Below are positions 1 through 64,000 of a DNA stretch of 64,000 nucleotides, piece after piece (position 1 is the first letter of the stretch; each line of letters opens with the position of its first letter). A program made the translations under genes and the position numbers. Source of the DNA: Arsenicicoccus dermatophilus (lineage in GTDB: Bacteria > Actinomycetota > Actinomycetes > Actinomycetales > Dermatophilaceae); assembly GCF_022568795.1 (NCBI RefSeq), contig NZ_JAKZHU010000001.1:1798001-1862000 (forward strand). Direction: 5' to 3'. The notes under the pieces are model-generated. The model ran no database searches, was not told the origin of the DNA, and was given only the letters and a program-made list of their open reading frames with translations.

Positions 1-13
1 AAGGAGCCTTCCC

Positions 14-1339
14 GTGAGCGACCCCACCTGGCGTTTCGAGACCCAGCAGATCCACGCCGGCCAGACCCCTGACGCCGAGACCGGCGCCCGGGCGCTGCCG
101 ATCTACCAGTCCACGAGCTTCGTCTTCGACGACGCACAGGTCGCGGCCGACCGGTTCGCCCTGTCCGACCTCGGCCCGATCTACTCCCGCCTCGGCAACC
201 CGACCAACACCGTCGTCGAGGAGCGGATCGCGGCCCTGGAGGGCGGAGTCGGTGCCCTCCTGCTCGGATCCGGTATGGCGGCGACCACCTTCGCCATCCT
301 CAACGTGGCTCAGGCCGGTGACCACGTGGTCGCCTCCCCCGCGCTGTACGGCGGCACCTACAACCTGCTGAAGTACACGCTGGCCAAGCTGGGCATCACC
401 ACGACCTTCGTCGAGGACCAGGACGACCTGGACCAGTGGCGCGCTGCCGTCCGCCCCGAGACGCGGCTGTTCTTCGGCGAGACGATCTCCAACCCCGACC
501 AGCGGGTGCTGGACGTCGCGGGCGTCGCCGGGGTGGCTCACGAGGCGGGGGTGCCGCTCTTCGTGGACAACACCGTCGCCACGCCCTACCTCCTGCGCCC
601 GATCGAGCACGGCGCCGACGTGGTGATCCACTCCGCGACGAAGTTCCTCGGCGGCCACGGCACCTCGGTCGTCGGGGCGCTGGTGGACGCGGGGACCTTC
701 GACTACGCGGCGGACCCCGAGCGGTTCCCGCAGCTCAACACCCCCTCGGAGAGCTACCACGGGCTGGTCTACGCCCGGGACCTCGGCGTCGGCTGCCCGC
801 TCGGCGCCAACCTGGCCTTCGTCCTCAAGGCCCGGGTCGAGCTGCTGCGCGACCTCGGGGCCGCCTGCTCGCCGTTCAACGCCTTCCTCGTCGGCCTCGG
901 GCTGGAGACGCTCAGCCTGCGGATCGAGCGGCACGGCGCGAACGCGCGGGCGGTCGTGGACCACCTGGTCGGGCACCCGCAGGTGGCCTCGGTCAACTAC
1001 GCGTCGCTCGACTCCAGCCCGAGCAAGGCCAACGCGGATCGCTACTGCCCCAGGGGAACCGGGTCGGTCTTCTCGTTCGAGATCGAGGGCGGGATCGAGG
1101 CCGGACGGGCGTTCGTGGACGCGCTCGAGCTGCACTCCCACGTCGCCAACATCGGGGACGTGCGATCCCTGGTGATCCACCCCGCCTCGACCACCCACTC
1201 CCAGGGCTCGGACGAGGACCGCCGCGGCGCGGGCGTCACCCCCGGCCTGATCCGCCTGTCCGTGGGGCTGGAGCACGTCGACGACATCCTCGCCGACCTG
1301 GACCGCGGCTTCGCGGCGGCTGCCCGCGTCGGCATCTGA
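14..1339 (+). CDS. metY: O-acetylhomoserine/O-acetylserine sulfhydrylase
   Basis: PLP-dependent Cys/Met metabolism enzyme of 441 residues. It should make homocysteine from O-acetylhomoserine and sulfide, a direct sulfhydrylation step in methionine synthesis. The PLP lysine lies in [10 protein letters not shown] (about K210) with the cofactor-binding Asp in FVDNT (about D185); SRLGNPT near residue 58 and the GSGMAA stretch are also typical. The long C-terminal half containing [14 protein letters not shown] separates this sulfhydrylase subgroup from cystathionine gamma-synthase and beta-lyase. The GTG start is set by AAGGAG at 1-6 with seven bases between. The upstream neighbour lies outside the window. 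Substrate preference between acetylhomoserine and acetylserine cannot be told from sequence alone. Confidence 0.93.
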
Positions 1340-1729
1340 CCGCCCCCTCGCCCCGCCCCACGTGTCCGCCCCCGAACCGGCGTCCACCAGGACCAGGAGC
1401 GCCCTGGCTCCGGTCCGAGCGGGGCCGGGAAGGTCGTGGAGCGGGGCTGACGCCGCGCCGCGTCAGGCGGAGATCAGCAGGAGAGCCGCTTCAGCCCTTC
1501 GAGGCTCGATCCATCTGGAAGGCCACGACGGCGACGCGCAGGAGGACGCCGGCGACCGTCCCGCCGCGATGGGCCCCTCCTGGAAGCCTTCGACCCTGCG
1601 CACCATCACGTCGTCGTGGAGCGGGAGCGTCGACGACTCGAGGTCCGGCAGAGCGGTCGCGCCCAGCCCAGGGCCGACGAGGACCTCCCCGCGCCCTGAC
1701 CGGGCTGGGGGCAGGCCTGCCCAACCGGA
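1340..1729. other. Intergenic stretch with no convincing gene
   Basis: About 390 bases between metY and the small minus-strand gene. Open frames exist on both strands but have no ribosome-binding site and read as Arg/Pro-rich shadows. On the minus strand a weak protein-like trace (reading EVLVGPGLGATALPDL and, in a shifted frame, GVLLRVAVVAFQMD) could be the remains of a lost gene, but I cannot identify it. Confidence 0.4.
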
Positions 1730-1912
1730 TCAGCGCGTCTCGTGCTCCGCGTGCCAGCGGTCGTGCTGGGCGATCCCCGAGGGCGGCACGCCCGCGCCGC
1801 AGGTGAGGCAGACGGGCAGGCTGGGCCACGGCCCGTCCGGGAAGGCATAACCCTCCGGCGCCTGCTGCTTCTCCAGGCCGAGATACGCACGAATCCGCTG
1901 CATGACGTCCAC
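1730..1912 (-). CDS. 60-residue protein with a C2H2 zinc-finger-like motif
   Basis: Small protein of unknown function. The GTG at 1912 is preferred because GGAAGA lies eight bases upstream; an in-frame ATG at 1903 is the alternative and gives 57 residues. The C-terminal half reads CLTCGAG...GIAQHDRWHAEHE, that is Cys-x2-Cys-x11-His-x3-His, almost the classical C2H2 finger spacing. The N-terminal part (MQRIRAYLGLEKQ) is likely a short helix. Codon third positions are GC-rich as in real genes here. It lies downstream of thrS on the same strand, separated by a strong hairpin, so it may have its own promoter. The motif is seen directly; zinc binding and any DNA or RNA target are inference. Confidence 0.65.
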   Translation of the reverse strand: MDVMQRIRAYLGLEKQQAPEGYAFPDGPWPSLPVCLTCGAGVPPSGIAQHDRWHAEHETR

Positions 1913-1958
1913 CCCGCCAGTCTTCCAGAACCCCTCCGGCCCTGGCCCGGGAGGCGGT

Positions 1959-2021
1959 ATGCCGAGAAGCCGAAGGGCGGCGCCCCACCCGCGCGGGTGG
2001 GGCGCCGCCTTTCTCGGCATA
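1959..2021. terminator. Nested perfect inverted repeat after thrS
   Basis: A 17-base arm (1976-1992) is followed directly by its exact complement (1993-2009). This core is flanked by a second pair, TATGCCGAGAA at 1959-1969 and TTCTCGGCATA at 2011-2021. It sits eleven bases past the thrS stop, so it is most likely its transcription terminator, although there is no clear U tract. Confidence 0.6.
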
Positions 2022-2031
2022 CGGCCAAGGA

Positions 2032-4116
2032 TCAGGCGTGGCCGAGGCCCTCGGACCCGGCCGGCTCGTCCACACCCGCTCCGGGGGCGGTCGTCACCTG
2101 GGCGCGGGACTCGATGGCGTGGACGATCTCCTCGATCGCGTCGGCCACGGGCACGCCGTTGCGCTGCGACCCGTCGCGGTAGCGGAAGGACACGGCCCCG
2201 GCCTCCATGTCCTCCCCACCGGCGATGAGCGTGAACGGCACCTTGGACTTGGAGGCGTTGCGGATCTTCTTGGGGAAGCGGTCGTCGCTGTGGTCGACCT
2301 CGACGCGCACGCCGCGCCTGCGCAGCTGGCGGGCGACGTCCTCGAGGTAGTCTGCGAAGTCCTCCGCGACCGGGATCGCGAGCACCTGCACCGGCGACAG
2401 CCACACCGGGAAGGCCCCGGCGTAGTGCTCGACGAGGACGCCCATGAACCGCTCGATGGAGCCGAACTTCGCCGAGTGGATCATCACCGGGCGCTTGCGG
2501 CTGCCGTCGCTGGCCTGGTACTCCAGGCCGAAGCGCTCGGGCTGGTTGAAGTCGTACTGGATCGTCGACATCTGCCAGGTGCGGCCGATGGCGTCGCGCG
2601 CCTGCACGGACACCTTGGGGCCGTAGTACGCCGCGCCGCCCGGGTCGGGGACGAGCTCGAGCCCGGACTCCAGGCAGACCTCCTCGAGCACGCGGGTCGC
2701 GACCTCCCACTGCTCGTCCGACCCGATGAACTTGTCCTTCTTGGAGCCCTCGGTCTCGCGCGTGGACAGCTCGAGGTAGAAGTCGGACAGCCCGAAGTCG
2801 CGCAGCAGCCCGAGGACGAAGTCGAGCAGGTGCTTGATCTCGGCGGGCGCCTGCTCCTCGGTGACGTAGGAGTGCGAGTCGTCCTGGGCGAAGCCCCGCA
2901 CCCGGGTCAGCCCGTGGATGACGCCGGACTTCTCGTAGCGGTAGACCGAGCCGAACTCGAAGAGCCGCAGCGGCAGCTCGCGGTAGGACCGGCCGCGGGA
3001 ACGGTAGATGAGGTTGTGCATCGGGCAGTTCATCGCCTTGAGGCGGTAGTTCTGCCCGGGCCTGACGACCTCGCCGTCCTCGCCGAGCACCTCGTCGACG
3101 TGCAGCGGCGGGAACATCGTGTCGGCGTAGTACGGCAGGTGACCCGAGGTGTGGAAGAGGCCGTCGCGGGCGATGTGCGGCGTCCCGACGTACTCGAAGC
3201 CCTCCTCGATGTGCCGCCGACGGACGTAGTCCTCCATCTCCCGCTTGATGATCCCGCCCTTGGGGTGGAACACCGGCAGCCCCGAACCGATCTCGTCGGG
3301 GAAGGAGAACAGGTCGAGCTCGACGCCGAGCTTGCGGTGGTCGCGTTTCTCGGCCTCCGCGAGGCGGTCGAGGTAGGCCTTGAGCTCGTCCTTGCTCGGC
3401 CAGGCCGTGCCGTAGAGCCGCTGCAGCTGCTCGTTGGCCTGGTCCCCGCGCCAGTAGGCCGCGGCGGAGCGCATCAGCTTGAAGGCGTTGCCGATGATCT
3501 TGGTGCTGGGCAGGTGCGGGCCGCGGCACAGGTCGCCCCAGGCGACGGAGCCGTCGCGGCGGACGTTGTCGTAGATCGTCAGCTCGCCCGCGCCGACCTC
3601 GACCGAGGCGCCGGCCTCCTCGTCGTCGTGCGACATGTTGCCCTTGAGGCCCACGAGCTCGCACTTGAAGGGCTCGCCCGCGAGCTCCTCGAGCGCGTCC
3701 GTCTCGGACACCACGCGGCGCCGGAAGGTCTGGCCCTCGTTGATGATCCGCTGCATGACCTTCTCGAGGGCCTTGAGGTCCTCGGGCGTGAAGGGCTCGG
3801 ACACCTGGAAGTCGTAGTAGAAGCCGTCGCGCACGGGCGGTCCGATGCCGAGCCTGGCGTCGGGGTTGACCTGCTGGACGGCCTGGGCCATCACGTGGGC
3901 GCAGGAGTGGCGCAGGACGTTCAGCCCGTCCTCGCTGCTGACGTGCACGCCCTCGACCTCGTCGCCCTCGCGCAGCTCGTAGGCGAGGTCCTTGAGCTCG
4001 CCGCCCACGCGGGCCACGACGATGCCCTTGTCGTCGGCGAACAGGTCGGCGGCAGTGGTGCCTGCCGCCACCGATCGCTCGTCCCCGGCGATTCTCACGG
4101 TGATGTCGGCTGGCAC
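2032..4116 (-). CDS. thrS: Threonine-tRNA ligase
   Basis: Class II synthetase that charges tRNA-Thr. The protein has an N-terminal TGS domain ([12 protein letters not shown] onward), the editing domain with [11 protein letters not shown], the catalytic core with motif 2 (FRRRV and [22 protein letters not shown]) and the zinc-site region [12 protein letters not shown], then the anticodon-binding domain near [12 protein letters not shown]. The open frame continues upstream to 4209, but the GTG at 4116 is preferred. GTGGAG lies six bases before it and the TGS domain begins right after, giving 694 residues, which suits the family. The leader of about 100 bases starts with a perfect palindrome at 4199-4222. 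Confidence 0.95.
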
Positions 4117-4198
4117 GGTCGTCTCCACTTCGTCTGGGCTGGTGCACCCCGGGCGGTCCGGCACGAGGGCCGTATGCCGCCGCGCAGGCGCGGGATCC

Positions 4199-4235
4199 GA
4201 CCTCGCCACCGGTGGCGAGGTCGGAGACTAGGCTA
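4199..4235 (-). promoter_or_regulatory. Putative thrS promoter and leader palindrome
   Basis: On the minus strand TAGCCT (4235-4230) is a good actinobacterial -10 hexamer. About seven bases later the transcript would begin with a perfect 24-base palindrome (4222-4199, GACCTCGCCACC and its complement). It could stabilise the mRNA 5' end or act as an operator. No T-box motif was seen in the leader. Confidence 0.4.
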
Positions 4236-4301
4236 TCGGTCGCCGCAACCGGGTCGGCTCAGGTCGACCACCGCCCGCAGCCGGCGGGGCTGCCCGCCCG
4301 G

Positions 4302-4679
4302 TCAGAAGGAGGCGCAGCAGCGCACCACGTGGGCGCGGTCGCCGACGAGGACGTCACCGCCGAGCACCGTCTCGGCATACAGCCCGGCGCACGAGCTCGG
4401 CCGACGCCCGAGCCGGATCGTGACGTCGCCCACCTGCAGCTCCTGCCCGGTGAGGGCGTCGAGGGTCTCGTCGGGCATGTCCAGCACCAGGTTGGCCCGC
4501 AGCTCCCCGTCCGCGCACTGGCCTGTGGTGGCGACCAGGAGCGGGCGGCGCTTGACCCGGTCGCCGACCAGTCCGCTGTCGGTGAGGACGCCCTGGCGCA
4601 GGGGGCGTCCCGGCTCACCCTTGACGGGGTAGACCCACAGGGCGGTGAGCGGCCAGGTCGCGGAGTCGGAAGATGCCAT
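4302..4679 (-). CDS. Small MOSC-domain protein
   Basis: About 125 residues. The start VYPVKGEPGRPLRQGVL resembles the N-terminal beta-barrel of YcbX/mARC-type MOSC proteins, and the later LRANLVLDM...LQVGDVTIRLGRRPSSCAGLYAE resembles the MOSC core with its conserved Cys (SSC). MOSC proteins bind molybdenum cofactor or move sulfur in detoxification. At this length it would be a minimal or standalone form. The ATG at 4679 is chosen over the longer frame (to 4742) because CACCCT lies six bases before it, a leaderless arrangement common in this window. It lies between thrS and tRNA-Val. Its substrate is unknown. Confidence 0.7.
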   Translation of the reverse strand: MASSDSATWPLTALWVYPVKGEPGRPLRQGVLTDSGLVGDRVKRRPLLVATTGQCADGELRANLVLDMPDETLDALTGQELQVGDVTIRLGRRPSSCAGLYAETVLGGDVLVGDRAHVVRCCASF

Positions 4680-4746
4680 GGGACCAGGGTGCCCTGCACC
4701 CCCGTCGCCGGACCAATCGCCCAGGCATGAGGGACCTGGCACGAAG

Positions 4747-4775
4747 AAGGGCCAGGAGGTGAACTCCTGGCCCTT
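4747..4775 (-). terminator. Terminator after tRNA-Val(CAC)
   Basis: AAGGGCCAGGA (4747-4757) pairs with TCCTGGCCCTT (4765-4775) over a seven-base loop. On the minus strand it is followed by CTTCTTCG. It lies just past the 3' end of the tRNA. Confidence 0.75.
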
Positions 4776-4780
4776 GCCGG

Positions 4781-4854
4781 TGGACGTGAAGGGACTCGAA
4801 CCCCTGACCTCTCGCGTGTGAAGCGAACGCTCTAACCAACTGAGCTACACGTCC
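4781..4854 (-). tRNA. tRNA-Val(CAC)
   Basis: Complete cloverleaf on the minus strand. The acceptor GGACGTG pairs with CACGTCC, the D arm reads GCTCAGTTGGTTAGAGC, the anticodon loop TTCACAC gives anticodon CAC (codon GUG), and the T arm contains GGTTCGAGTCC. The 3' CCA is not encoded (ACCG follows). Confidence 0.95.
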
Positions 4855-5189
4855 GTGCTATGCCTCGCGGTCGTCCGCGGCGGCAACTCGTGAATGATAG
4901 CCGCAGCCAGGGCCGCAGGAGAAATCCGGCGCTCCCGGGCCGGTCCCGATGGGCGGTGGGCCGACCCCCGACCCTACTCACTGTGAGTCATGCGCGATGG
5001 CGTCATTTGTCTGGTTAGGGCCCGTTCGTGCCCGTCCCCCCGCTACTCGCGGTTGTTTTCGGCAAACCTCAGGAACTCCGGTCGGGCGTGAGTAATATCG
5101 CCGACACGGGGCCACCCTGCAGGGTGGCTGCCCCCTCCACCATGAGGGGCCGCAGGGTCTAGAAGACGGCCTGAGCCACCAACAACTCT
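4855..5189. other. Upstream region of the sigma factor gene
   Basis: No gene seen. On the plus strand there is TAATAT (5093-5098), a possible -10, with GGAAC at 5072-5076 as a possible ECF-like -35. Downstream is an 18-base perfect palindrome (5111-5128, GCCACCCTG and its complement) that would form a hairpin in the leader. A SigB/SigF-type GTTT...GGGTA promoter, which would show autoregulation, was looked for and not found. Confidence 0.4.
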
Positions 5190-6071
5190 ATGGAGTACTC
5201 GTTGAGCGCGTCTTCGCATCACGTGGTCTTCGGCCTGCCGCACGTCCGGCCGACCGAGGACGGAGAGTCCGAGCGACTCCTGGCCGGCATCGCGGACCTT
5301 CCCGCGGGCGAGCGCCAGGAGGTCTACAACCGGGTCATCGCCATGAACATCGGTCTGGCCAAGCGCCTGGCCGCGCGCTATCGCAACCGCGGCGAGCCCC
5401 AGGACGACCTGGAGCAGGTCGCCAACCTCGGCCTGGTCATGGCCGTGCTGCGCTACGACCCTTCCCACGGCGTCGGTCTCGTCGACTTCGCCACCCCCAC
5501 CATCATCGGGGAGCTGCGCAAGCACTTCCGGGACAAGTGCTGGTCCGTCCGCCCGCCGCGTCGGCTGCAGGAGCTGCGGCCACGCGTCCGGGAGGTCCAG
5601 CAGGAGCTGGAGCAGGCCTACGGCCGGGTCCCCACCTCCACCGAGGTGGCCGACGCGCTGGGCCTGACCCCGCGCGAGCTGGCGGACGTCGAGCAGGCGG
5701 CCACCGGCTACCAGCCGCTCTCCCTCGAGCACCCCACGGGCGAGGGCGCGAGCTCCACGCTCGGCCACCTCATCCCGGACGAGGACAACGACCTCGAGCA
5801 CCTCATCGACGAGATGACCGTCCACACCCTCCTCGACTGCCTGACGCCGCGCCAGCGCCGCATCGTGGAGCTGCGCTACTTCTCGGAGATGACCCAGCAG
5901 GAGATCGCCGACGAGATCGGGGTGAGCCAGGTCCAGGTCTCCCGGCTGCTGACCCAGATCCTCAACAAGCTGCGCAACGTGCTGGAGGTCCAGCGCCCGT
6001 CGGTCACCCCGATCAACGCCCCCACCGGGGCCACGCGCGCGCTGCGCATCCCCTCGGAGTCGGTGGCCTGA
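5190..6071 (+). CDS. SigB/SigF-family RNA polymerase sigma factor
   Basis: Sigma-70 factor of 293 residues with regions 2, 3 and 4. Region 2 runs from MNIGLAKRLAARYRNRGEP through LVDFATPTIIGELRKHFRD (about 55-115), region 3 from PPRRLQELRP to about 185, and region 4 carries the helix-turn-helix TQQEIADEIGVSQVQVSRLL near 240-262. This layout is typical of the stress and sporulation SigB/SigF group. Such factors are usually held by an anti-sigma kinase, but no RsbW/RsbV-like gene adjoins it, so any partner is elsewhere. The ATG at 5190 has no Shine-Dalgarno, whereas a TTG at 5202 has GGAG six bases upstream and may be the true start (289 residues). Confidence 0.9.
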   Translation: MEYSLSASSHHVVFGLPHVRPTEDGESERLLAGIADLPAGERQEVYNRVIAMNIGLAKRLAARYRNRGEPQDDLEQVANLGLVMAVLRYDPSHGVGLVDFATPTIIGELRKHFRDKCWSVRPPRRLQELRPRVREVQQELEQAYGRVPTSTEVADALGLTPRELADVEQAATGYQPLSLEHPTGEGASSTLGHLIPDEDNDLEHLIDEMTVHTLLDCLTPRQRRIVELRYFSEMTQQEIADEIGVSQVQVSRLLTQILNKLRNVLEVQRPSVTPINAPTGATRALRIPSESVA

Positions 6072-6176
6072 CCCATCCCCGCCCCGCGTCGACGGCGCCG
6101 CTGCCTCCGGGCGGCGGCGCCGTCGCCACGCTCCCCCGTCCCCGGCAAGCCGAGGGATCGGGGGCCGGCATGACGA

Positions 6177-6207
6177 CGAAGGCCCCCGGGGAACCCGGGG
6201 GCCTTCG
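6177..6207 (-). terminator. Terminator after tRNA-Val(GAC), copy 1
   Basis: CGAAGGCCCCCGGG and its complement are separated by the three-base loop GAA, immediately downstream of the tRNA on the minus strand. Confidence 0.75.
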
Positions 6208-6210
6208 TGG

Positions 6211-6285
6211 TGGTGGGCGATACTGGGTTTGAACCAGTGACCTCTTCCGTGTCAAGGAAGCGCGCTACCGCTGCGCCAATCGCCC
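6211..6285 (-). tRNA. tRNA-Val(GAC), copy 1
   Basis: Minus-strand cloverleaf with acceptor GGGCGAT/ATCGCCC, D arm GCGCAGCGGTAGCGC, anticodon loop TTGACAC (anticodon GAC, codon GUC) and T arm with GGTTCAAACC. The 3' ACCA is encoded (6214-6211). The sequence is identical to the copy at 10871-10945. Confidence 0.95.
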
Positions 6286-6290
6286 TAGAG

Positions 6291-6318
6291 CGAGGGGCGC
6301 GATCTCTCGCGCCCCTCG
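6291..6318 (-). terminator. Hairpin between tRNA-Gly and tRNA-Val
   Basis: CGAGGGGCGCGA (6291-6302) and its complement (6307-6318) over a four-base loop. It may terminate or process the transcript after tRNA-Gly, so the two tRNAs may not be fully co-transcribed. Confidence 0.55.
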
Positions 6319-6322
6319 TCGG

Positions 6323-6395
6323 AGCGGACAACCGGGCTCGAACCGGCGACCTCAACCTTGGCAAGGTTGCGCTCTACCAACTGAGCTATGTCCGC
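6323..6395 (-). tRNA. tRNA-Gly(GCC), copy 1
   Basis: Minus-strand cloverleaf. Acceptor GCGGACA/TGTCCGC, D arm GCTCAGTTGGTAGAGC, anticodon loop TTGCCAA (anticodon GCC) and T arm GGTTCGAGCC. Discriminator U; CCA not encoded. Identical to the copy at 11086-11158. Confidence 0.95.
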
Positions 6396-6481
6396 CTGCA
6401 CCGCGTGCGGTGCGCTTGGAAATATTATCCGATAGATGACGCGCAGCCCAAATCGAGGTGTCCGGCAGGCGCCGCCGGGAC

Positions 6482-8764
6482 TCAGCGCCGGGGCGGCAGC
6501 CGGACCGTGAGGTCCGATCCCGCCGACAGGGTCAGCGTGACGGTCCCCGACAGGCCCACCGACGACCCGGCCGTCGGGCTCTGGGCCACCACGACGTCCT
6601 TGCGCAGCAAGGGGTCTGCGGTGGCGGTGGTCGGGGCGAGCCGGACGTCGAAGCCCGACGCCTGGACGACCTGCACCGCCTGGTCGCGGGACAGCCCGCG
6701 CACGTCCGGCATGACCGAGCGCAGCCCCGACAGCTCGGCGGGGCCGACCGGCTCGAACCGCTGCACCGGCAGGTCCTCGTGCGCCGCCTTCATGGTGGCC
6801 TGCCAGATCGGGCCGGCCGCCGTGGCGCCGAACACCGAGCCGATCCGGCGACCGTAGAGCCGGACCGAGTTGATCGGGTGCCGCTGACCGCCGCGCGGGT
6901 CACCCACCCAGACGGCGGTCGCCAGCTGGGGGGTGTAGCCCGCGAACCACACCGCCGCGTTGCCGTCCATGGTCCCCGTCTTGCCGGCGACCGGACGGCC
7001 GATCGAGAGCTTCTTGCCCGTGCGGAAGGGGTCCTTGCCGTCGACCGTCTCGGCCAGGCCCTGGCTGACGGCGTCGGCGATCCCCGGGCGGATCTCCTGA
7101 CGGCAGGCGGGGTCCTGGGCCTTGCGCGGCTTGCGGTCCGGTCCGGCGATCCCCACGATCCCGATCGGGCGACAGACCTTGCCGTGAGCCGCGAAGGCGG
7201 CATACACCGAGGCCATCTGCACCGGCGAGGCATCCCGGGTGCCCAGCGTGGTCGACCACTCGTGCTTCCCGATGCTCGTGGGCAGGGACAGGCCGAGCCG
7301 GTTGGCCATCTGGACGACCTTCTTGACGCCGATCTTCTCCTCGAGCATCACGAACCACGTGTTCGACGAGCGGGCGAGGGCCTGGCCGGCGGTCAGCCGG
7401 CCCGCGTCCTCGGGCATCGAGTTGCGATAGCCCCCGGGCGGATACGGCGGGGCGGAGGGGATGTACCGCGGGGGCGCGTCCTGCACCCCGTCGACGGGGA
7501 AGCCGCTCTCCAGCGCCGCCGCGTAGGTGATGGGCTTGAAGGTCGAGCCCGGCTGGAAGGCCGGGAGCACCGGGTAGATCTGGTTGGTGCGCCCCTCCCC
7601 CAGGCCGAAGGACCGGTTCTGCGCGAAGGCCACGACCTCGCCCGTCCCCGGCCGCACGACCGCGACCCCGGCGGCGAACGGGTTGTCCCGGCCCAGGGCC
7701 TCGTCGACCGCCCGCTGGGCGGCGTCCGCGATCGAGGGCACCAGCGCGGTGCGGATCGTCAGGCCCGAGTTCATGAACCGGCGACGCTGGTCGGCCGTCG
7801 CCCCGAAGGCCGGGTCGGTCTCCAGGGTCTGGCGGATCCACTGGCAGTAGAAGGGATAACGGCTCGCCGTGCAGCCGTTGGCCGCCTCGGAGGGCTTCAG
7901 CCCCAGGGGCAGGCGCTGGGCCTGCGCCGCCTGGTCCGCCGTGATCGCTCCGGTGTCGCGCATCCGCGCCAGCACGATGTTGCGGCGGGTCATCGCCTGC
8001 TTGGGGTGGCGCATCGGGTTGTAGCCCACGGGATTCTGGACCAGCCCGGCGAGCATGGCGGCCTGGGGCAGGGACAGCCGGGACGCGGGCACGGAGAAGA
8101 AGTGCTGCGCCGCCGTGCCGATGCCGTAGGCCCCGTCGCCGTAGTAGGCGATGTTGAGGTAGCCCTGCAGGACCTGGTCCTTGGTCATGGTCTGCTCGAG
8201 CGAGGCGGCGATCTTGGCCTCCTGCGCCTTGCGCGGGATGGTCGAGGCCGTCGCCCGGGCTCGCTCCTCGGCGGAGTCGGCGTTGTTGACCAGGACGTTC
8301 TTGACGTACTGCTGGGTCAGCGTCGAGCCGCCCTGGGTCCCGCCAGACCCGGCGTTGTGCAGGGCGGCGCGCAGGATGCCCCGGGGGTCGACGCCGCCGT
8401 GGTGGTAGAACCGGTCGTCCTCCACCGCGATCACCGCCTTGCGGGCGATCGGCGAGACCGCCGCGAGCGGCACCTCGACGCGGTTCTCGGAGAAGAACGT
8501 GGCGATGACCGAGCCGTCCGCAGCCAGGATCGTGGACCGCTGGGGCACCGGCTCGATCGGCATCGCCGAGGGCAGCGAGGCCCAGTAGTCCGCCACCGCG
8601 TTGGCGGTGCCGCCCGCGACGGCGACGACCGGCGTCAGGGCGGCAGCGGTCGTCAGGCCACCCGTGGTCGCGAGCCCGAGGATGGCCAGGCCTGCGGCGA
8701 TCGGGGACATGGTGGTGCGCCGGCGGGTGCGCCGCAGCGGCGCGCGAGTGGAGCTCCTGCTCAT
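6482..8764 (-). CDS. Class A penicillin-binding protein with C-terminal PASTA domain
   Basis: Bifunctional peptidoglycan synthase of 760 residues, PonA type. A basic tail and one membrane segment (about 20-45) lead to a GT51 transglycosylase domain with VAVEDDRFYHHGGVD (catalytic Glu about 115) and GGSTLTQQ (145-152). The transpeptidase domain has SxxK in PGSTFKP (S407), SxN in RSSNTW (466-468) and KTGTMDG (595-601). The last 70 residues (VMPDVRGLSRDQAVQVVQ onward) form one PASTA domain, thought to sense muropeptides or lipid II. The gene starts one base after the stop of the upstream membrane protein, so the two are almost certainly one operon. The C-terminal segment is Pro/Arg-poor and not extended. 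Confidence 0.95.
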   Translation of the reverse strand: MSRSSTRAPLRRTRRRTTMSPIAAGLAILGLATTGGLTTAAALTPVVAVAGGTANAVADYWASLPSAMPIEPVPQRSTILAADGSVIATFFSENRVEVPLAAVSPIARKAVIAVEDDRFYHHGGVDPRGILRAALHNAGSGGTQGGSTLTQQYVKNVLVNNADSAEERARATASTIPRKAQEAKIAASLEQTMTKDQVLQGYLNIAYYGDGAYGIGTAAQHFFSVPASRLSLPQAAMLAGLVQNPVGYNPMRHPKQAMTRRNIVLARMRDTGAITADQAAQAQRLPLGLKPSEAANGCTASRYPFYCQWIRQTLETDPAFGATADQRRRFMNSGLTIRTALVPSIADAAQRAVDEALGRDNPFAAGVAVVRPGTGEVVAFAQNRSFGLGEGRTNQIYPVLPAFQPGSTFKPITYAAALESGFPVDGVQDAPPRYIPSAPPYPPGGYRNSMPEDAGRLTAGQALARSSNTWFVMLEEKIGVKKVVQMANRLGLSLPTSIGKHEWSTTLGTRDASPVQMASVYAAFAAHGKVCRPIGIVGIAGPDRKPRKAQDPACRQEIRPGIADAVSQGLAETVDGKDPFRTGKKLSIGRPVAGKTGTMDGNAAVWFAGYTPQLATAVWVGDPRGGQRHPINSVRLYGRRIGSVFGATAAGPIWQATMKAAHEDLPVQRFEPVGPAELSGLRSVMPDVRGLSRDQAVQVVQASGFDVRLAPTTATADPLLRKDVVVAQSPTAGSSVGLSGTVTLTLSAGSDLTVRLPPRR

Positions 8765-8765
8765 G

Positions 8766-10442
8766 TCACGGCCTCGGGGTGGGTCGGGGGTCGGGAGGCG
8801 GCGCCGGCGACGTCGGCGTGGTCGGCATGGGCTCGTCGAGGATCGGGTCCCGCTGGGGCGGGCAGCCCGGGGGCAGCGGCGGGGGGAAGGGTCCCGGCGG
8901 CCAGGGCAGGCCAGTCGGTCCCTGGCTGCAGCGCAGGACCTCCGCGTCGTACGCCTGCTGGGCGGCGGTCCGCCGCTTGATCTCCTCGTCGTATGCCGTC
9001 ACGGCCTTCTGGTAGTCCGCGAGGGCCTGGCGGTAGGCCTCCTGCTGGGTCCGGATGGCCGCCCACGCCGTCTCCACCTGCTGCGCCTGCGTGGCGTAGG
9101 TCGTCCACGCCTGGGCCTGCGCCTGGTAGGCCGTCCACGCCTGCTCGTAGGCCTGGACGGCAGCGGGATAGGCCGCCACCGCGTCGCGCATGCCCGCGAT
9201 GGCCGCGTCGCGCCGCTCGGCCACGGTCCGGGCGGCGGCCTGCTCGTCGTACGTCGGCGGTGTCATCCCGGTGAACGCCCACCCGCACCCAGGGCCGGTC
9301 CGGTCCGGTGCCGGCGAGGGATAGGTCGTGCGCACGGGGTAGGGCGCGGGCGCGGTCGGCTCGGAGGGGCTCGGCACCGGTGCGGGCGCGGACTCCGGCC
9401 AGTAGGGCGCCGCCGGCGGGGTCGGGGTGACGGGCGCGGGCAGCGGGGTGGCGGCGTGGGCCACCGCAAGCTCCGGCAAGGGGGTGCCCTGGCCCGGCAG
9501 GTCGACGGACGCAGCCACCTGCAGACCGGTCCACCGCCGCCGCTCGACGAGGGGGGAACGACTGAAGTCCGCCGTCGTGGCGGCCGGGTCGGCACAGACA
9601 CCGCCACCGAGCAGCTGCTGCAGCCGCTCGTCCACGTCGGTGGCCACGTCCTCGGGCACGGGCATGCCCGTCCCGGAGACCGACACGACGACGTCCCCCC
9701 GCCGGAAGACGACCGAGCGCGTGTCGATCTTGCCCTTGGTCCGCGAGGCACGCACCGCCTGCACGCCGGGGCCCGGCGCCTTGGTCACGGTGGCGTCCCC
9801 GATGCACTGCTTGCGGGCCAGAAGCATCGCGTCCATGGCGGGGGCGCCTGCGCCGGCGGAGTAGACCGTCGCCGTGATCGTCACGCCGCCACCAGCGCCC
9901 GGGGAGCCAGGCGGCGCCGCCCAGGTCCGCGAGCGGGACAGGACGGGCGCGACGGGGGTGTCGCAGCTCGGTGCCACGGCCGGCGCGACGGTGCCGGGCA
10001 CCGAGGCCGAGTCGTCCAGGCCCGGGGGCAGCCCGGCCGGCGCGCTCTGCAGGAGCTTGGTCACCACGGCGGCCGCGGGCGCGGCCGGTGCCCGGGCCGC
10101 CGTGGGCTGGGGGGCGGTCGTCGCGACCCGGGACACGGTGGTGGTCGGGGTGGGCCGACGATCGGTGAGCCGCAGCACCGGGAAGAACTGGGAGATGAGC
10201 AGCACGCACACCAGGGAACCGACGACGACACCCGCCACGGAGGCGGCGGCGATGGTCCGGGCCGCCACGGCCGAGCTCGTCGCGGACGCAGCGTTGCGCC
10301 GTCCGCCGCGCCGTGACGAACCACCGCGCCGTGACGGCACGCGGGAGCGCGAGGGCGTGCGGCGGCGGCCGGCGGCGCGCCGGGCGTCGTCGGTATGGCG
10401 GGGCCGGTCGGCAGCCAGCGCAGACCTCCAGATGTCGCTCAC
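8766..10442 (-). CDS. Membrane-anchored, Pro-rich, Ala/Gln/Tyr-repeat protein of unknown function
   Basis: Not recognised. 558 residues: an Arg-rich cytoplasmic tail (1-58), one membrane segment (about 62-90), an exported region of about 160 residues with VVFRRGDVVVSVSGTGMP and DVDERLQQLL, loosely like actinobacterial extracytoplasmic sensor domains (PknH/DUF3558 style). Then come a Pro-rich linker (336-385), a helical block rich in Ala, Gln, Tyr and Trp (about 397-505, for example AYEQAWTAYQAQAQAWTTY) that looks like coiled coil, and a Pro-rich end. Six Cys all fall on the outer side (about 160, 213, 283, 386, 505, 526), suggesting disulfides. It precedes the PBP gene by one base, so a role in regulating or anchoring that synthase is a fair inference. 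The GTG start lacks a Shine-Dalgarno and could be slightly off. Confidence 0.75.
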   Translation of the reverse strand: MSDIWRSALAADRPRHTDDARRAAGRRRTPSRSRVPSRRGGSSRRGGRRNAASATSSAVAARTIAAASVAGVVVGSLVCVLLISQFFPVLRLTDRRPTPTTTVSRVATTAPQPTAARAPAAPAAAVVTKLLQSAPAGLPPGLDDSASVPGTVAPAVAPSCDTPVAPVLSRSRTWAAPPGSPGAGGGVTITATVYSAGAGAPAMDAMLLARKQCIGDATVTKAPGPGVQAVRASRTKGKIDTRSVVFRRGDVVVSVSGTGMPVPEDVATDVDERLQQLLGGGVCADPAATTADFSRSPLVERRRWTGLQVAASVDLPGQGTPLPELAVAHAATPLPAPVTPTPPAAPYWPESAPAPVPSPSEPTAPAPYPVRTTYPSPAPDRTGPGCGWAFTGMTPPTYDEQAAARTVAERRDAAIAGMRDAVAAYPAAVQAYEQAWTAYQAQAQAWTTYATQAQQVETAWAAIRTQQEAYRQALADYQKAVTAYDEEIKRRTAAQQAYDAEVLRCSQGPTGLPWPPGPFPPPLPPGCPPQRDPILDEPMPTTPTSPAPPPDPRPTPRP

Positions 10443-10833
10443 AGTGTTGACAGCTCGTGCCGAGCCCCCGAGTGGCTCAGAGTTCGGCGTGACGTCACGC
10501 TATCAATCAGGACGGGCGCAGAGCGTCATCACCGACCGTCACGACCGGGGCCGGACCGGGGCATCCGGATGATGACCTGCGGCATCCCTCGTCCGACCTC
10601 CGACCCGATGCGGTGTGCTCCAGGCCCGGGCAGGCACGTGCCCGTCGACTGCCCTCACGACGCCTGACCAGGCACCTGGGAGACGACGAGAGCCTGACCG
10701 CACGCCCGAGGGACTCGGCATCGAGCCGGACCGCCGCTCCACCACGCAGCGCACGGCCGGGGCCGAGGATGGGTCCGGGGGCGGACGAGCAGCAGGGACG
10801 AGTGCGCCGGCAGCGCGTGCCGCCCGGCACGAC
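10443..10833. other. Intergenic region upstream of the PBP operon
   Basis: About 390 bases, no gene supported. It must hold the promoter of the divergent PBP operon. A 14-base perfect palindrome GCGTGACGTCACGC lies at 10487-10500, 45 bases before the operon start, and is the only operator-like element visible. The rest toward the tRNA cluster shows nothing clear. Confidence 0.4.
10487..10500. promoter_or_regulatory. Palindromic operator-like site
   Basis: GCGTGACGTCACGC, a perfect 14-base palindrome near the expected promoter of the membrane protein/PBP operon. The bound regulator is unknown; GTGA/TCAC half-sites occur in CRP-family and GntR-family sites but the spacing does not settle it. 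Confidence 0.35.
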
Positions 10834-10865
10834 GGAGGGCCCCGACCATGTGGTCGGGGCCCTCC
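10834..10865 (-). terminator. Terminator after the second tRNA cluster
   Basis: GGAGGGCCCCGACCA and its exact complement with a two-base loop, five bases past the CCA end of tRNA-Val on the minus strand. Confidence 0.75.
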
Positions 10866-10870
10866 GCTGC

Positions 10871-10945
10871 TGGTGGGCGATACTGGGTTTGAACCAGTGA
10901 CCTCTTCCGTGTCAAGGAAGCGCGCTACCGCTGCGCCAATCGCCC
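10871..10945 (-). tRNA. tRNA-Val(GAC), copy 2
   Basis: Identical to the copy at 6211-6285, including the encoded CCA (10873-10871). Anticodon loop TTGACAC. It is the last of three tRNAs transcribed Gly-Cys-Val; only one base separates it from tRNA-Cys. Confidence 0.95.
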
Positions 10946-10946
10946 G

Positions 10947-11017
10947 AGGTGGAGACGGGATTTGAACCCGTGTACACGGCTTTGCAGGCCGTTGCCTCGC
11001 CTCTCGGCCACTCCACC
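10947..11017 (-). tRNA. tRNA-Cys(GCA)
   Basis: Minus-strand cloverleaf. Acceptor GGTGGAG/CTCCACC, anticodon loop CTGCAAA with anticodon GCA, T arm GGGTTCAAATCCC, discriminator U. Lies between tRNA-Gly and tRNA-Val; CCA is not encoded. Confidence 0.94.
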
Positions 11018-11085
11018 GTGCGATGCGTCGTCCAGACTAACAAACGCATCTGCGGAGACTCGGCTCCCGCCGGGAGCAGTCTCGG

Positions 11086-11158
11086 AGCGGACAACCGGGC
11101 TCGAACCGGCGACCTCAACCTTGGCAAGGTTGCGCTCTACCAACTGAGCTATGTCCGC
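11086..11158 (-). tRNA. tRNA-Gly(GCC), copy 2
   Basis: Identical to the copy at 6323-6395. First gene of the Gly-Cys-Val cluster. A small hairpin (GGCTCCCGCCGGGAGC region near 11060-11077) separates it from tRNA-Cys. Confidence 0.95.
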
Positions 11159-11538
11159 GTGCCACACCGGGCCGAACTGGCCTGGGATCTTGGTGAATCC
11201 GTGGCCCGAAGCAGTGCGCCTCAAGCCCCGTGCGTGCTGAATGACATTAACCGATGGCGGCGCAGGGAGTCCAATCTCCCCGCACCGCGCGTCGCCGCCG
11301 GGCCGAGCCCGGCGGCGACCGGCCCCAGGGAGAACGCGCCGTCGGCGCGACCGGCGCGACCGACCGGTCGCGGGTGACCACGCGCTCGCGGGCGCTGGGC
11401 TCGCGAGACACCCATGACCTGGGCGTCTCAGCGGTCCGATCGTGTCCGGTTGCGGCGCGGGGCGTCGTCACAGGGAGCACTCGCGCCCCACTACAGTGAG
11501 GGCGCGATCCGATCCCCACAGCGAGGACGACATCCTTC
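11159..11538. other. Intergenic region between tRNA-Gly and glgX
   Basis: About 380 bases with no supported gene. It holds the divergent promoters of the tRNA cluster and glgX. TACAGT at 11492-11497 is the best -10 candidate for glgX; no good -35 is visible. Short GC-rich inverted repeats occur (for example GACCGACCGGTCGC) without clear meaning. Confidence 0.35.
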
Positions 11539-13815
11539 ATGGAAATCTGGCCCGGCAAGCCCTATCCCCTGGGTTCCACCTTCGACGGGAGTGGCGTCAA
11601 CTTCGCCGTGTTCTCCGAGGTTGCGGAGATGGTGGAGCTCTGCCTGATCGACGACGACGGGGGCGAGCAGCGCGTCCCGATGACCGAGGTCGACGGCTAC
11701 GTGTGGCACTGCTACATCCCCCAGCTGCAGCCCGGCCAGCGCTACGGCTTCCGCGTGCACGGCCCCTACGACCCGGCTGCGGGCAACCGCTGCAACCCGG
11801 CGAAGCTGCTGCTCGACCCCTACGCCAAGGCCATCGACGGGCAGATCCGCAACGACGAGTCGCTGTTCTCCTACCGCTTCGAGGACCCCTCGGAGTTCAA
11901 CGACGAGGACTCGCTGGGCGCCACCATGCTCTCGGTCGTCATCAACCCCTACTTCGACTGGGGTCACGACCGTCCCCCGCGGCGGGAGTACCACGACACG
12001 ATCATCTACGAGGCCCACGTCAAGGGCCTGACGATGACGCACCCCGAGGTGCCCGAGGGCATCCGCGGGACCTATGCCGGCATCGCCCACCCCGCGGTCG
12101 TCGCCCACCTCAAGCAGCTCGGGGTCACCGCCATCGAGCTGCTGCCGGTGCACCAGTTCATCCAGGACACCTCCCTGCAGGAGAAGGGCCTGAAGAACTA
12201 CTGGGGATACAACACCATCGGGTTCCTCGCGCCCCACAACGAGTACTCCGCCTCCGGCACCCGCGGCCAGCAGGTCACCGAGTTCAAGTCCATGGTCAAG
12301 GCGCTGCACGAGGCGGACATCGAGGTCATCCTCGACGTCGTCTACAACCACACCGCCGAGGGCAACCACATGGGGCCGACCCTCGCCTTCCGCGGCCTGG
12401 ACAACAACGCCTACTACCGCCTGGTCAGCGACGACCTGGCGAGCTACTACGACACCACGGGCACCGGCAACTCGCTGCTCATGCGCAACCCGCACGTGCT
12501 GCAGCTGATCATGGACTCGCTGCGGTACTGGGTCACCGAGATGCACGTCGACGGATTCCGCTTCGACCTCGCCGCCACCCTCGCCCGGCAGTTCCACGAG
12601 GTCGACAAGCTGTCGGCCTTCTTCGACCTGATCCAGCAGGACCCGATCGTCAGCCAGGTCAAGTTGATCGCCGAGCCCTGGGACGTGGGCGACGGCGGCT
12701 ACCACGTCGGCAACTTCCCGCCCCTGTGGACCGAGTGGAACGGCAAGTACCGCGACACGGTCCGGGACTTCTGGCGCGGCGAGCCGGCGACCCTCGGCGA
12801 GTTCGCCTCCCGCCTGACCGGGTCCAGCGACCTGTACGCCCACTCGGCGCGCAAGCCGATCGCCTCGATCAACTTCGTCATCGCCCACGACGGCTTCACC
12901 CTGCGGGACCTGGTGTCCTACAACGAGAAGCACAACGAGGCCAACGGCGAGGGCAACAACGACGGCGAGTCGCACAACCGCTCCTGGAATTGCGGTGTCG
13001 AGGGCCCCACCGACGACACGGCGGTGAACGAGCTGCGCGCCCGGCAGCAGCGCAACATGCTCACCACCATGCTGATCTCCCAGGGGGTGCCCATGCTCGC
13101 CCACGGTGACGAGCTCGGCCGCACCCAGCTCGGCAACAACAACGGCTACTGCCAGGACAACGAGATCACCTGGGTGGACTGGCAGCTCACGCCGGACCAG
13201 CGCGAGCTGCTGGACTTCACCTCGCGGTTGACCGCCCTGCGCGCGGCCCACCCGGTGTTCCGCCGGCGTCGTTTCTTCAAGGGCGACGCCAGCCACGGCG
13301 GCACCTCGGACCTCGGCGACATCCAGTGGTTCACCGCGCACGGGTCGGTGATGGACGACGATGACTGGGCCTCCGGCTATGCCAAGACCCTCTCGGTCTT
13401 CCTCAACGGGCACGCCATCGCCTCCCCCGACCAGCGCGGGCGCATGGTCGTCGACGACGACTTCCTGCTGCTGTTCAACGCCCACCACGACGTCATCGAC
13501 TTCACGATGCCGCCCGAGGACTATGCCGTCGAGTGGGAGGTCGTCCTCGACACCTCGCAGCCGACCCCGGCCGAGCACCGGACCTGGGAGGCCTTGAGCG
13601 TCAACCCGGTCCCTGGCCGCACCGTGGTCGTCCTGCGCTCCTCGGCCACCACCGAGGAGCCCTCCCCCGGCGTCGCCACCCCGCTGACGGCCGCCTCCGG
13701 CCCGTCCGTCGCCGCCTCCGGCGCGCCCGACCCGGCCACCCACCCGCGCATGCCCAGCGCGAGCGGCACCTCGGCCGGCGCCCCCACCGGCGCCCGGCCC
13801 GACCCCCTCGCCTGA
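11539..13815 (+). CDS. glgX: Glycogen debranching enzyme GlgX
   Basis: GH13 isoamylase-type enzyme of 758 residues that cuts alpha-1,6 branches of phosphorylase-trimmed glycogen. An N-terminal CBM48 domain (MEIWPGKPYPLGSTFDGSGVNFAVFS) precedes the barrel. Conserved regions are DVVYNHTAEG, the nucleophile region DGFRFDLA, the acid Glu in LIAEPWDVG and FVIAHDGFTLRDLVSYN. The last 60 residues are low-complexity (Thr/Pro/Ala/Ser-rich, from about residue 700) beyond the usual end of the family. A maltooligosyl-trehalose cluster, which often adjoins glgX in actinobacteria, is not present here. Confidence 0.95.
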   Translation: MEIWPGKPYPLGSTFDGSGVNFAVFSEVAEMVELCLIDDDGGEQRVPMTEVDGYVWHCYIPQLQPGQRYGFRVHGPYDPAAGNRCNPAKLLLDPYAKAIDGQIRNDESLFSYRFEDPSEFNDEDSLGATMLSVVINPYFDWGHDRPPRREYHDTIIYEAHVKGLTMTHPEVPEGIRGTYAGIAHPAVVAHLKQLGVTAIELLPVHQFIQDTSLQEKGLKNYWGYNTIGFLAPHNEYSASGTRGQQVTEFKSMVKALHEADIEVILDVVYNHTAEGNHMGPTLAFRGLDNNAYYRLVSDDLASYYDTTGTGNSLLMRNPHVLQLIMDSLRYWVTEMHVDGFRFDLAATLARQFHEVDKLSAFFDLIQQDPIVSQVKLIAEPWDVGDGGYHVGNFPPLWTEWNGKYRDTVRDFWRGEPATLGEFASRLTGSSDLYAHSARKPIASINFVIAHDGFTLRDLVSYNEKHNEANGEGNNDGESHNRSWNCGVEGPTDDTAVNELRARQQRNMLTTMLISQGVPMLAHGDELGRTQLGNNNGYCQDNEITWVDWQLTPDQRELLDFTSRLTALRAAHPVFRRRRFFKGDASHGGTSDLGDIQWFTAHGSVMDDDDWASGYAKTLSVFLNGHAIASPDQRGRMVVDDDFLLLFNAHHDVIDFTMPPEDYAVEWEVVLDTSQPTPAEHRTWEALSVNPVPGRTVVVLRSSATTEEPSPGVATPLTAASGPSVAASGAPDPATHPRMPSASGTSAGAPTGARPDPLA

Positions 13816-13880
13816 CCGAGGGCGCGGAGGTCCGGGTCCGGCAGGACCACCGACCCGGCCCGCGGGCGACGAGGGCGGTA

Positions 13881-13916
13881 GCAGCCCCGCACCTTCCCGA
13901 GAAGGTGCGGGGCTGC
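13881..13916. terminator. Bidirectional terminator between glgX and ppk2
   Basis: GCAGCCCCGCACCTTC and its exact complement over the loop CCGA, between two convergent genes. No U tract, as is common in high-GC actinobacteria. Confidence 0.7.
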
Positions 13917-13945
13917 GGCATACGGTCGGTGGACCAGGGCGAGGC

Positions 13946-15007
13946 TCAACTCTCGGCCAGCCGTTGCTTCTCGACCGCGACGTCGAAGGTCGCCTCCGGC
14001 CACTGCAGGTCCAGGCCGCGCAGGTGCTCGAGCAGGATCTGCTGGACGGCGAGCCGGGCATACCACTTGCGGTCGGCGGGCACGACGTGCCAGGGCGCAC
14101 CCTTGGTGCTCGTCCGGTCCAGGACCGCCTGGTAGGCCTGCATGTAGTCGTCCCACCGGGCCCGCTCGTCGATGTCGCCCGGGTTGTACTTGTAGTGCTT
14201 GTCCGGACGGTCCAGCCGCTCGCCGAGCCGCTCCCGCTGCTCGTCGGCGGAGATGTGCAGCATCACCTTGACGATCGTGATTCCCCGCGCGACCGCCTTG
14301 CGCTCGAAGGCGTTGATGAGCGAGTAGCGCTTGCTCCACTCCTCCTGCGGCACCAGGTCGTGCACCCGGACCACCAGCACGTCCTCGTAGTGCGAGCGGT
14401 CGAAGACGCCGATCTGACCGGGCTCCGGCAGCGCTCGCTCGATGCGCCAGAGGAAGTCGTGCTGCCGCTCCTCGGCGCTCGGCGCCTTGAAGGCGGTGTA
14501 CTTCACGCCGCCCGGATCGGTCGAGCCGACGACGTGGCGCATGATCCCACCCTTGCCGGAGGTGTCCATGCCCTGGACGATCAGCAGGATCGAGGGGCCG
14601 CGCCCGTCCTTGCCGTTGGCGAAGAGGCGCTCCTGCAGGTCCGACAGCTCGGCCTGACCGGCGGCCAGGTCGAGCACGGCGGACTTCTTGCCACCGGGGT
14701 AGCCCGGGGTGGAGCGCGGGTCGATCTGCGTCAGCACCGTGTCCCGCCCGACCTGCAGCTCGGCGGAGAAGGTGAAGTCCTCGTCACCGAACTGCGCGCC
14801 AGCGCCCTCGTGCTCCTGGGCGGGAGCCACCGTCCTGTCGGCCCTGCCTACCTTCTTGGCGCCCTTGGCACCCTTCTTCGCAGCCTTGTCGGCCTTCGAA
14901 CCCGCGACGTCCTTGTCGCGCGTGGGGTCCTGGCCCGCCTTGCCGCCCTTGGCGGCCTTCCTGCCCTGGTCGGGCTCGTCCTTGGACGACGTCTTCGTCT
15001 TTCCCAT
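13946..15007 (-). CDS. ppk2: Polyphosphate kinase 2 family protein
   Basis: PPK2 enzymes move phosphate between polyphosphate and nucleoside di- or monophosphates. The core (about 90-345) has the Walker A loop QGMDTSGKGG, the GGVKYTAFKAPSAEERQHDFLWR lid region and Walker B FDRSHYEDVLVVRVH. The N-terminal 60 residues are an unusual lysine/alanine-rich extension (KTKTSSKDEP to GAKKVGRADR), likely disordered and perhaps binding polyphosphate or nucleic acid. The ATG at 15007 has CACGAT six bases upstream, a leaderless layout. Downstream of the membrane-anchored hydrolase gene by 18 bases, so possibly co-transcribed. The nucleotide class (ADP, AMP or GDP) is not determined. Confidence 0.92.
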   Translation of the reverse strand: MGKTKTSSKDEPDQGRKAAKGGKAGQDPTRDKDVAGSKADKAAKKGAKGAKKVGRADRTVAPAQEHEGAGAQFGDEDFTFSAELQVGRDTVLTQIDPRSTPGYPGGKKSAVLDLAAGQAELSDLQERLFANGKDGRGPSILLIVQGMDTSGKGGIMRHVVGSTDPGGVKYTAFKAPSAEERQHDFLWRIERALPEPGQIGVFDRSHYEDVLVVRVHDLVPQEEWSKRYSLINAFERKAVARGITIVKVMLHISADEQRERLGERLDRPDKHYKYNPGDIDERARWDDYMQAYQAVLDRTSTKGAPWHVVPADRKWYARLAVQQILLEHLRGLDLQWPEATFDVAVEKQRLAES

Positions 15008-15025
15008 GGCCCCATCGTGCCACCA

Positions 15026-16243
15026 CTAGGTGGCAGGACGAATACCTTCGGTCACGAACTCTGCGACGCAGCGCTCCCATCGCTCCCGGTCGACGTTCCA
15101 CTCCTTGCAGTGCCGGGCGGTGCGCCAGCGCTCCAGGCGGACCAGGTCGGGGCGCGCCTCGGCCAGCGCCTCCGACCGCCCCGAGGGCACGAACTCGTCG
15201 TCCACCGAGTGGATCAGCAGGATCGGGTGCCGCAGCTCGCCAGCCCGGTGCACCATGTCGGTCGCGCTCAGGTCCAGCGTGTCGGCGTGCCCGACGAGGT
15301 GCCGTCCGTGCGGCAGTCCCAGCAGCCGCAGGCTCAAGGTGGTCAGCTGTCCGGGCACCCGCATGGCGCGCGCGTGGTGGTGCAGCACGTCCGGCCAGTC
15401 GACCACGGGACCGTCCAGGATCACCTGGGACACGCGATCGGCGTACGGGGAGCAGACCAGCGTCTGCAGCACGATGGCACCACCCATGGACCAGCCGACG
15501 AGGACCACGTCGCTCGCACCCCTCGCCACGGCGTACGCGACGGCGGCGTCGACGTCGTGCCACTCGGACAGGCCGAGGCCGTAGAGCCCGTCGGCGGAGG
15601 CGGGAGCCACGGTGTCGTTGCGGTACGACGGGATCAGGCAGGTCAGACCGGCGGCGTGCAGCGCCGGGACCGCGCGCACGGTCTCCTCGCGCCCGGCCCC
15701 CCGGCCGTGCACCAGCACCGCCCAACGGGTGCCGCGTGCCTCCCCCGACGGCGGCGGCACCAGCCAGCTCGGCAGGTCCCCGATGGCGCTGGGGACGGAC
15801 ACCTCGTGCGTCGGGATGCCCAGCGCGGTCTGCGGGTCCGTCGCGTAGTAGTAGGAGTGGAAGCGCGCCGGACCGACGCGCAGCGAGCCCGAGTCCACGC
15901 CGTGCAGACGCCGGGTCACCGTGCCGCGCGCGTTGTCCTCGCGCAGGATCCGCCCGTACCTCACGTGCGTGGCCCCACCGTCCTGGAACAGCCCGTAACG
16001 CCCCGGCACGACCGTCTCCGGGGTGCGCGTCAGGGTGACCGACCGGTCGTCGAAGGCCACGACCTCGGTGTCGTCCGGCCGCCGCCGGTCCGGGGTCACG
16101 ACCTTCTTGGCGAGGTAGACCGCGGCCCCGAGCCACCCGGTCGCCGCGCTCGCGGCCAGGGCCCCCGTCGCGACGATCGCGATCGTGGCGCGGGGGTGAC
16201 GGCGGATCGCCGAGAGCGAGGGCGGGACGGGCGTCGGGCTCAC
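15026..16243 (-). CDS. Membrane-anchored alpha/beta hydrolase
   Basis: About 405 residues. One membrane segment near the N-terminus (TIAIVATGALAASAATGWLGAAVYLA) would hold the enzyme at the membrane. The C-terminal half is an alpha/beta hydrolase with VLVHGRGAGREE (oxyanion region), nucleophile elbow GWSMGG, acid in IHSVDDEFVP and His in TARHCKEW. Substrate unknown; a lipase, esterase or peptidase role is possible. The GTG at 16243 is chosen because the membrane segment follows and CACGAT lies six bases upstream; the open frame extends to 16324. It is divergent from ligC with 90 bases between. Confidence 0.8.
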   Translation of the reverse strand: MSPTPVPPSLSAIRRHPRATIAIVATGALAASAATGWLGAAVYLAKKVVTPDRRRPDDTEVVAFDDRSVTLTRTPETVVPGRYGLFQDGGATHVRYGRILREDNARGTVTRRLHGVDSGSLRVGPARFHSYYYATDPQTALGIPTHEVSVPSAIGDLPSWLVPPPSGEARGTRWAVLVHGRGAGREETVRAVPALHAAGLTCLIPSYRNDTVAPASADGLYGLGLSEWHDVDAAVAYAVARGASDVVLVGWSMGGAIVLQTLVCSPYADRVSQVILDGPVVDWPDVLHHHARAMRVPGQLTTLSLRLLGLPHGRHLVGHADTLDLSATDMVHRAGELRHPILLIHSVDDEFVPSGRSEALAEARPDLVRLERWRTARHCKEWNVDRERWERCVAEFVTEGIRPAT

Positions 16244-16333
16244 GTTCTCATCGTGGCACCGGTTGCTGATGGTTGCCGCCAGCAGACGGCGCGTGGCGCG
16301 CCTCCGTGCAGAGGGTGACCACACAATGACCGT

Positions 16334-17392
16334 ATGACGTTACCGATCGCCACCCCGGTCTCCCCCATGCTGGCCAAGGCCGTGGCCGCGGTCCCCGCCG
16401 CCGACTCGGTCCCGGGCGGGCTGTCGTACGAGCCGAAGTGGGACGGCTTCCGCTGCCTCGTGGTCCGTGACGGGGATCGCGTGGACCTGGACTCGCGCGG
16501 CTCCAAGCCGCTGACCCGCTACTTTCCCGAGCTGGTGGAGCGGGTCCTCGCCCACCTGCCACGGCGGTGCGTCGTGGACACGGAGATCGTGGTCCGCGCG
16601 GGCGCTCCCGGGGCCGAGCACCTGGACTGGGACCTGCTGTCGCAGCGCATCCACCCGGCTGCCTCGCGGGTGGAGCGGCTGGCCCGGGAGACCCCGGCGG
16701 AGATCGTGGCCTTCGACCTGCTGGCCCTCGAGGACCGCTCCTTCCTGGACGAGTCCTTCGAGACGCGGCGGGCCGCGCTGGAGTCGATCCTGGCCACGGT
16801 GCCCGGCGCCGCCGGCATCCACCTGACCCGGGTGACACGGGACCCGGTGGAGGCGCATCGCTGGTTCGAGGACTTCGAGGGGGCCGGGCTGGACGGGGTG
16901 GTGGCCAAGCCCCTGGCCGCGGCCTACGAGCCCGGTCGGCGGACGATGCTCAAGGTCAAGCACAAGCGGACCGCCGAGGCCGTGGTCATCGGTTACCGGG
17001 TGCACAAGTCCGGGCAGGGGGTGGGCTCGCTGCTGCTCGGGCTGTTCACGGACGACGGCCGTCTCGTGGGGGTCGGGGGGATCGCGGCGTTCACGGCGGC
17101 CCGCCGGCTCGAGCTGGTCGAGGAGCTGGCCCCGCTGGTCGTCCGAGACGAGGCCGGCGAGGTCACCACGGCCGAGACCGACCGGTCCCGGTTCAGCTCC
17201 GGCAAGGACGTGTCCTACGTCCCGCTGCGGCCGGAGCGCGTGGTCGAGGTGGCCTTCGACCAGCTGGAGAAGCACCGCTTCCGGCACGCCGTGACCTTCC
17301 TGCGCTGGCGGCCGGAGCGCGACCCGGAGTCCTGCGCCCTGAGCCAGGTGGACCGGGCCCCGGCCTACGACCTGGCGCGCGTTCTCGTATGA
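16334..17392 (+). CDS. ligC: ATP-dependent DNA ligase LigC
   Basis: Single-subunit ATP-dependent ligase of 352 residues. The AMP-accepting lysine is in YEPKWDGFR (K35); further ligase motifs are DTEIV, FDLLAL, GLDGVVAKP and MLKVKHKRTAE, followed by an OB-fold domain. It is the LigC form without polymerase or nuclease domains. In mycobacteria LigC acts as a backup ligase in end-joining and in excision repair. CACAAT lies six bases before the ATG, suggesting a leaderless mRNA. A LigD-type polymerase gene lies 0.5 kb away on the other strand; no Ku gene is in the window. Confidence 0.93.
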   Translation: MTLPIATPVSPMLAKAVAAVPAADSVPGGLSYEPKWDGFRCLVVRDGDRVDLDSRGSKPLTRYFPELVERVLAHLPRRCVVDTEIVVRAGAPGAEHLDWDLLSQRIHPAASRVERLARETPAEIVAFDLLALEDRSFLDESFETRRAALESILATVPGAAGIHLTRVTRDPVEAHRWFEDFEGAGLDGVVAKPLAAAYEPGRRTMLKVKHKRTAEAVVIGYRVHKSGQGVGSLLLGLFTDDGRLVGVGGIAAFTAARRLELVEELAPLVVRDEAGEVTTAETDRSRFSSGKDVSYVPLRPERVVEVAFDQLEKHRFRHAVTFLRWRPERDPESCALSQVDRAPAYDLARVLV

Positions 17393-17571
17393 CGTGTGAG
17401 CGCAGCATGATTCATGTCGTATGCCGCGCCCGGCGAATGGGTCACATTTCGCCACGCTCGATGACCTGTTCCATACCTTTCGTAACCTCCAACACCGCAC
17501 TCAGGTGAATACCGCACGCACCCGAGTGGCGGTCCTGTTACCTCCGAGTACCGGCGTGTGAGATTGGGGTC

Positions 17572-17862
17572 ATGCCGACCCGCTCCGACACCTGGCCCAC
17601 ACGTGACCTCCGGGTCCTGCGCGCCGTCGAGCTGCTGGACCTGGTCCAGGACGGCCCGCACCCCGACGACCTCATAGCCGCGCGCGCCGGCCTCTCCGTC
17701 GATGACGCGGACGCCGCCCTCCTCGTGCTGGAGCGTGTGCGCGCGGTCCACCTGGCCGGTCTCCCGGGGCAGGACCTGCGGGTCACCCACCTGACCGCCA
17801 TCGGCGCGACCATGCTCACGATCGAGGCCGAGGCCGAGGCCGAGGCCGGGATCGCGAGCTGA
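17572..17862 (+). CDS. Small putative winged-helix protein between ligC and the LigD-type polymerase
   Basis: 96 residues. LRAVELLDLVQDGPHPDDLIAARAGLSVDDADAALLVLERVRAVHL has the helix pattern of a winged-helix DNA-binding domain, but no family is recognised with confidence. The end is a run of Glu-Ala repeats (IEAEAEAEAG). GC-rich third codon positions support a real gene, and GAGATT six bases before the ATG fits leaderless expression. The stretch upstream (17393-17571) is relatively AT-rich and holds only this promoter. Convergent with the polymerase gene (30 bases apart). Confidence 0.65.
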   Translation: MPTRSDTWPTRDLRVLRAVELLDLVQDGPHPDDLIAARAGLSVDDADAALLVLERVRAVHLAGLPGQDLRVTHLTAIGATMLTIEAEAEAEAGIAS

Positions 17863-17892
17863 GCGCAGCGCGGTCCGCTGGACCGTCCTCGG

Positions 17893-18918
17893 TCAGTCCG
17901 TCGCACGGGCGCGGCTGGGCTGCACCCGCGGTGGCTCCCCCGGCATCTTCGGGTGGTCCGGGGGAAAGCTCAGCTCGCCCAGCCCGTCGTCCAGGTCCCG
18001 CTGCCACCACTGCAGCGCGACGTCGACCGTGCTCGGCTCGTCGCCGAACCCCGCCCACGGGTCCGGCCGCCCGGCGAGCAGCCCCGGGACCGTGCGGACG
18101 GTGAAGTCCCCCGCCCGGACGTCGCCGAGCTCCTCCCAGGTGACGGGCATGCTCACGGGCGCGCCCGGCAGCGGGCGAGGGCTGTAGGCGCTCGCCAGCG
18201 TGCGGTCTCGGCAGGCCTGGTTGAAGTCCGCGAAGATCCGGCTGCCGCGCTGCTCCTTCCACCAGGCCGTGGTCACCAGGTCCGGCACACGGCGCTCGAG
18301 CTCGCGGGCGATCGCGATCACCGCGTGTCGCACGTCGAGGAACTCGTGGGTGGGCCGGATGGGCGCGAAGACGTGCAGGCCGCGGTTGCCGCTGGTCTTC
18401 ACGTATGCCGTCAGACCCGCCTGCGCCATCACCTCGCGCAGCATCTCGGCGGCGGCCACCGCCTCGGCGAGGCCGGTCCCGGGCTGCGGGTCCAGGTCCA
18501 GGCGCAGCTCGTCCGGGTCGTCGTTGTCCGCGGTCCGCACCGGCCAGGGGTGGAAGGTCACGGTGTTCATCTGCACCGCCCACACCGCCGTCGCCAGCTC
18601 GTCCACGACCAGCTGGGGGTGGGACCGCCCGCTCGGATAGGTGCACGGCGTGGTCCGCGCGTGGTCCGGGACCCCGCGAGGCGGGTTCTTGGAGTAGAAC
18701 TCCTCCCCCGTGATGCCCTCGGGGAACCGCTGGAGCGTGACCGGCCGGTCGCGCAGCCGCGCCAGCAGGTGGTCGCCGACCGCGACGACGTACTCCGCCA
18801 GGTCCTGCTTGGTGAGCCCCTCGTCCGGCCACATCACCCGGTCCGGGCTGGACAGGCGCACCTGCCGGCTGGAGCCGTCCGGGGCCGGCACCTCGATCTG
18901 GATCGCTTTGCTCGCCAC
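17893..18918 (-). CDS. LigD-type primase-polymerase (PolDom)
   Basis: Archaeo-eukaryotic primase-like polymerase domain of non-homologous end joining, 341 residues, without ligase or phosphoesterase domains. It begins IQIEVPAPDGSSRQVRLSSPDRVMWP, and the catalytic acidic pair is in LRLDLDPQPG. KTSGNRGLHVFAPI and SPRPLPGAPVSMPVTWEEL are signature stretches. The true start is the GTG at 18918, since AGGAG lies five bases before it; the longer frame to 19314 reads antisense through msrB. Such enzymes fill gaps at DNA breaks with ribonucleotides. Near ligC, it suggests a split end-joining toolkit. Confidence 0.9.
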   Translation of the reverse strand: MASKAIQIEVPAPDGSSRQVRLSSPDRVMWPDEGLTKQDLAEYVVAVGDHLLARLRDRPVTLQRFPEGITGEEFYSKNPPRGVPDHARTTPCTYPSGRSHPQLVVDELATAVWAVQMNTVTFHPWPVRTADNDDPDELRLDLDPQPGTGLAEAVAAAEMLREVMAQAGLTAYVKTSGNRGLHVFAPIRPTHEFLDVRHAVIAIARELERRVPDLVTTAWWKEQRGSRIFADFNQACRDRTLASAYSPRPLPGAPVSMPVTWEELGDVRAGDFTVRTVPGLLAGRPDPWAGFGDEPSTVDVALQWWQRDLDDGLGELSFPPDHPKMPGEPPRVQPSRARATD

Positions 18919-18975
18919 GTCAGCTCCTGTCGGCGCGGGCGGAATCCCGTGCCGGACCCCGTCGTTGACCAGACT

Positions 18976-19401
18976 ATGACCGAGCAGCAGGACGCGTCCG
19001 CCTATCCCGTCTCCAAGTCCGACGAGCAGTGGCGGGCCGAGCTCAGCCCGCAGGAGTATGCCGTGCTCCGCCAGGCCGGCACCGAGCGGCCCTTCGTCGG
19101 GGAGTACACCGACACCACCACCGAAGGCGTCTACTCCTGCCGCGCCTGCGGTGCCGAGCTGTTCACCCACACCGAGAAGTTCCCCTCCCACTGCGGGTGG
19201 CCGTCCTTCTACGCCCCCTCCGAGGCCTTGAACGTCGAGCTGCTCGAAGACCGTTCGCTGGGTATGACGCGCACCGAGGTGCGGTGCGCCCGGTGCGGCT
19301 CCCACCTCGGGCACGTCTTCGAGGGCGAGGGCTATCCCACCCCCACCGACCAGCGCTACTGCATCAACTCGATCTCGATGCGCCTGCAGCCCCGCGCCTG
19401 A
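18976..19401 (+). CDS. msrB: Peptide-methionine (R)-S-oxide reductase MsrB
   Basis: 141-residue repair enzyme reducing methionine-R-sulfoxide. Zinc ligands are the CRACG and CARCG pairs; GWPSFYAP and the catalytic Cys in RYCINSISM are conserved. The start at 18976 lies 57 bases from the divergent polymerase gene start. Cytosolic, no signal peptide. Confidence 0.96.
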   Translation: MTEQQDASAYPVSKSDEQWRAELSPQEYAVLRQAGTERPFVGEYTDTTTEGVYSCRACGAELFTHTEKFPSHCGWPSFYAPSEALNVELLEDRSLGMTRTEVRCARCGSHLGHVFEGEGYPTPTDQRYCINSISMRLQPRA

Positions 19402-19633
19402 CGACCGGCCCGCACCCCGCCGCGCGAGTCAGGAGCGCTCGATCTCGTACCGTCGCGCGACGACGCAGGACTCCGCGGCACCTCCGAGGCTCCCTGACCC
19501 ACCGGTCCGTCTCCGCCGAGCAGGGTGTCCCCGGCCGCTCCGGGGCCGTTCGCAGATCCACCCCGAGGATGGTCTGTGCCCGGCCCCGGCTCCACCGGCG
19601 GTGTGACGACTCCGGCCGCCCGTTCTCCCGCGG

Positions 19634-20356
19634 TCAGGGGAGGTCGGCGACCAGCTGCTCCAGCTCGACCCGCGGCCCGGTGAAGAAGGGGACCTCCTCG
19701 CGGGTGTGCCGGCGGGCCGCGGCGCCGCGCAGGTGGCGCATCAGGTCCACGATCCGGTGCAGGTCGTCGGCCTCGAAGGCCAGCAGCCACTCGTAGTCGC
19801 CCAGCGCGAAGCTGGCGACCGTGTTGGCCCGCACGTCGGGATAGTCCCGCGCCATCCGGCCGTGCTCGACCAGCAGGTCGCGACGCTCCTCGTGAGGCAG
19901 GAGGTACCACTCCAGCGACCGGATGAAGGGGTAGACGCAGACATAGGCGCGCGGGGTCTCGTCGGCCATGAAGGCCGGGATGTGGCTCTTGTTGAACTCC
20001 GCCGGGCGATGGATGGCGACGTTGGACCACACCGGGTCGCAGGCCCGTCCGAGCGTCGTGCGCCGGAAGCCGTGGTAGGCCCGCTGCACGGCCTCGACCG
20101 ACTCGCCGTGCCACCACACCATGAAGTCCGCGTCGCCCCGCAGGCCGGCGACGTCGTAGATCCCGCGGACGGTCACCAGGCCGTCGGCCGCCAGGGCGTC
20201 GAAGAAGGCCCGGGTCTCGGCGAGGATCTCCTCGCGCTCCTCCGGCAGGGGCTCCGTCACCTGGAACACCGACCACATCGTGTAGCGGATCGAGTCGTTG
20301 ATGGCCCGCACCTCGGCGGGGCTGGGGCGGTGGTGCTGCTGCGGCTTGAGACTCAT
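19634..20356 (-). CDS. hemQ: Coproheme decarboxylase HemQ
   Basis: Chlorite dismutase-like protein of 240 residues that makes heme b from coproheme, the last step of the coproporphyrin-dependent pathway of Gram-positive bacteria. Recognisable stretches are [10 protein letters not shown], the [13 protein letters not shown] region with the catalytic Tyr, and [28 protein letters not shown]. The ATG at 20356 has GATGAT six bases upstream and GGAG very close. The other heme genes are not in the window. The 230 bases downstream to msrB show no gene. Confidence 0.93.
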
Positions 20357-20463
20357 GGCTCCATCATCCCACCGGTGTCCCCGCCCGAAGGACGCGCGAG
20401 ACCGGCCGCCACGAGGGCGACCGGTCTCGCGGTCCGGCCGGGGAGAGCCTCCGACCCGTCGGA

Positions 20464-21243
20464 TCAGCCCTGGAAGCGGGCGATCTTGGCGAACTCCTCG
20501 GCGTCCAGCGAGGCACCACCCACCAGGGCACCGTCCACGTCCGGCTTGGCCATGATCTCCGCGACGTTGCCCGACTTCACCGAGCCGCCGTACAGGATGC
20601 GGACGCCGTCGGCCAGCTCGGCGGAGTAGAGCTCGGAGAGCTTGCCCCGGATGGCCTCGCAGACCTCCTGGGCGTCCTCGGGGGTGGCGACCTCGCCGGT
20701 GCCGATGGCCCAGATGGGCTCGTAGGCGATGACGATGCTCTTGGCCTGCTCCTCGGGCAGACCCTGCAGGTCGGCCTCGATCTGGGCGAGGACGTGCTCG
20801 ACCTGCTTGCCGGCCTTGCGGACCTCCAGCGGCTCGCCGCAGCACAGGATCGGGGTCAGGCCGTGCTTGTAGGCCGCCTTGACCTTGGCGTTGAGCAGCT
20901 CGTCGCTCTCGTGGTGGTACTCACGGCGCTCGGAGTGCCCGACGGCGACGTAGGTGCAGCCGAGCTTGGCGAGGAAGGCGCCCGAGATCTCGCCGGTGTA
21001 GGCGCCGGAGTCGTGCTGGGAGAGGTCCTGCGCGCCATACCGCAGGTCGAGCTTGTCGCCCTCGACGAGGGTCTGCACCGAGCGGATGTCGGTGAAGGGG
21101 ACGAGCACGGCGACCTCGACGGCCGAGTGGTCGTGCTTGGCGTCGCGCAGGGTCCAGTCGAGCTTCTGCACCAGGTGGGTGGCCTGCAGGTGGTCCTGGT
21201 TCATCTTCCAGTTGCCGGCCATGAGGGGTGTGCGGTTGGCCAT
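20464..21243 (-). CDS. tpiA: Triosephosphate isomerase
   Basis: Interconverts dihydroxyacetone phosphate and glyceraldehyde 3-phosphate. 259 residues with GNWKMN (catalytic Lys), GHSERR (catalytic His), [11 protein letters not shown] (catalytic Glu) and the phosphate-binding GGSVKSGN. Third gene of the gap-pgk-tpiA set; a hairpin lies between it and pgk, so expression may be partly separate. Confidence 0.98.
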
Positions 21244-21317
21244 GTGAGGCTCCTTGTCGCTGAGCGGCTTGCCGCCGGGTGGCGGGTGGCCGCGAGGTTT
21301 CGGGTCGTACGTCGAGA

Positions 21318-21354
21318 AGCGGCCCCGCGTCCCAGACGTGGGTCGCGGGGCCGC
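21318..21354 (-). terminator. Hairpin between pgk and tpiA
   Basis: AGCGGCCCCGCG and its complement enclose a loop within the 135-base pgk-tpiA gap. It may be a partial terminator or a processing site that tunes tpiA relative to pgk. Confidence 0.5.
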
Positions 21355-21378
21355 TCCCGTGATGCTGCGTGACCGGGA

Positions 21379-22575
21379 TCAGTCGAGGACGGAGATGCCC
21401 GGGAGGTCCTTGCCCTCGAGGTACTCCAGGCTCGCGCCGCCACCGGTGGAGATGTGGCCGAACTGGTCGTCGGAGAAGCCGAGCTGACGCACGGCGGCGG
21501 CGGAGTCGCCACCACCGACGACGGTCAGTGCACCCTTGGCGGTGGCGTCGACCAGAGCCTGCGCCACGGCCTTGGTGCCGGCCGCGAAGGGCGCCATCTC
21601 GAAGGCACCCATGGGGCCGTTCCAGAAGACGGTCCGGGCGTCGGCGATCTTCGACGCGTAGAGCTCGGAGCTCCGGGGGCCGATGTCCAGGCCCATCTGG
21701 TCGGCGGGGATCGCATCGGCGGCGACGGTCGTGACGTCACCCTCGGCGCTGAACTCCGCGTTGCAGACCACGTCCACGGGCAGGACGATCTCCACGCCCG
21801 ACTTCTCGGCCCGCTCGAGGTAGCCCTTGCAGGCCTCGATCGAGTCCTCGTCGAGCAGGCTCTTGCCGACCTCGTGGCCCTGGGCCTTGAGGAAGGTGAA
21901 CACCATGCCGCCGCCGATGAGGAGGCGGTCCGCCTTGCCCAGGAGGTTGTCGATCACCGCGAGCTTGTCGGCGACCTTGGCACCGCCGAGGACGACGGCG
22001 TAGGGCCGCTCGGGGTCCTCGGTGAGGCGCTCGAGGACGTCGACCTCGGCCTTGACCAGACCGCCCATGGCGGCGGGCAGGATCTGCGCGACGTCGTAGA
22101 CGGAGGCCTGCTTGCGGTGCACGACACCGAAGCCGTCGGAGACATAGGCGTCCGCCAGGGAGGCGAGCTCCTCGGCGAAGGCCTTGCGCTCCGCGTCGTC
22201 CTTGCTGGTCTCGCCGGCGTTGAAGCGGAGGTTCTCCAGGAGGGCCACCTGGCCGTCCTGCAGGCCCGCGACCGTGGCCTTGGCAGACTCCCCCACCGTG
22301 TCGGTGGCGAAGGCGACGTCCTGGCCGAGCAGCTCGCCGAGGCGACCGACGACCGGCTTGAGGGAGTACTTGTCCTCGGGCGCGCCCTTGGGGCGGCCGA
22401 GGTGGGCGCACACGACGACGCGCGCACCCGCCCCGGTCAGCTCCGTGATGGTGGGCACTGAGGCACGGACCCGGCCGTCGTCGGTGATGCGGTCACCGTC
22501 GAGGGGCACGTTGAGGTCCGAGCGGACGAGGACCCGCTTGCCGCGCAGGTCACCCAGGTCGGCAATGGTCTTCAT
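21379..22575 (-). CDS. pgk: Phosphoglycerate kinase
   Basis: Glycolytic ATP-forming enzyme of 398 residues. [18 protein letters not shown] at the start, HLGRPKG and the C-terminal [10 protein letters not shown] nucleotide-binding loop are typical. It follows gap by 40 bases in the same direction, so they are likely one transcript. Confidence 0.98.
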
Positions 22576-22615
22576 CTGTGATCTCCGAATCTGTTGGTCA
22601 GCAGGCAGGTCAGGC

Positions 22616-23644
<1,029 letters not shown>

Positions 23645-23751
23645 TCAACTTGGCGCTGTCCACCCTAGTGCAGCCAAGAGTGACCTGCGTTACCGGGGCG
23701 TGACCCGTCCTGCTCTCCGGTCGGGCGTCCCGGCATACGGAAAGCCCCTGC

Positions 23752-24732
23752 TCAGAGGTCGAGCATGTCCGGTGTCAGGTTGGCCTCGGTGCCGGGGATC
23801 CCCAGGTCCTGGGCTCGCTTGTCCGCCATGGCGAGCAGCCGGCGGATCCGGCCGGCGACGGCGTCCTTGGTCATCGGCGGCTGCGCGAGCTGCCCCAGCT
23901 CCTCCAGGCTCGCCTGCTTGTGCTCCAGGCGCAGGGTGCCCGCCTGGCGCAGGTGGTCCGGGACCTCGTCGCCGAGGATCTCCAGCGCGCGCTCGACCCG
24001 GGCCCCGGCCGCGACCGCGGCCCGGGCGGACCGGCGCAGGTTGGCGTCGTCGAAGTTCGCGAGGCGGTTGGCCGTGGCCCGCACCTCGCGGCGCATCCGC
24101 CGCTCCTCCCAGGCCAGGACCGCGTCGTGCGCGCCCATCCGCGTCAGCATCGCCCCGATCGCGTCGCCGTCGCGGATGACGACCCGGTCGATCCCCCGCA
24201 CCTCGCGGGCCTTGGCTTGGATCCCGATCCGGCGGGCGGCGCCCACCAGAGCGAGCGCGGACTCCGGCCCCGGGCAGGTGATCTCGAGCGCGCTGGAGCG
24301 GCCGGGCTCGGTGAGCGACCCGTGCGCGAGGAAGGCCCCGCGCCAGGCGGCGACCGCGTCCTCGGCCGCGCCCGAGACGACCTTGGGCGGGAGCCCGCGG
24401 ACGGGGCGGCCACGGCCGTCGATCAGGCCGGTCTGGCGCGCGAGGGCCTCGCCGTCCTTGGCCACGCGGACGAGATAACGACTCCCCTTGCGCAGCCCGC
24501 CGCCGGACAGCACGCCGATCTCGCTGGTGTAGCCGTAGACGTCGGTGATGTCCTTGACGAGTCGCCGGGCCACGGACCCGGTGTCGACCTCGGCCTCCAC
24601 GACGATGCGGCCACCCACGATGTGCAGCCCACCCGTGAAGCGCAGGATCGCGGAGACCTCGGCCTTGCGGCAGCTCGGCTTGGTGATGGGAAGGCGGCTG
24701 AGCTCGTCCTTGACCATGGCCGTCATCGACAT
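23752..24732 (-). CDS. whiA: WhiA, sporulation/division transcription regulator
   Basis: 326 residues. LAGLIDADG-like N-terminal domain ([32 protein letters not shown], later [18 protein letters not shown]) and a C-terminal helix-turn-helix ([27 protein letters not shown]). In Streptomyces it works with WhiB to start sporulation division; in non-sporulating actinobacteria it is conserved with uncertain division or envelope roles. The ATG at 24732 matches the conserved N-terminus and has AGGA eight bases before it; the frame continues upstream to 24819. 106 bases after yvcK, likely the same operon. Confidence 0.96.
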
Positions 24733-24838
24733 GCGATTCATCCTGACAGTGAGCAGACCAAAGGTGGCCCTAACGGGGTAATCTCGGCAAATGTGCCACA
24801 GATCGTGCCAAATCGGCAACGGTGGGTAGCCAATCGCG

Positions 24839-25777
24839 TCAGGTCATGATGTCGCGGTAGACAGCAGCGAGGCGCAAGGAGTCGTGGTGGCCGTCGCGGC
24901 CCGGCTCGGCCACGGGGGCCAGCAGCAGCTCGGCGCCCAGGGCTCGCGCTGCGGCCCGCAGCGCGGCCTCGTCCCCGACCACCGAGGGGTCGGCCAGCAC
25001 GACGTCCAGCCGCAGGCCCGGGGCATGGTCCGCGAGCACCTCGAGGTGGCGCTCGGCCGAGAATCCGCTGGTCTCCCCGGTGTTGAGCACGAGGTTGAGG
25101 TTGAGCAGGCGACGCGCGGGGGTCTGCAGCAGCGCCTCGCGCAGCTCGGGCACCAGCAGGTGCGGCATCACCGAGGTGAACCACGAGCCCGGGCCCAGCA
25201 CCACCCACTCGGCCTCCCGCACGGCCCGGAGCGCCTCGGGGTGCGCGGGAGGCGCGGCGGGCAGCACCGACACGGACCGGACCTCGCCGGGGGTCGTGGC
25301 GACGCGGGCCTGGCCACGGACCACGAGGGGGCGCTGCGGGTCCGCGTCGTCCAGGCCCTGGACGACGGCCTCGATGGTGAGCGGGACCGCCGCCATGGGC
25401 AGCACCCGGCCGCGGGCGTTGAGCAGCCGTCCCACCATGTCCAGGCCCTGGACCGGCTCGCCGAAGTGCTCCCACAGGGCGAGGATCAGCAGGTTGCCGA
25501 GGCTGTGACCCCCGAGCGGTCCCTGCCCGGCGAAGCGGTGCTGCAGCACGGACGCCCAGGTGGTCCCCCACTCGTCGTCGTTGCAGAGGGCGGCGAGCGC
25601 CATCCGCAGGTCTCCCGGCGGCAGGACGTCGAACTCCTGACGCAACCGACCCGAGGACCCACCGTCGTCGGCCACGGTGACGATCGCGGTGATCCGGTCG
25701 GTGACCAGACGCAGAGCAGCCAGGGAGGCGGCCAGCCCGTGCCCGCCTCCCAGCGCGACGACCAGGGGGCCCCTCAC
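24839..25777 (-). CDS. yvcK: YvcK/CofD-like gluconeogenesis factor
   Basis: About 312 residues. [18 protein letters not shown] (nucleotide-sugar binding loop), [14 protein letters not shown] and GHSLGNLLI are family signatures. Homologues bind UDP-sugars and affect cell-wall growth and carbon use. The GTG at 25777 overlaps the rapZ stop as GTGA, which shows translational coupling and rules out the longer frame to 25885. Confidence 0.95.
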
Positions 25778-26736
25778 TCGCGCCCCAGGTCGCGGTGGAC
25801 GGTGAGGGTGCCCACCTCCGGGCCCTGCAGCTCGCGGGACAGCCGCTCGGCGACGGCCACGGAGCGGTGCTTGCCGCCGGTGCACCCCACGGCGAGGGTG
25901 ACATAGCGACGCCCCTCGCGGACGTAGCCGGAGATCATCGCGTCCATCATCGCCACGACCCGGTCGACGAACTCGTCGGCGCCGAGCTGGTCGAAGACGA
26001 ACCGGGACACCTCGGGGTCGCGCCCGGTCTTGCTGCGCAGCTCTGGCACCCAGAAGGGATTGGGCAGGAAGCGCATGTCCAGCACGGTGTCGGCATCCAG
26101 GGGTATGCCGTACTTGAAGCCGAAGCTCATCACCGCGATCCGCAGGCGGGGGCCTCGCTCGCTGTCGAAGATCTGGGCGATCTTGGCCGAGAACTGGTGC
26201 ACGTTGAAGCCGCTGGTGTCCACGATGACGTCGGCCACCGAGCGGATGTCGCCGAGCCGCTCCCGCTCGGCCTGGATCGCCTCGAGCAGGCCACCGTCGC
26301 CCTGCAGCGGGTGAGGCCGCCGGACGCTCTCGAAGCGACGCACGAGGGTCTCGTCGGTGGCGTCGAGGAACACGATGCGGGGCTTCCAGCCGTGGTCGCC
26401 CAGCTCCTGCATGGCCTCGGACAGCTGCTCGAACATGTTGCGCGTGCGGACGTCGACGACCGCGGCCACGCGCATCACCTCGGGCTGCTGCTCGCGCAGC
26501 ATGGTGGCCATCGGCGCGAGCATCTGCGGGGGGATGTTGTCGGTGACGAACCAGCCGCTGTCCTGCAGGACGTTGGAGGCGGTGGAGCGCCCGGCCCCGG
26601 ACAGACCGGTGACCACGACGAACTCGTGGCCGGCGGTCACCACCGGCATGTCGGCGGTCGGGGGCTCGGTGGCTCGGGGCTCGGCGCCCTGGGGCTCGGG
26701 GGACGACGCGGCACGGGGGGCGGTGGGCTCGGCCAC
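25774..26736 (-). CDS. rapZ: RNase adapter RapZ-like nucleotide-binding protein
   Basis: About 320 residues. The P-loop is atypical but family-like (VTGLSGAGRSTASNVL), with Walker B-like DVRT and the C-terminal GCTGGKHRSVAVAERL. In E. coli RapZ steers a small RNA controlling glmS; in actinobacteria its role is less clear. The GTG at 26736 has GAGGAG eight bases before it. The N-terminal 35 residues are Pro/Ala/Glu-rich and variable. TAGACT near 26772-26777 could be a promoter of its own between uvrC and rapZ. Confidence 0.94.
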   Translation of the reverse strand: MAEPTAPRAASSPEPQGAEPRATEPPTADMPVVTAGHEFVVVTGLSGAGRSTASNVLQDSGWFVTDNIPPQMLAPMATMLREQQPEVMRVAAVVDVRTRNMFEQLSEAMQELGDHGWKPRIVFLDATDETLVRRFESVRRPHPLQGDGGLLEAIQAERERLGDIRSVADVIVDTSGFNVHQFSAKIAQIFDSERGPRLRIAVMSFGFKYGIPLDADTVLDMRFLPNPFWVPELRSKTGRDPEVSRFVFDQLGADEFVDRVVAMMDAMISGYVREGRRYVTLAVGCTGGKHRSVAVAERLSRELQGPEVGTLTVHRDLGRE

Positions 26737-26829
26737 GGTGCAGGCTCCTCGGCAGGGGGATGGGGGCCTCAGTCTAGGCGCGCCCGCTGTGGCGCCCTTG
26801 CCAGTCATGATGCCCGGTGGGGCGATCCG

Positions 26830-28836
26830 TCAGTCGAGCACCTCGCCGGTGGTGAGGTTGATGTCCGGCTGGACCGCGGCCGCCCCGCCACGCAGGCGGT
26901 CGTGGACCGTCTGGGCCAGCGCCGGGCCGACACCCTTGACGGTCTGCAGCTCGGCCACGTCGGCCTCGCGCAGGCGCTTGACCGAGCCGAAGGCCTTGAG
27001 CAGGGCCCTCTGCCGGGCCTCCCCCAGCCCGGGTATGCCGTCCAGGGCGCTCGCGGTCATCGCCTTGGAGCGGCGCTGCCGGTGGAAGGCGATCGCGAAG
27101 CGGTGGGCCTCGTCACGGACCCGCTGCAGCAGGTAGAGCCCTTCGCTGGACCGCGGCAGGATCACCGGGAACTCGTCACCCGGGAGCCACACCTCCTCCA
27201 GCCGCTTGGCCAGCCCGACGAGCGCGACGTCGTCGACGCCCAGCTCCTCCAGCACCGCCTGGGCGGCGTTGACCTGGGGCAGGCCGCCGTCGACCACGAC
27301 GAGCTGTGGCGCATAGGCGAAGCGCCGGGGCTTCCCGGTCTGCGGGTCGATGACCGCGGCCACGGCGGCGGCAGCCTCGGCGTCGCCCGACGCGAGCGCC
27401 TCCGCGGCGTCGGCCTGCTGGGCGAGGTGGCGCCGGAACCGGCGGGTCAGCACCTCGCGCATGGCGGCGGTGTCGTCGACCTGCGGGTCCTCGCCCTCGG
27501 GCGCGTCGCCGCGGACGACGAAGCGGCGGTACTCCCCCTTGCGGGGCAGCCCGTCCTCGAAGACCACCATGGACGCGACGACGTTGGTGCCCTGGACGTG
27601 GGAGACGTCGTAGCACTCGATCCGCAGGGGTGCCTCGGTGAGGCCGAGGGCGTCCTGCAGCTCCTGGAGGGCCTGGCTGCGGGCGGTGAGGTCCCCGGCG
27701 CGGGCGACCTTGTGGCGGGCGAGGGCCTGGTCGGCGTTGCGCCGGACGGTGGCCATCAGCTCGCGCTTGTCGCCGCGCTGCGGGACCCGCACCTCCACGC
27801 CCGAGCCGCGCAGGTCGGTGAGCCACTCCTGCACCGAGGCGTGGTCGTCCGGCAGCACCGGGACCAGCACCTCGCGGGGGACCCCGTCGCCGCTCTCCCC
27901 GCCATACACCTGCTGGAGGAGTCGGGCGACGAGCAGCGCGGGGGTGGCCGTGTCCTCGGACTCGCGCTCGACGACCCAGCCGCGCTGCCCGCGGATGCGG
28001 CCGCCGCGGACGTGGAAGACCTGCACGGCGGCCTCGAGCTCGTCGTCGGCGACCGCGAAGACGTCGGCGTCGGTGGCGTCGCCGAGGACGACCGCGGACT
28101 TCTCCAGCGCCTTGCTCATCGCCTGGAGGTCGTCGCGCAGCATCGCCGCCCGCTCGAACTCCAGCGCGTCCGACGCGGCGAGCATCTCGCGCTCGACCCG
28201 CTTGACGAACTTCGTCGTCGAGCCGGCCATGAAGTCGCAGAAGTCCTCGGCGATGGCCCGGTGCTCCTGCGCGCTCACCGAGCCGACGCAGGGGGCGGAG
28301 CACTTGTCGATGTAGCCGAGCAGGCAGGGGCGGCCGACCTGCGCGGCCCGCCGGAAGACCCCTGAGGAGCAGGTCCGGACGGGGAACACCTTGAGCAGCA
28401 GGTCCAGGGTCTCGCGGATCGCCCAGGCGTGGCCGTAGGGGCCGAAGTAGCGGGTGCCCCTGCGCTTGGCGCCGCGCATGACCTGGGCGCGGGGGAACTC
28501 CTCCCCCATGGTCACGGCGAGGTAGGGATAGGACTTGTCGTCGCGGTACTTGACGTTGAAGCGGGGGTCGAACTCCTTGATCCAGGAGTACTCCAGCTGC
28601 AGGGCCTCGACCTCGGTGCGCACGACGGTCCACTCGACGGAGGCGCCGGTGGTGACCATGCGGCGGGTGCGCGGGTGCAGGGCCGAGATGTCCTGGAAGT
28701 ACGAGCTCAGGCGGCTGCGCAGGGACTTCGCCTTGCCGACGTAGATGACCCGCCCTTCCTTGTCGCGGAAGCGATAGACGCCCGGGTCGACCGGGATCTC
28801 TCCGGGTCGCGGTCGGTAGGTCGAGGGATCAGCCAC
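26830..28836 (-). CDS. uvrC: Excinuclease ABC subunit C
   Basis: Makes both cuts in nucleotide excision repair. 668 residues: GIY-YIG nuclease ([25 protein letters not shown], about 18-95), Cys-rich region [17 protein letters not shown] motif (about 205-240), the RNase H-like second nuclease with [19 protein letters not shown] and [12 protein letters not shown], then helix-hairpin-helix motifs ([23 protein letters not shown]). The GTG start lies six bases after TACCCT, part of a RecA-NDp-like promoter, so its mRNA is probably leaderless and DNA-damage induced. Confidence 0.97.
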
Positions 28837-28865
28837 CGGGACAGGGTATGTCCCGGTGCCGACAC
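28837..28865 (-). promoter_or_regulatory. RecA-NDp/PafBC-like promoter of uvrC
   Basis: Minus strand: GTGTCGGCA (28865-28857), eight bases, then -10 TACCCT (28848-28843), six bases, GTG. Matches the mycobacterial LexA-independent damage promoter consensus tTGTCRgtg-N8-TAnnnT. Confidence 0.6.
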
Positions 28866-28872
28866 CTCCTGG

Positions 28873-29140
28873 TCAGCCGCGCGTCGCGGCCTCCAGGGCG
28901 GTCACGTCGCGCCCGAGCTCCACCGCCGTGAACGCGCTGGGCTCGCCCCGGTCGCCGCCGTCGGGACGGGGGGACGTCGGTGAGGATCCGCAGGCTCGGG
29001 ACCACCGAGGTCCGCGGGCGGGCGACGTCGAGGGCGTCGCCGTCGAACCACAGGGAGAGGGGTCACGGACGGCACGGGCATGCCGGTGCTGGTGGGGAGG
29101 ACCAGCCCGTATGCCGGGCCGTGCCGCCGCCCTCCCGGCC
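28873..29140 (-). pseudogene. Frameshifted remnant of an unidentified gene
   Basis: Between uvrC and the zinc-ribbon membrane protein the minus strand holds protein-like segments in three successive frames. They are AYGLVLPTSTGMPVPSVT (around 29070-29125), LSLWFDGDALDVARPRTSVV and onward (about 28977-29060), and GEPSAFTAVELGRDVTALEA ending at a TGA at 28873-28875. The breaks fall at G runs (the six-G run near 28966-28972 and a four-G run near 29060), so either the gene has decayed or bases were lost in sequencing. I do not recognise the family. No intact start is visible. Confidence 0.45.
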
Positions 29141-29176
29141 GCCGGGCCGGTCCGCCCGGCGGGAGCCGCGATCGGT

Positions 29177-31522
29177 TCAGCGCAGCACGGCCACGCGTCG
29201 GCGCAGGTGTCGCAGGTCCTCCAGCCGCGCCTCCCAGGTGATCCCGAGGGCCAGGAGCACCCCTCCCCCGGCCCCGAGCGGCAGCCAGGGCGGGAGATAG
29301 CCCACCCACGGGGCCACCCGGACCAGCGCCAGCACCGCCAGCACCGTCGCGCCGACGTGCAGGTGCGCCGCGGTCCGCCGGGCGGCCCCGACCACGACCA
29401 GGCCCACCGCGACGACGACCACGGCGAGCGCCCGCCCCGAGGACAGGTCGGCGAGGGACACCAGGGCGCTGGTGCCCAGGGCGATCCCGAGCACGGGGAG
29501 CGCGGGCGCGGACGGCACGCGCGACGTCACCAGCTCGCGCCAGACCCAGGGGGCGAGGGCGGCCGCGGCGGACAACGAGTAGGCCTCCGGGATGCTCACC
29601 CGCAGGTCGAGGAGGAGCGACCAGGCGGTGCCCGTCGCGCAGGCGGTCGCGAGGACGGCCCAGGTGCGGCGGGCCGCGGCCGAGGCGGTCCCGGCCCGCG
29701 CCAGGCTCACCAGGGTGGCGCCGGCGAGGACGCCCGCGAGCAGCCGGAGGTCGGGAGAGGCGGTGGAGACCGCGGTGGCCCACCAGGGCAGGCTCCACAG
29801 GGCTCGTCCCCGGGGCTGCGGGGCCGCCGCGCCGACCAGGACGATCGCCACGGCGACGGTGACGCCGACGGCCGTGGCCGTGGCCGACGTCAGTCCGGGC
29901 TGGTGGGCGGTCCACGGCACGGCGCCCGCGGCGAGGACGGGGCCGAGGCCGTCGATCCAGGACGACCGGCGCCTCCGTGCCAGGGTGCGGCAGGCGACGA
30001 GCACCAGCACCGTGGCCGGCCAGGTCCAGGCGACGCCGGGTCGCGGGGGCCGGTGCCACCCGCGGCCGGTCAGGTCGCCTGCGGTCAGACCGACGGCCTG
30101 GGAGAGCACGGCGCGGCTCAGCCCGTCCCCGAGGGCCCCGAGCAGCGGTATGGCGAGGACGGCGGTGGCGGGCAGCACCACCGAGGCCGTGGCGAGGACG
30201 CGTGGTGCGGCTCCTGCGCCCTCCTGCGCCGGGCGCGACCGCAGCGTCAGGCCACCCGCGAGGCAGCCCGCCAGGGCCAGCGACGTCCACGGCCCGAGGC
30301 CGGCCGGGAGCACCCGCACCGCGCCGACGACCCAGGCGGCCAACGCCGCGGCGGCCGCGGCCTGCAGCAGCGTCGGGGCGGCCGCGGCGCACGACGCCGC
30401 ACTCGTCCGGTCGTGCCGCTGCTCCCCGGGCCCGGTCCGGTCGGGACCGGGGTGGTCAGGCCATGCCCTCTCGGGCTGGGGCGACGTCGGGTCGAGCTCG
30501 GCCGGGAGCCACCGGATGTCCTGGGGCCAGGGCACCCGGGAGGTGGTCACGGCCGCCAGGGCCAGGGCGGCGGCGACCGCCGGCAGCTGCCAGGCATCCC
30601 GGAGCGCAGCCGTCGGCGTCGTGGCCCACGAGGACGCGGTGAGCGCGTCGGCGATCACGACGAGGACCGAGGCCACGCCGCCGAGAGCAGCGCCCGTCAG
30701 CGCCAGGGGGGTGGCGCGCACCAGCCGCGGGCGCCAGGCCGCGACGACGGCCACCACCGGGAGAGCCACGAGGGTGACCGGCTGCCAGTCCCCCAGCTGG
30801 ACGCACGCGATCACGAGGGCGGTGGCAGTCCCGAGTCCGGTCACCGCGTCCGCCGCCAGCCACCGGCGCGTGGTCCGCAGCTGCGCCACCGCACCCGCGA
30901 CGCCCAGCGCGGCCCACCCGATGGCGTCCTCGCCCGGGAGGTCGACCTCGGCCACCAGGATGCGCCAGGCCACCATGACCAGTGCGGCGGCCAGTGCCCC
31001 GAGGGTCTCCGCGGAGCCCACGAGGCGGCGTCGGTCCAGGGCCCTGGCGCCGGCGATCGAGGCGCCCGCGAGGAGCAGGAGCACGACGGCTCGACCGACC
31101 CGGCCCAGCAGGGCCCAGCCCACGAAGGCGAAGACGCTGCCCGCCGCCGTCACGCACAGGGCCCCGACCGCGAGCAGGACTGCGCGCCCTCGGCCCGCGG
31201 CTGCGAGCCCGGCCCGCGGCACGTCCCGGGGCCGGGTGGGGTGCGCGGACCGTCCTGCCACGGCAGCGGTCGCGGCACCGGCCCGGTCGACCGGCACGCC
31301 GAAGGCCGCCCGGTCGGTGACCAGGGCGGCCTTGGTGCGGTCGGCCTCGTGGAGCGTGGCGGCGAGGCGGGCGACGAGCGGGTGATCGAGCTGCAGGGTG
31401 CACCCCTGGCAGCGAGGAGCACCCGTGGCGAGCGGAGAACCGCAGACGGGGCAGTGCGTGGGGTCGAAGTACGCGACCGGTGGTGGGGCGACGGGGGTCG
31501 AGGAGCGGGTGATCGCGGCCAT
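29177..31522 (-). CDS. Zinc-ribbon polytopic membrane protein (SCO7613-like)
   Basis: About 781 residues. An N-terminal zinc ribbon (CPVCGSPLATGAPRCQGC, Cys-x2-Cys, Cys-x2-Cys) is followed by a short helix and then some twenty hydrophobic segments of Ala/Val/Leu to the C-terminus. This is the layout of the SCO7613 C-terminal domain membrane proteins of actinobacteria, function unknown. The start at 31522 is chosen because CAGGCT lies six bases before the ATG; the GTG at 31573 is the other option. It follows uvrA on the same strand by 67 bases. A charged, Pro-rich loop near residue 360 (SPQPERAWPDHPGPDRTGPG) divides two membrane blocks. Confidence 0.75.
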   Translation of the reverse strand: MAAITRSSTPVAPPPVAYFDPTHCPVCGSPLATGAPRCQGCTLQLDHPLVARLAATLHEADRTKAALVTDRAAFGVPVDRAGAATAAVAGRSAHPTRPRDVPRAGLAAAGRGRAVLLAVGALCVTAAGSVFAFVGWALLGRVGRAVVLLLLAGASIAGARALDRRRLVGSAETLGALAAALVMVAWRILVAEVDLPGEDAIGWAALGVAGAVAQLRTTRRWLAADAVTGLGTATALVIACVQLGDWQPVTLVALPVVAVVAAWRPRLVRATPLALTGAALGGVASVLVVIADALTASSWATTPTAALRDAWQLPAVAAALALAAVTTSRVPWPQDIRWLPAELDPTSPQPERAWPDHPGPDRTGPGEQRHDRTSAASCAAAAPTLLQAAAAAALAAWVVGAVRVLPAGLGPWTSLALAGCLAGGLTLRSRPAQEGAGAAPRVLATASVVLPATAVLAIPLLGALGDGLSRAVLSQAVGLTAGDLTGRGWHRPPRPGVAWTWPATVLVLVACRTLARRRRSSWIDGLGPVLAAGAVPWTAHQPGLTSATATAVGVTVAVAIVLVGAAAPQPRGRALWSLPWWATAVSTASPDLRLLAGVLAGATLVSLARAGTASAAARRTWAVLATACATGTAWSLLLDLRVSIPEAYSLSAAAALAPWVWRELVTSRVPSAPALPVLGIALGTSALVSLADLSSGRALAVVVVAVGLVVVGAARRTAAHLHVGATVLAVLALVRVAPWVGYLPPWLPLGAGGGVLLALGITWEARLEDLRHLRRRVAVLR

Positions 31523-31589
31523 CGCCCCAGCCTGGCTGCCGGGCCGACCGCTGGTGAGAGTAGGAGTACTCACCCCGACCGGGCGAGGC

Positions 31590-34500
31590 CTACGCGGGGG
31601 ACCCCTTCGCGGTGGTGGTCGCGGCCTTCTTCGTGGCCGCCTTGCCCGCCGCCCTCGACGAGGCCGCCTTCTTCGCGGCTGCCTTCTTGCCCGGGGCCTT
31701 GGCGGCTGCCTTCTTCGTGGTGGCCTGGCCCGCGGGCGAGTCGGCGTCGCCCCGGCCCGCGGCGGCGGACTTCGTCGCCGCGGCTGCCGCCCGGCGGATG
31801 CCCGCGCGCACGGGTCGGTCGATCGGCACGGCGACCTTGGCGTCGAAGGTCTCCGTCGTCTTGGCGATCACGGGGGCGAGGAAGCGACCGGTGTGGGAGG
31901 CCTCGCTGGCCGCCACCTCCTCCGGGGTGCCGGTGGCGACGACGGTGCCGCCGCCCGAGCCCCCCTCCGGGCCCATGTCCACGATCCAGTCGGCGTTCTT
32001 GATGACGTCGAGGTTGTGCTCGATCACGAGCACGGTGTTGCCCTTGTCGACCAGGCCCTGCAGGACGAGCAGCAGCTTGCGGATGTCCTCGAAGTGCAGC
32101 CCGGTCGTGGGCTCGTCGAGGACGTAGATGGTCCGCCCGGTGGAGCGCTTCTGCAGCTCCGCGGCGAGCTTGACCCGCTGGGCCTCACCGCCCGAGAGCG
32201 TCGTGGCCGGCTGACCGAGCCGGACGTAGCCCAGCCCCACCTCGACCAGCGTGCTCAGGTGGCGCGAGATGGCGGGGACCGCCTCGAAGAAGGTCGCCGC
32301 CTCCTCGATGGGCATGTCCAGGACGTCGGCGATGGTCTTGCCCTTGTAGTGCACCTCGAGGGTCTCGCGGTTGTAGCGCGCCCCGTGGCACACCTCGCAG
32401 GGGACGTAGACGTCCGGGAGGAAGTTCATCTCGATCTTGATGGTGCCGTCGCCGTTGCACGCGTCGCAGCGACCGCCCTTGACGTTGAACGAGAACCGAC
32501 CTGGCTGGTAGCCACGGACCTTGGCCTCCGTGGTCTGCGCGAAGAGCTTGCGCATGTGGTCGAAGACGCCGGTGTAGGTCGCGGGGTTGGACCGGGGGGT
32601 GCGGCCGATGGGTGACTGGTCGACGTGGACCACCTTGTCCAGGTGCTCCAGGCCGGTGACGGTGCGGTGGCGACCCGGCACCTGCCGGGCGCCGTTGAGC
32701 TTGTTGGCCAGGACGGTGTAGAGGATGTCGTTGACCAGCGTGGACTTCCCGGACCCGGACACCCCGGTCACGGCGACGAGGTTGCCGAGCGGGAAGGTGA
32801 CGTCCACGCCGGTCAGGTTGTGCTCGGTCGCACCGATGACGGTCAGCTCCCTGCCGGGCTCCTGAGGACGCCGCACCGCGGGCATCGGGATCTCCCGCCG
32901 TCCCGCGAGATAGGCGCCGGTGAGCGAGGACTCGCTGGCCAGCAGCTCGGCGACCGGGCCGCTGTGGACGACCTTGCCACCGTGCTCGCCCGCCCCCGGT
33001 CCGATGTCGACCACCCAGTCCGCGGCTGCGATGGTGTCCTCGTCATGCTCCACGACGATGAGCGTGTTGCCCAGGTCGCGCAACCGGGTCAGGGTCGAGA
33101 TGAGCCGGTGGTTGTCCCGCTGGTGCAGGCCGATCGACGGCTCGTCCAGGACATACAGCACGCCCACCAGACCGGACCCGATCTGGGTGGCCAGCCGGAT
33201 GCGCTGGGCCTCGCCGCCGGACAGGGTGCCGGCCGGACGGTCCAGGGAGAGGTAGTCCAGGCCGACGTCCAGCAGGAAGCCGAGGCGGGCGTGGATCTCC
33301 TTGACCACTCGCTCGGCGATCTGCTGCTCGCGCTCGGTGAACTCCACGCCGCGCAGGAAGGACGCGGCGTCGCCGATCGACAGGCCGCACACCTCCGCGA
33401 TGTTCTTGCCGCCCAGCAGGACCGACAGGACCTCCGGCTTGAGGCGGGCTCCGGCGCAGACCGGGCAGGGGATCTCGCGCATGTAGCCCTCGTAGCGCTC
33501 GCGCGACCACTCCGAGTCGGTCTCCGAGTGCCGACGTCGCACGAACGGCAGGACCCCCTCGAAGCCGGTCGAGTAGGACCGCTCCCGCCCCCACCGGTTG
33601 CGGTACTTCACGTGCACCTTGTGGTCCTGACCGTGCAGCAGCGCCTCGCGGGCCCGGTCCGGCAGCGAGCGCCACGGCACGTCCAGGCTGAACGACAGGT
33701 CCTTGGCCAGTGCCCCGACGACGCGCAGGAAGTAGTCCTGGGAGCCGCTCCCCTGCGCCCAGGGGGCGATCGCCCCGTCGCGGATGCTCAGCTCCTCGTC
33801 CGGGATCACCAGGTCGGGGTCGACCTCCAGCTCGGTGCCGATGCCGGAACAGTGGGGGCAGGCGCCGTAGGGAGCGTTGAACGAGAAGGTGCGCGGCTCG
33901 ATCTCGTCGATGGCGAGCGGGTGGTTGTTGGGGCAGCCCATGCGCTCCGAGAAGCGGCGCTCGCGTGCGACGGGACGCCCGTCCTTGTCGGTGTCGCCCT
34001 CCTGGACGTCGACGAGCTCGACGGTGAGGATGCCGCCGGTCAGACCCAGCGCGGTCTCCACGGAGTCGGTGAGCCGCTGCTTGCCGGTGGCGTCCCCGCC
34101 CTTGGCCACGAGCCGGTCCACGACCACCTCGATGGTGTGCTTGCGCTGCTTCTCCAGCGTCGGCGGCTCGGTGAGGGAGACGACCTCGCCGTCCACGCGC
34201 GCGCGGGAGAAGCCCTTGGTCTGCAGCTCGGCGAAGAGGTCCACGAACTCACCCTTGCGACCCTGCACCACCGGGGCGAGCACCTGGAAGCGGGTGCGGT
34301 CGGGGAGCGCGAGCAGCTGGTCCACGATCTGCTGCGGCGTCTGGCGCCCCACCGGCTCCCCGCAGGTCGGGCAGTGCGGCCGGCCGGCGCGGGCGAACAG
34401 CAGCCGCAGGTAGTCGTAGACCTCGGTGATGGTGCCCACCGTCGACCGCGGGTTCCGGTTGGTGGACTTCTGGTCGATCGACACCGCCGGCGACAGGCCC

Positions 34501-34790
34501 TCGATGAAGTCGACGTCGGGCTTGTCCATCTGCCCCAGGAACTGGCGGGCGTAGGCGGACAGGCTCTCGACATACCGCCGCTGTCCCTCGGCGAAGATCG
34601 TGTCGAACGCCAGGGAGGACTTGCCCGACCCTGACAGACCGGTGAACACGACCAGCCCGTCGCGCGGCAGGTCCACCGAGATGTCGCGCAGGTTGTGCTC
34701 CCGAGCCCCGCCGACCACGAGCCGGTCGTGCTGCGCGCGAGGCTGCGGGGTGCGGTCGGACGAGCGGGACGCGAGGGAGGTGTCAGACAC
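31590..34790 (-). CDS. uvrA: Excinuclease ABC subunit A, with Lys/Ala-rich tail
   Basis: Damage-recognition ATPase of nucleotide excision repair. Two ABC ATPase halves: Walker [10 protein letters not shown] (about 51-59) and GVSGSGKST in the second half, with ABC signatures LSGGEAQR twice; zinc fingers CPHCSG and CDACNGDG...CEVCHG. At 1066 residues it exceeds the usual 940-990 because the last 73 residues are a histone H1-like tail rich in Ala and Lys ([18 protein letters not shown]), about twelve Lys, likely DNA-binding. GTG at 34790 is taken as start since the -10 TACGAT of a damage-type promoter lies seven bases upstream; ATG 34799 would overlap that hexamer. The frame runs on to 35276 only as an artefact. 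Confidence 0.95.
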
Positions 34791-34797
34791 GAGCGTC

Positions 34798-34820
34798 ATC
34801 GTAGGGGCGCCTACCGACAT
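34798..34820 (-). promoter_or_regulatory. RecA-NDp/PafBC-like promoter of uvrA
   Basis: Minus strand: ATGTCGGTA (34820-34812), eight bases, -10 TACGAT (34803-34798), seven bases, GTG at 34790. Confidence 0.6.
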
Positions 34821-34896
34821 ACCCCCTGCTGACACTCTGCGTGCCCGGACGGCTGCCGAGAGGCACGAACCGGTGGTCTCGTCTAGGGTCGTCCGT

Positions 34897-35634
34897 ATGA
34901 CGGACGCCACCTTCGACGCGGATCTCGGCGCGCTGCGCGCCCAGACCGCCCGGCTCCTCGACACCGCGTCCAGCCTGGACGACGAAGCGCTGCGCGGCCC
35001 CTCCCTGTGCACCGGGTGGACCCGGGCCCACGTCCTCGCCCACGTCACCCGCAACGCCCGCGCGATGCGCAACCTGGTCGCCACCGTCCAGGGCACGCCG
35101 ACGCCGATGTATCCCTCCCGGCAGGCTCGCGACGCGGACATCGAGCAGGGCGCCCGCCAGTCCCGGGACGAGCTGCTCGCCGAGCTGCGGACCTCCGCGG
35201 AGGAGCTGGACCAGGTCCTGGCCGGGCTGGACGACGCCGCCCGGGCCGCCACGGCGCAGGTCGGCAGCGGCCACACCCTGACGGGCGCGCAGCTGCCCTG
35301 GCACCGGTTGCGCGAGGTCGCCTGGCACCACGTGGACCTCGACGCCGGCTACTCCTTCGCCGACGCCCCCGCCGAGCTCGTCGGGAGGTGGTTCGAGGAG
35401 GAGGTCGCGGCGCTGCGCGCGGACGCGGACACCCCCTCGATGTGCCTGCGGACGGACGAGCGCGACGTCGTGTCCTTCGGCGACGGACGGCCCACGGTCA
35501 GCGCCTCCCGCGCCGGGATGCTCCGGTGGCTCCTGCGCGACCGGGCGGACCAGATCGACGCGCCGGCCCAGGACCGGCTCCCCCGGCTCCGCCCCACCAC
35601 CCCCAACCCCACCCACGAGGAGGACCCTCAGTGA
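34897..35634 (+). CDS. Maleylpyruvate isomerase family (mycothiol-dependent DinB-like) protein
   Basis: 245 residues. N-terminal DinB-like metal-binding domain: [22 protein letters not shown] carries a metal His, with further ligands in [20 protein letters not shown]; a C-terminal domain follows. Family members are mycothiol S-transferases or maleylpyruvate isomerases using mycothiol, the actinobacterial thiol. TAGGGT seven bases before the ATG suggests a leaderless mRNA. The stop overlaps the start of the next gene (GTGA), so it is coupled to an MBL-fold hydrolase. Substrate not deducible. Divergent from uvrA. Confidence 0.87.
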
Positions 35635-36293
35635 CCTACACCGGTGACGTCGCCCCCGACGGCCCGTCCGACGTCCGCGAGCTGCCCCACCTGACCATCC
35701 GCAAGTGTGCGGTGTCGGCGATGCACAACAACGTCTACCTCCTCACGGACAAGGCGACCGGCCGACAGCTGCTCGTCGACGCCGCCGACGACGCCGCCCG
35801 GATCGGCCGCCTGGTCCGCGAGGGCACCGGCCGCCTGGACCTGCTGGTGACGACCCACCAGCACTGGGACCACACCCGCGCCCTCAAGGACGTCGTCGCG
35901 GACACCGGCGTCCCGACCGCCGCCAGTGCCGTGGACGGCAAGGCCCTGCCGGTGCGCCCCGACCGCGAGCTCGCCCACGGCGACACCATCGAGCTCGGCG
36001 AGTCCGTCCTGCGGGTCATCGAGCTGCGCGGCCACACCCCCGGGGGGATCGCGCTCGCCTACGACGACCCCGAGGGGGACTCGCACCTGTTCACCGGAGA
36101 CAGCCTCTTCCCCGGTGGCGTCGGCAACACCAAGAACCCCGGCCAGTCCTTCCCGCAGCTCATCGACGACGTCGAGGAGCGCATCTTCGGGGAGTACGAC
36201 GACGCCGACTGGGTCTATCCCGGCCACGGCGGAGACACCACCCTCGGCGCCGAGCGACCCAACCTCGACGAGTGGCGCGCCCGCGGCTGGTGA
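35631..36293 (+). CDS. MBL-fold metallohydrolase, glyoxalase II-like
   Basis: 220 residues. Metal motif THQHWDH, further ligands in RGHTPGGIAL, FTGDSLFPGGVGNT and the late YPGHGGDTT. GGAGG nine bases before the GTG gives the start, which overlaps the previous stop as GTGA. Coupled to a mycothiol-type transferase, it probably hydrolyses a thioester or related conjugate in detoxification; this is inference from context. Confidence 0.88.
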   Translation: MTYTGDVAPDGPSDVRELPHLTIRKCAVSAMHNNVYLLTDKATGRQLLVDAADDAARIGRLVREGTGRLDLLVTTHQHWDHTRALKDVVADTGVPTAASAVDGKALPVRPDRELAHGDTIELGESVLRVIELRGHTPGGIALAYDDPEGDSHLFTGDSLFPGGVGNTKNPGQSFPQLIDDVEERIFGEYDDADWVYPGHGGDTTLGAERPNLDEWRARGW

Positions 36294-36378
36294 GGAGGGG
36301 CGCCTGCGAGCGGTGGCACCGCTGGCGCTAGGTTGGGCGGGAATCGGTTCATCCTCCGCAGTCCCAGGAAGTGGTTCC

Positions 36379-37437
36379 ATGCGCGCCCTCGTCAAGCCTC
36401 ACGCCGGCCCCGGTCTCGAGCTGAGGGAGGTGCCGGAGCCCCAGGTCGGGCCCGGCGAGGTCAAGATCCGGGTGCTGCGAGCGGGCCTGTGCGGCACCGA
36501 CCTGCACCTGGAGCAGTGGGACGACTGGGCGGCGTCGATGGTGCACCCGCCGATGACGATCGGGCACGAGTTCTACGGCGAGATCGTCGACCTCGCCGAC
36601 GACGTGGTCACCGGCACCGGCTCGGCGAACCTCCAGGTGGGACAGCGCTGCTCGGTCGAAGGACACATCGTCTGCGGGATGTGCCGCAACTGCCGCGCCG
36701 GCCGCCGCCACATGTGCCCCAACACCAGCTCCATCGGGGTCAACCGCGACGGCGCCTTCGCCGACTACGTCGTCGTCCCGGCGACCAACGTCTGGGCGCA
36801 GCCCGAGGGGATCGACCCCGAGCTGGGCGCGCTGTTCGACCCCTTCGGCAACGCCACCCACACCGCCCTGCAGTTCCCCATGGTCGGCGAGGACGTCCTG
36901 ATCACCGGCGCCGGTCCGATCGGGGTCATGGCCGCCGCCATCGCCCGGCACGCCGGGGCGCGGCACGTCGTCGTCACCGACATGAGCGACTTCCGCCTCG
37001 GACTGGCTCAGGGTGCGGGGGCGACCCGGACCGTCAACGTCGCGCAGGAGGACCTGCGGGAGGTCCAGCGCGAGCTCGGTATGACGGAAGGCTTCGACCT
37101 CGGCCTGGAGATGTCCGGCGCCCCTGCCGCCATGCGCCAGCTCATCGACAACTGCACCTTCGGCGCCAAGATCTCGATGCTCGGGCTGCCCAAGGAGGGC
37201 TTCCCCGTCGACTGGGGCAAGATCATCACCCACATGCTCACCATCAAGGGCATCTACGGCCGCGAGATGTTCGAGACGTGGTACCACATGAGCTTCATGC
37301 TCCAGTCCAGCCCCCAGCTGCGGGACGCCGTCCGCTCGGTCATCACCCACCGGGTCGGCCTCGACGACTGGCCGCAGGCCTGGGCCGCGGCCCGCTCCGG
37401 CGAGTGCGGCAAGGTCATCCTCGAGATCGCCGACTGA
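36379..37437 (+). CDS. tdh: L-threonine 3-dehydrogenase
   Basis: Zinc- and NAD-dependent dehydrogenase of 352 residues turning threonine into 2-amino-3-ketobutyrate. Catalytic zinc Cys in [18 protein letters not shown], structural zinc Cys in [15 protein letters not shown], Rossmann loop [17 protein letters not shown] lies nine bases before the ATG, and TAGGTT at 36329-36334 may be the promoter. The next gene, 26 bases on, encodes the partner ligase. Confidence 0.96.
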
Positions 37438-37463
37438 CTGCCCTGCCACCCAAGGAGATCCGC

Positions 37464-38660
37464 ATGTACGCCATCAAGGACGAGCTGACCACCACGCTGC
37501 AGGAGATCAAGGACGCCGGGCTGTGGAAGGCCGAGCGCCAGCTCACCAGCCCCCAGTCCGCGCACGTCACCACCGCCACCGCCGACGCGCTGAACTTCTG
37601 CGCCAACAACTACCTCGGCCTCGCGGACCGCCCCGAGGTCGAGGAGGCCGCGGCCGCGGCGCTGCGCGAGTGGGGCTTCGGCATGGCCTCGGTGCGGTTC
37701 ATCTGCGGCACCCAGACCACCCACAAGCAGCTCGAGAAGGCCCTGTCGGACTTCCTGGACACCGACGACACGATCCTGTACTCCTCCTGCTTCGATGCCA
37801 ACGGCGGGGTCTTCGAGGTGCTCTTCGGCACCGACGACGCCATCATCAGCGACGAGCTCAACCACGCCTCGCTCATCGACGGGATCCGGCTGTCCAAGGC
37901 CAAGCGGTACCGCTACAAGAACGCGGACATGGCCGACCTGCGGGCCCAGCTCGAGGCCGCCCGAGAGGCGGGCGCCAAGCGGGTCGTCGTGGTCACCGAC
38001 GGCGTCTTCTCGATGGACGGCTACCTCGCTCCCCTGCGCGAGATCTGTGACCTGGCGGAGGAGTTCGGCGCCATGGTCATGGTCGACGACTCCCACGCGG
38101 TGGGCTTCGTCGGCGACGGCGGTCGCGGCACGCCCGAGCACTTCGGGGTCATGGACCGGGTCGACATCATCTCGGGCACCCTCGGCAAGGCACTGGGTGG
38201 CGCCTCCGGCGGCTACATCAGCGCCCACCAGGAGATCGTCGACCTGCTCCGCCAGCGGTCCCGCCCCTACCTGTTCAGCAACGCGGTCGCCCCCTCGGTG
38301 GTCGCCGGTTCCCTGAAGGCCCTGGAGATCGCCCGCGACTCCGCCGAGCCCCGCCAGGTGCTGCGCCGCAACGCCGAGCTCTTCCGGCGCCTGATGACCG
38401 AGGCCGGCTTCGAGCTGCTCCCGGGCGAGCACGCCATCATCCCCGTGATGTTCCCCGGCGAGGACGGCGCCCGCCAGGCCGGGCAGATCGCCGACGCCAT
38501 GCTCGAGCGGGGGGTCTACGTCATCCCGTTCAGCTACCCCGTGGTCCCGCAGGGCCGGGCCCGGATCCGGGTCCAGATGTCGGCTGCGCACTCCGAGGAC
38601 GACGTCCGCGCCTGCGTGGACGCCTTCGTCGCCGCGCGGGAGCAGGTCACCGGCGCCTGA
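37464..38660 (+). CDS. kbl: Glycine C-acetyltransferase (2-amino-3-ketobutyrate CoA ligase)
   Basis: PLP enzyme of 398 residues that splits aminoketobutyrate with CoA into glycine and acetyl-CoA. [14 protein letters not shown], the substrate loop [30 protein letters not shown] and the PLP lysine in [14 protein letters not shown] are diagnostic. AAGGAG eight bases upstream of ATG. With tdh it completes the threonine-to-glycine route. Confidence 0.97.
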
Positions 38661-38704
38661 CCGAGACCTCGGCTGGCTCGTACCGCCGCCCGCGCCACGC
38701 AGGC

Positions 38705-39532
38705 TCACTCCTCTGGCGGGGGCGGCGGCACGAGCGTGCTCAGCACGGCCTCGCCCACCGCGGCGAGAGCGGGCAGCACGCTCACCGAGTAGTCCTGCTC
38801 GTGGCGGCGGTCGTACATGTCCGTCGCCGTCACCGCCACGCAGCGCCAGGACCCGTGCGCCTCGATCAGCGCGACGTCGTGACGCAGCCCCGGCAGGTCG
38901 GCCGGCTTGGAGCCCCGGACGACCTGGTCCGGGAGCAGAGCCGTGACGCCGTACGCATGCTGCTGCTCACCCAGCAGCGCCAGCGCGAGCCGGGTCGAGG
39001 ACTCCCCCACGGCGTGGCCGCTGCGCAGGACCGCGAGCAGGCCTGCCTGGTCCGCGGCGGTGGTGAGGTTGTCCCGGCCGGACTCCGCGGCCGCGGGGTC
39101 CATGAGGTCGCGCTGCACGACCGTCTGCGTCAGCCCGAGATCGGTGGCGCAGCGGGTGACCCGCTCGTGGCCGAGGAGCTGGAGCAGCAGGTTGGCCGCG
39201 TCGTTGTCGGACAGGGTGATCATGAGCCGCAGCAGCTCGATGACGCTCAGCTCGGTGATCGTGGGGAGCAGGCTGAGCGCCCCGGCGCCACCGACCCGCC
39301 GCGCGGGCACCTGCAGCTGCTGGTCCAGGCTCAGGCGGCCCCGGTCCACCTCGTGCAGCGTCGCCAGGAGCACCAGGACCTTGATCAGGCTGGCGGCCGG
39401 CACCTGACGGTCGGCATCCCACCCCGCGAGGATCCCCTGCGGACCGACCACCTGGATCGACAACCGCCCCGGCGCGTGACGCACGATGTCCTTGAGGTCC
39501 CGCTCGAGCTGACGGGTGGGGTCCATGGTCAT
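38705..39532 (-). CDS. Class A beta-lactamase-like serine hydrolase, apparently cytosolic
   Basis: About 275 residues. SxxK is in PAASLIKVLVLLA, the SDN-like triad in LSDNDAANLLLQLL, but the third motif KTG is replaced by a GSKPADLPG stretch. No signal peptide or lipobox is seen from the start at 39532, which has CATACT seven bases before the ATG. True secreted beta-lactamases need export, so a different role (for example an internal amidase or esterase) is possible. Divergent from the EamA gene with only ten bases between starts, so the two promoters overlap. Confidence 0.8.
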   Translation of the reverse strand: MTMDPTRQLERDLKDIVRHAPGRLSIQVVGPQGILAGWDADRQVPAASLIKVLVLLATLHEVDRGRLSLDQQLQVPARRVGGAGALSLLPTITELSVIELLRLMITLSDNDAANLLLQLLGHERVTRCATDLGLTQTVVQRDLMDPAAAESGRDNLTTAADQAGLLAVLRSGHAVGESSTRLALALLGEQQHAYGVTALLPDQVVRGSKPADLPGLRHDVALIEAHGSWRCVAVTATDMYDRRHEQDYSVSVLPALAAVGEAVLSTLVPPPPPEE

Positions 39533-39542
39533 GTGAGGCAGT

Positions 39543-40424
39543 ATGACCGCCATGGGACTGCAACGCCGTGCAACACCACTACTACTCGTCGTAACTTCCA
39601 TCGTCTCGGTCCAGCTCGGCGGGGCTCTGGCCGCCACCCTGGTCCCCGTCCTCGGCGCGCTTCCCACCGTCGCTCTACGGCTCGGCCTCGGCGCCGCCGT
39701 CCTCCTGCTGGGCACGCGGCCCCAGGTGCGCGGCCACGACCGTGCGGGATGGCTGGCCGTCGTGGCCTTCGGCGTCGCGCTGGCGCTGATGAACTCCACG
39801 TTCTACGCCTGCCTGGCGCGACTGCCGATCGGCGTCGCCGTCACCATCGAGTTCCTGGGCCCGCTGGCCCTCGCCGGCGCACTGTCGCGACGGCTGGTCG
39901 ACGCCCTGTCCGTCGTCGCCGCGCTCGTCGGCGTCGTCCTCGTCTCGGGCGCGGTGACAGCCCCCTGGGCCGAGCTGGACCACCTGGGCATCGGCCTGGC
40001 GCTCGCGGCGGGGGCCTGCTGGGCGGCGTACATCCTGTGCAGCCGGCAGGTCGGCAGGAACTTCCCCGCCGTGGACGGTCTCACCCTGGCGATGCTGGTC
40101 GCCGCCACGCTCGTCCTACCCCTCGGCCTGGCCCAGGCCGATCCCGCCGCGCTGACGCCCGGACGATGGGGCGCCGCCCTCGGGATCGCTCTGCTGTCCA
40201 GCGTGATCCCCTACTCCCTCGAGCTGCTCGCGCTCCGCGACCTGGACGCCCGCGTCTTCGGGGTGCTCCTGTCGCTGGAGCCGGCCGCGGCCGCGACCGC
40301 CGGACTGCTCGTCCTGGGGCAGCGACTCGACCGGCTGCAGATCTCCGGTATGGCGCTGGTCGTCGCCGCCAGCGTGGTCGTCATGAGCGGGCGGTCAGCA
40401 CCGGAACCGGGGGCGCCGACCTGA
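39543..40424 (+). CDS. EamA-family transporter (RhtA-like exporter)
   Basis: 293 residues, about ten membrane helices in two EamA repeats. The second repeat includes VIPYSLELLALRDLDARVFGVLLSLEPAAAA, typical of RhtA-like amino acid or metabolite exporters. Convergent with the terC gene, whose stop lies 15 bases beyond its own. Confidence 0.88.
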   Translation: MTAMGLQRRATPLLLVVTSIVSVQLGGALAATLVPVLGALPTVALRLGLGAAVLLLGTRPQVRGHDRAGWLAVVAFGVALALMNSTFYACLARLPIGVAVTIEFLGPLALAGALSRRLVDALSVVAALVGVVLVSGAVTAPWAELDHLGIGLALAAGACWAAYILCSRQVGRNFPAVDGLTLAMLVAATLVLPLGLAQADPAALTPGRWGAALGIALLSSVIPYSLELLALRDLDARVFGVLLSLEPAAAATAGLLVLGQRLDRLQISGMALVVAASVVVMSGRSAPEPGAPT

Positions 40425-40439
40425 CCCCCGCCGCGATCC

Positions 40440-41428
40440 TCAGCCGTCGAGGCCGAGGCGCTCGTCCCGGCGGGACTTCCACAGGCTCGCCACCGTGGTG
40501 ACCCCAGGATGCCCACGATCACGCCCAGCGACACCGTGATCGGGATCTCCGGCGCCCACCCGATGTGGTGACCGCCGTTGACGAAGGGCAGCGTGTTCTC
40601 GTGCATCGCGTGCAGGATGAGCTTGACGCCGATGAAGGCGAGCAGGATCGACAGGCCGATGCCGAGGTAGACGAGCTTCTTGAGCAGGCCGCCGATGAGG
40701 AAGTACAGCTGGCGCAGACCCATCAGCGCGAAGATGTTGGCCATCAGCACCAGGAAGGGCTCCTTGGTGAGCCCGAAGATCGCCGGGATCGAGTCCAGGG
40801 CGAACAACAGGTCCGTGGTGCCCAGCGCCAGGATCACGAGGAACATCGGCGTGATGACCTTCTTGCCGTCGACCTGGGCGAACATCGCCGGCCCATGCCA
40901 CTCCTGGGTGGCCGGGAACCGCGATGCCACCCAACGGGTGAAGGCATTGTCCTCGTACTCGTCGTCGTCGCTCTCCCCCTCCAGCGCCAGCTTGACGGCC
41001 GTGTAGATCAGGAAGGCGCCGAAGAGGTAGAACACCCACGAGAACTGGTTGATCAGGCCCGCGCCGACGGCGATGAAGATCCCGCGGAGCACGAGGGCGA
41101 TCATGATGCCCACCATCAGCGCCGTCTGCTGGAGCTTCTCGGGCACCGAGAACTTCGCCATGATGATGAGGAAGACGAACAGGTTGTCGACGGACAGCGA
41201 GTACTCCGTCAGCCAGCCGGCGAAGAACTGCAGGCCGTAGGTCGGGCCGGCGAAGAACCACACGCCCAGACCGAAGAGCACCGCCGCGCCGACGAAGAAG
41301 GCCAGGTGACGGGTGCACTCCCGCATCGTGGGGGTGTGCGGGGAGCGCACCATGTGGACGACGTCGGCGAGCAGGAAGGCGATGGTGACGGCCAGGGAGG
41401 CAACCCAGACCCACAGCGGAACGTTCAC
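40440..41428 (-). CDS. TerC-family membrane protein, frameshifted near the C-terminus
   Basis: Nine or so membrane helices with the TerC signatures WLTEYSLSVDNLFVF and TTDLLFALDSIPAIFG. TerC proteins move manganese or calcium out of the cytosol, often loading exported metalloenzymes. Up to SLGVIVGIL the frame is intact, then at a four-G run (40505-40502) it shifts. In the reading as given the protein runs on to 40211, antisense through the EamA gene, as a Ser/Arg-rich tail. With one more G it would end VTTVASLWKSRRDERLGLDG at 40440, a normal TerC end of 329 residues. GTG start at 41428. Either a real late frameshift or a lost base. A probable manganese riboswitch lies upstream. Confidence 0.88.
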
Positions 41429-41496
41429 GGCAGGGGGACCTTTCGCGGTGCGGGAAGAGACCGGAGCTCGCGCCGGGGCCGGGCTCCGCGCGTGCT

Positions 41497-41594
41497 GGAG
41501 GTCTCTCCCGCCCGAGGCGGACCGGCGCCCCGGGAGCGCCGACCAGGTCGGCCCTCCGTGATGACGAGGCCACCGCGTGGGGATACTCCCCTCC
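41497..41594 (-). ncRNA. yybP-ykoY-like manganese riboswitch upstream of terC
   Basis: Minus strand: GGAGG (41594-41590) then the conserved GGAGTA (41589-41584), and at the far end AGAGACCTCC (41506-41497), so GGAGG pairs with CCTCC to close helix P1. In B. subtilis yybP the same parts read AAAGG-GGAGUA and AGA-CCUUU. A hairpin CGGAGC...GCTCCG just downstream may be the expression platform. TerC-family genes are known targets of this riboswitch. Confidence 0.68.
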
Positions 41595-41672
41595 GTGATG
41601 AGGCCCAGTGTCCCACACAGGCACCCGGTTCAGGCCCCTGAGGTCCCGCCGTCACGACCGCCGCGGACCCCG

Positions 41673-43781
41673 TCAGCGAGTGGCCTCCGTCATCTGCCGC
41701 AGCTCCTTCTTGAGGTCACCGAGCTCGTCGCGCAGCCGGGCCGCCAGCTCGAAGTGGAGCTCGGTCGCGGCCTGGTGCATCTGCTGGGTGACCTCCTGGA
41801 TGAGCTCGGCCAGCTCGGCGGCCGGCATCGACCGAGCCTGGTCGAGCAGTGCGCCCTTGTCGGCGCCGGCCGCCGCAGCTGCGCCCCGCCCCTTGGCCTT
41901 GCCCCGCGACTGACCACGAGCGCTGCCCAGCAGGGCCTCGGTGTCCGCCTCCTCCTTGGCGATCAGGTCGGTGATGTCGGCGATGCGCTTGCGCAGCGGC
42001 TGCGGGTCGATCCCCCGCTCGGTGTTGTAGGCGACCTGCCGCTCCCGGCGGCGGTTGGTCTCCTCGATCGCCTCCTGCATCGAGGGGGTGATCGTGTCGG
42101 CATACATGTGGACCTGGCCGGACACATGGCGCGCCGCACGTCCGATGGTCTGGATCAGCGACCGCGTCGACCGCAGGAAACCCTCCTTGTCGGCGTCCAG
42201 GATGCTCACCAGCGACACCTCGGGCAGGTCGAGGCCCTCGCGCAGCAGGTTGATGCCGACGAGCACGTCGTACTCCCCCATCCGCAGCTCGCGCAGGAGC
42301 TCCACGCGGCGGAGGGTGTCGACCTCGGAGTGCAGGTAACGCACCCGCACGCCCTTGTCGAGGAGGTAGTCGGTGAGGTCCTCCGCCATCTTCTTGGTCA
42401 GCGTGGTGACCAGGACGCGCTCGTCCTTCGCGGTGCGCTCGCGGATCTCGTGGAGCAGGTCGTCGATCTGCCCCTTGGTGGGCTTGAGCACGATCTCGGG
42501 GTCGATCAGACCGGTCGGGCGGATGATCTGCTCCACCACGCCGTCGGACTTGGCGAGCTCGTACGCCCCCGGCGTGGCGGACAGGTAGACCGTCTGGCCG
42601 ATGCGCTCGAGGAACTCCTCCCACTTGAGCGGGCGGTTGTCCATGGCGCTCGGCAGCCGGAAGCCGTGGTCGACGAGCTGCCGCTTGCGCGACATGTCAC
42701 CTTCGTACATCGCGCCGATCTGCGGGACCGTCACGTGGGACTCGTCGATGACCAGGAGGAAGTCCTCGGGGAAGTAGTCCAGCAGCGTGTTGGGCGCCGT
42801 CCCCGGGGCGCGACCGTCGATGTGCATCGAGTAGTTCTCGATGCCGGAGCAGGTGCCGACCTGACGCATCATCTCGATATCGTAGGTGGTGCGCATGCGC
42901 AGGCGCTGGGCTTCCAGCAGCTTGCCCTGCTGCTCGAAGGTCCGCAGCTGCTCCTCCAGCTCGCGCTCGATCCCGGTGATGGCCCGCTCCATCCGCTCCT
43001 CGCCGGCCACGTAGTGCGTGGCCGGGAAGACGTACATCTCCTGCTCCTCGCGCACGACCTCGCCGGTCAGCGGGTGCAGGGTGTAGATCCGCTCGATCTC
43101 GTCACCGAAGAACTCGATGCGGATGGCGAGCTCTTCGTACTGCGGGATGATCTCGACCGTGTCGCCGCGCACCCGGAAGGTGCCGCGGGTGAAGGCCAGG
43201 TCGTTGCGCGTGTACTGCATCGTGACGAACCGGCGCAGCAGCTCGTCGCGCTCGATCTCCTGCCCGACCTTGAGCCGCACCATGCGGTCGACGTACTCCT
43301 GCGGGGTGCCCAGGCCGTAGATGCAGGACACCGACGCGACCACCACGGTGTCCCGCCGCGTCAGCAGCGAGTTCGTCGCGCTGTGCCGCAGCCGCTCGAC
43401 CTCCTCGTTGATGGACGAGTCCTTCTCGATGTAGGTGTCCGTCTGCGCGATGTAGGCCTCGGGCTGGTAGTAGTCGTAGTAGCTCACGAAGTACTCGACC
43501 GCGTTGTTGGGCAGCAGGTCCCGGAACTCGCTCGCCAGCTGCGCCGCCAGCGTCTTGTTGGGCGCCATCAGCAGGGTCGGGCGCTGCACCTGCTCGATCA
43601 GCCAGGCCGTGGTCGCCGACTTGCCGGTGCCCGTGGCGCCCAGCAGCACGATGTCCTGCTCGCCCGCCTCGATGCGCCGCGCCAGCTCGGCGATCGCCGT
43701 GGGCTGGTCCCCGCTCGGGGAGAACTCGGACACCACGTCGAAGGGTGCCACCCGGCGCTGGATGTCGGTGGTCGGTCGCAT
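41673..43781 (-). CDS. uvrB: Excinuclease ABC subunit B
   Basis: Damage-verification helicase of nucleotide excision repair, 702 residues. Walker [16 protein letters not shown] (about 47-61), the beta-hairpin [17 protein letters not shown] box, [14 protein letters not shown] and QTIGRAARH, ending with the UVR domain ([22 protein letters not shown]) that contacts UvrC. An Ala/Gly/Lys-rich linker (about 625-650) precedes the UVR motif. TAGGCT lies six bases before the ATG; the promoter matches the RecA-NDp motif. Confidence 0.98.
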
Positions 43782-43787
43782 GGACCC

Positions 43788-43810
43788 AGCCTAGGACCGA
43801 CCACCGACAT
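43788..43810 (-). promoter_or_regulatory. RecA-NDp/PafBC-like promoter of uvrB
   Basis: Minus strand: ATGTCGGTG (43810-43802), eight bases, -10 TAGGCT (43793-43788), six bases, ATG. The closest match to tTGTCRgtg-N8-TAnnnT in the window. Confidence 0.7.
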
Positions 43811-43834
43811 ACCCCTGCCGGCGCAGGACGGGAC

Positions 43835-45028
43835 TCAGGAGTGCCAGGAGGTGCGCTGGGCCCAGGCCTGCATGCGCGGCCACACGGCGTTGAACCACGG
43901 CTCCTTGGCCACGGCATAGGCGTCGGTGGTCTCGCACGAGCCCGCGAGGCGGCGCTTCTCGGCGAGGTAGTCCTCCCGCGCCGTCGCGTCGCCGCGCAAC
44001 CAGTCGCGGTAGAGCAGGGCGTACTGCCAGCCCGCGCCCTCGGTCTCCCGGACGTGCACGTGGACGATGCGGCCAGGATCACAGGTCCCGTGGAACCGCT
44101 TCACCCACATCGAGGGGTCCGGCACCTCGTCCTTGACCTGGTCCATCGTGTTGCCCGTCGACCGAGGGAAGCCCAGGGCCTCCATCCGCTCCAGGAACTC
44201 CGGCGCGTCCGCGTCGCGCAGGTCGGCCACGCCGATCTGCAGGTCCACGACGTCCTTGCCGGCCAGACCGGGCACCGCCGTGGAGCCGATGTGCTCGATC
44301 TCCGGCGCCAGCGCACCCATCCCGTGGCTGATCCGCTCGATCAGCCGCTGGGCCTGCTCCGGCCAGGTGTCGTCGTAGTCCACGAGGGTCGGCACGTCGG
44401 CGCGGCGAGCCCGGGTGCGCGTGCGCAGGTTATCGGCGTAAGGCTGGATCCGGTCCCGCCACAGCCGGTCCACCTGGTCGGTCAGCTCCTGCGTGGAGCC
44501 GGAGTTGTCCAGGAGCACGTCCGCGGCTACCCGCCGCTGCTCGTCCGTGGCCTGGTGCGCCATCCGGGCCCGGGCCTCGCCCACGGTCATCCCCCGCTGC
44601 TCGACGAGGCGCCCCACCCTGGTCTCGGCGGGGGTGTCCACCACCAGGACCAGGTGGTATGCCGGACCGAGGTGCTTCTCGACCAGGAGCGGCACGTCGT
44701 GCACCACGATCGCGTCAGGACCCGCCTGCCCCATCAGCGCCTCGGTGCGCGCCGCGATCAGGGGGTGGGTGATCGCCTCGAGGTCCCGGCGGGCCCGCTC
44801 GTCGTCGAAGACCACGGCCCCCAGCGCGGCCCGGTCCAGGGTGCCGTCCGCACGCACCACCGCCGCACCGAAGCGGTCCGCCACCGCCTGCAGCCCGGGA
44901 CTGCCCGGCGCGACCACCTCGCGGGCGACCAGGTCCGCGTCGACCACCGCGGCGCCCAGCTCGGTGAGCCGCCGCGACACGGTGGACTTGCCCGAGCCGA
45001 TGCCTCCAGTCAGACCGATGCGCAACAT
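43835..45028 (-). CDS. coaE: Dephospho-CoA kinase fused to a GrpB-like domain
   Basis: The N-terminal half (1-200) is CoaE, the last step of coenzyme A synthesis: P-loop GGIGSGKST, DADLVAREVV and VVFDDERARRDLEAITHP. The C-terminal half (about 215-390) is a GrpB/UPF0157 nucleotidyltransferase-like domain (PEIEHIGSTAVPGLAGKDVVDLQI, DYLAEKRRLA). The same fusion exists in mycobacteria. TAGCCT six bases before the ATG at 45028 suggests a leaderless mRNA. Confidence 0.95.
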   Translation of the reverse strand: MLRIGLTGGIGSGKSTVSRRLTELGAAVVDADLVAREVVAPGSPGLQAVADRFGAAVVRADGTLDRAALGAVVFDDERARRDLEAITHPLIAARTEALMGQAGPDAIVVHDVPLLVEKHLGPAYHLVLVVDTPAETRVGRLVEQRGMTVGEARARMAHQATDEQRRVAADVLLDNSGSTQELTDQVDRLWRDRIQPYADNLRTRTRARRADVPTLVDYDDTWPEQAQRLIERISHGMGALAPEIEHIGSTAVPGLAGKDVVDLQIGVADLRDADAPEFLERMEALGFPRSTGNTMDQVKDEVPDPSMWVKRFHGTCDPGRIVHVHVRETEGAGWQYALLYRDWLRGDATAREDYLAEKRRLAGSCETTDAYAVAKEPWFNAVWPRMQAWAQRTSWHS

Positions 45029-45052
45029 GGCCTGAGGCTACCCCCAGGTCGC

Positions 45053-46060
45053 TCAGCGCGCCTGACGCCCCCGGACCAGGAAGGCCTCGGCGATCTCCTG
45101 CCGATCGGCCCCGGTGGCGAGGAGCACCCACAGCAGCAGCCTGGCCTTGAGCGGGTTGAGGCTGCCGGCCATGACCGCGCCCCGGCGGATCAGGTCGGAC
45201 TCCGAGCCGGGGTAGCCGTAGAGCCGCGTGGTCGTCCGCCCGCCGCCGCTGCGGGTGCCCACCACCACGGGGATCCGACGGGCCGCCCGCTCCACCACGT
45301 CGGCGGCCTCCTGGGAGACGTGGCCCGAGCCGGCGCCCGCGACCACCACGGCGTCGTAGCCGTCCTCCAGGGCCAGCTGCAGCATCCGGCCGTCGTCGTC
45401 GACGAAGGCCTCCAGCAGGGCCACCCGCACGTCTCGGCGCTCCGGTGTCGGGAGGGCCGGCGGCCGGGTCTCGGCCGGGAGGTAGTCCAGGAGCAGCCGC
45501 CCCTCCTCCACCCGCCCCACGGGCGCGCCGTACGGGCTGTCGAACGGCGCCAGGGCGGTCGCGTGGGTCTTGGTCACCCGGTCTCCGAGGTGCACCTCGT
45601 CGTCCATGACGACGAGCGCGCCCAGCCCCCGGGCACCGGGCGACGCGGCGACGATGGCGGCCGCCACGATGTTGGCCGGTCCGTCGGCGCCCGGCTCCTG
45701 CGCGGACCGCATCGCCCCGGTCAGGACCAGGGGTGCCTCGTGGCGCCACAGCAGGTCCAGGAAGTAGACCGACTCCTCCATGGTGTCGGTGCCGTGGGTC
45801 AGCACCACCCCGGCCGCGCCCGCCCGGACCTGCTCGTCCGCCCACTCCAGCGCCGCCAGCAGGTGGTCGAAGGTGATCGACGGCGACCCCACGTTGCAGA
45901 TCGTGTGGGTGCGGATCCGGGCGATCTCCTCCAGCCGCGGGACGGCGGCCACGAGGTCGTCCGCGGTCAGCCCGGGTGCCACGGGCTCCCCCGGCGCCGC
46001 GGGACGCATGGCGATGGTGCCCCCGAGGGCACCGATGGCGACGACGGGCAGCGCGGGCAC
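45053..46060 (-). CDS. L-asparaginase
   Basis: About 335 residues. Catalytic threonines are in GALGGTIAM near the start and THGTDTMEESVYF; a TGAMR stretch follows. Splits asparagine to aspartate and ammonia; cytosolic, no signal peptide seen. The GTG at 46060 has AGGAGG five bases upstream. It lies 38 bases after the glycerophosphodiesterase gene and may be the last gene of that operon by read-through. Specificity over glutamine is not deducible. Confidence 0.9.
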   Translation of the reverse strand: MPALPVVAIGALGGTIAMRPAAPGEPVAPGLTADDLVAAVPRLEEIARIRTHTICNVGSPSITFDHLLAALEWADEQVRAGAAGVVLTHGTDTMEESVYFLDLLWRHEAPLVLTGAMRSAQEPGADGPANIVAAAIVAASPGARGLGALVVMDDEVHLGDRVTKTHATALAPFDSPYGAPVGRVEEGRLLLDYLPAETRPPALPTPERRDVRVALLEAFVDDDGRMLQLALEDGYDAVVVAGAGSGHVSQEAADVVERAARRIPVVVGTRSGGGRTTTRLYGYPGSESDLIRRGAVMAGSLNPLKARLLLWVLLATGADRQEIAEAFLVRGRQAR

Positions 46061-46098
46061 GACGACCTCCTGACGGACCGGGTTGTGGTGCGGGAACG

Positions 46099-47025
46099 CT
46101 ATCCGACGGCCCGGTCGAGCCCGAGGGCGCGGTCCGGGTAGTCGGTGACCACACCGTCCACGCCGGCAGCGACCACGGCCCGCAGGTGCTCGGGATGGTT
46201 GACGGTCCACGGCACCACGGCCAGGCCCTGGGCGTGGGCGGCCTGGACCAGCCCCCGGGTGAGGTAGAGCTCGGCGTCCGGGGTCGGGTCCTCCGCCCTG
46301 GCGTAGTGGGGTGCCAGCATGTGCGCGCCGGCCTCGCGGGCCGCCGACACCACGTCCTCGCCATACCTCGCGGGGTCGACCTGGCCCGTCCACGGGCTCC
46401 CGGGCACGCACGTCTCGCCCTGCACGAGCAGGGCCGACCGGGTCAGCTCCGGGTCGAGCTGCCGGGCGAGGTCCAGCACGGCCCAGTCGAAGGAGTGGAT
46501 GATGGCGTGCTCCGCCACCCCCGCCCGCCGGATCGCCAGGATCGTCGCGCGGACCAGCTCCTCGCGGCGGGCCGTCATCCGCTCGTCGCGGGCGTCGACC
46601 TTGACCTCGACCGTGAACCACAGCCGCGGATAGGCCCCGCCGACGGTCAGCAGCAGGTCCTCCAGGGTGCTGATCCGGGAACCCGGGACGGCCTCCTGGT
46701 CCGGGAAACACACCAGGGTGCGCGAGCCCACGTCGATGCCCTGCAGCTCCTCAAGCTCGAGCTCGTCGACCCGACGGCCGACGAGCTCGGCGGAGCCGGA
46801 CACCTTGTCGGCGAGGAGTACCGGGTCGTGCCACACGACGGGCACGCCGTCCGCGGTGAGCAGGACGTCGAGCTCCACCGACCGGCAGCCCAGGGACCCG
46901 GCCAGCAGGAAGCCCTCGACGACGCTCTCGACCATGAGCCCGCGTGCGCCGCGGTGCCCCTGGACGTCCAGGCCCGGCGAGTCCCAGGGGCCCCGGGCGA
47001 GCGGCTGCCAGTCGCGGTCGCTCAT
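46099..47025 (-). CDS. ugpQ: Glycerophosphodiester phosphodiesterase (UgpQ-like)
   Basis: 308 residues, no signal peptide, so cytosolic. QGHRGARGLMVES, ELDVLLTADGVPVVWHDP and the late VVPWTVNHPEHLRAVVAAGVDGVVTDYPD match the GDPD barrel. It cuts glycerophosphodiesters to glycerol 3-phosphate and an alcohol. It follows the ABC ATPase gene by seven bases, the same order as E. coli ugpBAECQ, which supports the assignment of the transporter. Confidence 0.92.
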   Translation of the reverse strand: MSDRDWQPLARGPWDSPGLDVQGHRGARGLMVESVVEGFLLAGSLGCRSVELDVLLTADGVPVVWHDPVLLADKVSGSAELVGRRVDELELEELQGIDVGSRTLVCFPDQEAVPGSRISTLEDLLLTVGGAYPRLWFTVEVKVDARDERMTARREELVRATILAIRRAGVAEHAIIHSFDWAVLDLARQLDPELTRSALLVQGETCVPGSPWTGQVDPARYGEDVVSAAREAGAHMLAPHYARAEDPTPDAELYLTRGLVQAAHAQGLAVVPWTVNHPEHLRAVVAAGVDGVVTDYPDRALGLDRAVG

Positions 47026-47032
47026 GGCCGGG

Positions 47033-48136
<1,104 letters not shown>

Positions 48137-48243
48137 GGGGTTCTCCTGCAGGTGAAGGGGGGTGCGGGACGGGACCGGCGGGCGGACCCGCCGGTCCCGG
48201 TCGGTCGCGGCGCGCGGGACGGTGCCCGCGCGCCGCACGGGGG

Positions 48244-49545
48244 TCACAGCTTGGACTTGACCTGGGCGTCGATCACGGACTGGGTCTCCTTCTGGAGGCC
48301 CTCGAAGATCGACTTCACGTCGCCGCCCTGGGCGATCTGGTCCAGAGCGGTGCCGATGCGCTTGCCGCCACCGGGGACGCCGACGCGGGCGTTGTCCTGG
48401 GAGCGGGTGTGCGGCAGCTGCTCCACCGCGGTCTTGGCGTTGGGGTTGCCCTGGAGGTAGGCCTTCTCCTCGGGGACGTCCATGGCGGAGGTGCGGACGG
48501 GCATGTAGCCCGTGGCCTGGGTGAAGGTGACCGTGCTCTGCGCGTTGGTCATGAACTCCACGAACTTCGCCGCGGCCTTCTTGCGCTCGGCGGAGATGCC
48601 GGCCGGGATGCCGATGCCGGCGCCGCCGGTCGGGCAGGCCTTGATGCCGTCGGGGGCGGGGAGGAAGGCCGTGCCGAGGGTGAACTTGGCGTCCTTCGTG
48701 ATGCCCTTGAGCGAGCCGGTGGACTCGACCAGCGCGGCGGACATGCCGGAGGCGAAGCTCGTGGCCGGGTCGGCGGAGGCGCGGGCGTACTTCTTGGCGA
48801 AGAGCATCTTGAGGTACTCCCCGGCCTTGATGGTGCCCGGGTCGGTAAAGGTGGGGGTCCACTCCTTGGAGTAGCCGCCGCCGTAGCCCCACGCCATGGA
48901 CTGGAAGTACCAGTCGAGATAGTTCGAGCCGTCGGCCAGGTCGATGGCGACCTTGTCGGACCCGATCACGGGCTGCAGCTTGGCGGCCCAGGCGGCGAAC
49001 TCGTCCCAGGTCTTGGGGCCGCGGTCGGGCAGGCCGGCCTTCGCCCACAGGTCCTTGTTGTAGTAGAAGAGCGGGGTCGATCGGGAGTACGGCAGCGCGT
49101 AGTGCTTGCCCATGAGCGTGTAGTCGGTGTACAGCGACTCGACGTAGTCCGTGGTGGTCAGGCCGGCCTCCTTGACGAGGTCGTCGATCGGCGCCAGCTG
49201 CTTGCTGAGCGCGAAGGTGAACCACGTGACGTCGGAGACGACGACCGCGTCCGGCAGGTTGCCGCCGGCGAGGGCGGCGTTGAACTTCTGCGCCACCTCT
49301 TCGTAGCTCTTGCCGGCGTCGGTCAGCTTGACCTTGATCCCCGGGTTGGCCTTCTCGAACTGCTCGATGAGCTTCTTCTCGGTGTCCTTGGACTTGCCGG
49401 GGTGGTTGCTCCAGAAATCGATGGTGGTGGTGCCACCGGCGCTGCCCGCGGAGGAGCTGCCGGTGCCCGCGCAGCCGGCGAGGGCGACGGCCGCCGTCAC
49501 GGCGGTGGTCAGGCCGAGGAAGCCCCGGCGGGGGAAGGTCGTCAT
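48244..49545 (-). CDS. ugpB: Glycerol-3-phosphate-type substrate-binding lipoprotein
   Basis: 433 residues. The N-terminus MTTFPRRGFLGLTTAVTAAV ending ALAGC has a twin-Arg and a lipobox, so it is lipid-anchored and perhaps Tat-exported. The mature protein resembles UgpB: STPLFYYNKDLWAKAGL and the late TGYMPVRTSAMD match the E. coli pattern closely. It would deliver glycerol 3-phosphate or glycerophosphodiesters to the UgpAE channel. Final specificity needs binding data; sugars are the alternative. Confidence 0.88.
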   Translation of the reverse strand: MTTFPRRGFLGLTTAVTAAVALAGCAGTGSSSAGSAGGTTTIDFWSNHPGKSKDTEKKLIEQFEKANPGIKVKLTDAGKSYEEVAQKFNAALAGGNLPDAVVVSDVTWFTFALSKQLAPIDDLVKEAGLTTTDYVESLYTDYTLMGKHYALPYSRSTPLFYYNKDLWAKAGLPDRGPKTWDEFAAWAAKLQPVIGSDKVAIDLADGSNYLDWYFQSMAWGYGGGYSKEWTPTFTDPGTIKAGEYLKMLFAKKYARASADPATSFASGMSAALVESTGSLKGITKDAKFTLGTAFLPAPDGIKACPTGGAGIGIPAGISAERKKAAAKFVEFMTNAQSTVTFTQATGYMPVRTSAMDVPEEKAYLQGNPNAKTAVEQLPHTRSQDNARVGVPGGGKRIGTALDQIAQGGDVKSIFEGLQKETQSVIDAQVKSKL

Positions 49546-49633
49546 GAGTAGCTCCTTGGGGGATGGGTCGGCGCTGCTGGGTGCTCGTCGACGATGGGGG
49601 AAGGGAAGGGAGGTCCAGCGGTAGTGGGAGGGG

Positions 49634-50560
49634 TCAGCCCTTGACCGCCCCGGAGGTGAGGCCCTTGATCATGTGCCGCTGCAGGAACAGGAAGAGCACC
49701 AGCACGGGCAGGACCGCGAGGACGGTGCCCGCCATCACCGGCCCCCAGTTGTTGAGTCCCTCGTTGTTCTGCAGGAAGGTGAGCCCCACCGGCAGCGGTG
49801 CCGTGTGCTCGTCGTCGGACATGAGGAAGGGCCAGAGGTACTCGTTCCACTCGTTGACCACGGTGATCAGCGAGAAGGCCACGAGGGTGGGCCAGGACAG
49901 CGGGAGCACGACGCGCCACAACAGCTTCATCGGGCCGGCGCCGTCCATGCGGGCGGCCTCGATGATCTCGGTCGGCAACGACAGGAAGTGGTTGCGCATG
50001 AGGAAGGTCCCGAAAGCCACCCCTGCCAGGGGGACGATGATGCCCAGGTAGGTGTTGCGCCAGCCGAGCTGGCTGACCAGGGCGTAGTTGGAGATGACGG
50101 TGATCTGGTTGGGCACCATCAGGGCCGCGACCACGAAGAGGAAGACCAGGTTGCGGCCGCGGAAGCGCAGCAGCGACAGGGCATAGGCGCTCAGGACCCC
50201 CAGGACGATCTTGGCGACGGACACCGCGGCCGTGATGATCAGCGAGTTGCGCAGGTAGTCCGCGAAGGGGATCTCGGTCACGGCGGCGTGATAGCTCTCC
50301 CCCGTCACGGGGCTCGGCCAGTAGATCGCCGGCCGGGTGTAGATGTCGCCGCGCTCCTTCAGGGACGTGATGACGATCCAGAACAGCGGGACCCCGATGA
50401 CCAGGAACACCAGCAGCATGCCGAGGTAGCCCAGGGCCTTCATGCCCGTGCTCGAGGTGTTGACCCCCGCCGCCTGGCGGGGCCGCCGTGGTGTGCGGGC
50501 GGGCCGGTCGGTGGCCAGGTCGGGCGTGCCGACGGCGTGGTCGCTGGTGGTGGCAGGCAT
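49634..50560 (-). CDS. ugpE: ABC transporter permease (UgpE-like)
   Basis: 308 residues, six membrane helices after a 35-residue basic tail. The EAA loop reads EAARMDGAGPMKLLWRVVLP. Start ATG at 50560 overlaps the stop of the upstream permease (TGATG), showing coupling. ERGDIYTRPAIYWP is typical of the inner-membrane partner of this importer class. Confidence 0.92.
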   Translation of the reverse strand: MPATTSDHAVGTPDLATDRPARTPRRPRQAAGVNTSSTGMKALGYLGMLLVFLVIGVPLFWIVITSLKERGDIYTRPAIYWPSPVTGESYHAAVTEIPFADYLRNSLIITAAVSVAKIVLGVLSAYALSLLRFRGRNLVFLFVVAALMVPNQITVISNYALVSQLGWRNTYLGIIVPLAGVAFGTFLMRNHFLSLPTEIIEAARMDGAGPMKLLWRVVLPLSWPTLVAFSLITVVNEWNEYLWPFLMSDDEHTAPLPVGLTFLQNNEGLNNWGPVMAGTVLAVLPVLVLFLFLQRHMIKGLTSGAVKG

Positions 50561-51495
50561 CAGACGTGCTCCTTGTCCATGACGCGGACCTGCACGATGG
50601 TCACGAGCAGCAGCACGAGAAACATGATCGTGGCGACGGTGGCGCCGTAGCCCGCGCGCTGGTTGACGAAGGTCTCCTGGTAGACCTGGAAGACCAGGGT
50701 GGTGGTGCCGGTGCCCACCGGACCCCCGCGGGTCATCACGTTGATGATGTCGAAGACCTGGACGCTGTTGAGGAGCACCGTGATCGACAGGAAGAAGGTC
50801 GTGGGGCGCAGCTGCGGCAGGACCACCTTGGTCAGGTGGGTCCAGCGGGAGGCGCCGTCGATCTCCGAGGCCTCGTCCAGGTCCGAGCGCCGGCCCTGGA
50901 GCGCAGCGAGGTAGATCACGAAGGTGTAGCCGATGTTCTTCCAGATGTAGGTCACCGTGACCATGAACAACGCCCACGGGGCGTCCTGGTAGAAGTTCGG
51001 CGAGGACACCCCGATCCGGGCCAGCAGGTCGCGGACCAGGCCGAAGGTCGGGTCGAAGACGAACTGGAAGGCCACCCCGATCGCCGCCCCGGAGATCACG
51101 TACGGCGCGAAGACCAGCGAGCGCACCAGGTTGCGTCCCTTGAGCTGCTGGTCGAGGAGCAGGGCCAGCGCGAGGCCGATGAGCAGCGAGCCGACGACCG
51201 TGGAGACGGTGAAGATCAGGGTGTTGCCCACGATGGTCCGGGTGTCCTCCCGACCGAACCACTCGCGGTAGTTGGCCAGACCCACGCCATGGGCGATGGG
51301 CGAGGAGATGTTCCAGTCCGTGAACGACAACCTGATGTTGTCGATCAGGGGACGCCAGGTGAAGATCACCAGCAGGAGCAGGTTGGGCAGGAGCAGCGCG
51401 GCGGCGAGGAGACCCTCGCGGCCGTCGAGCGCTGCCGGGCGTCGCGAGGCCGGGCGACGCTGCTCGGCGGGGCGGGAGGTGGGGGATGCGGGCAC
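50560..51495 (-). CDS. ugpA: ABC transporter permease (UgpA-like), first gene of the ugp operon
   Basis: 311 residues, six helices; EAA loop EASEIDGASRWTHLTKVVLPQL. GTG start at 51495 has no strong Shine-Dalgarno, and about 35 bases upstream is a tandem GTTCAC repeat, so the mRNA may be leaderless. Leads ugpA-E-B-C-Q. Confidence 0.9.
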   Translation of the reverse strand: MPASPTSRPAEQRRPASRRPAALDGREGLLAAALLLPNLLLLVIFTWRPLIDNIRLSFTDWNISSPIAHGVGLANYREWFGREDTRTIVGNTLIFTVSTVVGSLLIGLALALLLDQQLKGRNLVRSLVFAPYVISGAAIGVAFQFVFDPTFGLVRDLLARIGVSSPNFYQDAPWALFMVTVTYIWKNIGYTFVIYLAALQGRRSDLDEASEIDGASRWTHLTKVVLPQLRPTTFFLSITVLLNSVQVFDIINVMTRGGPVGTGTTTLVFQVYQETFVNQRAGYGATVATIMFLVLLLVTIVQVRVMDKEHV

Positions 51496-51518
51496 GAGGT
51501 CCGACCTTCGCGGCCTCC

Positions 51519-51536
51519 GGTGAACGGCGTGTGAAC
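51519..51536 (-). promoter_or_regulatory. PHO-box-like tandem repeat before ugpA
   Basis: Minus strand: GTTCACA (51536-51530), four bases, GTTCACC (51525-51519). Two direct repeats with 11-base period, the form of actinobacterial PhoP boxes. It covers the expected -35 region if transcription begins near the GTG at 51495. Confidence 0.6.
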
Positions 51537-51630
51537 CCCATGGATATGTGCGGCGTACCCCGCATGGGTCGGCATGAACCTTGGTCGGGTCATCCCCGGC
51601 ACGGCGCGACCTGGCTCCGGCACGCCAACG

Positions 51631-51670
51631 CGCGAGGCCCCGTCCACCAGCTGGTGGACGGGGCCTCGCG
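51631..51670 (-). terminator. Terminator of rpsA
   Basis: A perfect 40-base palindrome: CGCGAGGCCCCGTCCACCAG followed directly by its complement. A second, smaller hairpin (GGCGGGCTCTCAGCCCGCC, about 51681-51699) lies between it and the rpsA stop. Very strong stem, no U tract. Confidence 0.75.
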
Positions 51671-51724
51671 CAGTGGGCCGGGCGGGCTCTCAGCCCGCCG
51701 GATCATCCCCTCCGCGGGGTGGGC

Positions 51725-53203
51725 TCAGTTGGCGCCGGTCAGCTTCTCGCGAAGCGCGGCCAGAGCCTCGTCGGAGGCAAGGGTGCCCTCACCGGTGGAC
51801 GAGGAGACGCTCTCCGAGGCACCCCCGGAGGAGTAGGTGGTCGGGGCGACGTCGCCCGAGGCGGCCGCCTCGGCGTCGGCCTTCTGGGCCTCCTCGACCT
51901 GCGTCTTGTGGGCCTCCCACAGGGCGTGGGCCTCGGCGTACTGCTTCTCCCAGGCCTCGCGCTGCTTGTCGTAACCCTCGAGCCACTCGTTGGTCTCCGG
52001 GTCGAAGCCCTCGGGGTACTTGTAGTTGCCGGCCTCGTCGTACTCGGCCGCCATGCCGTACTGCGTGGGGTCGAACTCGTCGGACACGACCGAGGGGTCG
52101 TTGGCCTGCTTGAGCGACAGCGAGATGCGGCGACGCTCCAGGTCGATGTCGATGACGCGGACGAAGATGTCGTCGCCCACGTTGACGACCTGCTCCGGGA
52201 GCTCCACGTGACGCTCGGCCAGCTCGGAGATGTGGACCAGACCCTCGATGCCCTCCTCGACGCGGACGAACGCACCGAAGGGAACGAGCTTGGTGACCTT
52301 GCCCGGCACGACCTGGCCGATGGCGTGGGTGCGGGCGAAGTGCTGCCACGGGTCCTCCTGCGTCGCCTTCAGCGACAGGGAGACACGCTCGCGGTCCATG
52401 TCCACGTCGAGCACCTCGACGGTGACCTCCTGGCCCACCTCGACGACCTCGGAGGGGTGGTCGATGTGCTTCCAGGACAGCTCGGAGACGTGGACCAGAC
52501 CGTCGACGCCACCGAGGTCGACGAAAGCACCGAAGTTGACGATCGACGACACGACACCGGACCGGACCTGGCCCTTGCCGAGCTCCTTGAGGAAGGTGGT
52601 GCGGACCTCGGACTGAGTCTGCTCCAGCCAGGCGCGGCGCGACAGGACCACGTTGTTGCGGTTCTTGTCGAGCTCGATGATCTTGGCCTCGATCTCCTTG
52701 CCGACGTACGGCTGGAGATCGCGGACGCGACGCATCTCGACCAGGGAGGCGGGCAGGAATCCGCGCAGACCGATGTCGAGGATGAGGCCGCCCTTGACGA
52801 CCTCGATGACGGTGCCGGTGACGACGCCGTCCTCCTCCTTGACCTTCTCGACCGTCCCCCAGGCGCGCTCGTACTGCGCACGCTTCTTGGACAGGATCAG
52901 ACGCCCCTCCTTGTCCTCCTTCTGAAGGACAAGGGCCTCGACCTCGTCGCCCACGGTAACGACCTCGGACGGGTCGACGTCGTGCTTGATCGAGAGCTCG
53001 CGGCTCGGGATGACACCCTCGGTCTTGTAACCGATGTCGAGCAGGACCTCGTCCCGGTCGACCTTGACGATGACACCCTCGACGATGTCTCCGTCGTTGA
53101 AGTACTTGATGGTCTCGTCGATCGCGGCGAGGAAGTCCTCCTCAGATCCGATGTCGTTGATCGCGACCTGGGGAGCGGTCTTTTCGACCGGGCTGGCAGT
53201 CAT
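51725..53203 (-). CDS. rpsA: 30S ribosomal protein S1
   Basis: 492 residues with four S1 RNA-binding repeats (about 35-105, 120-187, 205-275, 290-360), the usual number in actinobacteria; the repeats show GFLPASLVEMRRV, GAFVDLGGVDGLVHVSEL and GAFVRVEEGIEGLVHISEL. The tail from 380 on is acidic and Ser/Gly-rich. GGAG lies ten bases before the ATG at 53203. A promoter with TTGACC and TAGGGT 18 bases apart lies about 95 bases upstream. Confidence 0.97.
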   Translation of the reverse strand: MTASPVEKTAPQVAINDIGSEEDFLAAIDETIKYFNDGDIVEGVIVKVDRDEVLLDIGYKTEGVIPSRELSIKHDVDPSEVVTVGDEVEALVLQKEDKEGRLILSKKRAQYERAWGTVEKVKEEDGVVTGTVIEVVKGGLILDIGLRGFLPASLVEMRRVRDLQPYVGKEIEAKIIELDKNRNNVVLSRRAWLEQTQSEVRTTFLKELGKGQVRSGVVSSIVNFGAFVDLGGVDGLVHVSELSWKHIDHPSEVVEVGQEVTVEVLDVDMDRERVSLSLKATQEDPWQHFARTHAIGQVVPGKVTKLVPFGAFVRVEEGIEGLVHISELAERHVELPEQVVNVGDDIFVRVIDIDLERRRISLSLKQANDPSVVSDEFDPTQYGMAAEYDEAGNYKYPEGFDPETNEWLEGYDKQREAWEKQYAEAHALWEAHKTQVEEAQKADAEAAASGDVAPTTYSSGGASESVSSSTGEGTLASDEALAALREKLTGAN

Positions 53204-53295
53204 GTAGTAGGAACTCCGATGATGGACAGGGTGAATAGGTGGGTATGGTGCTCGCCTGCGCGTCGGGCACGGTTCACCCACGTGCAAGCCTGTCT

Positions 53296-53325
53296 ACCCT
53301 AACGGTCCGGTCACGGGCCGGTCAA
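53296..53325 (-). promoter_or_regulatory. rpsA promoter
   Basis: -35 TTGACC (53325-53320) and -10 TAGGGT (53301-53296) with an 18-base spacer, the clearest housekeeping promoter in the window. The transcript would have a leader of about 90 bases. Confidence 0.7.
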
Positions 53326-53349
53326 AGCAGGTCAGGGTCAGGAGACGGT

Positions 53350-54186
53350 ATGACGGCACCGGAGCGTGGCAGCTTCGCGGGGGTGTCCCGACGCGGCAGC
53401 GACCAGGACGAGTCGGCCCGGGCCAACCGGGGATGGTGGGACGCCGAGGCGACCGACTACTACGCCGAGCACGGCGACTTCCTCGGCGACGCCGACCTGG
53501 TCTGGGGGCCCGAGCGCCTGCGCGAGGTCGACGCCCGCCTGCTCGGGCCCGCGGAGGCGCTCCCCGGGCTGCGGGTGCTCGAGATCGGGGGCGGCGCCGG
53601 CCAGGGCGGCCGCTGGCTGCAGGACCAGGGCGCCGTCGTCGTCTCCACCGACCTGTCCACCGGGATGCTGGCGCAGGCCCGCAGGATCGACGGGCGCCGG
53701 ACACCGGCGACGGCACTCCCCCTCGCCGCGTGCGACGCGGCACTGCTCCCCTTCGCGGACACCTGCTTCGACCTGGTCATGACGGCTTACGGCGCCGTGC
53801 CCTTCGTCGCGGACTCCGCGGCCGTGGTGCGGGAGGCGGCCCGGGTGCTGCGGCCGGGCGGGCGGTTCGTCTTCTCCACCACCCACCCGATCCGGTGGGC
53901 CTTCCCGGACGTGCCCGGCGAGGCCGGGCTCACCGCCGCCAGCTCCTACTTCGACCGCTCCCCCTACGTGGAGGAGGACGAGGCCGGGCAGGCGCTCTAC
54001 GTCGAGCACCACCGCACCCTCGGCGACCGGGTGCGCGAGATCGTCGCCGCAGGCCTCACCCTGGTGGACCTCGTCGAGCCGGAGTGGCCCGAGGGGCACG
54101 ACCAGACGTGGGGTGGGTGGAGCCCCCTGCGTGGTCGCCTGCTGCCCGGGACGGCGATCTTCGTCTGCGAGCGACCGACGCGCTGA
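53350..54186 (+). CDS. Class I SAM-dependent methyltransferase
   Basis: 278 residues. NRGWWDAEATDYYAEHGDFLGDADLVWGPERL at the N-terminus is typical of an actinobacterial subgroup; motif I is RVLEIGGGAGQGG, then STDLSTGMLAQA and LRPGGRFVFSTTHP. AGGAG five bases before the ATG sets the start. Substrate unknown; a small metabolite is likely. Divergent from rpsA. Confidence 0.9.
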   Translation: MTAPERGSFAGVSRRGSDQDESARANRGWWDAEATDYYAEHGDFLGDADLVWGPERLREVDARLLGPAEALPGLRVLEIGGGAGQGGRWLQDQGAVVVSTDLSTGMLAQARRIDGRRTPATALPLAACDAALLPFADTCFDLVMTAYGAVPFVADSAAVVREAARVLRPGGRFVFSTTHPIRWAFPDVPGEAGLTAASSYFDRSPYVEEDEAGQALYVEHHRTLGDRVREIVAAGLTLVDLVEPEWPEGHDQTWGGWSPLRGRLLPGTAIFVCERPTR

Positions 54187-54277
54187 CGCCCGGCGCGGCA
54201 GGCCCGGCGCAGCCCTGCTGGCCGGCCCACCTGGCCCCGGGCTCGGACGGAGGGACACGGTCCGGCATACTCGCCAC

Positions 54278-55978
54278 GTGGACACCAAGCCGTTCCCCTC
54301 TGACATCGAGATCGCGCGCGCCGCCGATCTCGCCCCGATCCCCGACGTCGCCGCGATGGTCGGCATCGACGCCAAGCACCTGATTCCCTACGGCCCGCAC
54401 GTGGCCAAGGTGGAGCTGGACGTCATCGAGGAGATGAAGGACCGCCCCGACGCAAAGTACGTCGTGGTCACCGCCATCACCCCCACCCCGCTCGGCGAGG
54501 GCAAGACCACGACCGCCGTCGGTCTGGCCCAGGGCCTGGCCAAGATCGGCCGCAAGCCCGTGCTCGCGCTGCGCCAGCCCTCCCTCGGCCCGGTCTTCGG
54601 CGTCAAGGGTGGCGCCGCCGGTGGCGGCTACAGCCAGATCGTCCCGATGGAGATGCTCAACCTGCATCTCACCGGTGACTTCCACGCGGTCACCGCCGCG
54701 CACAACCTGCTCGCCGCCATGGTGGCCAACCACCTGCACTTCGGCAACGAGCTGGGTCTGGACGACATCCAGTGGCGTCGTGTGATGGACATGAACGACC
54801 GCTCGCTGCGCAACATCATCGAGGGCTGCGGCGCCAAGACCGACGGCGTCACGCGGCAGACCGGCTTCGACATCACCGCCGCGTCCGAGGTCATGGTCAT
54901 CCTGGCCCTCGCCACCTCGCTCAAGGACCTGCGCGAGCGGCTCGGCCGCATCGTGGTCGGCTTCACCAAGGACAAGCAGCCCGTCACCGCCGAGCAGATC
55001 GGCGCCGCGGGCGCGATGTGCGTGCTCCTCAAGGACGCGCTCAAGCCCAACCTCATGCAGACCCTGGAGCACACGCCGGCGTTCATCCACACCGGCCCCT
55101 TCGGCAACATCGCCACGGGCAACTCCTCGATCATCGCGGACCGCGTGGGCATCAAGGCGGGCGACATCCTGCTGACCGAGGCGGGCTTCGCCGCCGACAT
55201 GGGCGCCGAGCGCTTCTTCAACGTCAAGTGCCGCGCGGCGGGTCTGACCCCGCAGGCGGCCGTCCTGGTCGTCACCGTGCGGGCGCTGAAGTCCCACTCG
55301 GGTCGCTACGAGGTCAAGGCAGGCAAGCCGCTGCCCGAGGGCATGCTCGTGGAGTCCCCGGACGACGTACGCGCCGGGTGCGACAACCTGCGCAAGCACA
55401 TCTCGATCATCCGGGACTTCGGCGTGCAGCCGGTCGTGGCGATCAACGCCTTCCCCACCGACCACGCCTCCGAGCACGACGTCATCCGTGAGGTCGCCGA
55501 GGAGATGGGCGCCCGGTGCGCCGTCTCGACGCACGTCAAGGACGGCGGCGAGGGCGCCGTCGAGCTCGCCAGGACGCTGATCGAGGCCTGCGAGGACGAG
55601 GTGAACTTCACCCCGACCTACGAGTTCGAGGACTCGCTGCAGGACAAGATCCGCAAGATCGCCACCAAGGTCTACGGCGCCGCCGACATCAAGCTCGAGC
55701 CTGCGGCCGCCAAGGCGCTGGCGATGTACACCGACCAGGGCTACGGCCACCTGCCGGTGCTCATCGCCAAGACCCAGATGTCGCTGTCCCACGACGCCGC
55801 TCTCAAGGGTGCGCCGACGGGTTGGACCCTCCCGGTGCGCGAGGTGCGCCTCGCGGCCGGCGCCGGCTACGTCTATGCCATCTGCGGCTCCATGATGACG
55901 ATGCCCGGCCTGTCCAAGTCGCCCGCGGCCATGCGGATCGACATCGACGAGAACGGCGACACGGTCGGCCTGTTCTGA
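54278..55978 (+). CDS. fhs: Formate-tetrahydrofolate ligase
   Basis: 566 residues. Makes 10-formyl-THF from formate, ATP and THF for one-carbon metabolism. TPTPLGEGKTTTAVGLAQ is the ATP loop; RQPSLGPVFGVKGGAAGGGY and TGDFHAVTAAHNLL are also conserved. The GTG at 54278 has CATACT six bases upstream. With Kbl/Tdh-derived glycine it ties into one-carbon supply. Confidence 0.96.
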   Translation: MDTKPFPSDIEIARAADLAPIPDVAAMVGIDAKHLIPYGPHVAKVELDVIEEMKDRPDAKYVVVTAITPTPLGEGKTTTAVGLAQGLAKIGRKPVLALRQPSLGPVFGVKGGAAGGGYSQIVPMEMLNLHLTGDFHAVTAAHNLLAAMVANHLHFGNELGLDDIQWRRVMDMNDRSLRNIIEGCGAKTDGVTRQTGFDITAASEVMVILALATSLKDLRERLGRIVVGFTKDKQPVTAEQIGAAGAMCVLLKDALKPNLMQTLEHTPAFIHTGPFGNIATGNSSIIADRVGIKAGDILLTEAGFAADMGAERFFNVKCRAAGLTPQAAVLVVTVRALKSHSGRYEVKAGKPLPEGMLVESPDDVRAGCDNLRKHISIIRDFGVQPVVAINAFPTDHASEHDVIREVAEEMGARCAVSTHVKDGGEGAVELARTLIEACEDEVNFTPTYEFEDSLQDKIRKIATKVYGAADIKLEPAAAKALAMYTDQGYGHLPVLIAKTQMSLSHDAALKGAPTGWTLPVREVRLAAGAGYVYAICGSMMTMPGLSKSPAAMRIDIDENGDTVGLF

Positions 55979-56129
55979 CCGGTCACCGGGTCTGGGCCCG
56001 AGAGGTATGACGGCGCGCCCGTCCGCGGATCCCCGCGGACGGGCGCGCGGCCTGTCCCGGTGCTCACCCGCAGCGTCGGCCGAGCACCCACCTCGCGTCC
56101 CGCCGCAGCACTCCGGGGTCCGGCCGGAT

Positions 56130-57236
56130 GTGCGAGCCTGGGCCCATGGCCGCCCCCCGCTCCTGCAGACTCTCCTGGACCACCGGCACACCCCGCTCGG
56201 CCTGCTCGCGCTGGCCGCCGTCTGGGGGCGGGAGCCGACCCCGGTCCTGGTGGCGATCGTGGCGGTCCTGCTCGGCGCCGCCGTGCTCGCGGCCGTGCAC
56301 CATGCCGAGGTGGTGGCCCACCGGGTCGGGGAGCCCTTCGGCTCGCTCGTCCTCGCCGTCGCGGTGACCGTGATCGAGGTGGCCCTGATCGTCACCCTGA
56401 TGGCGTCCGGAGGCAAGGGCACCAGCACCCTGGCCCGCGACACCGTCTTCGCCGCCGTGATGATCTGCACCAACGGCATCCTGGGGCTCTCCCTCCTCAC
56501 CGCCTCGGTGCGGCACGGCATCGCGAACTTCCACCCGGAGGGCACCGGGGCGGCCCTGGCCACGGTCCTCACCCTCGCCGTGCTCTCGCTGGTGGTGCCT
56601 ACCTTCACCAGCACCCCCGGCCCGGAGTTCACCGGACCACAGCTGGCCTTCGCCGCCATCACGTCGCTGGTGCTCTACCTGCTCTTCGTGGCCACCCAGA
56701 CCCGGGGCCACCGCGACTTCTTCCTGCCGGTCGACGACGACGGCGAGGCGCAGGAGGAGGAGCATGCGGCACCGCCGTCGACGCGAGCGGCCTGGACCTC
56801 GCTGGGGCTGCTGCTCGCGGCCCTGGTCGCCGTCGTCGGCCTGGCCAAGGTCGAGTCCCCCGCGCTCGAGACCGGGATCCGCTCCGCCGGGCTCCCGGCG
56901 TCGTTCTCCGGCGTGGTGATCGCTCTGCTCGTCCTGGCCCCGGAGACCTTGGCGGCCGCCAACGCCGCGCGCCGTGGACGCACCCAGATCGCCCTCAATC
57001 TGGCCCTCGGGTCGGCCATGGCGAGCATCGGCCTGACGATCCCGGCCATCGCCCTGGTCACCATCTGGACCGGCGGGCCGCTGCACCTCGGCCTCGGGGC
57101 TCTGCACCTGGCGCTGCTGGCCGTCACGGCGGTCGTCGCCGTCCTCACCGTGGTGCCTGGGCGGGCCACCCGCCTGCAGGGCGGCGTGCACCTGGCGCTG
57201 CTCGCGGCCTACGTCTTCCTCGCTGCCAATCCCTGA
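56130..57236 (+). CDS. ChaA-like cation/proton exchanger
   Basis: About 368 residues, some eleven membrane helices. Conserved exchanger helices include AVTVIEVALIVTLMASGG and VVIALLVLAPETLAAANAARRG, and a central acidic loop (VDDDGEAQEEEHA) splits two repeats. Predicted calcium, sodium or potassium export against protons. The start is unsure: the GTG at 56130 keeps the frame, but an ATG at 56146, six bases after GAGCCT, would be in frame only if the C run just after it had one more base. The 200 bases downstream show no gene. Confidence 0.85.
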   Translation: MRAWAHGRPPLLQTLLDHRHTPLGLLALAAVWGREPTPVLVAIVAVLLGAAVLAAVHHAEVVAHRVGEPFGSLVLAVAVTVIEVALIVTLMASGGKGTSTLARDTVFAAVMICTNGILGLSLLTASVRHGIANFHPEGTGAALATVLTLAVLSLVVPTFTSTPGPEFTGPQLAFAAITSLVLYLLFVATQTRGHRDFFLPVDDDGEAQEEEHAAPPSTRAAWTSLGLLLAALVAVVGLAKVESPALETGIRSAGLPASFSGVVIALLVLAPETLAAANAARRGRTQIALNLALGSAMASIGLTIPAIALVTIWTGGPLHLGLGALHLALLAVTAVVAVLTVVPGRATRLQGGVHLALLAAYVFLAANP

Positions 57237-57440
57237 TCTCCCGTCGGTCCTGGGCACTCGGCGTCCGTCGGGTCTTCCAGGGGATCGACCAGTACCGCGA
57301 GGCGTCCGGAGCCCCGTCGAGGCCCGGTCGGGCCCTCGCCAGCCACGGGGTCCTGGCCAGGGCCCGACCTGGCCGAACCGGGCGCCCCAGCCCCGGCCAG
57401 GCCAGGCGGAGGGCGGGGCCACGGGCGCCGGCGGCGCGGC

Positions 57441-57977
57441 TCAGAAGAGCAGGGTCGGCAGCAGCCCCCGCTCCCGCAGCTGCTCCACCTGCGGGTCGTC
57501 GCACCACGGCTCGGCGGCCGGGTCGACCCACTGGACGGCGCGGCCCTCAGGACTGTCGAGCTGCCGGGTGAGGATCGCCGGGAAGCACGACGAGCGGGTG
57601 CCGGTGGTGCCGGTGACGGTCACCCCGCGGGAACCGACCTCGACGACGGCGCCCGCCTCCTCGTAGGTCTCCCGGGCGGCGGCACGCATCCGGCTCTCGC
57701 CGCGCTGCACCCCGCCGCCGGGCAGGGTCCATCCCCCGCCTCGGCGCTCCACCACCAGCAGACGTCCGTCCCGGACCACGCAGGCGCACACCCGGTTGGC
57801 CCGCGCCGAGGGCGGTGACAGCTCGAGGAGCGGGCGAGGACCGGGCGGTTCCTCGGGCAGGGGCGCGGGCTCGGGAGCGGGCTCGGCCAGGTCGGCGAGG
57901 CCGGGCAGGAGCGGCTCCTCGACCCCGCGCATGGCCTCGGGACGACGGGTGAGAAGGGGATCGACGCGACCGGTCAC
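57441..57977 (-). CDS. Nudix hydrolase
   Basis: 178 residues. The Nudix box GGGVQRGESRMRAAARETYEEAG is complete, with the metal-binding Glu pair. An N-terminal Pro-rich stretch (about 30-52) precedes it. Starts four bases after the polA stop, so it is translated from the polA mRNA and may clean the nucleotide pool. Substrate unknown. Confidence 0.87.
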   Translation of the reverse strand: MTGRVDPLLTRRPEAMRGVEEPLLPGLADLAEPAPEPAPLPEEPPGPRPLLELSPPSARANRVCACVVRDGRLLVVERRGGGWTLPGGGVQRGESRMRAAARETYEEAGAVVEVGSRGVTVTGTTGTRSSCFPAILTRQLDSPEGRAVQWVDPAAEPWCDDPQVEQLRERGLLPTLLF

Positions 57978-57981
57978 CGGA

Positions 57982-60681
57982 TCAGTGCTCCGCGTCCTGC
58001 CAGGACCGCCCGACGCCGACGTGCACGTCGAGGGGGACGTCCATCTCGACGGCGGCGCCCATCTCCCGACGCACCAGGGCCTCCACGGTCTCCCGCTCGC
58101 CCGGTGCCACCTCGAGCAGCAGCTCGTCGTGGACCTGCAGCAGCATCCGCGAGCGCAGGCCCTCGGCGCGCAGCGCCCGGTCGATGCCGAGCATGGCGAG
58201 CTTGACGATGTCGGCCGCCGAGCCCTGGATCGGCGCGTTCAGCGCCATCCGCTCGGCCATCTCGCGGCGGTTGCGGTTGTCGCTGGTCAGGTCCGGCAGG
58301 TAGCGCCGGCGCCCGAGGATGGTGGCGGTGTAGCCCGTGGTGCGCGCCTCCGCCACGATCTCGCGCAGGTAGTCGCGAACCCCGCCGAAGCGCTCGAAGT
58401 AGCCGTCCATGAGCCCCTGCGCCTCGCCGGTGGAGATCCGCAGCTGCTTGGACAGCCCGAAGGCGGACAGCCCGTAGGCCAGGCCGTAGCTCATGGCCTT
58501 GACCTTGGCGCGCATCGCCGGCGTCACGTCGCCCGGATCGACCTGGAAGACCCGCGACCCGACGAAACGGTGCAGGTCCTCCCCCGACCGGAAGGCCTCG
58601 ACGAGGCCGGCGTCGCCGGACAGGTGCGCCATGATCCGCATCTCGATCTGGCTGTAGTCCGCCGACATGAGGGACTCGAACTCGACGTGCTCCCCGCCCT
58701 CGCGTCCCCGGCCCACCACGAAGACCGACCGGATCCGGCGGCCCTCCTCGGTGCGGATGGGGACGTTCTGCAGGTTGGGCTCGGTGGAGCTGAGCCGGCC
58801 GGTCGCCGCGACGGTCTGCAGGTAGGTCGTGTGGATGCGGCCGTCCTCGGCCACCGACTTGCGCAGGCCCTCGATGGTGGAGCGCAGCTTGGCGGCGTCC
58901 CGGTGCCGCAGCAGCGCCTCCAGGAAGGGGTGCGGCTCGCGCTCGTACAGGTCCTTGAGCGCCTCGGCATCGGTGGTGTAGCCGGTCTTGGTCCTCTTGG
59001 TGCGCGGCATGCCCAGGGTCTCGAACAGCACCGTCTGCAGCTGCTTGGGCGAGCCCAGGTTGACGGTGTCGTCGCCGATGGCGTCGTGGGCGTCCTGCTG
59101 GGCGGCGCGCACCTGGTCACCGAACTCGCTCTCGAGCGTGGCGAGCCCCTCCTGGTCCACGCCGATCCCGTCACGCTCCATCTCGGCGAGGACCCGCAGC
59201 AGGGGCAGCTCCACGTCCGTGAGCAGCGCCCGCTGGCCGGTGCGCTCCAGCTCGGCCTCGAGGACCTCGGCGAGGTCGACCACGGCACGGGCCCGCACCA
59301 TGGCGGTCTGCGCCTCGGCGTCCTGGTCGGCGGAGAAGTCGAGCATGCCCTGCGCAGAGCCGGTGCCGTCCACGGTGAGCTCGCGGTGCAGGTGCCGCAG
59401 CGCCAGGTCGGCCAGGTCGTAGGAACGCTGGTCGGGGCGCACGAGGTAGGCCGCCAGGGCGGTGTCCACGTCCACCCCGGCCACCTCGGGGAATCCTCTG
59501 GCCCACAGGGCCTGCAGCTGGCCCTTGGCCTCGTGCAGCACCAGGGTGGCGGCCGGGTCGGCGAGCCACCGTCCCAGGGCGGTCTCGTCGTCGGGCGTGA
59601 GGTCCTGGGCGGCGGCGTAGGCCCCGGAGCCGTCCGGCGCGGCGAGGGCCAGACCGTCGACGTCACGGGTCCCCCTCGCCCACCGACCCACGACGACCAG
59701 GCCGCAGCGGCCGGTGGCGGCATGCTCGGCGAGCCAGCCGCCCAGCTCCCCGGGGGCGAGGGTCGCCCCGTCGATCGCGAAGCCGCTCTCGGCCTCGGGC
59801 GCGGCCGACTCGACCGTCGCGAACAGGCGGTCGCGCAGCACCCGGAACTCCAGGCCGTCGAAGACCCGGTGCACCTCGTCGCGCTCCCAGTTGGCGCGGG
59901 CGAGGTCGTCGATCGTGATCGGGAGCTCGACGTCGCGGACCAGCTGGTTGAGGCGCCGGTTGCGCAGGACCTGGTCCAGGTGGGTGCGCAGGGACTCGCC
60001 GGCCTTGCCCTTGATCTCGTGCACATGCTCGACGATGCCCGCGAGGTCCCCGTACGCGGTGATCCACTTGGCGGCGGTCTTGGGACCTACGCCAGGCACG
60101 CCGGGCAGGTTGTCGGAGGTCTCCCCCACCAGGGCGGCCAGGTCGCTGTAGCGCGACGGCGGCACGAGGTACTTCGTCTCCACCGCGGCGGGGTCCATCC
60201 GCCATACCTCCGACACCCCCCGGACGGGGTAGAGCAAGGTCGTGCGGTCGTCCACCAGCTGGAAGGCGTCACGGTCCCCGGAGCAGATGACCACCTCGTC
60301 GATGCCGGCCTCGCGGGCCTGGGTGGTGAGCGTGGCGATGATGTCGTCCGCCTCGAAGCCCTCGACCGACAGGTGCCGGATCCTCAGGGCGTCCAGGACC
60401 TCCTGCACCAGCGAGACCTGCCCCTTGAACTCGTCCGGCGTCGCGGAACGCCCGGCCTTGTACTCGGCGTACTCCGCCATGCGGAAGGTCTGCCGCGACA
60501 GGTCGAAGGCCACCGCCACGTGCGTCGGTTGCTCGTCGCGCAGGAGGTTGATGAGCATGGACGTGAAGCCGTAGACGGCGTTGGTGGTCTGTCCGGTGCT
60601 CGTCGAGAAGTTCTCGGCGGGCAGGGCGAAGAACGCGCGGTAGGCCAGGGAGTGTCCGTCGAGGAGCAGGAGTCGGGTCAC
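57982..60681 (-). CDS. polA: DNA polymerase I, probably without proofreading
   Basis: 899 residues. 5' nuclease domain (LLLLDGHSLAYRAFFALP, VEGFEADDIIATL, GVGPKTAAKW, 1-300), a degenerate exonuclease-like middle (about 315-500) and the polymerase core with SADYSQIEMRIMAHLS, the YGLAYGLSAFGLSK finger and QVHDELLLE. Exonuclease motif I (Asp-x-Glu) is missing, so 3'-5' proofreading is probably lost, as in mycobacteria. The GTG at 60681 is seven bases after TAGGCT, part of a damage-type promoter; the open frame to 60906 is not used. Fills gaps in excision repair. Confidence 0.97.
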   Translation of the reverse strand: MTRLLLLDGHSLAYRAFFALPAENFSTSTGQTTNAVYGFTSMLINLLRDEQPTHVAVAFDLSRQTFRMAEYAEYKAGRSATPDEFKGQVSLVQEVLDALRIRHLSVEGFEADDIIATLTTQAREAGIDEVVICSGDRDAFQLVDDRTTLLYPVRGVSEVWRMDPAAVETKYLVPPSRYSDLAALVGETSDNLPGVPGVGPKTAAKWITAYGDLAGIVEHVHEIKGKAGESLRTHLDQVLRNRRLNQLVRDVELPITIDDLARANWERDEVHRVFDGLEFRVLRDRLFATVESAAPEAESGFAIDGATLAPGELGGWLAEHAATGRCGLVVVGRWARGTRDVDGLALAAPDGSGAYAAAQDLTPDDETALGRWLADPAATLVLHEAKGQLQALWARGFPEVAGVDVDTALAAYLVRPDQRSYDLADLALRHLHRELTVDGTGSAQGMLDFSADQDAEAQTAMVRARAVVDLAEVLEAELERTGQRALLTDVELPLLRVLAEMERDGIGVDQEGLATLESEFGDQVRAAQQDAHDAIGDDTVNLGSPKQLQTVLFETLGMPRTKRTKTGYTTDAEALKDLYEREPHPFLEALLRHRDAAKLRSTIEGLRKSVAEDGRIHTTYLQTVAATGRLSSTEPNLQNVPIRTEEGRRIRSVFVVGRGREGGEHVEFESLMSADYSQIEMRIMAHLSGDAGLVEAFRSGEDLHRFVGSRVFQVDPGDVTPAMRAKVKAMSYGLAYGLSAFGLSKQLRISTGEAQGLMDGYFERFGGVRDYLREIVAEARTTGYTATILGRRRYLPDLTSDNRNRREMAERMALNAPIQGSAADIVKLAMLGIDRALRAEGLRSRMLLQVHDELLLEVAPGERETVEALVRREMGAAVEMDVPLDVHVGVGRSWQDAEH

Positions 60682-60688
60682 GCATGGC

Positions 60689-60711
60689 AGCCTAGGCCGT
60701 ATGTCTGACAC
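60689..60711 (-). promoter_or_regulatory. RecA-NDp/PafBC-like promoter of polA
   Basis: Minus strand: GTGTCAGAC (60711-60703), eight bases, -10 TAGGCT (60694-60689), seven bases, GTG. It overlaps the first codons of the divergent thioesterase gene. Confidence 0.55.
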
Positions 60712-61216
60712 ACCTCCCGCCCGGCGCACCGCCGCCCACGAGTCCGCCGCCGAGCAGGCCCACCCGGAGCCGGGGAGCGGGCCCTCCCTGGGCCCGGAGG
60801 AGCTGCGCGCCATGGCCGACGGCACCCTCATCGAGCGGATGGGGCTGCAGATCTTCCAGGCCGCGCCCGAGCGCTGCGTCGGGACGATGCCGGTGGCGGG
60901 CAACACCCAGCCCTACGGCCTGCTGCACGGCGGGGCATCGGTCGTCCTCGCGGAGACCCTGGGCAGCGTCGCGGCGATGCTGGCGGCGGGACCAGGGCGG
61001 TATGCCGTGGGCGTGGACATCAGCGCCACGCACCACCGCGCCACCCGCGAGGGGGTCGTCACCGGCGTCGCCACCGCCGTGCACCTGGGACGGACCACCG
61101 CGTGCTACGAGATCGTTATCACCGACGAGCGCGACCGCCGCGTGTGCACCTCGCGCCTCACCTGCGCGCTGCGCGACGCCGAGCCCGCCGCAGACCACCT
61201 GTCCGGGCCGGCCTGA
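60701..61216 (+). CDS. PaaI-family hotdog thioesterase
   Basis: 171 residues; hotdog fold with NTQPYGLLHGGASVVLAETLGSVAA, the helix carrying the catalytic acid, and VGVDISATHHRATREG. The N-terminal 35 residues are an extra, low-complexity stretch. Splits acyl- or aryl-CoA thioesters. Divergent from polA with only 19 bases between starts; CAGCCT lies seven bases before the ATG. Confidence 0.9.
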   Translation: MSDTPPARRTAAHESAAEQAHPEPGSGPSLGPEELRAMADGTLIERMGLQIFQAAPERCVGTMPVAGNTQPYGLLHGGASVVLAETLGSVAAMLAAGPGRYAVGVDISATHHRATREGVVTGVATAVHLGRTTACYEIVITDERDRRVCTSRLTCALRDAEPAADHLSGPA

Positions 61217-61241
61217 GCCGACCGGCCCGCAGGTCGGTGGG

Positions 61242-61838
61242 TCAGCCGACGTTGGTGTGGGCCGGGAGCACCTCGAGCGGCTGGGTCAGGCCGGTGCGGG
61301 CCCGCTGGGTGCGGCGCCGGGCCAGCACCCGGTCGAAGGGACGCACGTCCTCGCCCGCCAGCCGGCGCCGCAGCGAGGCCGGGGTGCTGATCCGCCGGGT
61401 CACGGTGGCGGTGAAGCCCAGCCGGGCGAAGAAGCGGTTGAGGTCCCGCGCCTGGCTCGGGACGTTGGAGACGACCTGGGTGGCGCCCGTCTGCTCGGAC
61501 AGGGTGGCGGCGCGGGCGAGCAAGGCCCGGGCCAGGCCTCGGTTGCGGTAGTCCGGGTGGACGTAGAGGGCCTCCACGGTCACCGTGGTGGAGTCCGTCA
61601 ACGGGCTGAGGGGATTGGTCGTCGCGAGCATGAAGCCCACGAGGTGGCCGTCCTGGTGGCTGGCGTAGGCGTGGACGCAGGAGCGGCCCAGCACCTGGGC
61701 GAGACGCTCGAGGGACACGGGACGGGCACCGAGCTCGAAGCCCGGGCCGCCCTCGGCGAGGGCGTCGTTCCACAGGGAGTAGAGCTCGTCGATGTCGCAG
61801 CTCTCGACGGGGCGAACCCCGGTCCAGGACCGAGCCAT
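61242..61838 (-). CDS. GNAT-family N-acetyltransferase
   Basis: 198 residues. Acetyl-CoA binding motif A: VEALYVHPDYRNRGLARALLARA. GGAGG five bases before the ATG at 61838 sets the start; the longer frame is discarded. Substrate unknown (protein N-terminus or small amine). CATATT near 61914 may be a -10 giving a leader of about 70 bases. Confidence 0.87.
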   Translation of the reverse strand: MARSWTGVRPVESCDIDELYSLWNDALAEGGPGFELGARPVSLERLAQVLGRSCVHAYASHQDGHLVGFMLATTNPLSPLTDSTTVTVEALYVHPDYRNRGLARALLARAATLSEQTGATQVVSNVPSQARDLNRFFARLGFTATVTRRISTPASLRRRLAGEDVRPFDRVLARRRTQRARTGLTQPLEVLPAHTNVG

Positions 61839-62017
61839 CACTACCTCCAGGGTGCTCACACAGCGAACGTCGCCGGCCGTTGGCGAAGCCTCCCCCGAAG
61901 CTCTCCGCGCCCCAATATGGCACTTCTCGCCCCGGTTGGGTAGCCCCACCCCCCGCGGGTCGGCGACCGGCCCGGCCCGCGGGACGGCAGCCTGCCGGCG
62001 CGCCCTAGGCTGCACCC

Positions 62018-62785
62018 ATGCAGGCTGCCTTCCCCGGACTCGGAACGCTCGTCAACGTGCTCACCGTCCTGGTCGGAGGGGGTCTCGGGATGCTCGTGGG
62101 ACACCGGCTCCCGGAGCGCACCCGATCGCTGGTCACGGACTGCCTGGGCCTGACGACGGTCATCATGGCGCTGCTGTCCGCCTGGGAGGTGTCCAACCCC
62201 CGGCTGCAGTCCGCTGTCGGCACCGGCGCCCCCATGCTGGTGGTGCTGGGCTCGCTGGTCGGCGGGGCGCTGATCGGCTCGGCCCTGGGGATCGAGCGGC
62301 GCCTGGAGGGCCTGGCGGGCTCGGTGCAGGCCCTCGTGGCCCGGCATACCGCCGCCGGGGACACCGGCGCCGAGCGGGAGCGCTTCATCGAGGGCTGGTT
62401 GACCGCCTCGCTGCTGTTCTGCGTCGGACCGCTGACCATCCTGGGCTCGCTCAACGACGGCCTGGGGCGGGGCATCGACCAGCTGGTGCTCAAGGCCACG
62501 CTGGACGGCTTCGCGGCGCTCGCCTTCGCGTCGACCTTCGGGGTGGGGGTGCTGGCGTCCGCCGCGTCGATCGCGCTCGTGCAGGGCCTGCTGACGCTGG
62601 TGGGGGTGCTGCTGGGGTCCGTGCTGCCCGAAGCCCACATCGCCGCGCTCACGGCCACGGGCGGGCTGCTCCTGGTGGGTATCTCGCTGCGGCTGCTGCG
62701 GATCCGGGACATCCCGGTGGGCGACCTGCTCCCGGCTCTGCTGGTCGCCCCGCTCCTGACCCAGGTGGTCGTCGCCCTGCGGTGA
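62018..62785 (+). CDS. DUF554 membrane protein
   Basis: 255 residues, about seven helices. GLGTLVNVLTVLVGGGLGMLVGHRLPER and FIEGWLTASLLFCVGPLTILGSLNDGL are DUF554 (YdfK) hallmarks. Function unknown, possibly transport. TAGGCT six bases before the ATG fits a leaderless mRNA. Confidence 0.92.
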   Translation: MQAAFPGLGTLVNVLTVLVGGGLGMLVGHRLPERTRSLVTDCLGLTTVIMALLSAWEVSNPRLQSAVGTGAPMLVVLGSLVGGALIGSALGIERRLEGLAGSVQALVARHTAAGDTGAERERFIEGWLTASLLFCVGPLTILGSLNDGLGRGIDQLVLKATLDGFAALAFASTFGVGVLASAASIALVQGLLTLVGVLLGSVLPEAHIAALTATGGLLLVGISLRLLRIRDIPVGDLLPALLVAPLLTQVVVALR

Positions 62786-62824
62786 CGCCGGCTCCCGCCG
62801 ACGGCCGAGATGCGCCGGCCGGGG

Positions 62825-63433
62825 CTACTTCTTGGCCTTGTCGTCGCCCATGCCGGTGATGACGGCGTCGGCGACCTGCCGCATGCCCATCCGACGGTCC
62901 ATCGCGGTCTTCTGGATCCAGCGGAAGGCGTCGGCCTCGCTGAGCTTGAGCTTGGCCATCAGCACCCCCTTGGCCCGGTCGACGGCCTTGCGGGTCTCGA
63001 GCCGGTCGGACAGGTCCGCGATCTCGGACTCGAGCGCCTGGTACTCCGCCCAGCGCGACACCGCGATGTCGATGGCGGGGGCCAGGTCGGCGGCGGTGAA
63101 GGGCTTGACGATGTAGGCCATGACCCCGGCGTCCCGGGCTCGCTCCACGAGCTCGGTCTGGCTGAACGCGGTGAGCATGACGACGGGGCAGATCTTGGCG
63201 TTGCCGATCTGCTCGGCGGCCGAGATGCCGTCCAGCACCGGCATCTTCACGTCCATGATGACGACATCGGGCCGGTGCTCCTGGGCGAGCTCCACCGCCT
63301 GCTCACCGTTGCTGGCCTGACCGACGATCTCGTGCCCTGCGTCGCGGAGCATCTCCACGAGGTCTAGGCGGATGAGGGCCTCGTCTTCGGCGACGAGGAT
63401 GCGGCGGCCGGTCGGTGCAGAGTGGTCAGTCAC
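62825..63433 (-). CDS. pdtaR: ANTAR-domain response regulator PdtaR
   Basis: 202 residues. Receiver domain [20 protein letters not shown] with phosphoacceptor Asp in [13 protein letters not shown] and Lys in YIVKPF, then a coiled linker and a C-terminal ANTAR RNA-binding domain ([32 protein letters not shown]). In mycobacteria it is the partner of kinase PdtaS and acts as an antiterminator; no PdtaS gene is in the window. GTG at 63433 is seven bases after TAGGGT. Confidence 0.95.
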
Positions 63434-63479
63434 CCGACCTACCCTAGACCGCGACGCCGAGCGGACGCGAGACGGCACG

Positions 63480-63516
63480 GCACGGGCCGCGATCCCTGAG
63501 GGATCGCGGCCCGTGC
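63480..63516 (-). terminator. Terminator after tRNA-Leu
   Basis: GCACGGGCCGCGATCCC and its exact complement (17 pairs) over the loop TGA, three bases past the tRNA's CCA. It also lies upstream of pdtaR, insulating it. Confidence 0.8.
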
Positions 63517-63519
63517 TGC

Positions 63520-63605
63520 TGGTGCCGAGGGCGGGACTCGAACCCGCACGCCCTTGCGGACGGAGCATTTTGAGTGCTCTGTGTCTGCCGTTCCACCACC
63601 CCGGC
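63520..63605 (-). tRNA. tRNA-Leu(CAA)
   Basis: Class II tRNA with a long variable arm. Acceptor GCCGGGG pairs with CCTCGGC (one G-U), anticodon loop CTCAAAA gives CAA (codon UUG), T arm GGGTTCGAGTCCC. The 3' CCA is encoded (63522-63520). Confidence 0.95.
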
Positions 63606-63653
63606 GTGGGTGAGCCCGCCCATGCTAGCGGCAGCACGGGCGGGCTCGTCGAC

Positions 63654-64000
63654 TCAGCCGAAGGTGTGGTCGGCGGTGCGTCCCAGTCGGTGGTGGACCA
63701 TGTCGCCCATGCGGTGGACCCGCACGGAGTTGGTCGATCCGGACACGCCCGGCGGCGTGCCGGCGACGATCACGACGTAGTCGCCCTCCTCGACACGGCC
63801 CGCGGCGAGCAGCGCCAGGTCGACCTGGTTGACCATCTCGTCGGTGTGCGTGGCACCGGGGACGAGGAAGGTCTCGACGCCCCAGGACAGGGACAGCCGC
63901 GAGCGGGTGGCCTGCTCGGGGCTGAAGGCCAGCACCGGGATGTTGCAGCGCAGCCGGGACAGCAGGCGGGCGGACTTGCCGGACTGGGTGAAGGTGACGA
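63654..64000 (-). CDS. pyk: Pyruvate kinase, C-terminal part (cut by window end)
   Basis: The C-terminal allosteric domain only: [22 protein letters not shown] at the window edge, then the [31 protein letters not shown] end. It makes ATP and pyruvate from phosphoenolpyruvate. The start and catalytic barrel are beyond position 64000. Confidence 0.93.

Follow-up and report, generated by a model that had tools for sequence, protein, structure and literature searches.

In mycobacteria, UvrABC and recA are targets of PafBC, and the associated promoter type, RecA-NDp, is known in other Actinobacteria, according to a review of the system (PMC8223512). For M. tuberculosis, the motif has been published as TGTCGG/TGTCAG-N10-TANNNT (PMC8151990). 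PafBC in the complex from M. smegmatis is positioned between promoter DNA and sigma domain 4, with the PafB helix-turn-helix on the -26 element and the PafC helix-turn-helix on sigma 4 (PMC11804915). When the authors of a Streptomyces study first searched S. venezuelae, they reportedly found no conservation of the M. smegmatis motif (PMC9380542). Here we describe promoters of this type within a 64,000-nt stretch of contig NZ_JAKZHU010000001.1 (the window), together with an additional sequence block that, among the genomes examined, is restricted to one genus.

Promoter cores before uvrC, uvrA, uvrB and polA

We searched the window for the core pattern TGTCRG-N10-TANNNT; this search identified four exact matches, compared with a mean of 0.08 in dinucleotide shuffles, and none of 100 shuffles reached four. 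All four matches lie on the minus strand, each 6-7 bases 5' of the start of uvrC, uvrA, uvrB or polA. When we varied the gap between the two hexamers from 6 to 14 bases across the window, N10 gave the four matches, N7 gave one, and the remaining gaps gave none. The identities of UvrC, UvrA, UvrB and PolA are based on HMM scores above the curated NCBIfam cut-offs.

The uvrC core (TGTCGG-N10-TACCCT; 28843..28864, minus strand), recovered by both the pattern search and the spacing scan, has its -10 hexamer at 28843-28848, 6 bases before a GTG start at 28836; the open reading frame (26830..28836, minus strand) matches NF001824 with 1089.9 bits (cut-off 451). The uvrA core (TGTCGG-N10-TACGAT; 34798..34819, minus strand), from the pattern search, has its -10 at 34798-34803, 7 bases before a GTG start at 34790, and the full-length open reading frame (31590..34790, minus strand) matches NF001503 with 1566.4 bits (cut-off 1147). 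The uvrB core (TGTCGG-N10-TAGGCT; 43788..43809, minus strand), also from the pattern search, has its -10 at 43788-43793, 6 bases before an ATG start at 43781; this open reading frame (41673..43781, minus strand) matches NF003673 with 1080.5 bits (cut-off 743). The polA core (TGTCAG-N10-TAGGCT; 60689..60710, minus strand), again found by pattern search and spacing scan, has its -10 at 60689-60694, 7 bases before a GTG start at 60681, and the full-length open reading frame (57982..60681, minus strand) matches NF004397 with 1021.3 bits (cut-off 720).

Immediately before their cores, the uvrA and uvrB promoters have the hexamer GGGGTA in the -35 slot (34820..34825 and 43810..43815, respectively, both minus strand). 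These extensions, the most unusual feature of the promoters, were overlooked in the first-pass annotation of this DNA. At the same position, the polA promoter has GAGGTG (60711-60716, minus strand), which agrees at four of six positions with the GGGGTM block described below, and the uvrC promoter agrees at two of six.

The first-pass annotation had reported a PafBC-type motif at these four genes with a -10 hexamer 6-7 bases before each start, and both points are borne out, with the adjustment that its coordinates carry one extra base at the 5' end. Its identical 8-base spacing was counted from the 9-mer tTGTCRgtg and is equivalent to the gap of 10 bases between TGTCRG and TANNNT that we found in all four promoters. 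It had also stated that the motif is absent at coaE, pdtaR, DUF554 and gap (names as in that annotation), in line with the lack of any further exact match in the window.

Distribution of the core, regulator genes and conservation

The whole genome (3.5 Mb, 11 contigs, 72% GC) contains 34 copies of the core pattern, compared with one copy of the reversed pattern used as a control. The first-pass annotation had suggested scanning the genome for hits 6-7 bases before gene starts; at 23 of the 34 sites, a start codon (ATG or GTG, beginning a reading frame of 60 codons or more) occurs at +6 or +7 after the -10, and start codons at 50 other offset pairs averaged 1.6 with a maximum of 7. The spacing would fit leaderless messages. 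A start codon at +6 or +7 is missing at 11 of the 34 sites, which counts against the regulon reading.

Based on HMM searches of the downstream genes, 20 of the 34 sites lead into DNA repair or replication genes. Eighteen lie directly before a repair, recombination, replication or nucleotide-supply gene: uvrC, uvrA, uvrB, polA, recA, recR, radA, dnaX, sbcD, and genes for a RecQ-type helicase, a TM0106 RecB-like nuclease, a Hel308/Ski2-like helicase, a PD-(D/E)XK nuclease, a GyrB/ParE-type protein, a DEDD exonuclease with a GIY-YIG domain, a dgt-type HD hydrolase, a thymidylate kinase and an SNF2 helicase. Two more were counted through a downstream gene; one precedes the run tlyA - NAD kinase - recN, and the other precedes a DUF6504 gene followed by a 99-aa open reading frame that has the PHP domain found at the N-terminus of DnaE-type polymerases. 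DUF6504 usually accompanies dnaE2. The remaining 14 sites, which count against the regulon reading, precede genes without an evident repair role (WcbI, radical SAM, DUF2188, NTP transferase, peptidase M1, MutL-like, NUDIX, enoyl-CoA hydratase, DHDPS and histidinol dehydrogenase, hisD) or genes without a family match (four loci: L003, L020, L022 and L036).

The site of the dgt-type gene (L023/L389; G000:C1:1474374-1474412) is a near-perfect inverted repeat in which either strand has a TAGGGT -10. On the opposite strand, a sulfurtransferase-like gene of 288 aa begins with an ATG 6 bases beyond the -10, and this promoter may fire in both directions. We rejected a palindrome as a general property of the sites, most of which are not inverted repeats of this kind.

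Leaderless genes often carry TANNNT 6-7 bases before the start, and TGTCRG-N10-TANNNT could be a generic housekeeping promoter of high-GC leaderless genes that repair genes carry without any damage regulator. The 14 sites before other genes, such as hisD and the DHDPS-family gene, would suit such a promoter; however, the 3.5-Mb genome has just 34 sites, and repair or replication genes account for 20 of them. The first-pass annotation had regarded an equal frequency of the motif before unrelated genes as the outcome contradicting a shared regulon, and the same genome-wide counts failed to refute its proposal.

The genome also encodes the regulator, as the first-pass annotation had proposed checking. 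Contig C1 has two neighboring WYL genes near 1136300-1138282, and the best structure matches of their products are solved PafBC structures (9fnd, 7p5x and 6sj9 for the first; 6sj9 and 7p5x for the second). On the 3' side of this pafBC locus are tatC- and tatA-like open reading frames (read by eye) and a Ski2-like helicase gene with its own GGGGTM-extended site.

Using a scan for exact boxes only, from -150 to +250 around each of the four sites in the window, we identified no LexA-like box (GAACN4GTTC), and among the 34 core sites the exact box occurs at two, those of recA (L024) and the DUF6504 gene (L019). The claim in the first-pass annotation that the promoters are independent of LexA is consistent with this result as far as the exact box goes; it falls short of proof, as mycobacterial uvrA and uvrC respond to both pathways, LexA and PafBC, according to the review cited above (PMC8223512).

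We compared the uvrA, uvrB and polA promoters across 28 of 29 genomes of the order, including our own; genome G071, whose match lacked the N-terminus, and one paralogue row per gene were dropped from the counts. An exact core occurs upstream of uvrA in 21/28 genomes, of uvrB in 21/28 and of polA in 20/28, and equal-length coding controls gave 0/28 for each gene. For uvrC, we compared 80 loci from named actinobacteria: 30 have the exact core and 47 have it with at most one mismatch (control 0/80), and rows from Arthrobacter, Microbacterium and Brevibacterium have none. Among the named uvrC sequences compared, those of Pedococcus (75%) and Intrasporangium (74%) are the closest. Loss of the uvrC site in much of the order counts against the regulon reading. 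Over 164 promoter regions, N10 gave 92 matches and the spacings N5-9 and N11-15 gave none; a single spacing argues against a generic promoter. Relatives from different genera (L295-L322) are unusually alike at polA both in the spacer, commonly TCATGGG or TCATACG, and in the TAGGCT-GCC segment, more so than at uvrA or uvrB.

Among 58 relatives, the core occurs 1,877 times versus 267 for the reversed pattern, and 52 of the 58 genomes exceed twice the control. Twenty-six named actinobacteria together contain 1,192 core sites versus 214 reversed; within this set, Rothia, Glutamicibacter and Corynebacterium do not exceed twice the control. The S. nigrescens genome (G008) has 101 core sites versus 6 reversed, and 13 of 14 Streptomyces uvrC rows have the site with at most one mismatch; both results bear on the non-conservation printed for the initial S. 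venezuelae search (PMC9380542).

The motif excess follows the presence of PafB loosely (Spearman 0.35, p 0.007, 58 genomes, uncorrected for kinship). Two near-complete genomes without a PafB match, G064 and G080, show no excess (11 core versus 11 reversed sites and 13 versus 29, respectively), which again argues against a generic promoter, and taking these lines together we consider that explanation very unlikely. Three genomes with a weak PafB match have an excess (core/reversed: G063, 45/11; G076, 18/5; G058, 23/4, the last from an assembly that is 81% complete), as does G059 (18/0), a 58% complete genome with no PafB match. G044 has PafB and no excess (10/17), and G072, with a PafB match of 35% identity, has no sites. 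In G063, which belongs to the same order, the PafB match has an E value of 3e-6 and 27% identity, and many of its 45 core sites read TGTCGGAG; this suggests that the regulator or the motif has diverged.

The PafBC reading is well supported because the motif counts, the start spacing, the link to repair genes, the presence of PafB and PafC, the conservation and the single spacing all point to it. On these sequence comparisons, the proposal in the first-pass annotation of a PafBC-type motif marking one regulon gains support, and it is well supported that the four genes have a real, conserved PafBC-type promoter, probably as expected additions, from a new lineage, to a regulon already known.

The GGGGTM block in the -35 slot

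We aligned the 34 core sites of the genome and found that the six positions before TGTCRG (-6 to -1) have a consensus of G (26 of 34), G (26), G (29), G (31), T (27) and A/C (29), or GGGGTM. If transcription starts at the start codon, the block lies at approximately -34 to -29, i.e., in the -35 slot. It is complete at 16 of the 34 sites, including uvrA and uvrB, and agrees at five or more positions at 26. When we searched for GGGGTM-N16-TANNNT with TGTCRG left unspecified, 23 sites were found versus one for the reversed pattern, and 16 of the 23 have TGTCRG.

An extended site with one core mismatch (GGGGTC-CGTCGG-N10-TAGGCT; L391 6594-6634, G000:C1:846593-846620) occurs 10 bases before an open reading frame that matches PcrA/UvrD; its sequence is cut by the end of the locus, so that the score is below the cut-off. 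By this match, the frame is a predicted fifth excision-repair gene (a helicase) that the strict core missed. Another site (L170; G000:C1:2776428-2776455), GGGGTC-N16-TAGCAT without TGTCRG, lies 31 bases before a clpC-like open reading frame identified by eye.

The latter site could be taken to favor another regulator, e.g., ClgR, as the reader of these promoters, with or without PafBC; in M. smegmatis, ClgR recognises the P1 region and repair genes need clgR (PMC5656591). However, PafBC has been assigned to the motif by binding-site mapping and structures (PMC8223512, PMC11804915), and we judge a role for ClgR as the reader to be extremely unlikely.

In five congeners, the extended pattern GGGGTM-TGTCRG-N10-TANNNT occurs 16, 18, 21, 16 and 12 times, i.e., at 83 of 252 core sites. 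It was found at none of the 1,625 core sites of 53 other relatives and at none of the 1,192 core sites of the 26 named actinobacteria. Among the genomes examined, GGGGTM is thus restricted to one genus. One congener, G028, has two identical PafB loci (C3 and C8; equal score, identity and range), so its assembly is probably redundant and its 21/70 sites may be partly doubled; without G028, the contrast is 62/182 versus 0/1,625. We also inspected the flanks of 60 chosen sites outside the genus (G002, 20/35; G065, 20/44; G011, 15/43; G001, 5/36), and none has GGGGTM. The shorter block GGGGT is present at uvrA and uvrB in 5/5 congeners and in 0/23 other genomes, and at polA in 1/5 congeners.

The block might instead be a side effect of composition or of the common descent of a few promoters rather than a working part. 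The genome is 72% GC, the full block is missing at uvrC and polA, polA has GGGGT in only one congener, and G runs flank sites elsewhere, e.g., five sites in Pedococcus. However, composition predicts approximately 0.3 extended sites in the genus, where 83 were seen, and 1.9 in the other relatives, where none was seen; in addition, the search that ignored TGTCRG returned mostly sites with it, and the block at uvrA and uvrB is kept in all five congeners even though the N10 spacer differs. We therefore regard a side effect as unlikely, and GGGGTM, to judge from its distribution, appears to make these promoters a genus-specific variation on the PafBC type, described here as new. Extension of this kind is not mentioned in the portions of the PafBC/RecA-NDp literature covered by our search, and literature containing the extended strings gave no link to actinobacterial promoters among the matches listed.

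We considered several candidate readers of GGGGTM. The last 110 residues of sigma-A (region 4) do not differ between the five congeners and genomes outside the genus, such as G040 (29 of 30 rows compared; G064 has no row), and a change in sigma-A region 4 was rejected on this basis. GGGTAT, the consensus of a sigma-F-type -10, is contained in GGGGTAT; a sigma-B/F type -10 was also rejected, as the columns from -30 to -9 show no conserved upstream element at the 34 sites. Elsewhere in the window, a match to a sigma-70 C-terminal model (5328-5978, plus strand; 87 bits, below the cut-off) marks an alternative sigma factor. The PafB proteins of the congeners are 65-79% identical to that of the window genome. 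In 30 aligned PafB/PafC pairs, seven columns of PafB and two of PafC have a residue that is invariant within the genus but rare elsewhere, and none of these falls in what we take to be the recognition helices. Alignment column 84 of PafB, an E in the presumed wing, is fixed in the genus and also present in one outsider. The DNA-reading helices of PafB and PafC thus offer no clear match for GGGGTM, and a change there was set aside as its counterpart.

The placement of PafBC between promoter and sigma domain 4 (PMC11804915) would leave the -35 DNA open to an additional contact, which could be made by a slightly altered PafBC or by a different protein. It is a tentative possibility, which we do not favor, that one genus rewired its whole PafBC regulon, such that nearly all sites gained GGGGTM, to be read by a second protein or a new PafBC contact, with the excision-repair genes under a two-part damage switch seen in no other genus examined. 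The block nevertheless offers a natural experiment in which dozens of promoters changed together: it is genus-wide, it is absent from 53 other relatives, and sigma region 4 is unchanged.

Taken jointly, we consider it highly probable that uvrA, uvrB, uvrC and polA belong to a PafBC (RecA-NDp type) DNA-damage regulon that works by the mechanism described for the M. smegmatis PafBC complex (PMC11804915), with GGGGTM as an added element. Single-stranded DNA made by damage would activate the PafB-PafC heterodimer; the reading head of PafB would hold TGTCRG as the -26 element and the housekeeping RNA polymerase would hold TANNNT, allowing sigma-A to work without a normal -35. RNA would then start at or beside the start codon, yielding leaderless messages, and the genes for excision and gap filling would rise together. 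GGGGTM, which occupies the -35 slot at most sites in the genus, may strengthen or restrict this promoter class.

Comparison with known damage-response systems

The LexA/SOS regulon resembles the system described here in co-regulating repair genes upon DNA damage, and the recA and DUF6504 sites of this genome have an exact LexA-like box as well; it differs in using a repressor with a palindromic box, which in exact form is absent from the four window sites. Two other WYL activators, DriD (Caulobacter) and SiwR (M. smegmatis), are, like PafBC, associated with DNA damage or genotoxic stress (DriD: PMC11804915). DriD and SiwR are homodimers, whereas PafB and PafC pair as a heterodimer whose site is not a palindrome (PMC11804915, PMC6789036).

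The RecA-NDp promoters of Streptomyces recA and SCO6735 are of the same type as those in the window, and promoters of this type are described before damage-response genes of Actinomycetales (PMC5087735); in contrast to the genome described here, none of the 101 core sites of S. nigrescens has GGGGTM. The mycobacterial PafBC regulon, with its RecA-NDp (P1) promoters, shares with this genome the core, the spacing, the regulator genes, and UvrABC and recA as targets. We did not meet polA, recQ, radA, dnaX or recR as PafBC targets in the parts of the mycobacterial literature consulted, which were not searched gene by gene. The comparison carries a damage regulon characterized chiefly in mycobacteria over to a family in which it has received little study, with predicted targets ready to test, and relative to the mycobacterial regulon the feature peculiar to this genome is GGGGTM in the -35 slot at 16 of its 34 sites.
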